Assembly: GCF_037975245.1 (NCBI RefSeq)
Contig: NC_092564.1
Span: 17,471,484 to 17,535,483, forward strand
DNA: 64,000 nucleotides
Source of the DNA: Apostichopus japonicus
Taxonomy: Eukaryota; Echinodermata; Holothuroidea; Aspidochirotida; Stichopodidae
Direction: 5' to 3'
Shown piece by piece: positions 1 through 64,000 of the stretch. The notes beneath the pieces were generated by a model that saw nothing but the letters and a program-made list of their open reading frames with translations, was not told the DNA's origin and ran no database searches. The stretch's first letter is position 1, and every line of letters begins with the position of its first letter. The position numbers were made by a program, and so were the translations under genes.

Positions 1-1629
1 ACTCTTAAACCTTGCTGTAGCAAAAGCTGAGATGATTTAGCGGATCCCTCCGTTCACGGTTTGAACCATGCATGTATACAATGTCGCTCGCTCTGAGATA
101 AGACCACCTATTCTTAGAAAGGTGATTTCAATCTTCAAGTGAACAAAAAAAATCCAATGGAACTGTGGAATGTAGGCTCTGTCTACATTGATAGGGTATA
201 CAGTAATTCATCAATGGACGGTTTGGGTCTGTTTAGACTGATGACTGCATAGATCAGTAGGACAATATGGAGTAATGCATAAAGACCATCAGTAGGACAA
301 TATGGAGCTAGACAAGGAGGTGAACAGAGAGTCCAAAATATGAAAATTTTGTAAGTAAATATGACCGGCAGAGTATCAATGGATTTGCTACCTCATTGTT
401 CACATAAATTTGCATAAAGTTGCTTGTTGTAGCTTTCTGTATATTGTTGTATTTTTCCTTGTAATTGGTTGGGCTGATTGTAGACTTTCATAACATTAAT
501 TAAACCAAATAATGTTGGTTCTGTTTTCTTCCTAAAGTTACAATTTTTTTTTTTCAATATTTTTTTGGTCTCTTTTACTTTCTATTCCTTCAAGGACATA
601 AAACTGAAGGAAATGAAAATTGGTTCTGATGGGATCACAGTATGGAAAACTTACAGTGTCTGGAGCAGAAATCTACTCTAGAACAAACTGTATGGATACA
701 AATGAAAATTATTAACGTCAGTGCTTTAAGATACAGTATATTTCTACTGTCATGAATAGGAAACTGATACACAATCAAGGTTTCAAAACTTTGAATTCTT
801 ACAAATAGACAATAGGCAATAATAGTTCAAGCTTAGTTGATGTTGCTTTTAGACCTTTTACAGTACCTCTGTGTTACAAGCTCTCAGTCAATAGTAAACA
901 ACAGTCACCTGTCAAATTACAATAGTTATTACATTTTCAGATTTTTTGTTGGTTTCAAATCGATTTGATCATGTTCTAAGTTTTGTTTGGTCGCTCGAGA
1001 GACAGCAACAACATGATTTTTCCCATCTATGTAGAGAGGGGTGTTGTGTACTACTACTACTGTATGTTGTAGCTCACAACTCTCTTCAGTGTTCTGAGTT
1101 ACAACATACAGTACTGGACAAAGTACAGTAAGTATAGACTGTACTCAAACAGTGTCTCCCGCCATCAAAGTGCAAAAGAAAAACGATTTTTACAAAGTAA
1201 ATTCCTGTCAGTGTCAGTAAGCATCATCTTTGAATCACAGTGGAAGACTTGGAAGTCTCTCATTGAAAGGTACGGTTAATTCACCGCCGCCTCGGGGAGG
1301 CAGATAGAAGCTGCATAGAGAGAGAGAGAGAGACATGTGTGTTCTATTAGATCTTCCCTGCCAGTTGCGCTACTGTTGCACTGCTGTGATTGTGCTAGTA
1401 TTAACCATAGACATTTAGGTCAGTCAGCCAGTCAGGCCTGAAAGTCCCCTATCATTCGAAATGGAATGTTTGATAAACTGAAAGTTAGTGTTGCATTCCT
1501 GGGGCTTGATGAGGTCACTGTGACACTATTATACATATATAAGTAGTGATTATATTACTACAAGGGATGAAAGAAACCATGTCAGCAGGGCCGGCTGTCA
1601 AGCCAAGCAGACAGAGCAGCAGTGCTCGG
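1..1629. other. non-coding DNA upstream of the first visible Gli exon
   Basis: No coding exon recognised. It is AT-rich with a short GA microsatellite near 1318-1333. Either intron or 5' flank of Gli, since the N-terminal exon(s) of Gli must lie here or further upstream. Confidence 0.5.
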
Positions 1630-2150
1630 CACACATGGGTGGGAATGGGGTGTACAATGGGATGTACAATGGGATGATGATGGGGACATATATACAGTAT
1701 GATGAACTGGGCAGCTACTTGGCCTTGTGAAGTAAGTTATTTGCTCAGCACACACGGGTGGGAATGGGGTGTACAGTGGGATGATGATGGGGACATGATA
1801 TGATGAACTGGGCAGCTACTTGTCCTTGTGAAGTATGTAATTTGCTCAGCACACACGGGTGGGAATGGGGGGTACAATGGGATGATAATGGGAACATATA
1901 TGATGAACTGGGCAGCTAATTGTCCTTGTAAAGTATGTAATTTGCTCAGCACACACGGGTGGGAATGGGGGGTACAATGGGATGATGATGGGAACATATA
2001 TGATGAACTGGGCAGCTACTTGTCCTTGTGAAGTATGTAATTTGCTCAGCACACACGGGTGGGAATGGGGTGTACAATGGGATGATGATGGGGACATATA
2101 TATGAATATGATGAATGGGGGGAGCTGCTACTTGTCCTTGTGAAGAATGT
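1630..2150. repeat. tandem array, ~100-bp unit, about 5 copies
   Basis: Units recur with the marker 'gggaatgggg' at 1641, 1760, 1861, 1961 and 2061, so the period is 119 then 100-101 bp. Each unit includes 'acacacgggtgggaatgggg', 'atgatgaactgggcagc' and 'tgtccttgtgaa' followed by GTAAGT (1732) or GTATGT (1833, 1933, 2033). Those words match 5' splice donors. No exon could be assigned to the sequence before them. Open frames across the array are by-products of the repeat. Confidence 0.9.
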
Positions 2151-2639
2151 TTTAAATTTGTGCATTTGTGTTGAGTCGTTTTATATATTTGTATCCCAAC
2201 TACAGGGGTGTGTATATCGGTATCGTTACCAGGATATTAAAAGTAGCGTCCGCGGGACGCAACGTTTTAAACATATTTGCCTCCGCTCAGAAAAACTTGC
2301 GTCCATACAGTCCTCCATGAAAACATGCATGCACTTTAAAACACTTCTACAGGAACGCATAGTACTTGATAATGACCCCTGACAAAACATTGGCTTGTGC
2401 GCAATGGAAGCCTACAGTAGGTCCATAATGTGCACGAAAATCAAATCAACTGATCATGATTAAAGCTGTAAATAGTATACCACAAAAAAATTACTGCCAA
2501 ATTCAGAAGCAGGAAATTTTGCCGTCGGTTCACAAAAATCATGAAAATATTTTATACAAAATAAAGATTGGAGCCTTCCAAACTGCTATGCAAACTTTGA
2601 ACACTAATTTATTGCCTGTATTATACCATAATTATACCT
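2151..2639. other. non-coding spacer
   Basis: Nothing recognisable between the two tandem arrays; short open frames here have no family resemblance. Confidence 0.4.
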
Positions 2640-3335
2640 GGGTTAGAGTCGTTGACAGAAAAAACAAAAATGTGAATCTTACTATTCAGTTGAGCTTTGA
2701 GGGCTTGGCTTTGTCTAAAGTGTGTGGACTTGCTTTGATGGTACATAAAAATCATCCTAATTAAATTCATGGTTGCCTGGAATATTCATGTATTTTTTCA
2801 CCATATATTTATTCATGCATTCAAGTCCTTGACAGAAAAAAATGTAATATGAATCTTACTATTTGGCTGAGCTTCAAGGGCTTGGCTTTGTCTACAGTGT
2901 GGACTTGCTTTGGTTGTACATAAAAATCATGCTAATTAAATTCATTATTGCATGGAATTTTCATGTCTTTTTTTCACCATATATTATTTATTCCTGTGTT
3001 GAAGTCATTGACAGAAAAAAATGAATGTGAATCTTACTATTCAGTTGAGCTTCAAGGACTTGGCTTTGTCTACAGTGTGAACTTGCTAATATGGTACATA
3101 AAAATCATGCTAATTTATTCATTGCTGCTTGGAATATTCATGTATATATTTATTCCTGTGTTAAAGTCATTGACAGCCAAAAAATGAATGTAAATCTCAC
3201 TATTCAGTTGAGCTTCAAGGACTTGGCTTCGTCTATAGTGTGGACTTGCTTTTGTGGTACATCAAAAAAATTTGCTAATTTATTCATGGTTTCATGGAAT
3301 ATTCATGTCTGTTTTCACCATATTATATTCTTCCT
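2640..3335. repeat. degenerate tandem array, ~165-178-bp unit, 4 copies, abutting a splice acceptor
   Basis: Marker 'gaatcttactattcagttg' or close variants appear at about 2674, 2851, 3029 and 3193. Units also share 'gacagaaaaaaatg', 'gtacataaaaatcatgctaa' and 'ttcaccatatatt'. The last copy runs into the pyrimidine tract and CAG acceptor of the Gli exon beginning at 3340, so the repeat supplies most of the 3' end of that intron. Confidence 0.8.
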
Positions 3336-3339
3336 GCAG

Positions 3340-22564
<19,225 letters not shown>

Positions 22565-25500
22565 GGGGCTTGTAGGGGGGGGGTGACCGTAACTGCACAG
22601 TGACGACGAGCTATTTACCCACGGAGGAGACTTTGTTTTGTTTGGACAAAGTACTTTGCAAACAGCGTGAGGGTGGTGTGTATATATGAAGGCTTGCAGA
22701 ACAGCTTTTGAACAGCGAGCAGTTAACAGAAAAAGAGGAATGAAGCAAGCATCATGTTTTCAAAGGATATTTATTTATTTTTTAATATTTTACTTATAAA
22801 ATCCAAATTTAATTTGGAGCTCTAATGTTATATCTGGGCAAAGATTCATGTTTGTCCATTTTTGCTTTTTGGTTAGCTTTGTTTTATCCAAAGCCTATAA
22901 ACCTTTCTTATGTAACTCTTGAGTCTTACAAACCTTGCCATCTGTCTTTTTTCCTACTAGGACCAACAGGGCTTCCTCTTAACGTATTTCGCTGCATTTT
23001 ATGATAATCTGTCAAATCCAGTCCTGTCATTTATGAAAGATTTTACAACTGTTTGATTTTTTTTTACATGGAAAAAAATCGCTGTATCAGTTAGATTAAA
23101 TTTGGTGCTTTGTGCTGTTGGATGTGTGCACTGGTCAAGGTCATAATTGTAGTGCACTAAGATACTAACTAAACGAGATTTTGTATAGACAAAAGGCATA
23201 TACAGGCGAAAAAATCAAGGGAATTCCCCAAACTTGGCCGACAGTTTGATAGTGTGAAAAACACCTGAAGCAATGTAAACAACACTGGATACCTGCATAT
23301 ATTCTTTGTGTGTAAGAATAACAGTTTTCATTTGAAAATGAAAGGTTTCTAAACAAATGTGAAACCTTTGAATGAGTTTCACATTATGTAGAACGACACA
23401 ATATAAATGTAAACCATTACACAGTTTTCAAAATGTGTAAAAAGTGTGAAACATTTTCAGAGGATGGAAAAGAAATACCTAATGCTTATTACATACTTTA
23501 ATGTGTCCTATGATAGCTTTTCAAGTCAATGTGAGAATTGCACTTCTTAAGGAATTCCCATAGTTAAGAAACATTTGCACAACTTAAAAATGTTCTTTTC
23601 CAAATACCACCACACACTGTTTTTGCCATAGTTGAAAACATTGCACAGTTGCCTGATAATGTTACATGTAATGTAAGGCGAATTGCACAATATCACATCA
23701 TGTAAAACCATCACAAATTTTTCATATAAAGTACAATTCTTTGATTGTTGTCGTAATATTTATATTTTTAAAGCGAAAGTCTTTAAGTCATGTGATATGG
23801 TCACAGTATTTTCTGTTTAATCTGTTCTGTTGTTGTTGTAATATTCTGATTTTTTTTTATCGTTTCCCAAAATTCTGGCAAAACATGAAAAATGTTTGGT
23901 GATGCCAAAGTCTGCCCCTATGTTGGCTTCCAAGTATTCAGATAATGAAAATAGGGATGTCTATTTGCAGATGGGAGTCTATGGAAATTGTGGCTGGAAA
24001 TTGTGACATTGGTGTGATATTTGCATTGTATTTGGTTTACACAAATTTGATGAAACCTGTCACAACAAAGTCCTGTCAAAACATTTGCCTTTTTTGACTT
24101 TAATTAATAACAATAATGAATGACTTGATTCATTTGATCTGATTTTTATCCAGTTTTCGTATAAACTGCCGAGCAGTTCAAATTTGTCACGCCTTTGATT
24201 TATTAACTGTACACTGATGCATTCAGTGAGTATCACCTTCAGTGTACCTAAATCCGTCCAGAGGTATCAAGATTTATTCATATTTATTCAGACGAACTTT
24301 AATCTTCTTCTTCAAACAAACGACTATATTTTTTCAAACAAAACTAAATTATTTTACTTTTGGCGACTTATGACTGGAAGAGGTTTTTGTGGTTCAAGAA
24401 GTTAATCCTGCAAATACCTTGTAATCTTACTTTTGGCCTTGGGGGGGGGGGGTGAAGATCAGCCCTGCTATGGGTAGTCAAGTTTGGCCTTCTTTCTTTC
24501 CGGTTAAATTGTTGTTCAAAAGTCCATGTGCTCCTATAAAAGCGGAAGTAGGCACTTGAAGATTTATCATGCCAATATTTGTAAATGGTAAAACATCCGT
24601 CAGAAGTATTCGTTACAATCTTTAATATCCGTCCAAAGGTGAACTTTGTGTTATCAGTTTTTACAGAGTGTTTACTTTTGACAGAAATATATGTAAAGAA
24701 AACTAGCAGTCACGGTATGGTACAGTCAAGTGAAAACATGTAAATAGATAGTGGTGAATATTCACGAGGATGAGGCTATTACGGAGCAAGATTTTGCAAT
24801 TAATATGAAAACAAAAGCCATAAATGCTTTTAAAAGACTGGTGGTGCATATTATTCGTGACTGAGAGATCCTTACTGATATTTACAGAGCCAGAAAAATT
24901 GTACATTTTGAGGCAGATGAAAGTTCAATGCCCTTGGGTTGATTTCTTTCTCTATCTCTTTTTCATTTTCATCTTCTTTTTTCAAATATTTTTTAATAGT
25001 TTTTATTCTTAAAATGAGGATTTGATTTTTACTGGACAGTATGTTTATTTGAATTTTAACTAAATGTTCTTGTTTCTATTTGCTAATTTGCGAGACGGCT
25101 GTTTGTGTTCAAACCTCTTCACTTTTTCCTTGGTATATATGGTGCCTTCCCTTTTTTCACATATTTTTTTTAGAGAGTCTAAATACTATCAGTAGCTTAG
25201 AATAGGAATTTTTTAGGTGATTTTCTTTTTTTACTCTTTCGTAACAAAATATATTCGCTAATTAACCTTTCATTAGCATAGTTGGAGAATTATTTGTAAC
25301 AGAAACAAACATAGCATATTAGATTGCTGGCCTTCCAGCTGTGTTGCTTTTATTACTATGAGTAACATCAGCGACAAAATTTTTTGTTGTTGAAACATAG
25401 CTGGTGAATAATATTTTGAAATATTTCTTGATATCTTTGGCATGCCGGTTCTAACGTTTAACTCAATGACATATTTTACAGTCGTGTTATATACTCGACC

Positions 25501-28430
25501 CACGTTCAGCATAGGATCACAGTTCTACTGTCTACTATATCTACTAGGGCCAGCGGAAAAGATGTTTGGTTGGAGGAAAGGGCAGGTCAGAACTATAAAA
25601 TTCATTAAACCTAGAAGAAGCAATGTGCAGAGATAGGCTGATAGAATGCTATAAAGGCCTACAGGGTCTGCATACCCAAGCAGTGCAAGACCGTAGACAG
25701 CTTGTTCTTCGTGAGCCAAATCTCCCCTGGGTCATATCTGGAGAGGTACACTGATGATATGTATTAACCATATGATCGAAACCTATATTCTGTACGGTAA
25801 CTAAGGTTACCTTAAAATGAAAGTTGAACGAAAATCTACAATGAAAAAACGTTTTTTTATAATTTTATTTATAATGATGAATTGATACAACGTCCAAGTC
25901 ATTGTGCTAAAGCGGACTGTTTTGGCGGATCTAGGACTTCAAAAAGGAGGGAGTGTGGCCCTGAGATTGTAAGAGCCGACTCTAGTGTAAGAGGGTCTGT
26001 GGATCCTCACCACCGACCCCCCTTCCACCGCCAAAAGAAAATTAAATGTAAAAATGATGCATTCTGTGTTATATTTAGGCTATTAATTAGTTCTATAATG
26101 AGGTTAACATGCAAGTTTGTGTTAACAACCACGTATCGTTTTTCTCTGTACTGGGTTGTAAAGGGGGGGGGGTGCAAACCCCCCCTAAATCTGCAACTGT
26201 TTTGTGTAAAGTAATAACTGTGTCTGTGATTGCTAAGGGTACATCATTTATTCACCAAATACTGTCTATGTACTGTCTAAGTCTGACAGAACTGTGCAAC
26301 TCACATGATTTGTTTTTGGTTTCCTGAAAGGGAAAACTATGGAGTCGCTTCACCAAACTTCACAAAATTGTGAGTGGGACTGCGGATTGCAAAATTTGTT
26401 ATGACTACAACACGGATTGCAATGTCGGAAATTGCTATTACGGTTAGATTCGTCAAACACGGCAACATACAGAAACGCTGTACTCACAGCCGAATACACA
26501 GCCTTTGCCCAGCGAAGGCTGGTCCGTCATTTCTCAGAATGGTTGCTATTACCAAAATCGGTTGCTATTACCAAAATTGGAGGGTCTGCACTGCCTGTAA
26601 AAAGCTTTCATCAGGTAGAATAAATTTATTAAAGGAACATTTAAATTGTACTTGGTACTATTAAATTAGTAAATTGTTGATTATATTATGTAGTTAATAT
26701 GTCTTTAAATGTTAAAATATGTTGTGTATGATACAGAAATTATTAACCCCCTATACAATGATCCATGTATAGATTAGTCCATTATGTTGATAGGGGTAAC
26801 GTATTAAAGTTGGCCTTAAAATTAAAAAGCAAAAATGGAAATATATCTATAGTGGAAATGAACTTACTGCACGACAGAAGACGTCCAAGGAACACATTTA
26901 TTTTTTTTTGTATTTCTGAAATAAAGTGTTTATTTGACTACTCAAACATGTATATTACATGTGTATTACATGACAACCTTACGCATAACGAATAGAACCC
27001 CTCTTACAAATCTTACTCCGTACAGGTAGGACTCTTGCAATGTGATCTGCGAATTAATCAGGTAACTTGATCCGGAGTGGCTGCATGTTAAATTCTTCAA
27101 GGCTGCCTTAATTACCTTCATAGGTAAACATTGATACTGTAGTTTTGATTTATCATGTTACAGAGACAGAGAGGAAAGGGTTTTTCCCCTTGATATAGCA
27201 CAGAGGAGCCCACATTTTCTGGCCCACTAGATGTTCAATATGTTTTATCAATGGGATACCATTATGAAAACCATATAGCATACATGAATACAGAATACTT
27301 CTTTAGGTTAATTTCTATGGATAGAAAATGTCATATATGAATGTAATTTCAGCAAGACTTTTGACCCTTCATGGTCCAAAGCATTTTTCCTTTTTTTTTC
27401 CTCACCCATGGACTTAAATACAAAATTCTGAGCGTTGTTTGGGGGGAATAAATTTCAACAAATGACAAACATACTTCTCGAATAACATTTGAGAAGCAAT
27501 TTTAACTCAGTCAAACAGTTTGAATGCTCATTCTGAATATGACTTAGTACTAGTATATAGTACTAGTAGTAATAGTAGTAGTATCACTGGACGTCCACAA
27601 AATGAGTAATTTCGTACACCGATCATAGCACTCAATTTTACTCTATAAATACTAATGAGACGACATATTCCTAAACGACGTCAAAATTTGATTTTTTGAT
27701 CAAAGAAATATTTTCGTATAATATTCTCTTTTTATCTTTGTATCTTGTCAGTATTAATCTTCTGGGTCAACCTTTTAAGTGCCTTTCCGTCCATTTCATC
27801 ATATATGTTTTACTAATATATCTGAGATTAATGATTTATTTTTTAAAGATATATGGTGGTGCTAAACTTGCCTCATTTTTACAACCGATACGACCTTGAC
27901 ATCTGTTTGCTACGAAACCAAAAACAAAAACAAGAAAACAGTTATTTTTTAAAACTTCTGTCACCTAAAATGCATCGGGTCAATATTTCACATTTTCTCA
28001 TTTCATGTTTGGATTTTTAATTTTTTTTTTTCCTTTGACAGGCATAATGGTGTTGTTGTTGTTATTGTCATGAGTTGCACCTGAAAGACTTTATCCTTTT
28101 CTCTGATGCAATTGTATCTTTCCGTCCCAGAGGATTGTGACTACAGAGGCTAATAAATGTAGAAATTAATTATCTATGCACGGTTAACTTTGCATAAACA
28201 ACATTTATTTTATTTTTTTGTTGTAAAATATAGAAATTGTTTTTAGGATATGTTAACATATATTAATTTAGATGTAGTCATTGATAAGCATTGTATGCAT
28301 CATAGATAGTAGTTGAATTTTACAGAATAAAATGACAACTTGATGAAAGCAAAATTATGTGAGTTTTATTTTTAAAAAAAGTTTTTTTATACCTTGTCCA
28401 AGGCAAAAGGAAGCTTTGCGGTCGGTCTGG
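22565..28430. other. Gli 3' UTR and intergenic DNA
   Basis: No gene recognised. AATAAA words on the plus strand at 26920-26925 and 28326-28331 are possible poly(A) signals; which, if any, ends Gli is unknown. 25870-26220 contains G/C-run-bordered sequence that looks like repeat debris. Open frames here are short and without resemblance. Confidence 0.5.
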
Positions 28431-28439
28431 GTGTATCTG

Positions 28440-28930
28440 TGTGTTACACCTCATATGAACATCTTGAAAGTACCCCTGGTTGAACTTTGGTGGGTCTGGG
28501 TGTATCTGTGTATGTTACACCTCATGTGAACATCTTGAAAGTACCCCTGGTTGAACTTTGGTGGGTCTGGGTGTATCTATGCATGTTACACCTCATGTGA
28601 ACATCTTGAAAGTAGCCCTGGTTGAACTTTGGTGGGTCTGGGTGTATCTGTGTATGTTACACCTCATGTGAACATCTTGAAAGTACCCCTGGTTGAACTT
28701 TGGTGGGTCTGGGTATATCTGTGTGTTTCACCTCATGTGAACATCTTGAAAGTACTCCTGGTTGAACTTTGGTGGGTCTGCGTGTATCTGTGTGTGTTAC
28801 ACCTCATGTGAACATCATGAAAGTACCCCTGGTTGAACTTTGGTGGGTCTGAGTGTATCTGTGTGTGTTACACCTCATGTGAACATCTTGAAAGTACCCA
28901 TGGTTGAACTTTGGTGTGTAAATTCTCCTG
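28440..28930. repeat. 70-bp tandem array, about 7 copies
   Basis: Unit: 'cctcatgtgaacatcttg', 'aaagtacccctggttgaac', 'tttggtgggtctgggtgtat', 'ctgtgtatgttaca'. Copies are 90% or more alike by eye. The array sits inside the dispersed family described at 20055, which continues to about 29530. Confidence 0.95.
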
Positions 28931-29530
28931 GGTGTGTATAAGAAATTGATTGAAATGGTGTAGGTCAAAGGTCACTAGATGTTACAGTCTGAAAACATTT
29001 TAAACATAAAAACAGAGAATGCAGCTGTTGATTTCTTGATGAAGGCAAAAAGAATCGATGTGATGTTAATGGCATGTGTGTGAGATGACGTAACTCATTA
29101 TGACTGTAAATCAAAAAGTACATGGTGTTTCAACTTCATAATTGGTAGAACAACCTGTATATTATATGCACCAGAGGTCAAAGTCTGAAAACCTGGTTAA
29201 CTCAGTAACTTCAAAGGCTTTAGCTTGGATGAATCCCAAACTTGATATTTGAATCCAAATTAATAAATGAAATGAAATGAAAGTTAAGTTACAGGAACCT
29301 GATTTGGTTGTTATTGGTGAAAAGTCATTTGAGGTCACCAGAGGATTGAATACCTGGTAACTTCAAAAGATAAGTTTGAATGAACTGCATACTTGGAATT
29401 TGGATTCAAGTCAAAGAACCATTATTGTCTGTAATAGTGGTGAAAGTTAATTTAGGGTCACTCAAATTTCAAGTCTGAAAAGCATCTTAATACAATAACT
29501 TCAAAAGTAAAGCTTGACCAAGTTTTGGGT
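28931..29530. repeat. dispersed repeat family, degenerate copies
   Basis: Several diverged copies of a unit with 'aaggtcacta', 'gtctgaaaac', 'aataacttcaaaag' and 'gcttgatgaa...catacttg', the same vocabulary as at 20055-20725. Confidence 0.7.
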
Positions 29531-30596
29531 GGAGGTCATATGGTGAGTTGAGTTGAAAGGGCATGTAGGGTGTACACCAAAGGCACTTGGATCACGCGCC
29601 TATAATGGCAAATTAGTTCAGCGTTCTTCATCTATCTTGATTTTCATAACGTTAGGATTAAGATGTTTAAAGTCTCTGGGATGCTTCTTTAAAGGCATTG
29701 AATACTTGACCCAAATCGCGTTCCGCACTCTGAAAAAGTTAACTTTCCGTTGCTTGCAAGTGAAGTTTTTCTTGTCGCTACAAAATGCAGACAGTAATGA
29801 AACTTGATACCTTGTTCTCTTTTATCTAGACCTGAGATGTCCACGCTGATATGTACACTGTGTTGTGGGTATTGACCCTAGCTGTATGTATTGACTGTAC
29901 ACTAGTGTCTAATTACCGACGGTAACAAGCTGTGTGTGTATTTCCTGGGATCGATGGTGGTGTCTAACACTTCTGTTACACCTCATTCGAAACTAGGTCA
30001 GATTACCGGCATCAGACGTTTCTTTGTGCGCGAGTCTTCACACCCTTTAACTTGACCGTTGATGATGACGTCTGGTCGTTAGTCCGGCTTTTATGTATAT
30101 TGTTAGTTTACTGCTTTATAATTCCAACACGTAGGCCTATCAATTTCCCTTGATAATTATTGTAGTGCGCATGCGCGCTACAATATTGGGATTACTAGCC
30201 CGATCCATCATATCTACATATCACACTCTTCATAACAATCACATTTTCACAGGTTGGCTACGAAGGAAAATATCCAGACTCAGATTTGTAAAGATTTATG
30301 GCTGCGAACAGTTAATTCTGCACACGAAAATAAAATAAATCTCCTTACGTAGCATACTTCTTCAAAACAATACGTTTGCTATTGCAACATAGGCACTTGT
30401 AACGTTGTAGTGCGTGGTCAGAATGAAATTCCTGTTCGAGCCATGAAAGGGAATGCTCCTGAAGGTTAATTGGAACTTCTTTTTTTTAAGGAAAAACAGA
30501 CAATCGATAGCAATTTAAAGTAGCGAATGAAATGGAAGACAAGCAGCACAGGCTTTAGAAGAGTGAAGGGAGATAGAGGAAAAGTAATGGGAGGTT
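29531..30596. other. intergenic DNA
   Basis: No gene or defined repeat recognised. Confidence 0.4.
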
Positions 30597-30604
30597 GCCC
30601 CAGA

Positions 30605-30846
30605 CATAGGCGTACGAGGCGGGGGGCAGGGGGGCAGACTGCCCCCCCATATTTCCAGAGGACAAGAAATTCGGGCAAAAGTCCTGAAAAATTCGGGCAG
30701 CCTAAGAGGAGAAAAAAAAATATATATATATATATTTTTTTCTCCTCTTAGGCTGCCCGAAAAAAAAATATATATATATATATTTTTTTCTCCTCTTAGG
30801 CTGCCCGAATTTTTCAGGACTTTTGCCCGAATTTCTTGTCCTCTGG

Positions 30847-30930
<84 letters not shown>

Positions 30931-30931
30931 C

Positions 30932-30977
<46 letters not shown>

Positions 30978-31171
30978 TTCCAGAGGACAAGAAATTCGGG
31001 CAAAAGTCCTGAAAAATTCGGGCAGCCTAAGAGGAGAAAAAAAAAATATATATATATATATATATTTTTCTCCTCTTACGCTGCCCGAATTTTTCAGGAC
31101 TTTTGCCCGAATTTCTTGTCCTCTGGAAATTTGGGGGGGGGGCAGTCTGCCCCCCGCCTCGTACGCCTATG
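30605..31171. repeat. multi-level palindrome around AT microsatellites
   Basis: The outer arms are cataggcgtacgaggcgggg and its complement. Inside, a segment running from 'ggacaagaaattcgggc' to 'cctaagaggagaaaa' occurs whole or in part five times: forward at about 30659 and 30983, inverted at about 30736, 30795 and 31067. TA runs separate the copies (30848-30977 is the longest). Open frames of Tyr-Ile repeats here are translations of the TA run. Confidence 0.9.
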
Positions 31172-32532
31172 GACAGCAACGTTACAATTAGTTGCATTGA
31201 GACCGTCGGTATAATGCGCTATATAAATAAGTTAAACAAAATACGTTGTGTAAATTGAGCACGATAAATGCAAAAATGTTTGCAGACAATGGTAAGGACT
31301 ATTAGCAAAACAAATCACAGGAAATTCGGAAACGCATCATTGACTGCTTTCAGCATGAAACTTCTTTGTAACGCCGGGGAGTGTTTTTAACCTTCTACTT
31401 TGCGGTTGATTGTTATCATTTATTTGTTTTGAAACAAATTCAATATACAAAGGATTGGAAGAAATGTTGGTTCTTTTGAGAAGTTGCGTTTTTTTTTTTT
31501 AAGAAAGAAAGAAAGATATTATTCCAAAAAGTACGAAAACATGTTATTGGAAACCTGCTCAAATACCGAATCCTGTGTCGTTGTACTCTTGTTTACACAA
31601 TTTACACGTTGACACTGAGGGTTGTATGTACGATTTGTGCAAACAGATGATTTTTTTTTTTCAACTCCCTGGTTTAAAGTTGCAGGTAAAACGGCATGTC
31701 TATTAAGTGTTTATATGAATGAGGAATTGTTATAATGGAACGCCATTACTCTTTTAGAGATGTGTAACCATTTTCTTAAAAACTTTCCTAGCTTCCAAAA
31801 TTGTTATTATTTTGAATTCTTATACATGAACTCATACTTTCATTTGCGGCTTCATCATCTGTTACTAACAATGTGTTCAAATTTGTTGTATCACAGTGTT
31901 CTTGTGTTTAATTGTTTCTACCTGGTAAGTTGCAACACATAATTTAAAAAACAAAAAAGCACCTACGGTTACAGTTTACCGTTAATCAATGAATCACAGG
32001 TAGGGATGTGTCTGTTGTATAAAGCTTTACAAGATTGATTGCCCTACACAACAAACAATAACAACACCACTGAACTGAACAATGTGGCAACAAACACGTA
32101 TTTAATGTAGATCCCACCCGTACAGTATACCCACAAAGAAATGTGTAATACCCACACGTTTATAGTATTCGAGTCCAGTTTTCTGCACTCGGACTTTAGA
32201 CCAATTCCAATTTGGTATATCATCTTGCTTGGCAGATCTCTTATTTCTGAAGTCTACTCTTTGAGTGTCCAGAATGAGCACTTATGTAAGGAGTCAATGC
32301 AGTCTTACACATTTAGCCACACATACATTGAATATATATATGAAATATGAATATATATATATGCAGTAGCTTGCCCGAATCAAATTTTTGCCCGACAATT
32401 CTATGATTTTCTTTATTTAGCATCATGATGCCCGAATATTTCCGTGTAACACCACCGTAAGCGCAGTTCATCTGGGCTCCCACGCTTTTGCTCGATCAAT
32501 TTTTTTCTAACTAGTCAATTGTTTACCTGGAC

Positions 32533-33137
32533 AAAGGGTGGCGGAACCGGGGGGCACAGGGGGGGCACGTGCCTGAGGTGCCTCAAGTAAGCAAGAGGCC
32601 AGGGAACCAGAATGAACACTCGGGAAGGGCCGTTTCCGGCCATCTGAGGGGTTGTTAAACCAAAAAATTTCTAGTACGCTCCGCGCCAACCGATCGTGGC
32701 GCTCCGCTCAGATAGTCGTGCATACAACGTTGCAAATCCTGGCTAAGCCCGTGACTTTTAATGAATTTCTGTGGGGCAAACTCAAAGCTATTTTGAATGG
32801 AAAAAATTTGTTAAGATATTAACAAGAAAAAAAAAATTCGGAAGATTCCTACATTAGCAACTAGCATGATTTCACCTCATTTTGTCTCAAAAGAAATATT
32901 GTTCTTGGTTTCCCAATTTGCGAATTGGATATTGCGGTGCTAGTATGCATATTTTCCTTTGGGGGGGGGGGACGTTGATGGAGTGATGTGTATACACAAA
33001 TATGATAATGCAATAAGAGTTATAAAGGGTACTAAATATAAGGCTGCATCAGTCCAATCGAATTTCTGCAAAGTGCCCTTTGAATTGATGTCGGTGCCCC
33101 CCCCCCCCCCAGATTAAAAGTGCTTCCGCCGCCCTTG
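32533..33137. mobile_element. non-autonomous hAT-type element, family with TIR CAAGGGCGGCGGAA
   Basis: Left end aaagggtggcggaa (one base altered), right end TTCCGCCGCCCTTG. 8-bp direct repeat ACCTGGAC at 32525-32532 and 33138-33145. About 90% similar by eye to the copy at 49928-50573, including 'ggggggcacag' near the left end and the conserved core at 32627-32715. No coding capacity. Confidence 0.88.
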
Positions 33138-33535
33138 ACCTGGACATCCCCAACATGAGTGTTAATATGAAACATTTTCTTTTTCATGGATGGGGGGGGG
33201 TGCAGGTTTATCATATTCTTTGTTATATTTTATACTTTTTTTCTGAGACAAATTGCAGTCTCACCCGACACAGCGACATTATCCCGCCAACGTGTCGTTG
33301 AACAATGTAGGTTTTCCTGGAGGTAGCTGAGTACTATGTTAAAATAATAAATAAGGTAACTAAATAGGAGCTTAAAAAATATACTGTCCCATTTTTCCCT
33401 TCAAAGTGATGTTACCTGTTTTCTTCTTCTAATTTACCAAATTTTTGGGGAAGTGTAAATTTCTAAAACGTGAGATTATAAAATAAAGAATGTTTGAAGA
33501 TGAAGATGAGAAGATGCAACTTGCAAGGCCTCAGA

Positions 33536-33630
33536 AGTGCCGTTTCCGGCAATCTGAGAGGCATTGTTTGCCAAAAATTTTCTTGTACGCTACGCGCCAA
33601 ATGATGGTGGCGCTCCGCTTAGATAGTGTC
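33536..33630 (+). repeat. copy of a conserved ~100-bp dispersed core
   Basis: Reads gtgccgtttccggc, atctgagagg, ttcttgtacgct, acgcgccaa, ggtggcgctccgcttagata. The same core is at 32627-32715, 50066-50162 and 46208-46300 (plus), and 38748-38860 (minus). Homology with 46130-46300 extends 90 bp further left ('ttggggaagtgt.aatttctaaaa'). Confidence 0.9.
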
Positions 33631-34373
33631 ACGGGAACTTTCGGGCACAAAAAGTTCTGCCCCCCCCCAAACTGAAATGGTCCCGTACGCCTATGGCCCC
33701 AGACCTGGCAAACCCACCCTGCCGGGATGTACCCTTACGCTAAGAAACAAAAAATAGTTCCCGGTGACTGGACTGTTCCCCAGAGGAGGACAATTCCGAT
33801 GGGGGGGGGGGGGGTTACTCACAACTTCACAAGCCCTCTAGCCACCGGGTTTCCTAAACAATGGGCCCCTCCCTCTGCCAGGGCTGAAGCCTCCTCCCAT
33901 TTTAAAAAAGCTAATGTATCTAGGGAACTTTTAAATGATATTTTGGCGTAGGTTTTGTGAACTAAGTATTCGATGAAGAGGTCGTGGATTAGGGGATCAA
34001 AAAGGAGAGTTTTTTTAAGGATTTTTGGTTGTTGAAATAATTAGTTGTAACGTTATTATTGTGGCATGGCATTATATACTATGACCGTGTATGGCATATA
34101 TTACGTGTTCTGGATGATGAATAAGCAGGGCCAGGAAATCGACCAAGCAGTTTTTAATAGACCCGAGGGAGTGACATTTGCAATGATAGACTATAGGCCT
34201 ACATGTATTCGTTAGATTATTCGTCCATTAGGCCTTCGATGTTCCGTATGTTCGTAAAATTTCGCTAAGTAGGCGAGGATACAGTAACGTTTAACATGTT
34301 GTTCAATTGGACCAATCAGTGTCCATGACTGTGTATTCTCTGTCTCGTCCGAAACAGGCAAGATTCGAGATTG

Positions 34374-34500
34374 ATAGCTTGGTTCTGATGGATTTAGTCC
34401 TCATTTATTCGTTAATATTGCAGACACACGCTAGCTAGAGTACTGTTTATAAACATTACCCATTTATAGCCTGGCTTTGGTCTACGTTAAGTGACAAGGT
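34374..34500. repeat. dispersed repeat, inverted partner at 41433-41555
   Basis: Contains 'ttagtcctcatttatt', 'aatattgcagac', 'gctagct', 'ctgtttataaacattac' and 'ggtctacgttaagtgac'; the reverse complement of these appears in the same order at 41433-41555, at roughly 80% identity. Not part of a recognised element. Confidence 0.85.
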
Positions 34501-34689
34501 TAAATTTAGGCGAAAACTACACATAATAGCTGTTAGTGTGTTTGTCTGTACATGTCTAGGCCTCACAACTGGTGACGTGGGACAAAAGAAATGCCTGTCA
34601 CCAGTTGTCAAACAATAGAGGAAAATAGTCACCAGTTTTACAGACAACGGGTTAGACTAAAGGGGAATATCTTCGGTTGTAGCTAAATC

Positions 34690-35730
34690 ATTAAAAAAAA
34701 AACTGTGTACGTGTAAGTATGCGTGTGTATGCATACGTACGTGTTTGTGAGACCCTGGCTTTTAAACACGGTAGCTCCAGAAGGAAATAAGTGATTGATG
34801 TCATACTTGGTGTATCGATGGGAAATATACAATAGGCAAATACATTAGGGATCATCTAATGACCATGTCGTTCAATGGGCATGGTCAGTAGATGATCCCT
34901 ATTGTATTTGGTGAGGCTATCATGCATACTTATGAGTGGGCAGGGCTTAATGTTAAATTCATAAAACGTCCACAACTAAATGTTCGATTTTCTTCAAAAC
35001 TTGGCGTGAAGTTATCAATATACATTCCAAACATGCTTCGGTCATTTAATTATTTTGTTATGATGCCGAAGGCTCAGTAACCTTTGCGATCGTGTTGGCT
35101 TGTGTGGGTGTATGTGTGTGTGTGGGTGTATATGTGACGGCTAGCCTGTAAACACGATATCTCAAACACAATTTGAATCAATGTTATACTTTGTATATAG
35201 ATGTCCCATGATGTGCAGATGTGCCTTATTGTTTTGTGGTATCCATCTCTTGAATATTAATGAGTGAGCGGGGCCTAATATAAAATTCTTAAAATGTCAA
35301 CATCTCTTCAGCCGTATATCCGAATTAGTTTAAAGTTGATATGGTGAATTAACTACATAATAATGTACATGTTCTTTGCGACAACAATTATAATATTTAT
35401 TGATGGGTGGGGCTTAATTGGAAATTGCCACAAAGTTGGTATGGTGATAAAACTACATAATATGTGCATGTTCTTTACGGCAACAATTGAAAAGATTAAT
35501 ATGTATTGATGGGTGGGGCTTAATGGGAAATTGCCCAAAACAGCTAATAAACACGATATTTCAGCGACCAAAATACTAGGTAGATATATGCCCTAATAGA
35601 TGTGCCCTATTTTTCTTGGTTCTCATCTCTTGAATTTTAATGAGTGGGATGGGCTTAACGTATAAATTGGTTCATACTGGTATGGTGATGTTGGTACATA
35701 ATGAGGACATATTCTTGACGTCTCCAACTT
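34690..35730. repeat. dispersed repeat family, degenerate tandem copies
   Basis: Contains 'gttatgatgccgaaggct', 'gtgacggctagcctgtaaac' and 'acgatatctcaa', shared with 63825-64000. Two adjacent ~120-bp copies of 'ggtgataaaactacataat...gacaacaatt...tgatgggtggggcttaat' lie at 35340-35535. A 31-bp-arm hairpin lies at 34837-34910. Confidence 0.85.
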
Positions 35731-36443
35731 TATGACATAAGAAAGGCTTTTAAGCGCAAGACAAGAACTAACTGTCCCATGGTTTACATCATTGGCATAG
35801 TGGGTTGTCACAAATACGTACAATAAACCGTGTTGTTTTTTTTCTGTACATATCATTAATATTTATCTGTGAACATAAAGTGTGTTATCAGATATCTCTG
35901 AAATAGTATGTCTAATTAGCTTTATACATGTACTAAGATATTACCATGTAAGTATATAGATACATGCTGATGAGTTCATAAACTTTGACCTCATTAATAT
36001 TTATGAATGTATCAGTTTTTATACAACAACATGATAATTTATACATTGCACCGTCCTTTATATGTTGCCGCATTAGTCAAAAGATAATCCTCTTCATGTT
36101 GGTGTGCACGACTAAACGATTGCGTTCTTTTTTTTTAACAAAATGAATCACGATACCTTGTTGCTTTGATTGACGCACCATGTTTGTTTGTACATAAATT
36201 GTCATTACCATATCACGTCGAGTCTGGGTTTTGAACTTTAATCCTGATAAGCATATACTTATCATAATATTATCTTCTTTGCCTGGTACGAAGTTCAAAG
36301 TCAGACCAGCATAAGTTATGTGATACTCTTTTTTCCCTGTGTAGAGTCTGGTCTGCGCGTGCTTATTAATTCACATAAACAGTTACGGTTGGAAACCCCC
36401 GATTATATACCTGCATTTCGCTCGGAACCGTCGTACAAGAAAC
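35731..36443. other. 5' flank of the fasciclin gene
   Basis: No promoter element can be singled out with confidence. The region directly before the ATG at 36444 is presumed 5' UTR. Confidence 0.4.
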
Positions 36444-36645
36444 ATGGAGTATCTCGGAATTCTACTTCTAGCGGTTACTTTGGGGATTGGAGAATCACTG
36501 GAACAACCTCAGTTGGAGGAGGAGTTCTCTGGACACGTCCACTCAACGTCCAAAACGGTTCTAGATGTCTTAAAGGAGAGGAATTTGACCGAAATGTCCT
36601 ACCTGGTGACAAAGGCGGATCTGAACAAAACCTTGGCAGGCAAAG
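36444..36645 (+). CDS. fasciclin gene exon 1 (signal peptide)
   Basis: ATG at 36444 is followed by a hydrophobic signal sequence, then the first helices of FAS1 domain 1. Donor GTATAG. A second, out-of-frame ORF over the same stretch is a shadow. Confidence 0.9.
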
Positions 36646-37079
36646 GTATAGACATGTAACCTATAAATAGCTACATAGATTATCATGTGGTAATTCATTG
36701 TGTTGCCTCCCGTAACATATACTGGGTATAACTGTATGGTTATATAGAACTCGTGTCGTCAGTTTATTGTCTGTTATACTCTGTTTGATTGTAGCTATAT
36801 CTGTATGTATACTATGAATAATTATTCACTTAACATGAAAGGCCTACACATGCTAGCATGAAAAACTATATATATGGTGTAATATGTGTTACTGTAGACA
36901 TTTTCTGATCAGTCTCTGAATACTGCTATACTCTGTCTGTTTCTTTGTCCGTCTGTCTGTGTGTCCGTATGTCTGTATGTTTGTTTGTCTGTCAGTTTAT
37001 GTGTCCGACTGTATATATATAATGATGATCAAAGTAATAAGTCAATTTATATGTAGGACCTACGTATGCAAGCATGGCA

Positions 37080-37147
<68 letters not shown>

Positions 37148-40100
37148 ATATATATATATATATCTATATATATATATATATATATATATTTATGTATGTG
37201 TGTGTGTATATATATAAGGTCGATCTATAGGAGGAACTATAAAGTAGCTTAATTTAGCTAATAAGCCTGCATAAGCCCCCCACCCCCACCCACACCCATA
37301 TTGGAATCTTACTCAGCAATCGAAAGTGTAACATATATAGTTTGCAGGAAATTGAGGAAACATGAATGGTTAAGACGAACGTGAATATTTATCATCTAGG
37401 GATCATTTTGCACAACGTCTACAGTGAAACAACCGTACATTGCAAAACTCAAGTATGCACATCCGTGACTTTGTTGTGCTGACATGACTTTAATCACATG
37501 ACTCGTGCTAATAAAATGCCTGCATATAGACAAAAAATAAGGTTTACTTAAATCACTTTGAATGTGAAACTGAAATAAAGTAGGGAAGCTTTCATATTAA
37601 TTCCTCTTTGATGATCTTAGGTAAATCGTTGTCTAAGTGATATAGCTCATAAAATATGGAACTTTCAATCAACTCCTCACAGGACTCGATGCTCAGTAAG
37701 TAAGGGACATAGCGGCGAAATGAAAGTCATGGCAATATCGCATTGTCTCAAATTGCAATAAAAACCATTACCGTACCACACATCCCGAGTGAGTTTAAAT
37801 ATTATATTTTAGTAGCCTCATTTTCAAGCACACTTGTTTTTACATACAATACTGCCTTTGATGACGACTATAAAACAACTGTTAAATGTTAATTTTTAAT
37901 TATGAAAATAAAATAACTGTTAACGAGCCACTTCAGGTTTTGGGATATTAGGTCAAGTTATCGCCTTTAATGCAAAAAAAAAACAGATCCTGGATTTAGG
38001 AGTCCTGAACGATTAACCGCATAACATCCTTAAAACAATCTGTGGGAACTTCTAGCTACCCTCGTGCCTATCATGAACCCCTCCCTGCCTTCATATACCA
38101 CCCCTTCTATATTTTTTGCCCTCCCTCCCACTTCCCCCCCATACAAAGGATATAAATATAAAAAAACAATAAAAGCAACCAAAAGCACTCGAGTCAAATC
38201 ACGAAATACATCAACGTCGATGGACTGAAAAAGTATTACTAAAAGGGTCAGATGAGGGGGAGGGGGTGGGGTGGAAGGGGTGGTCGGTTCGGCAACGGTA
38301 TAGAAGGGTTGAAGTAGTTGTAGAGAAACGATTGTTAAATAAAATGATACACCCTATACACAGTCAATGCAGGGGTGATGCCGTTATTCAACAATAGCAT
38401 TTACAGACGTATCAGTAGGGCACCTCTCATGGAGTATTGGTTTTCATGATGGTCGGGCCTTTATCTCTCTCTCTCTCTCTCCACCCCCCTCCTCGAAAGA
38501 AAAAGGAGGAAGAGAGAATGGAAATGTGAACATTTGATGTATTTCATGCATTAAATACTTCGCTCTTTTATTTGCTATTTTTTTTTTCTTGTAGAGAGGG
38601 CAAAACTGGGGTAGTGGTAGTGCAGTGAAGTATGTAAGGGTATGTAAGGGTATAAAGGTCAAATTAGTAAAGCTACAAGTACAAGTCACCATGGGCGGCG
38701 GTCCGTACTTCCGAGTGGGGGGGGGGGGGGGATATGACCTTGTTGACTATCTAAGCGTAGCGCCACCATGAGTTGGCGCGAAGCGTACAAGAAAATTTTG
38801 GGATTTACAAACCCTCTAGATGGCCGGAAACGGCACTTCCCGAGGTTTCCAAGCGGCATATACCCAACTTTAAAATAGGGATATCATGTCCGAAATATCT
38901 CATAATCAGGATCCAAAATACCTTTTTTTTTTAATTTCGGGTGTTATTTTGGGAAAATTGCCCCTGTCAATCTTGTTTCAGACGCTACGTTAGAATGTTC
39001 GAGAGCTCTTTTATATTAATCGATGAAGAAAATGACCTCAAGCAGGCTATTATAGGCCTATACACATGCAATACGCAATTACACATAGTTGCATTCCTAG
39101 GTACCGATTGCTAGGGCATCCCGGTGAAACGTGTATTAAGCAATACCCTGGTAACATGAGATTCTCAGCTGTTCGAGGGAACAGGTACGTATGTAGGCCT
39201 ACAGTACTATAGTTATAGGGCCTATATGAATATTATGAGGGTGCATATATGTACTATATCAATACCGTGGGCGCAATAATACATTTTGGTGTTATAGGGC
39301 CAATGAACCCTACAGTCAACTATTCTTGCTTTATAAAGACGGTTTATTTGAAAAGATCGCACTGCGTTTATGGTAGGCGAGAAATGAAGCTAAAAAAGAG
39401 CCGTACCTTCACGATGATGCATAAATGTAGGCATGAAAATATTCTTATCCCTGGCATTTGGTGGGGGGATATGGTGTATTACATCCCCTCCATCCATTTT
39501 CATGGGGGGATATATCCCCCTCCCCCCCCCCCCCCCAGGATCGCCGCCCATGCAAGTCACACCTCTTCGAAATTTCAGATTTACTTACTCCATTCGATAA
39601 ATCTTTCCATATGGCCTTAACCCCCCCAAAAATGTGTTTCGTCTTCCATTTAGGTCCTTTCACCGTGTTTGGCGTTACTGACGACGGGCTATCAAATTTA
39701 CCAATCGTGATCCGTGAACGTCTTGTCCGAGAGAAAGCGTTTGCCGTCGATTTTCTCAAATATCACATACTACCTGCTAATGTAACGTCATCTCAGATGA
39801 CGAATGGCAAAGTGGTTAAAACTCTGAACGGAAAATCCACTTGTTTTAATAATTACACGGTTGGCGGTAAAAAGGTAAGTCAGCGGCGGGTTGTTAGTGT
39901 TAATGCCTGTGGTGATGTATATATATTTAAATTCTATGGAGACGTTTAAACTCATTACTACCTTATTAGTACGTTATGGTACGCACGTCGAGAGAAGACC
40001 ATGGTGTGTTGTCATAATGTCACATAATCCCTGATGCTTTTGTTGCAAAATCTCATGTGAGAGAGTTAACGGTTAAACGATTGGTTGTATTGATGACGTG

Positions 40101-43054
40101 TATTAGATAACCTCTATGTCCCGATTAACCGGTGACAGCTGTAAATCACCGGTTTTGTCGATCAACGTGGTAAATTATAATCATAACATTATGAGTATAA
40201 CCTTTGTAAATTCCTTGAAATAAAGTGCCATGTCGTATGTTCTTCGTCTTAACACACAGGTGATTCTTGCAAATGGTGCGAAGCTTGTCACTGTCGACTT
40301 AATGGCTCCAAATGGTATAGTTCAAGAGTTGCAAAAGCCATTGTGGCCTCAGGTCGTGAACAACATAACAGAATTAATATACAAGCACAAAGCATTGACG
40401 AATTTTACCAGCTTGCTCAAGAAATCTGGTGTTGACTTAACAGGTAAGACGAAGTATACCTCGGATTATGCAAATTTATGCACAGGGATGACTCATGTAG
40501 TGGAAGGGATGTGTACGGAAGCGTAGAAGGGACATGGTGATGAAAGAGAAACAAACTCGTCAAAATGACAAAATTCAGAAAATTGACGTTTTGCCGAGTT
40601 TAACAACTTTTTGAAAATTGACGTTTGCCGAGATACAACAAGTCGTCAAAATGACAAAATTTTGAAAATTGCGTTTTGACTAGATACAACAACTCAAAAC
40701 GTCAATTTTCAGATTTTTGTCATTTTGACGACTTGTCTTATCTCGACAAAACGTCAATTTTGAAAAAAAAATTATTTTGACGACTTGTCTTATCTCGACA
40801 AAACCTAAATTTTCAAAATTTTGTCATTTTGACGACTTGTTGTATCTCGACAAAACGTCAAGTTTCAGATTTTTGTCATTTTGACGACTTGTTGTATCTC
40901 GGCAAAACGTAAAAATTCAGATTTTGTCATTTTGACGACTTGTTGTATCTCGGCAAAACGTCAATTTTCAGAATTTTGTCATTTTGACGACTTGTTTGTA
41001 TCTCGGCAAAACGTCAATTTTCAGAATTTTGTCATTTTGATGAGTAATTGCATCTCGGCAAATTTAATAATTTAGTCGTTGTGACGAGTTGTTAAACTCG
41101 GCAAACGTCAATTTTCTGAATTTTGTCAATTTTACGAGTTTGTTTCTCTTTCATCACCATGTCCCTTCTACGTTTCCGTAGATGGGGGATAGGTCGGGTG
41201 ATTTGAAGTAATGAAAACAAATTTAACTGAAAAGTGTGAATACAATTGATTAACTAGAATAACTGTATTTGTATACAAACACGTGTCTTTGTATAGTGCA
41301 TGGTGAAAGTCAACGTTAGTTAGTCGTTCATATTCAATGGGGGGGGGGGGGGGTGCAATGTGTCTTTGTTACTGCAACCCTTTTGAAGTTTTTAATTCCG
41401 GTCACGAAGGAGGAAGTTCGGCGTTTGGTCACTTAACGTAGACCAGAGCTAGGCTATAGTACGTAATGTTTATAAACAGGACTCCAGCTAGCATGAGTCT
41501 GCAATATTATAATTAAATAAATGAGGACTAACACCATCAAAACCAAGCCCCAAAAATGATTTTCTTCTCCCTGAAGTATACGGTAATTACTTGATTATCA
41601 TATCTTCATATTTTAAAGGCACAGGACCGTTTACCGTTTTTGTTCCCTCCAACGAGGCCTTTAAAGTTTATTCAGGGGACACAGGGGAGAAGATGGTTAA
41701 CTATCACGTGGTCGATGGGACTTACTATTCAGCCGGTTTGAGCAATAAACAGGAACTTCCAACACATCTGAGAACATTCCTCGGAGATAAAAAAGTGACA
41801 ATTCTCATTGACAATGGTAAGTGAAACAATTAAAAGAAGACACACAGAGAAAGCGGGAATGGTGAAAAGTGGGTAGGTGGGAAGGGATGTGGGAGAACAA
41901 CTTACATCTTGTCTCCCTGATATTGGTGTGTTGGAATATTTTGAAGACAACGTTTCAAACCTGATCCACTACGTAGTTCCGGTTAGGATACTGGAGTTGT
42001 TTATACTTTAAAGACAAGAGGGAGTTGAATGTGTATATGTGGAGAGGGGCGGAGGAGGGGGGGGGGTGGGAGGGGGTTGGTGTAGGGTGGAGATAGTGGT
42101 AAGTTGGGCCTTCTGGAAGTTTGTTCTATAATGTTGTAATAGCGAAGTTTGCGTGGTGTAGTGTCATCTATAAGGACAGCTCTAAGAACAGTAGAAAGGC
42201 AAGTTCTAATTCTTTGTGACAATCACATTGGCATCGCAAAGGAGAAATAGTTTGAACGCCAATAATGCATAGTGTATACGATTCAATTAACAATATAACG
42301 TTGAACCAGGGAGTTTGATTGAGAAACGTGTCGAATCTGGCTATATCTAGGAGTTGCATAAGAAGTTGTGTAGTTTTAGTAATGGTCACGTGCAACAAAT
42401 TGTGTGTACCCTACAAGGATATTGAACCTGCTTGGACTATTTTGCTATCAATGTTAGAGGTGGAGGCCATTAGAATCAATCGCGTGGAGCGCAGTGAATT
42501 TTTGTACCCCATTCCGCGGGATCGCAGCACGTATAAGGATATTGATAGGATACTACGTACCGTGTCAAAAAGAGGTGGGAATTCTTTAGCCTTCATTATA
42601 TATACAATGAAACCAGTAGAAAGCTATATCTGTCCATATGTTCAACTGTTATATTGTAGTATCATATCGCATGTAGGCCCTGTCTAAAAAACGCTAAACA
42701 CAATGAAACTTATCACATCTTTTTCCTTGCTAAAAACGTGCCGTATAAATTGGGTTTTGATAATCTCGCTAACCGCAGAGAAGTTCCCCACCTCTTCCCC
42801 CACCTTTCTCCTGTATTAGTTTGTTCGCTGTAGATGCATGGAGCTGCAGTTCTTTAATTTTTTTATAGTTAGATTATGTTTGCATCGGATAATATATATA
42901 GAGCCGAATTAAAATGTGTATACATTGTTTCTTTGCAGGTCACATGTCCGTGGAGGGAAGAAAAGACACCGCTAAGGTCACTACGATGGACTTAGCAGCT
43001 TTGAACGGTGTGATACACATCTTGGATAAGGTTCTTACTCCCCCATTAATTTAG
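36444..43054 (+). CDS. secreted protein with two fasciclin (FAS1) domains, 5 exons
   Basis: Exons 36444-36645, 39654-39874, 40260-40443, 41619-41816, 42939-43054; GT-AG borders and phases agree and give 306 residues. A signal peptide is plain ([20 protein letters not shown]). Domain 1 starts [20 protein letters not shown], with [12 protein letters not shown] and the core YHILP. Domain 2 starts [18 protein letters not shown], with [13 protein letters not shown] and YHVVDG, and closes with [11 protein letters not shown]. These are the H1, YH and H2 signatures of FAS1 domains (periostin/TGFBI family), which mediate adhesion outside the cell. NxT/NxS glycosylation sites are present. No GPI signal or transmembrane segment follows domain 2, so it should be released or matrix-bound. 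The close vertebrate relative is not fixed. Confidence 0.93.
37084..37198. repeat. AT microsatellite
   Basis: Nearly pure TA dinucleotide with rare TC interruptions, in fasciclin intron 1. Confidence 0.97.
38690..39552. mobile_element. non-autonomous hAT-type element in fasciclin intron 1
   Basis: Terminal inverted repeats CATGGGCGGCGGTCC and GGATCGCCGCCCATG. Perfect 8-bp target duplication CAAGTCAC at 38682-38689 and 39553-39560. Carries the conserved core in reverse orientation (38748-38860). Length 863 bp, no transposase. Confidence 0.93.
39654..39874 (+). CDS. fasciclin gene exon 2
   Basis: Acceptor CATTTAG, donor GTAAGT. Encodes [12 protein letters not shown] through [16 protein letters not shown] to NYTVGGKK, the core of FAS1 domain 1. 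Confidence 0.93.
40260..40443 (+). CDS. fasciclin gene exon 3
   Basis: Acceptor ACACACAG, donor GTAAGA. Encodes the end of FAS1 domain 1 and the start of domain 2 ([20 protein letters not shown]). Phase enters at 0 and leaves with one base. Confidence 0.92.
40516..41178. mobile_element. foldback element with TA duplication and internal 'GTCAAAATGAC' array (fasciclin intron 3)
   Basis: TA dinucleotides at 40514-40515 and 41179-41180 flank inverted repeats of about 95 bp, about 95% alike (ends CGGAAGCGTAGAAGGGACAT and its complement). The inside is a degenerate array of 55-58-bp units built from 'gtcattttgacgacttgt', 'tgtatctcggcaaaacgtc' and 'aattttcagaatttt', with the left copies inverted relative to the right. 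No coding capacity. The TA duplication fits Tc1/mariner-type mobilisation. Confidence 0.9.
41433..41555. repeat. dispersed repeat, inverted partner of 34374-34500
   Basis: See 34374-34500; lies in fasciclin intron 3, between the foldback element and exon 4. Confidence 0.85.
41619..41816 (+). CDS. fasciclin gene exon 4
   Basis: Acceptor TTTTAAAG, donor GTAAGT. Encodes [33 protein letters not shown] and [14 protein letters not shown]: the body of FAS1 domain 2. Confidence 0.95.
42939..43054 (+). CDS. fasciclin gene exon 5
   Basis: Acceptor CTTTGCAG; stop TAG at 43052-43054. Encodes [20 protein letters not shown] and [16 protein letters not shown], the H2 end of FAS1 domain 2. Confidence 0.95.
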
Positions 43055-45604
43055 AGTCCCCCTCTCCACCCCCCAAGTTTTCCAGTCGCAACCGTAATAG
43101 TTGCTGGATTTACTCTTTTTATTCTTCGTTCATGTAATAAGGCACTTGCATATAATATATGGGTTAAACGGGGAAAAAAGAATATAAAACAAAAGAGAAA
43201 AGCAAAAGCATAAAACAAAATTAAACAAATTATGGTATGACCAATTAAATGCATCCTATTACAGCTCGGTTACACAAGGAAATGGATCTGTGATTTCATC
43301 ATGGTATAGATAACTTCCAAAAGATGTGCTCTCCTATTATAATCTTCCTCTTGATTGATTCTCAATTTCATATATTTGGTAATTATGTGTATGCACAAGC
43401 TGTCAATGTTCTCGCTATTTAGAATCTCATTCAAATTAAAAACTCATAATTAGAAATAATAATCTGCTTTTTCTTTTTCCATTTTAAAAATATTATAGAA
43501 AAATCATTTGAAGCACCTAAATTGCCTTCATGACATTCATAAGTCTGCTATTATCGGATGAATTCACCAATTTATCACCAAATAAAAAAAAATTAAAAAA
43601 AATTGGAAAAAAAGGATGCCTATCAATGTCACACAAACTTGACTGGCATAGCATTGCATAGCATATCATTTACACGGGTTGGCTTCAATACTTAGATTAT
43701 CATATAGCAAGTTCTTTCTGTACAGTATGGCGACTAGCAAGCCAAGAGACGAGGTCACTGGTGAGGTCATAGAAAATAATGTATTAATTTTTTAAATTAA
43801 CAGGAGGCACAAGAGATGTGTATAATCAGGTCTGACGGGCGGGTGGGGAAGATGAGGAGGGAGGGGGGGGGGGGGTGAAGTACAGCTTCGGGCTCAAGGT
43901 CAATTAGGGGGGCTAGGGAAATATTGAGACAAAGTAGAGCCGACGTATGGAACTGCTGACATAACTTCCCCCTATGGAAATCAGGCTGTCGGTGCCATTG
44001 TGTATGTTCGCTTCATATACTTTAGTTACTCCCTTAGTGTCACCCCCCCACCCGCCACCGCCCCAAATGCTCGAGCCACGTGACATGTAATGTATATATG
44101 ACTGATTTTAGGCCGCTGCAGAACATTTGCTATATGCCTTTTGAAGTAGTTACTTACTTACTAGTGTATTTAGTCTCGGCAACTTGACCAAATGCTAGTC
44201 CAAAATTATATTGACAATTGGTCAAAATAAGACCCTCTCGTAGATTTCGTCGGGAATTGAAAGTTTAGTGAATAAATAATTAATGACGACTTCGTGTAGC
44301 TCTTTAACATTTGGTCGCCAAGACAATATTTTACAGCAGTAGTAATCACACGCCAGAAATTTGGAAGAAAAGGGAAAAAAAGAGAAGAAAAATGAAAAAA
44401 AAAACCAAGAACAGAAAAGAAAAGCAAAGATGTTGACTTAATTACTTGAAACGAATCTTTGGATCAAAGTCAAATCAACAAACTTGGTCAATTAATTCGT
44501 CTGTACCAGAGGTTCCCTGGAACAATTATGTCACCTACCGCCCCCCCCCCCATTTTGCACTCTGCTCATATCCCATATTTTCCCGAACCCTCCATGTTAC
44601 TCGGCCCTCCAAAATGGCCCTTGCCCCCGGCGAGTGTAGCCTACTTACCCGCTCTCGTCAGGCCTGGCACGTCACAGCTACTTTATCTGTTCAGTCGTTT
44701 TAGTCTACCTCTGAAAATCCTATATAGAATTTAAGTCTAAAACACTGTTTTTATACAAAAAGAGTAAACATGGTTCCATATTCATGAAGGGTAAACATGG
44801 TTCCATATTCATGAAGAGTAAACACCGTTTCATGCATATTCATGAGGAGTCGAATAGACATCACAGGATCATGCAGACCGGGATCTCTGTTATCTAAACA
44901 ATTGTTGTACAAACTCGTGTTGCTTTAATAATTTGTCTTAATGGCTAGTCCAACAATTTTTTTCTTACCCCCCCCCCATTCTTCAGTAAAATTGTATTAA
45001 TATCTTCTTTCGCTATCAAAAATATTCACCTAGGGTTTTATTGTTTTTCATATAACAATAAGAATTTATAAAGACAAAGGAATAGTGGATACGTTTTGTA
45101 TACGTATTTGCAGTTGGATTTAATTTTCAACTGAATTGCATTCAACATTGTCTCAAATTGGCTAGTCCAACAATTTTGTATCACCTCCCCCAACCGCTTC
45201 CCAATCGTTTTTTTGTCCTTCATGTTATTAACATCTTCTTTCGCAATAAAAAATAATTACCCAGGGTTTTTATTTTTCATATAAAAATAAGAATTTGTAA
45301 AGACAAAGAATTAATGGAAAGGTTTGTATATTTGCAGTTTTATTCAGTCGCTGGATTGTACACCGCTTTTTTATGTCAACATTTTGAACCTTTTGCTTTA
45401 TATGTTCTTTAAGTCACACATACTGTAGTACTTTTGATAAATAAAATGATTTTTACTGCTTAATTCAATTCTTCACGGTCTCATTTATACATATATATTT
45501 TCAAGATCTTAAAGAACGATATCGATTTTCTAATTTTGGTCTACATTATCTTGAAATGTTGAAACGTTTTAAAACTTGAAATACGGATAACTTGGGCTAA
45601 TATA
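43055..45604. other. intergenic DNA between convergent genes, with small tandem duplications
   Basis: Three copies of 'gtaaacatggttccatattc' with 'atgaag' at 44766-44850, and a ~217-bp direct duplication starting with 'ggctagtccaacaattttt' (44942-45158 and 45159-45375, about 75% alike). No gene recognised. Confidence 0.7.
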
Positions 45605-46356
45605 CAGGGATGCCAGAATTCTGGCAATAGCCGGAATTCCGGCTTTTTCCGATTTTGAAATATGATTCCGGCTCCACACGATCTCACAGTTGAAACAGGC
45701 ATGAGCTTTTTCAGTCAATTTCTAACTGTTATCCTAACACACTGTAGCATACGCAAATTGGAGCCTTTATCGCAATTTTGATCTCTGTATTTAGTATCAT
45801 TAGTAGTTTATATTTGTAGTAATTTAGTATCATTAGAGTAGGGACAAATATTAAAATTTGTGGCTGCCTTTGGAAGTGACTCGAAAACGGAGATAATTCC
45901 AGAAATTTCCTCTCGGACTAGGCCCTAGAGATGTGCCCGGAAAAGTTCATAAAGTTCATTTCCTGGCCTGGCAATTCAGAATGAGACTTCTGCGGTACTT
46001 AGGCATATTTCACCTTTACCGAAAGTACCATTTAAGGTTAAAGAATCGAACACATGACCATTATCCAGTTATATGTGTTTTAATCTTATGGTGTTGTTTC
46101 TCATTATATTTTTTATAGTATTTTGGGGAAGTGTGAATTTCTAAAATATGACATCTCAAAATATAGTTCAGATAAGAATAAATTCAGATGCAACATACAA
46201 AGCCTGGGAAGTTCCATTTCCGGTGATCTGGGAGGGATATTTTGACAAAGTATTCTTGCAACGCTACGCGCCAACCCAGAGTGGCGCTCCGCTTAGTGTT
46301 TGGGACGTCCAAGTCTTCACATCTTTCAGGCCCTAGGGGCAAACCCTGCCTCCCTG
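45605..46356. mobile_element. possible hAT-type element carrying the conserved core
   Basis: Starts CAGGGATGCC and ends GCCTCCCTG, imperfect inverted repeats, with AATATA on both outer sides (6 bp; an 8-bp match fails at two bases). Contains the conserved core at 46208-46300. Boundaries are inferred. Confidence 0.5.
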
Positions 46357-46561
46357 AATATATAATAGTTTTCACCCTTTCTCTGGAACAATTACGGCCT
46401 TAAAGGGATCAAATTGACATGTTAGGTTAACGAGGTAACATCAAAGTAATTTTTACAACCGAAAGTTTGGATTCCATGGTCGATGACCAAATAAAAAAAG
46501 AAAGAAAAAATAGAAGAATTTCAGAACGAAAACTTGATAAATTTCTATTCTTGTATGGTCG

Positions 46562-47576
46562 TTACCTTTGCTTCGATTTAGAATTCAAAATTTCATTTAG
46601 TTTCTTCTTTTCAATCTCAAATATTTGTTTTGCTCGTTGATATATCAAAATTTCTGGTAGTAACATCTTTTTTATTTCTGGATTGTTAATCAAATCTGTT
46701 TTCGCTTTTTTTCTTGTCTGTATTTTACTGAGTTGTGAATCCGAATTATCATACTGACCAACGTTGTAATCGAATTTATTGCAATATTTAAAGAAAGGTA
46801 ACTTATATGCGACCTGGAGCATTCTCAATGTAGTAGAAAAATCTTCCATCAAGCCAACCACAGAGAAATGTTTGTCGAGATTAGAAACAACAGACTTAAC
46901 AAAGCTACGATTTTGGCTTAAAACGTAGGCTTCTGATGCTAACGGTGAATAGTCAATTGCACAATTCCAACTTTCTGACCTGGTACAATCGATATCTGTG
47001 AAGAACTCGTTCCAGAGGATACTTTTAGTACTTAAAGCCCACTCCGTGATGGTATGTGTTCTACAGTCTGGTATACCTGGAATGGTCTGGTTGAGTTCGA
47101 TGCAATAATAATAGTTAGATACCATCCTGTCGTACGGTTCTCGTAAAATAACAAACGTTGAACATTTCCTATCGCCGATTATACCGTGTATCAGATCGCA
47201 GAATCCAAAGCTGTAGTCACCCATAAACAGAGATGTACTATTCAAGATGCGAAAGTCACCGTTGAGGATATCCTGGGTGACTTGAATCCTTCCTTCAGTA
47301 TGAAGCAAGAAAGGTTCGTCTCGAACAAGATTAGACGCCACCATATTCATACATTCCTTCATGGTTGTTCCGCCGCTTTTGGGAACGTGCATAAAATTGA
47401 TGAATGCATCCTTATATTGTGGCCGTTTCGACGAATACATGAAATAATTCGGTAGGTTATTACAACTGTTGGTGTGGTGAAAAACATGGCAATTTATGAG
47501 ACGGTTATCTGACGGTTTTGAAGTTTGATTTCTGTCCTGCGAGGCACTCGACATACGATGGTGCGGCACATGAGCT
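46562..47576 (-). CDS. sulfotransferase A exon 2 (catalytic domain)
   Basis: Single large exon after acceptor CTACACAG, starting one base into a codon to match exon 1. Contains both PAPS-binding motifs and ends in a Lys-rich tail. The GTG start suggested by the open frame alone is wrong because the frame continues into the spliced anchor exon. Confidence 0.93.
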
Positions 47577-48954
47577 CTGTGTAGGATAAATCAAAATATT
47601 GCTTAAAAATAAAATTTACCCGGAATAGTAATAACCTTTGACCTCCACCGAAGATTGTAGGACTTTTTACACGTCATAAGGCCAATCTATGACAATCATG
47701 GTTTGGAATAAATATTCTTGATGTATGGGATTTTTAAGATCTCCAAAGTAAATCTCATATGACCCTTGACCCTCACCAATCACAATAAAGATCTTGCTTC
47801 CTTATATACCAAGTATAATATTTGACAACATTCCCTTTCGCGACAGTGCTATTACGTATTTCAATCTTATTGTGGTGTTGACGTCTGGTGATATCAAAAT
47901 AAGGACCAGCAATGTATACTATATCATTTGCTATGATAGTGTGTGGATCGGGGTAGTTAGAGGAGTGTGAGGGGAGGGAGGTTAGTAGGAGTAAGGGCGA
48001 GAAAGAAAGAAAAAAGAAGCGAGAAGTTCTCTTGCATTAGTTATTATTAAAAAGTAGACAAACTGGTTCGTTATTCATTGATCTCACTCATGCACTGAAC
48101 TGAATCATAAATCGCTATATATGAGGAGAATCGGAAGTGCAGGAAATGGTCGGAAGTGAAGGGAAGAAATGGAACGGAACGAGTAGCATGTGGTTCCAAT
48201 ATATGGTATCGATCAACCATTCGTTGGCAAAATATAACTGTCTTTCAGAAAAAAAGAAAGGGAAATAAATAATGACAATTTTCAATCCCAAATTAAAATC
48301 GAGAGATCCGAGGCAAAATATTGGGAGAAATTTGGCAAAATCCAACTTAAACAAGATATATGGTTATAAAATGTAATTTAATATAAACACATATTTTTTA
48401 TATGTAAACGTCAGCTCTGCAATGGTATAGGTTATATATGTAAACGTGATATAGTTGCACGAAACGTTAGCGTTGTGGCATGCGTATTTTATATAATTAT
48501 TGACCGAAACGAAGCGAATTTCTCCACGTGAAAATATACGCGCGACCCATTTTTGATCGCAATTTACAAAGAAAAAAAAATCAAACTTTGCCGGGAGATA
48601 TCTCCCGGCAAAGTTTGGTAGTCTATATAGACTACCAATTTGGGATTTTGTCCCTCTTGTTGGTACATTTACCCACCCATTGGGGTGGGTGGGGTGGGGG
48701 ACTGGGGAGGGGAGGTATGCCGTATCCATTTAAAACGGTTGATGGAGAATGAGGCTCCTCATTCATTCATTCACTGTACAAATTGGTATACCTTACTCTA
48801 TCGTTAAGTTATACATGTACCACTAAGATATATACCACCGCTGGGGATTTATTTAGTTTACAACATCACAAGAAACTTCCACATGTAGGAACCTCTAATC
48901 AAAACAGATAATGTTTAATATGGTTATGATGAAACTGGGGCCTGATACCCCCTC

Positions 48955-49035
<81 letters not shown>

Positions 49036-49185
49036 TAGGGCCTATACTTACAGCTGTGGGTAATTGGTACCCAACGTCGTGGTGGAGCGACCGTCAGTTA
49101 AAGTCCGAAACAACAGGATTAAAGCAGCAGATACCACGACGACTAGTGCAAACGACATGCCAGAGTTCTTCGTAACTGGATTCAT
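46562..49185 (-). CDS. type II membrane sulfotransferase A (2-O-sulfotransferase-like), 2 exons
   Basis: Predicted Golgi enzyme that transfers sulfate from PAPS to a glycan. Exons on the minus strand: 49185-49052 (anchor) and 47576-46562 (catalytic); phases agree, 382 residues. A short cytoplasmic tail precedes a membrane segment (MSFALVVVVSAALILLF). The lumenal domain has the 5'-phosphosulfate loop HVPKSGGTTM (residues 108-117) and the 3'-phosphate site ILREPYDRMVSNYYY (from residue 188). The arrangement fits the Sulfotransfer_2 family (heparan sulfate 2-O- and uronyl 2-O-sulfotransferases). The substrate cannot be told from sequence; the enzyme is distant from vertebrate HS2ST1 and UST. A paralogue lies 6.4 kb upstream in the same orientation and shares a near-identical central tract. 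Confidence 0.9.
48582..48636. other. two adjacent perfect palindromes
   Basis: 36-bp palindrome with half-site CAAACTTTGCCGGGAGAT (48582-48617), directly followed by an 18-bp palindrome with half-site GTAGTCTAT (48618-48635). Lies in the intron of sulfotransferase A. Could form a cruciform on DNA or a hairpin in RNA. Confidence 0.95.
48958..49032. repeat. AT microsatellite
   Basis: Pure TA dinucleotide run directly next to the first exon of sulfotransferase A. Confidence 0.97.
49052..49185 (-). CDS. sulfotransferase A exon 1 (membrane anchor)
   Basis: On the minus strand ATG at 49185 gives MNPVTKNSGMSFALVVVVSA followed by ALILLFR, then a short stem ending TLGTNYPQ and donor GTAAGT. It is 134 nt and leaves with two codon bases, exactly what exon 2 needs. 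Confidence 0.85.
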
Positions 49186-49927
49186 CGTTCTTCTTTTCCG
49201 TCCCTCAACTCAAGTGTAGGCTACAATCGATGCCTAACAGCCTGCATGTACTTGCGGTAACGTTACATATCCTTATGTATCATTTATACTGTTGAAGTAC
49301 ACCATGCTGTTACCATGCAAATCATACACTCATGAGCCTACACACATACACACAGGTTGTATCCTACAGTCGTGGGTAAAGAGATTATCCAAGTCTTGAA
49401 AGAAGCTTGTACCACTCACTCGAAATCACTGCTGTTAATACTGTATAATGCATGTGCGGATGTATAGACTAATATTTGTAAACCGTTATATGCCTATTAT
49501 AATGTGGCAGGCAATACAGGACTACAACAACAGGTTATCACAAGAAAGGATTTAGATTGTCGTGACGATCCTGCAGAGCAGAAGCACGAGATTCTGGAAC
49601 GGGTTTCCTGTCTTGTGGTGACTGTTGGTTCTATCTTCACTGAAGCGTGAAGCTATACGGTGTGAGGCCTGTATATACAGCAATTCGGACGTCTTGGCAA
49701 ATGAGTCTTATTTTGCGTTTTGTTCATTAGCTATAGGGATACTGTTTACATTAAGATCCGAACAATCACCAGTATACGTTAGAAACAAGAACAGGTTGGT
49801 GGCACAACCTGAGTTCCGTTTTGCACAATGGTAGAGATGTTTGCCAAAGGCACAACGCCCTTTTACACTTTAGTGACGTCTAAAGAAACAATGTCTTTCA
49901 GTAGCAATCGTTGATCTTTCCTTCACT

Positions 49928-50573
49928 CAAGGGCGGCGGAACCGGGGGGCACAGGGGGCACGTGCCCCCCACTTTTCCTCAGGGTTAAAAATGTGCCCTT
50001 TTTCTACATAAAAATTGAGGTGTCTCAAGTTAGCAAGAGGCCAGGGAACCAGAATGAACACTCGGGAAGGGCCGTTTCCGGCCATCTGAGGGGTTTGTAA
50101 AACCAAAATTTTTATTGTACGCTCCGCGCCAACCGATGGTGGCGCTCCGCTCAGATAGTCGTGCATACAACTTTGCAAATCCTGGCTACGCCCCTGACTT
50201 TTAATGAATTTATGTGGGTCAAAACTCAAAGCTATTTCGAATGGAAACAATTTGTTAAGATATTAACAAGAAATAAACTCTAATTCGGAAGATTCCTACA
50301 TTAGCAACTAGCATGATTTCGCCTCATTTGTCTCAATAGAAAACTTGTTCCTTGTTTCCCAATTTGCACATTGGATATTGCAGTGCTAGTATGCATATTT
50401 TCCTTGGGGGGGGGGGGGGGCGTTGATGGTGTGACGTGTATACGCAAATAAGATAATACAATAAGAGTTATAAAGGGTACTAAATATCAGGCTACATCAG
50501 TCCAATCGAATTTCTGCAAAGTGCCCTTTGATGTCGGTGCCCCCCCAGATTAAAAGTGCTTCCGCCGCCCTTG
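49928..50573. mobile_element. non-autonomous hAT-type element, TIR CAAGGGCGGCGGAA
   Basis: Perfect 14-bp inverted repeats and perfect 8-bp target duplication CCTTCACT (49920-49927, 50574-50581). Same family as 32533-33137 with the core at 50066-50162. The minus-strand open frame 49927-50250 is non-functional sequence of this element. Confidence 0.94.
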
Positions 50574-50581
50574 CCTTCACT

Positions 50582-52968
50582 GCCTTGCTATCGTGAGATC
50601 TACCGAGGGAGGGTGGGGGGGGGGCGGTTCAATTGGACGGATACAGGAAAGGTCAACGTGGACTATTCGAGAGTTTGTAGGAAAGAAGTTGGTAGTAAAT
50701 GGTGTTTTGTCCGTCTGAAACACATATCTCACATGTCGGGGGTGGGTGGGTTGTATAGGTAAGAAGTTTGTAGGAAATGGTTTTGTCCGTCTTAAAACAC
50801 ATAAATCACACGTTGGGTTGGGGGAGGGGGGGCTGGGATGGGTTGGTGGGAGGTGGACTATATTTCTGTTTCTTCTTTTCTAACTAGGTATTCACTCCAG
50901 GGTATAGTTTATGCTTGGCCATTAAGTTGAATTCTTAGCATGATTGCATAAACCAAAAGTCAAATGACCAGTTTTCCTTTTCATATTCCTCATTGTCCGT
51001 CGCTGGAAATTTCAACTTTTTTCTTCAAAATTGCTGGAAGAACATATTCGAAAGTTTGAGTTAAAATGTCATAATTTGGATATAAAATGCCGAAATTTCG
51101 ATACGAACAACACACGTTTATAGATTAGGATATTAGTTGTATATAAGTCAGGAAGGAGCATACACATGCCCCCCCCCCCTGTTCCCCTCTTCCTATACGC
51201 CTATGCGAACGTACGTAACAGTTAACATGATTGCATTATTATACTGTATTTATGATAAGGTTCTGGTATGTTGAACTAATTTAAAAGTTTTCAAAGGGTT
51301 CGCTATGGCCTATATATATATATATTTGTTAGAACGACAGTTACCAGATGTTCAAATTGAATATGATAATATAATTCTGTTTTTGTGTGTATGACAAGTA
51401 ACCTTTTGTGCTACTGTGACAACTACTCCGCCTTGGGACAAACTGTCTTATTTTCCTTGTTTTACTGCAATTAAAAAAAAAACTAAATGTTATGTTTAAA
51501 TATACGCTATATGCCTGATGTTAACCAATCGTTTCCTATACACAGGACATTATTATTTAATGTGGTACTAAAAGGAACTTATCAAAGAACTTTGAAAGTA
51601 TGAATAATTTGCTACATATTGCAAAATGTGACAACAAGCCCCGGTCCCCACGTCCCGCCTTAGCTACTACTTGGTACTCGGAACCTTCAGCATTTAGATG
51701 TAGGCCTACTTGACACTCTGATAAATGTATTCAAATATATAATGCTGGTAAATTGTAATCACTATTTAGGCAACTTTATTGAAAATACAGCACTTAACAA
51801 CACAGTCGAAATCAGTGAGCTCGGAACACTACTCCGTCTGGTGCACACAAGTAGATGTAGTCAACTTACACTTCGGAGTAGAAGTATTGCTATAGAGCTG
51901 CCAGGAAGGACCGATTTTATATCCATCACAAGACAACAACCAACTTACTCGTCTTAGTAGGCCAAGCTCACGGTTATACGATATGAAAACTTATACGTGA
52001 AATATTCAACAATTTATATCATGTATCCATATATTAGTAATTCAAAAGGCTTTAGGCTATATAGGCCTTTATAGGCTCTACTTATAATACTGTTCATCAA
52101 ATATTTAGTTAATGTGAAAAGTTATTAGCGCAGTCTCCGGTCAGGGATTTCGAATCCTTTGCATCCGAAACCCAGATCCGATACCGAGCCAATTTCGAAA
52201 CCGAGGGCCCAGTCTGGTTTCGAGACCGACAATTATGTATCGTCATGTAAAGTAGAACACTGTCTTCACTAATTACGGCTGCAGATAAGCTGCTGTATGC
52301 CTGGGCAACACATATACGGCTTATAAGAAGTCTACCGAATTATAGAACAAGAAAGCTGGCTAACAACCAAATGATATATACCGTATATGAGTCATCCAAG
52401 ATTGACCCTGGGCACGAAACACCAACCTAAGTTACAGGTACACAGATACACACAGGCAACTAATCATATCTGTACTCACCAAACTAGGCCTGAGAGTCCA
52501 ACTGATATATTGGTTTGCTTTTCGTCAGTCTTATCTAGGTTCACTTCGGTAATGTCACTTCACACGATACCCAACAAAACGCACGCTCATGCATAACTTG
52601 ACATTTTTTAAGGGAGGGGAGGAGGGGAGGGGAGGGGAGGGGAGGGGATTGAGGCCATGAGTGATTGAGGGGGGGGGGATGGAATGAGATATGTAAAATA
52701 TATGTACGTTAGTAACACGTTACCAACATATCGATCATATAACATTGCGAAAACAAAGTAATGTGTTCTTTAAGCGACATAACTCTCATAACTGGAAAAT
52801 CATTTTCAAGAAAAAAGAAATGTCCATCTTGTAAGTTTCTAAAATAAAGCATACATTTATTTACTTTCTTACAAATGTTTGGTATGAATGGCATCCACGA
52901 GTGGAATGGCTAGCTTAGAACCTGCAAACTCGATAAGATGTTGATTCATGCCTTTAAATATACTAACT
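50582..52968. other. intergenic DNA between the two sulfotransferase genes
   Basis: No gene seen. G-rich runs near 52613-52650 (GGGGA repeats, prone to quadruplex). A sequence 'cctatacgcctatg' near 51192 resembles the right end of the 30605-33695 element without a partner. On the minus strand AATAAA (plus-strand TTTATT at 52856-52861) is about 110 nt beyond the stop of sulfotransferase B and is a likely poly(A) signal. Confidence 0.55.
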
Positions 52969-53947
52969 CTATAAACTTTCAAGTTCTTTCTTTTGAATTT
53001 CAAATATTTCTTTAGCTCGATTGTACATCAATATTTCCGGATATAATAATTCTCGAACGGCAGGGTGTGCCATTAGCTGATTCTTTGCAATAGATTTGAG
53101 AAGTTTCTTATTCATCGTCTTTTTGTATGTTCCAGCATTATAATCTAACGTTTGACAGGTGTCGAAAAATGGCAGGCCGTAGGCTTGCTGCAACATTTTT
53201 AGTGACGTTTCCATATCTTCCGTTAGACCAACCACAGAGAAATGTTTATCGAGACCAGCAACAAGAGCCTCAACGTAAGTGGTGTTTTGACTGAGAAGAT
53301 AAGACTCTTCCAATGTTCTGTAGTTCATTTTACATTCCCAATTCACATTTTTGGTACAATCGATATCTGTGAAGATTTCGTTCCAGAGGATACTTTTAGT
53401 CCTTAACGCCCACTCCGTGATGGTATGTGTTCTACAGTCTGGTATACCTGGAATTGTCTGGTTGAGTTCGATGCAATAATAATAGTTAGATACCATCCTG
53501 TCGTACGGTTCTCGTAAAATAACAAACGTTGAACATTTCTTATCGCCGATGATACCGTGTATCAGATCGCAGAATCCAAAGCTGTAGTCACCCATAAACA
53601 GAGATGTACTATTCAAGATACGAAAGTCACCGTTGAGGATATCCTGGGTGACTTGAATCCTGCCTTCAGTGTGAAGCAAGAAAGGTTCGTCTCGAACAAG
53701 ATTAGACGCCACCATATTCATACATTCCTTCATGGTTGTACCGCCGCTTTTGGGAACGTGCATAAAATTGATAACAGTACTCTTGAATTGTGGCCGTTTC
53801 GAGGAATACATAAAATAATTTGGTAGGTTGTTACAACTGTTCGAACGGTGCAGGACATGGCAATCCAATGCTATGTCATCTTGATAAGATGTCAAGTGAG
53901 GATGACCATCCCTGCCCTGTAGCATTCTATGAACTGACGAACTGGCT
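52969..53947 (-). CDS. sulfotransferase B exon 2 (catalytic domain)
   Basis: Acceptor TTTTCACAG on the minus strand; begins one base into a codon (A-SSSVHRMLQGRDG). The open frame extends past the acceptor to 54036, but the true 5' border is at 53947 by splice site and phase. Confidence 0.92.
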
Positions 53948-54393
53948 CTGTGAAAATAAAGATAGAAATAACATGTGTTTTGAGATGTTTGCACGACTGG
54001 TGCACATTTAGACCCATATATAAGAGCGCACGGCATTAAGGCCCATAGCTAGACTGGAGCAAGGGCCCGGGACCGTGACCACCACATCCATGCCGACTAA
54101 TGTGACATCCTCCCCCTAACCCCTCTCCACCCATTTGCCAAAAGTGTTCAACACGTGATCCGCAATTAAGATGTATAACCTACATTATATTTTGATAAAG
54201 CAATGAGTGAGTGTACTCTACAGAGCTATTAATAAAAGACAATAAATGTTTTTGTTTCTTACCTCTGTTGCAAGTTTATTTTAGTTGTTGTATACTGGTT
54301 GACCAGTAACATCACTAATAAAAATGAAATAATAGAAACTTGTCCAGTGATCCACAACAACCCATGCGTAGTCAAACTATTAAAAACCGCCAT
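52969..54393 (-). CDS. type II membrane sulfotransferase B, paralogue of A, 2 exons
   Basis: Minus-strand exons 54393-54263 (anchor) and 53947-52969 (catalytic), phases matched, 369 residues. Anchor: MAVFNSLTTHGLLWITGQVS, then IISFLLVMLLVNQY. Lumenal domain: HVPKSGGTTM and ILREPYDRMVSNYYY, as in A. From SCNNLPNYFMYSSKRP to SILWNE the two proteins are almost identical; the stem and the C-terminal third are clearly diverged (for example WECKMNYRTLEES against WNCAIDYSPLASEA). Same family and presumed Golgi role as A, possibly with a different acceptor because the divergent C-terminal third would carry acceptor contacts (inference). A second possible first exon lies upstream at 55561-55685. Confidence 0.9.
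54263..54393 (-). CDS. sulfotransferase B exon 1 (membrane anchor)
   Basis: ATG at 54393 (minus), 131 nt, one transmembrane segment and a short stem ending TTTKINLQQ; donor GTAAG at 54262. Leaves with two codon bases, compatible with exon 2. An in-frame upstream ATG in the longer frame is less likely because the A and 55561-55685 anchors also start shortly before the hydrophobic stretch. Confidence 0.83.
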
Positions 54394-54954
54394 TTTTTGT
54401 CTCGATTTTCCCAATGTAAAATGGAATCCAACCCAATATTTAATCGTTTCTTCAATAACCATGATGATAAATGGAGTTTGCAAGACAAACGGGTCTGGTT
54501 TCCTTAGTATAGAACCGGGTCAGTGAATTTCTTTATAATCAATGTAGAATTATTCACAGACGTTGTGGTCACCCTTTTACTCGTGACGTCTGTTTTACCA
54601 TGATGACTGTTTGTTGTACCTTTCACTGGCGTGACTAAATACACATTCATAATCTATCACTGGAAATATAGTTAACCACCATATAGTCTTTCTCTGTTAG
54701 ATGTAACTCTATCTCGCTCTCTCTCTCTATTAGCATTCATATATATGTTGTCTTTGGTATTGAATACTCTACACAGCTGCTCGAGTTCTTTACTTAGATT
54801 CATACACCTTCTCTAAGATGATTTGCGTGGGTCTGTTGACACCGACGTATCCACAACCCACTTCGCAAATTATCCATGAGTAATGATCTTATTTGTGAAG
54901 TAGATATATCGACGATATTTTTTCATATTGAATGTCTAATATGTTGAATGTATG

Positions 54955-55269
54955 CAGGGACGTGCTCAGGAATATTTGAGTGCCGGGCAGATTGTGCGGT
55001 AGTGTGAGCCACACCCTGGGAGAGGGATCTCATGGGTGGGGTACCCCCTCCCCACTGGACACATTTTGCACATGAAGTATGCTTAGGTGGTGCTATGTTT
55101 CCTATTCTGTGCCATGTATTCACCCATATTTTGATAACATTGGTAACATTTGTTAACATATCATCAAAAAAGTGCCGGGCGGAAATGGTTAAAATACTGT
55201 TTGTGCTGTGCGGCATTCAGAACTGCTCGGCGCAGCCGCCCGGTGCCGCCCAGTGTGAGCACATCCATG
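54955..55269. mobile_element. small TIR element (MITE)
   Basis: Ends CAGGGACGTGCTCA and TGAGCACATCCATG (inverted, 2 mismatches), flanked by TGTATG on both sides (54949-54954, 55270-55275). 315 bp. A CAGGG end is common among hAT elements; an 8-bp duplication is not intact. Confidence 0.65.
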
Positions 55270-55560
55270 TGTATGTATAGGTCAATTATGCTGGAGTAGA
55301 CAGGGAAGGTCTACTTCCCAATTTCTTTGAATGAAATATGAGAGAGAATGTATAGCAGGTGATTTGTTGGGCAGGGACGGGGTCGGGAGGGGTGGCTGGC
55401 TGATAGTCGCCAAAGAAGAAGGATAAACAAGAGTAACATATTGGAAGTACCTTACCACAACCTTATTATGTTATATACAGACCATCGCGTCGTATATAAG
55501 ATAAATACAAGACATGTGATCACATACTAATATAAAATAAACGTAAAAAAGATTACTTAC

Positions 55561-55685
55561 ATTTGTTGTACAAATACCTCGTTAATTGGACGTTGGTTGG
55601 TAAATAAAACGCCTATTGCAAACAGAATAATCACAAATATTTCGCCGACGACCCACCTGGTTGCACCTGTGCGGTTCTCGGCCAT
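55561..55685 (-). CDS. additional sulfotransferase-type first exon (membrane anchor), unpaired
   Basis: On the minus strand ATG at 55685 gives MAENRTGATRWVVGEIFVII, LFAIGVLFTNQRP and INEVFVQQ, then donor GTAAGTAA. Length (125 nt), a single hydrophobic segment and the two-base exit phase match the anchor exons of genes A and B. Either an alternative first exon of gene B with its own promoter and anchor, or the remnant of a third gene whose catalytic exon is gone. Splicing to 53947 would keep frame. Confidence 0.65.
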
Positions 55686-57723
55686 TTCCAATTAAGCGAG
55701 TCAACATTTACGTAAATAGTTGCCCGATGTTCACTGTTCAAATGGCACGTTCGAAGAGAAAGCGAGAGAGAGTGAGGGATACTGAGAGAAGCTAATGGAA
55801 GGTTATGAAATAGGTGTATACACATACAACCCCGTGTTATCTTATAAACGTTAGAAAGGGTTTCGTTTATATCCGCTTAATTATCTTCCACACAGACAGA
55901 TGGACCATCGCCTCTCTGCGATAAGGTATACTTCCTGTGTGCCATTCATCCTGATAGTCTGAGCCGAATAAGAGAATTAGAATAGTTTTTACATCCGCCT
56001 GAAAGGTTTGAAGATTGTCGAGAAATAGACGTAGTGTCTTTCATTGGACTGTAAATGTTGGCTGGGAAGGGGGGGGGGGGAAGACTGATTTAGGTCGCAT
56101 GGACCTCTTTTGAAGGGTAAGAGGCAGATGATAAATTTATAAAGTGGGAGCTAAGGAAGGGAGGTCCTGGGGTCGTTGATCCCGACTCGCATGAAGGGAC
56201 ATGTGGTCCCCCCAACTTCCGAAAAAGCTAATTTTAGACGTCGATGATGCATTTTATGCAAGTATATTTATGACACAAAGTAGATATATCAGTGTAGGTA
56301 TAAATTAAGACTGTGATAATAAATGCTGATAAAATAGAGAGGAAATCCCCCGACTGAACCCTTTCTTCCCCAGACTGACGAAGGAGGTGGGCCATGCCAC
56401 CCACATCCCACCCCAAACCCCCACCACCCCACCCCACTACACCACACGTTGGCATAATTTCAGTCATCATCATTCCTTTTGATGGTTGAATGTTGTAGAG
56501 GATGAAATAAACTATGGTTTAACAATCAGGAGGTTTAAAGGTGATTTAAGGCCTTTTTAGAAATTCCTGGTTGGAACAGGAAGATTTGACAAGGAGAGCT
56601 GGCTGATAGGTTGGGTAGTACTATGCTAAATGTCACCTCTTCTAGCTTGAAATCTAAATCAGTGGTCATTGTGGTTAACTTTGCATGTGCCGAGATAGTC
56701 CATAAGCGATAACATATCAGTTACAGAAGCATACGTAGGCCTAGGTGAATCCATTAAGGCTTTGCAATACCAAGGGTCAATGTTGTTACGACATATGCTC
56801 ATGACCAAGGATCTCCCTTTGGTTGCAAATTCCATGTCACCGAACTTTTGATGACCCACAATACCCATTAAACTTCTTTTTTGTTCAATTAGAGTGATAT
56901 TCGGCTAAGATAAGAAAATTACACAACAATCAGGACATGGGCACATGTCCGTTTTTGGCTTTAATTGTTGGTAAAGATACAATCTTGGTGTTACGTAATA
57001 GAATAGGCAATTATTTCTGCAGTATTTGATATGACAGCTATAATATGTGCAAAGAATAGAGGCTTCGTTCACAATTAACCAGTATAATGTGTGGTTCTAT
57101 AGATATATAAGCATAACTTAACTGAACCCGTTGTTGCAAGTGCATTACACCAAACATTAATGTTGCGTCAAGGAAGGGCAAGCTCTTTTATCTTTCTGTT
57201 CTGAGTCCCTCAATTAAAGAGGGAAGGAGTGGGGGGGGGGGTTCACCCCTCACACCCCTAGACCTGCGTCTGACCACGGAGGAGTGGTCAAATTCTTCCA
57301 CGGGTGAACTTAAACATTCCTAGACCGAGAGTAAGTTCCCCGACAGACGAATGGCGATACAAGGTTGGGTCCTTACCCCACTCCCCATCCTTTGTGCGCG
57401 GCACTGTTCTGGGACCGCCATTAAAAATTCCCATGCAATGGACGATAGTTTTCCTCAGCATCTGACCACTTTCTCAAATAATATAACAGGTTCAGACATC
57501 TTTGTCGTCACTGCAGTGCAGCTATTAATGGTAAACGAAGTTGTTTCGAAACCAAACCCGGTCCCCAATTCGCAAACCAGAAATACCAAGTCCACAGAAG
57601 ACTCCGCTCAACAACAGTGTTCAGCAGCAATTTAGGTCAAAAGAAACTGGTACCTGTCGAGGTTTTAAACGTTGCGGACTTGCGGATCGAACACTCTAAA
57701 AGCAGGTGGCTGCTGCGGAACTA
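55686..57723. other. intergenic DNA between divergent sulfotransferase B and KTI12
   Basis: No gene supported. GA and C/G-rich runs at 55745-55790, 56068-56078 and 56395-56440. A 94-residue open frame at 57351-57635 has no family resemblance. Confidence 0.5.
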
Positions 57724-58379
57724 TGGAACGCCATGTTAACATTTATTCAATTATTAGAGATATCTTCAATTAATTTCAGATATCTCAAATTAAATTAAAT
57801 ATATCTCTAGTTATTGAAGATATCTTCAATTCAATTTGAGATATCAGAAATTGAATTTTCGATATCTTGAAGTTTATTTAAGATATCTCTAACTGTTTTT
57901 CAGATATCAAGAAATAAATTAAAGATATCATAAAAGGAAACATTATTTAAGATATCTCGAATTGAATTAGAGATATCCAAAATTGAATGCGAGATATCAA
58001 GAATTCGATTTAGAGATATCCAAAATTGAATTCGAGATTATCAAGAAAAGAATTCGAGATATCCAAACTTGAATTCAAGATATCAAGAATTCGAATTAGA
58101 GATATCCAAAATTGAATTAGAGATATCAATAATTCGAATTAGAGATATCTGGAATACAATTAGAGATATCTGGAATACAATTAGAGATATCCAAAATTCA
58201 ATTAGAGATATCAATAATTCAAATTAGAGATATCCAAAATCGAATTCTTGATATCTCGAATTCAATTTCTGATATCTCAAATATGTTTCAATTAGAGATA
58301 TCTGAAAATGAATTAGAGATATCTGGGAATGAATTAGAGACATCTGTAATTATTGAATAAATGTTAAAATGGCGTTCCA
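57724..58379. mobile_element. foldback element with TA duplication and 25 GATATC sites, next to KTI12
   Basis: TA at 57722-57723 and 58380-58381 flank inverted ends TGGAACGCCAT...ATGGCGTTCCA; the repeat continues through 'aacatttattcaa' for about 30 bp. The inside is a degenerate ~20-22-bp array 'attagagatatccaaaattg' with 25 GATATC words by my count, in both orientations. No coding capacity. It ends 86 bp before the KTI12 start codon, so it forms part of the 5' UTR or core promoter region. Confidence 0.92.
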
Positions 58380-58465
58380 TACGGAACCGCTTCTAGCTCT
58401 GAATGAGACATTTGTCATTGCCGAATGCTAGTTGAAATATATCGTTGCTACAATATTTCCATACA

Positions 58466-58613
58466 ATGCCGCTAGTAGTGTTATGCGGATTCCCGTCTTC
58501 AGGGAAAACTAAAAGAACAAATGAAATAAAGAAACAACTTGAAAAGAATGACAAGAAGGTCATCGTAGTTAGTGAGCACAATTTTGGAATCGATAAGAAT
58601 TTGGTATACGCTG
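58466..58613 (+). CDS. KTI12: KTI12 exon 1 (Walker A)
   Basis: ATG in a conserved start context (MPLVV, as in other KTI12 proteins). GFPSSGKT is the P-loop. Donor GTGAGT at 58614. Confidence 0.96.
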
Positions 58614-61600
58614 GTGAGTGAAAAACTATTTCAACAGTCATGTGCCTAGTAAGTTATCCTTAGGACTAGTTTTGCGACACAGTCAATGCGCAGAAGATAG
58701 TGCACGATACAGTATAGTGCACAATAGACTCGTGCTAGTTTGGATATGTACTTGTTATTGTTGCACTGTACACATTTGGCCGCGTCCTAATTTTACGATG
58801 ACTGTCCAAATGGAAAATAAGGAATATGTCTCGGGCTGGTCTAAGAATCAGTTTTCATCTATGCAAGCAGGGATGAAATATCTTAACATGTTAAAAATAT
58901 TGTAGGAAACATTTCATCACATGGTTTAATGCAAAATGGGACTATTGCTATCTTGCTGTTTAGAAAGTTTAGACCAACTGATGTTTTTCACCTTCAAAAG
59001 TTTGATGTCTGAGCGTAAGAAGTTTGTTAATTTTCATGTTTCTTTTTTCTTCAGACTCAAAGAAAGAAGTGAGCTTGCGTGGTGATTTAAGATCTGGTGT
59101 CTTAAGGTAGGAACAGAAATTCTGCCAGAAAATCCAAGCTTGCCCAATATAATACTGTAAACAACTTCTAAACATGACGTAAATTCCCTTATTATTATCT
59201 TATTGGAAAGTAGATTTGAAATGATAATTATTTCAGTGGTCACATGAAACAAAAGAAGTGGGAGAGGTTGATATTGAGGTGATGTGGAGGGGAGTTGAAT
59301 TCCAATGTTGAAATGAAGGGAATTTGTTTTTATGCTCAGGTAGACATCAACAACATCATGATCAATTATTTGAAGGAAATTTATATGAAAAACACTGACA
59401 AGTAGACACTTATATTTAAAAGGACGAAAATGATATATTATCATTGCATCATTCTCTGTAGCAAACGCAAGAAATATTCTCATGTTAAATGTGGCCAGAA
59501 ATTACTAATATATTTGCCAGATGTTCTCTGTTTTTTCTTTAGTGTTCTGTGGTGAGTATTGTTATGACAAAAATAAACTACAATTCGAAAGACAAGAAGA
59601 CAATAAGATCAGTTTTAAACATTTTCACCATTTACAGGGAAATATCTAAAGAGACTGTGGTCATCCTTGATTCCCTTAATTATATAAAAGGTGAGTTCTT
59701 TGCCTTTTCTTGGAATCTGATACATTATTTCCTGTAGCCCATAATAACTTCATGGTTATTCATGATGTTGTGCAAAAATGTACATGGAGGTTTGATTTCA
59801 AAAGAGGTTATTGACTATGTACAGTCTCTGCAACACATGTTTGATACGAGCTGTTCTTCATCATTGCGTCACTGAAACAGTTACACACAGTGAATTACAG
59901 TTATAAAAGCTTCATTAAGAAAAAAATACTTCTCAGAAAAAAATAATGTGTGTACCAAAGAAACAGCAACACAGTACAGTATTAAGTAAATGAACAGAAA
60001 TAATGTGATATGGTCACCTGGTGCAATCCTATTCTTCATTTTTCTTGCAAATCAACTATGTTTTAAATAATTTTTTGTGTGTTTGACAGTATTTAGGGAA
60101 TTGAGTGGGTTGATTTATATATGTACTGAGGGGCAGATGAGGTTGGGAAGGGTGGAGGGTGTGTGTGCCTGTTTGGGGGGGGGGGGGTGTCAATGTATTA
60201 GTTACTGTTGCTGGAATGACAAGTTCAAGTTTTTAACCTTTCAGTAATTTTTAATATGTTTGACAGGTTTCAGATATGAGCTTTTCTGTGGTATCAAGTC
60301 AGCGCAAACGCCCCATTGTGTTGTAAGTATTACCAGTGTCTCCTCACCGTCAAAATTTGCTATTTTTGTACTTGAAAAAAAAAATGTATTAATGTTTTCC
60401 ACATTAAATATCACTCATCTATGAGCATTGAAGTTGTGTTGCAAGTTTGGTCGGTAAAATGTTTACCACACTTACGTACCGAGTGTTTCTCAAGATCAGA
60501 ATTCAGTCGTTTTTATGAGCTAATGACACTGTTCAAGATTATATTCAATAAGTTCATTTTCATTAGTCAGTTAAAAAATGATTCTGCGGGATTTTTACAG
60601 AAAAGAAAAAGTGGCTACACTGTATGTATTAGCAGCTCAGTCAATGGAAAAGTTTACCCATTAGTCAGCATTTCTTGTAAAGAATGACTTTAACCACAAA
60701 TTTCCTGTTTCTTATGTTGTAGACCAGTGGTTCTCAAAGTGGTCCCTGCCACCCCTGGGGGGCGTTTGAAAGAGTCAGGGGGGTGTTACAGGGTACACGG
60801 GTAGTAGGGGGCGTTGGCACTGATTTGGGGGTACCTGGCAATTACGACACATCACTGCAGCAATTTAGGGCACAATAACGCATCCAGGGGGTCTTGGAAC
60901 AAACAAAAAGAATTTTGTGACCCAGAATTATCCAAAAATGGTATTAGAAATTCAATAACTCCACCCCAAGGTCCAATTTCTTTCGCGTTTGGATTATATT
61001 GTAGCACAAACATCCCTTGTAACTTATAAGCGCATAGCGCCACCATTTTAACCTGTCATTTGTGGTATTCCCTGAGTTGGTCAATGATTGCAAAGTCAAG
61101 GGGAGGGGGTAGGGGGAGGGGGGCATTGGGACAGTTCAAGATGGTCGAAGGGGCGGTCGTCTAAAAATGTTTGAGAACCACTGTTGTAGACCAATACGAA
61201 CCACTTGTATCAGGTCAAGTTGTTTTTCTATACCACTTTTAATTTCTGAGAGATATGACCTTTTGAACAGGTCAGGTCCATAAGTTAACGTGGTAAGGTT
61301 TTCAGATGCAACTCAAACTCAAGGATTAATGATCTTGAATGTCATCCAAGAATTTAATATGAATATATTATAATTAATAATTAAGTGATCATTATTAATA
61401 ATTAAGTGATCATGCCAGAGAGTTAACATATTTTAATGTGAATATCTTGAAAAACTGAATAGCTAGACACATTATTACATCAGCACTCAAATGTTTCTCG
61501 TTTCTGGAGCTGTGACATATCAAGACTAAAATTCTGCTTTTAATAATGTCATCTTGTTTCAAATTTCTATAAATTATGAAACCCTGCCTGGGCTAGCTAA

Positions 61601-63565
61601 TGTACTACATTGATGTAGTACAGTCAATGCGTAAAAGCTAAGACTTAGTGTTTAGAACCCTAGAGACTTCTGCCATCCCAAATTGCATTCCTACTTGTTC
61701 CTTGAACACTTTTATGTTAATATCTCAAGAAATTGCCCCTACCAAGAGTTTTAGGACAGTGAATTCAAACAAGACATAGATTGATCTTACTGTACCTCAA
61801 ATGATACACCTTTGATCTGTTAATGATCTAATCCAAATTTTGAGGGAGATAGAGACAAGAAAGAAAGACAAAATTAACCCCTCCCCCTCCCACCTCCCAT
61901 TCCCCCTCTCACTCCCCTCCCCAATTTTTAACCAGTCTGATGAATTTGTAATGATAAAGACCTTTGTGTAAACTTTGCTTCAGGCCCCCCTAATACTGGT
62001 TTATAATTCTCCACCTCATTCTTGTTCTTATTTACAGGTCCACTGTGATGTGAGCCATGATGATGCACGAGAATGGAATGAAGGAAGACCAGAGGGTGAA
62101 CGATACAACCAAGATGTGTAAGATCATTACCATTCAGGGAATCATTAAGTGTCAAATTTTGTGCAGCACTTTTTTGAAGGTTTTGAAGTTTGCCTTTTAC
62201 ATAAAAACTTTATCGTGTCCCCTGTCTACAAACTGTATCTGCATCTTTGCACTTGTACAGCAACTTCCTAGTATTTTGTGATGCGATGCGACTTGAATCA
62301 AATTATTCCCTGGGATTTGTAATCTCTAGTTGTCATGGCACTAGCTTTTTTTGACATAGAAAGAATCATTTCACTGGAAAGAAAGTCACTGTATCATTTT
62401 CCTTCTAAAGGTTATGTTCATATCTAGTATCCAAATTCCATTTAAGTGAAGAAATTTTGCTTAACAGATCTCCTTTGCAATACCTGCAGTGCATTTTCTT
62501 AGGGAATTTTCTCTTTGCTGGAAATATTTGTTAAGAAAGAAAATGAAACATGATTCAGATGCAAGAGTATACTGTTTCCCTTTTTCTTTTTCTCTGTCAC
62601 TTGTATCTCTTTATGATTGCATTATTTTATTCCAAATACGGTGACAGGTTTGATGCGTTAGTAATGAGGTTCGAACCTCCTGTGGGCAAGAATCGTTGGG
62701 ACAAGCCTTTATTCTCGCTGAAGAAAGACGAAAATGTCGACTTTGAGGCTATCAGTTCAGCGCTGTTCAATACCAAACCTCCTGCTAGAAATATGTCCAC
62801 TGTATCGGTAAGTACACGCATGCTGTGTATAAAAGACGGGTGGGTGGCTTTATGTCCACTGTAAAAAGAAAGATGAAAATGTCGACTTTGATGCTCTCAG
62901 TTCAGCGCTGTTCAATACCAAACCTCCTGCTAGAAATATGTCCACTGTATCGGTAAGTACAGTACACACATGGTGTGTATTAAAGTCAGGGGTGGGTGGC
63001 CATATGTCCATTGTAAAAAGAAAGATGAAAATGTCAACTTTGATGCTATCAGTTCAGCGCTGTTCAATACCAAACCTCCTGCTAGAAATATGTCCACTGT
63101 ATCGGTAAGTACAGTACACACATGGTGTGTATTAAAGTCAGGGGTGGGTGGCCATATGTCCATTGTAAAAAGAAAGATGAAAATGTCAACTTTGATGCTA
63201 TCAGTTCAGCGCTGTTCAATACCAAACCTCCTGCTAGAAATATGTCCACTGTATCGGTGAGTACAGTACACGCATGGTGTGTATTAAAGACAGGGGTCAG
63301 GGGTGGGTGGCCATATGTCCACTGTAAAAAGAAAGATGAAAATGTCATCTTTGATGCTCTCAGTTCAGCGCTGTTCAATACCAAACCTGCTGCTAGAAAT
63401 ATGTCCACTGTTTCAGTTAGTACACGTATGGTGTGTATGTAAGACAAAAGAATAGCACATTACCATCAAAATGATTATCAAAAATTTCCTCTTTGTTTTC
63501 AGCAACCTCTCTCTTCAACTAACTTTCTACATGAGCTTGATAAGAAGACCCAACAGATAGTTACG
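58466..63565 (+). CDS. KTI12: KTI12, Elongator-associated P-loop ATPase (7 exons visible, 3'-partial)
   Basis: KTI12 is a tRNA-dependent ATPase that regulates Elongator and hence wobble-uridine modification of tRNA. Exons 58466-58613, 59055-59106, 59638-59690, 60267-60322, 62038-62117, 62648-62807, 63503-63565; phases agree and give 204 residues before the window ends. Motifs: MPLVVLCGFPSSGKT (Walker A, residues 8-15), VSEHNFGIDKN, VVILDSLNYIKGFRYELFC (residues 74-92), DAREWNEGRPEGERYNQDV, RFEPPVGKNRWDKPLF and SSTNFLHELDKKTQQIV. All match KTI12 in order. The C-terminal tRNA-binding part (roughly the last 100-150 residues) lies beyond the window. The gene has many introns and two are modified by insertions: a hAT element in intron 4 and a donor-spanning tandem array after exon 6. 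It has none of the long linker seen in the human protein. Confidence 0.96.
59055..59106 (+). CDS. KTI12: KTI12 exon 2
   Basis: Acceptor CTTCAG, donor GTAGG. Encodes DSKKEVSLRGDLRSGVLR, aligning with human 'EKALRGALRASVER'. Short (52 nt); placed by phase and similarity. Confidence 0.88.
59638..59690 (+). CDS. KTI12: KTI12 exon 3 (ILDSLNYIKG)
   Basis: Acceptor TTTACAG, donor GTGAGT. Encodes EISKETVVILDSLNYIKG, the Walker-B-type strand and the most conserved KTI12 signature. Confidence 0.96.
60267..60322 (+). CDS. KTI12: KTI12 exon 4
   Basis: Acceptor TTTGACAG, donor GTAAGT. Encodes FRYELFCGIKSAQTPHCV, matching human 'FRYELYCLARAARTPLCLV'. Confidence 0.95.
60725..61183. mobile_element. hAT MITE in KTI12 intron 4
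   Basis: Terminal inverted repeats CAGTGGTTCTCAAA and TTTGAGAACCACTG, the classic hAT/Charlie-type end. Perfect 8-bp target duplication TTGTAGAC at 60717-60724 and 61184-61191. 459 bp, G-rich, no transposase. Confidence 0.96.
61192..62037. other. rest of KTI12 intron 4
   Basis: No exon or further element seen. Short direct repeats 'attaataattaagtgatcat' lie near 61373-61412. Confidence 0.5.
62038..62117 (+). CDS. KTI12: KTI12 exon 5
   Basis: Acceptor TTTACAG, donor GTAAGA. Encodes VHCDVSHDDAREWNEGRPEG followed by ERYNQDV, a segment present in yeast and invertebrate KTI12. Confidence 0.95.
62648..62807 (+). CDS. KTI12: KTI12 exon 6
   Basis: Acceptor GTGACAG, donor GTAAGT at 62808. Encodes VFDALVMRFEPPVGKNRWDK, PLFSLKKDENVDFEAISSAL and FNTKPPARNMSTVS, as in human 'ALTLRFEAPDSRNRWDRPLF'. 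The last 87 nt found the tandem array. Confidence 0.96.
62721..63422. repeat. tandem array of KTI12 exon-6 end plus splice donor, 5 units, 146-159-bp period
   Basis: Marker 'aagaaagaygaaaatgtc' at 62721 (true exon), 62867, 63018, 63170 and 63329. Each unit has the same ~87 nt of exon end, a donor (GTAAGT three times, GTGAGT, GTTAGT) and about 60 nt of intron ('ggggtgggtggccatatgtc'). All copies keep the reading frame DENVxFDAxSSALFNTKP(P/A)ARNMSTVS without stops. Plus- and minus-strand open frames in 62821-63447 are produced by these copies. Confidence 0.96.
63503..63565 (+). CDS. KTI12: KTI12 exon 7
   Basis: Acceptor TTTTCAG, donor GTAGCT. Encodes QPLSSTNFLHELDKKTQQIV and T, matching human 'QPLASGSFLHQLDQVTSQV'. 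The donor is weak, but the frame runs into a stop just after it, so splicing here is likely. Confidence 0.9.
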
Positions 63566-63824
63566 GTAGCTTAATCTTTCTCTCAGGGATGGGAAGAGGA
63601 TGGGGGAAGGGATGGCGGAGGGATGGGATGATGAGGATGGGCATGGAGAGTGAAATAGTTTTGTAGGATGTTGGAATACTTAGTATAAAATGAAGAAATA
63701 AACAATCTTTAAGGCGTAGAACAGCAGGATTATTGACGTTTCGAAAACTGGAACTTTGAGTTGAAAGAATATTGTCATATTTAAGGGGTGTAAGAGTTAA
63801 GGGGCCATTGCAGGTCTACCATCA

Positions 63825-64000
63825 TTTTATTGGTTATGATGCCGAAGGCTATAAGCATTGTAATCTTGATGGCGGGTGCGTTTGTGACGGCCAGCTTGTA
63901 AACACGGTATCTCAAGAAGCACAAGTTGAATCAATGTCATACTTGGTGGAAAGATGCCCCATGATTGAAATTGGTAGAGGCCAAAAGAGGTCAGCGAGTG
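63825..64000. repeat. dispersed repeat family, cut by window edge
   Basis: 'gttatgatgccgaaggctat', 'gtgacggccagcttgtaaac', 'acggtatctcaagaagcaca' and 'gaaattggtagaggccaaa', as at 35055-35230 and 20055-20725. Lies in a KTI12 intron. Confidence 0.9.

Follow-up and report, generated by a model that had tools for sequence, protein, structure and literature searches.

The 64,000-nucleotide stretch of the Apostichopus japonicus genome analysed here (the window) contains a GLI zinc-finger gene and a KTI12-like gene. The GLI model, in which seven exons are spliced to a single open frame of 1059 aa, is backed by tblastn with the Asterias and Strongylocentrotus GLI proteins, and further GLI exons were located by tblastn near 3345-3446 (the first coding one recognised by homology, also placed at 3340-3445), 6051-6254 and 7784-7861. 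Two frames in the window match Pfam PF08433 (KTI12). TRF on the window gave 37 rows, which merged to 12 arrays with a period of 30-300 bp, and three arrays straddle the ends of coding exons, two of them in the GLI gene and one in the KTI12-like gene. In these three (arrays 1-3), the first copy is the 3' end of a coding exon with its GT donor, and the remaining copies are intronic. The features are as follows:

15236..15385, + strand: coding exon of the GLI zinc-finger gene, the last 65 nt and donor of which found array 1 (open spliced frame, Pfam zf-C2H2_15, tblastn)
15321..16876, + strand: array 1, 22 units of 67-71 bp, unit 1 being the exon end with gtaagt and the last unit degenerate (unit listing)
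18372..18662, + strand: GLI exon encoding the last zinc finger, its final 24 nt and donor founding array 2 (open spliced frame, Pfam zf-C2H2, tblastn)
18639..19008, + strand: array 2, about five units of ~84-88 bp (donor scan; TRF 84 bp x4.3)
18727..18746, + strand: 20-nt segment of array 2 between AG and GT, a potential micro-exon (sequence reading)
18810..18830, + strand: 21-nt segment of array 2 between AG and GT, a potential micro-exon (sequence reading)
18898..18918, + strand: 21-nt segment of array 2 between AG and GT, a potential micro-exon (sequence reading)
62648..62807, + strand: coding exon of the KTI12-like gene, the last 87 nt and donor of which found array 3 (Pfam KTI12 at 62640-62808, splice-site scan)
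62721..63424, + strand: array 3, five units starting at 62721, 62866, 63018, 63170 and 63329, spaced 145-159 bp (unit listing; TRF 152 bp x4.6)

Array 1 was called by TRF at 15321-16845 (71 bp x21.6), and its exon/donor border lies between 15385 and the following gtaagt. The exon matches the Asterias and Strongylocentrotus GLI proteins at 88% (tblastn). When one 71-bp intronic unit was compared with the 671.6-Mb genome, with the best candidates scored only, 21 of 21 matches fell inside array 1; the GLI exon is therefore the likely founder of this array. In array 2, the border lies between 18662 and gtatgt, and the unit comprises the exon's final 24 nt, gtatgt and some intron, with donors at 18663, 18747, 18831 and 18919 (84, 84 and 88 bp apart) and a last unit that has no donor. 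Similarly, the border of array 3 lies between 62807 and gtaagt, its unit being the last 87 nt of the exon, the donor and some intron; the acceptor of this KTI12-like exon is weak and was picked by position. An earlier, sequence-only reading of the window had described three arrays of different periods, in two genes, each with its founder at an exon/donor border, and this description is confirmed by TRF, the splice borders, the open frame, tblastn and Pfam. The same reading let the pattern begin at 1630, which takes in the array at 1656-2106 (TRF 100 bp x4.4), the units of which have GTAAGT or GTATGT. No coding exon was found there by tblastn with GLI proteins, and the first recognised GLI coding exon lies downstream, so this array was rejected as a fourth exon-border case and the upstream start of the span is not confirmed.

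Among the best 120 of 2931 matches to the GLI protein, one from a fish (Coryphaenoides, 47% identity) ranks first of the named ones; below it come eight from echinoderms (52-58%), then three from hemichordates (52-55%) and one from Branchiostoma (51%). An amphioxus origin of the DNA, which the mirage literature had suggested, was rejected on this order and on the sulfotransferase match described below. For the GLI region at 13304-22561, no protein named A. japonicus GLI is among these best 120 of 2931. The annotated A. japonicus GLI gene may be fragmented, and the arrays could be the cause.

Elsewhere in the window, two Sulfotransfer_2 frames on the minus strand (46565-47590 and 52972-54048) have a long near-identical stretch and are divergent toward the C-terminus, a pattern that looks as if local gene conversion had occurred between the neighbours. 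One sulfotransferase frame of the window aligns over 91% of its length with an Apostichopus japonicus protein, at 99% identity. At 30711-31080, two identical 48-bp units lie beside an (AT)n run, in a stretch with similar frames on both strands, which is perhaps a palindromic mobile element.

Outside the window, five more border duplications were found, four at donors (L022, L043, L047 and L006) and one at an acceptor (L027). Among the myosin loci, a donor of L043 is duplicated at +220 bp, L022 has a 53-bp array starting about 7 nt ahead of the donor, L047 has the exon end with its donor in five copies, and L027 has an acceptor-side array of three 124-bp units, the last of which is the real exon. 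In the random locus L006, a single duplication covers an exon end with its donor; the two copies are 231 bp apart, 100% identical and have 1 nt in common at the join. The border copy is a real coding exon in GLI (tblastn, open frame) and in the KTI12 and myosin cases (Pfam); the duplicated L006 exon itself has no Pfam match, and its neighbouring exon matches XPG_I. The recurrence of border duplication claimed for the window thus extends beyond it, to 4/63 donors and 1/60 acceptors. The Pfam families in the annotated random loci are XPG_I, AAA and MOZ_SAS, with an alpha/beta hydrolase below the cut-off, and we take the genes to be ERCC5/XPG, PSMC5, KAT5 and ABHD12. The XPG-type gene also has a 279-bp x2.4 repeat (L006:9037-9701) within a long open frame, which is a protein-level tandem repeat. 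Large 60-bp arrays of 39 and 32 units occur in two random stretches (L010:2717-4974 and L015:1-1900, respectively), so minisatellites are common in this genome.

Border duplications were compared with background over 360 kb of DNA, comprising the window and ~296 kb elsewhere (30 myosin loci and 20 random loci). A position was scored as duplicated when its surrounding 30-mer passed a complexity filter and was matched, at 80% identity or more, by a copy lying 20-1000 nt away. Homology identified 80 exons, the ends of which served as sites; 35 of these exons lie in myosin loci, 30 in four random loci and 15 in the window, and four lacked a donor and seven an acceptor, the end being unclear or unsought, which gave 76 donors and 73 acceptors. 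Exons were annotated in 4 of the 20 random loci (L006, L007, L009 and L019), where the exon scan gave recognisable genes. The 35 of 70 myosin matches lying outside the loci examined were left out, as were the GLI exon near 7784-7861, the middle exons of KTI12 and the first exon of the Fasciclin gene in the window, and kinesin exons were excluded from the counts. At each homology end, the nearby splice site with the highest score was taken, in some cases by eye, with general donor and acceptor weights. Two backgrounds were used, namely 2000 circular shifts of the sites against the duplication map, and intron positions within 1 kb of the sites under seven settings.

The tandemly duplicated share of filtered positions is 13.1% over the 360 kb (random loci 15.2%, myosin loci 11.4%, window 8.8%). 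Duplication was found at 7/76 donors (myosin 3/35, random 1/28, window 3/13), at 1/73 acceptors (myosin 1/32, random 0/28, window 0/13) and at 1/60 exon midpoints; the sites are not fully independent, because neighbouring exons can share one array. For all sites together, the circular shifts gave no donor excess (7 observed vs 6.76 expected, P(>=7)=0.544) and an acceptor deficit (1 observed vs 6.65 expected, P(<=1)=0.002). Without the window, the values were 4/63 donors vs 5.73 expected and 1/60 acceptors vs 5.58 expected (P=0.011). In the window alone, which was chosen for its arrays, they were 3/13 donors vs 1.11 expected (P=0.087) and 0 acceptors vs 1.13 expected (P=0.313). The sequence-only reading had judged the three border arrays unlikely to arise by chance, a judgement that the random shifts of the window donors do not bear out.

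The comparison with intron positions within 1 kb gave the same picture. Under the main setting, donors stood at 7 vs 6.5 expected overall and at 4 vs 3.9 outside the window; across the seven settings, they stood at 3-4/63 vs 3.5-4.2 without the window and at 6-7/76 vs 5.7-7.0 with it. Acceptors stood at 1/60 vs 5.7-6.6 and 1/73 vs 7.9-9.3, respectively (P<=0.0022 each). Taking both backgrounds together, the single duplicated acceptor compares with an expectation of 6.7-8.9 (P<=0.002). The direct contrast of donors with acceptors (Fisher) gave P=0.063 with the window and 0.37 without it, and the donor rate outside the window (4/63) has a 95% interval of 1.8-15.5%. In this small sample, donor borders seem to be duplicated about as often as introns, and acceptors and exon interiors less often.

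The simplest account of these counts is general duplication followed by the loss of alleles with a damaged message. Tandem duplications ranging from tens of bases to a few hundred would arise widely in the non-coding DNA of A. japonicus and then expand and contract as minisatellites, probably growing by unequal exchange. Where a duplication covers the 3' border of an exon, the upstream copy would supply the entire exon together with its donor, and the additional copies would become part of the intron; such a duplication would be tolerated because the upstream copy still gives a complete exon and donor, with splicing presumably continuing at the donor of the first copy. A duplication over an acceptor or within an exon would usually disturb the message and be lost, and selection would then be the reason for the deficit at acceptors and in exons. 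Some classic tests of duplicated donors favoured the intron-proximal donor, which would predict harm and speaks against this tolerance. On the whole, we give a probability of roughly 65% to the reading that minisatellites of this type (the mirage type, after those of amphioxus) are survivors of general duplication and selection and not products of a donor-linked process. A tentative proposal, to which we give less than even odds, is that throughout the A. japonicus genome tandem duplication finds donor borders transparent and acceptors shielded.

The donor/acceptor asymmetry could also be a sampling effect, with both kinds of border struck by chance. The donor counts fit chance and the Fisher contrasts are compatible with this explanation, but acceptors lie under background in both groupings of the circular shifts and in every intron setting, and we consider it unlikely. 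Alternatively, duplication could be promoted at exon/donor borders, by R-loops, U1 binding or transcription-replication conflict, and then partly removed by selection. The window donors, at 3/13 vs 1.11 expected, and the four further donor cases elsewhere would agree with such a process, and a donor-linked mutational excess trimmed by selection could be compatible with equal donor and intron rates. However, donors are duplicated at the intron rate (7 vs 6.5-6.8 expected, n=76), those outside the window stand at 4 vs 3.9 and 5.73 expected, and the arrays were the reason for picking the window, which makes this explanation quite improbable. The sequence-only reading had offered a mechanism acting at the exon/donor border as a possible cause and proposed a genome-wide count of arrays at donors against background and acceptors, taking a lack of donor excess as refutation. 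In the small version of this count run here, on 76 donors only, no donor excess over background was found, which leaves duplication by a donor-linked process unsupported.

The extra donors could, finally, be retained as useful, whether as splicing-factor decoys, alternative ends or micro-exons. The donor hexamer is less well kept in the extra copies than the rest of the unit in array 1 (0.913 vs 0.952) and array 2 (0.750 vs 0.766), about equally kept in array 3 (0.917 vs 0.914), and better kept in L047 (1.000 vs 0.932) and L022 (0.991 vs 0.895), the L022 units being cut at the motif. Decoy selection, which the sequence-only reading had also offered, was rejected on this inconsistent retention. 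Read-through to the second donor of array 2 is open and in frame and would add 28 residues, and the array has three AG-(20/21 nt)-GT segments, so exon or intron birth from such arrays is possible, array 2 being an example; in the other six of the seven donor cases, use of the second donor is computed to lead to a stop, and usefulness as the general reason for retention is very improbable.

If donor borders are indeed transparent and acceptors shielded, and if the outside-window rate of 4/63 applies genome-wide, thousands of donors would have spare copies of an exon end and its donor. These would form a standing reservoir from which micro-exons and shifted introns could come, and genome sequence alone could show how strongly the first donor is preferred. 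An asymmetry that holds genome-wide would also be a natural experiment on the choice of splicing between identical donors, in which sites like array 2 of GLI might show early exon or intron birth.

Amphioxus 'mirage' minisatellites have been described in the globins BflGb6 and BflGb9, with Adh3 as a cited case (PMC3087553), and a lancelet PGBD5 mirage repeat has been described with troponin C as a cited case (PMC3902484). Regular splicing and length instability are reported for amphioxus mirages, and the intron-gain idea is the same as that of the sequence-only reading. As in those mirages, the units of arrays 1-3 and of L022, L043, L047, L006 and L027 span an exon-intron boundary with its splice signal; unlike them, the present arrays are in an echinoderm, are described from one assembly and were compared with background. 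The amphioxus type is thus extended to an echinoderm, and the small sample shows no sign of donor-linked mutation. Cases of intron gain by tandem duplication have been reviewed (PMC4974935). In the Rogers model of intron gain, as in the arrays here, tandem duplication provides a coding gene with multiple copies of its splice signals. However, that model has an exonic AGGT segment duplicated to give a new intron, whereas the present units straddle an existing donor with their copies in an existing intron, and arrays 1-3 show no exonic AGGT duplication making an intron inside an exon. The human interferon-induced 6-16 gene has a minisatellite, the unit of which includes the donor at an exon end, with several copies used as donors. 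The arrays here share with it a repeat unit with an exon-end donor, and the use of multiple copies is a feature of 6-16. In the limited paper collection searched, no report of such repeats in A. japonicus was found. This kind of structure and the intron-gain proposal are already in print; what is new are the sea cucumber cases, the background comparison and the asymmetry.
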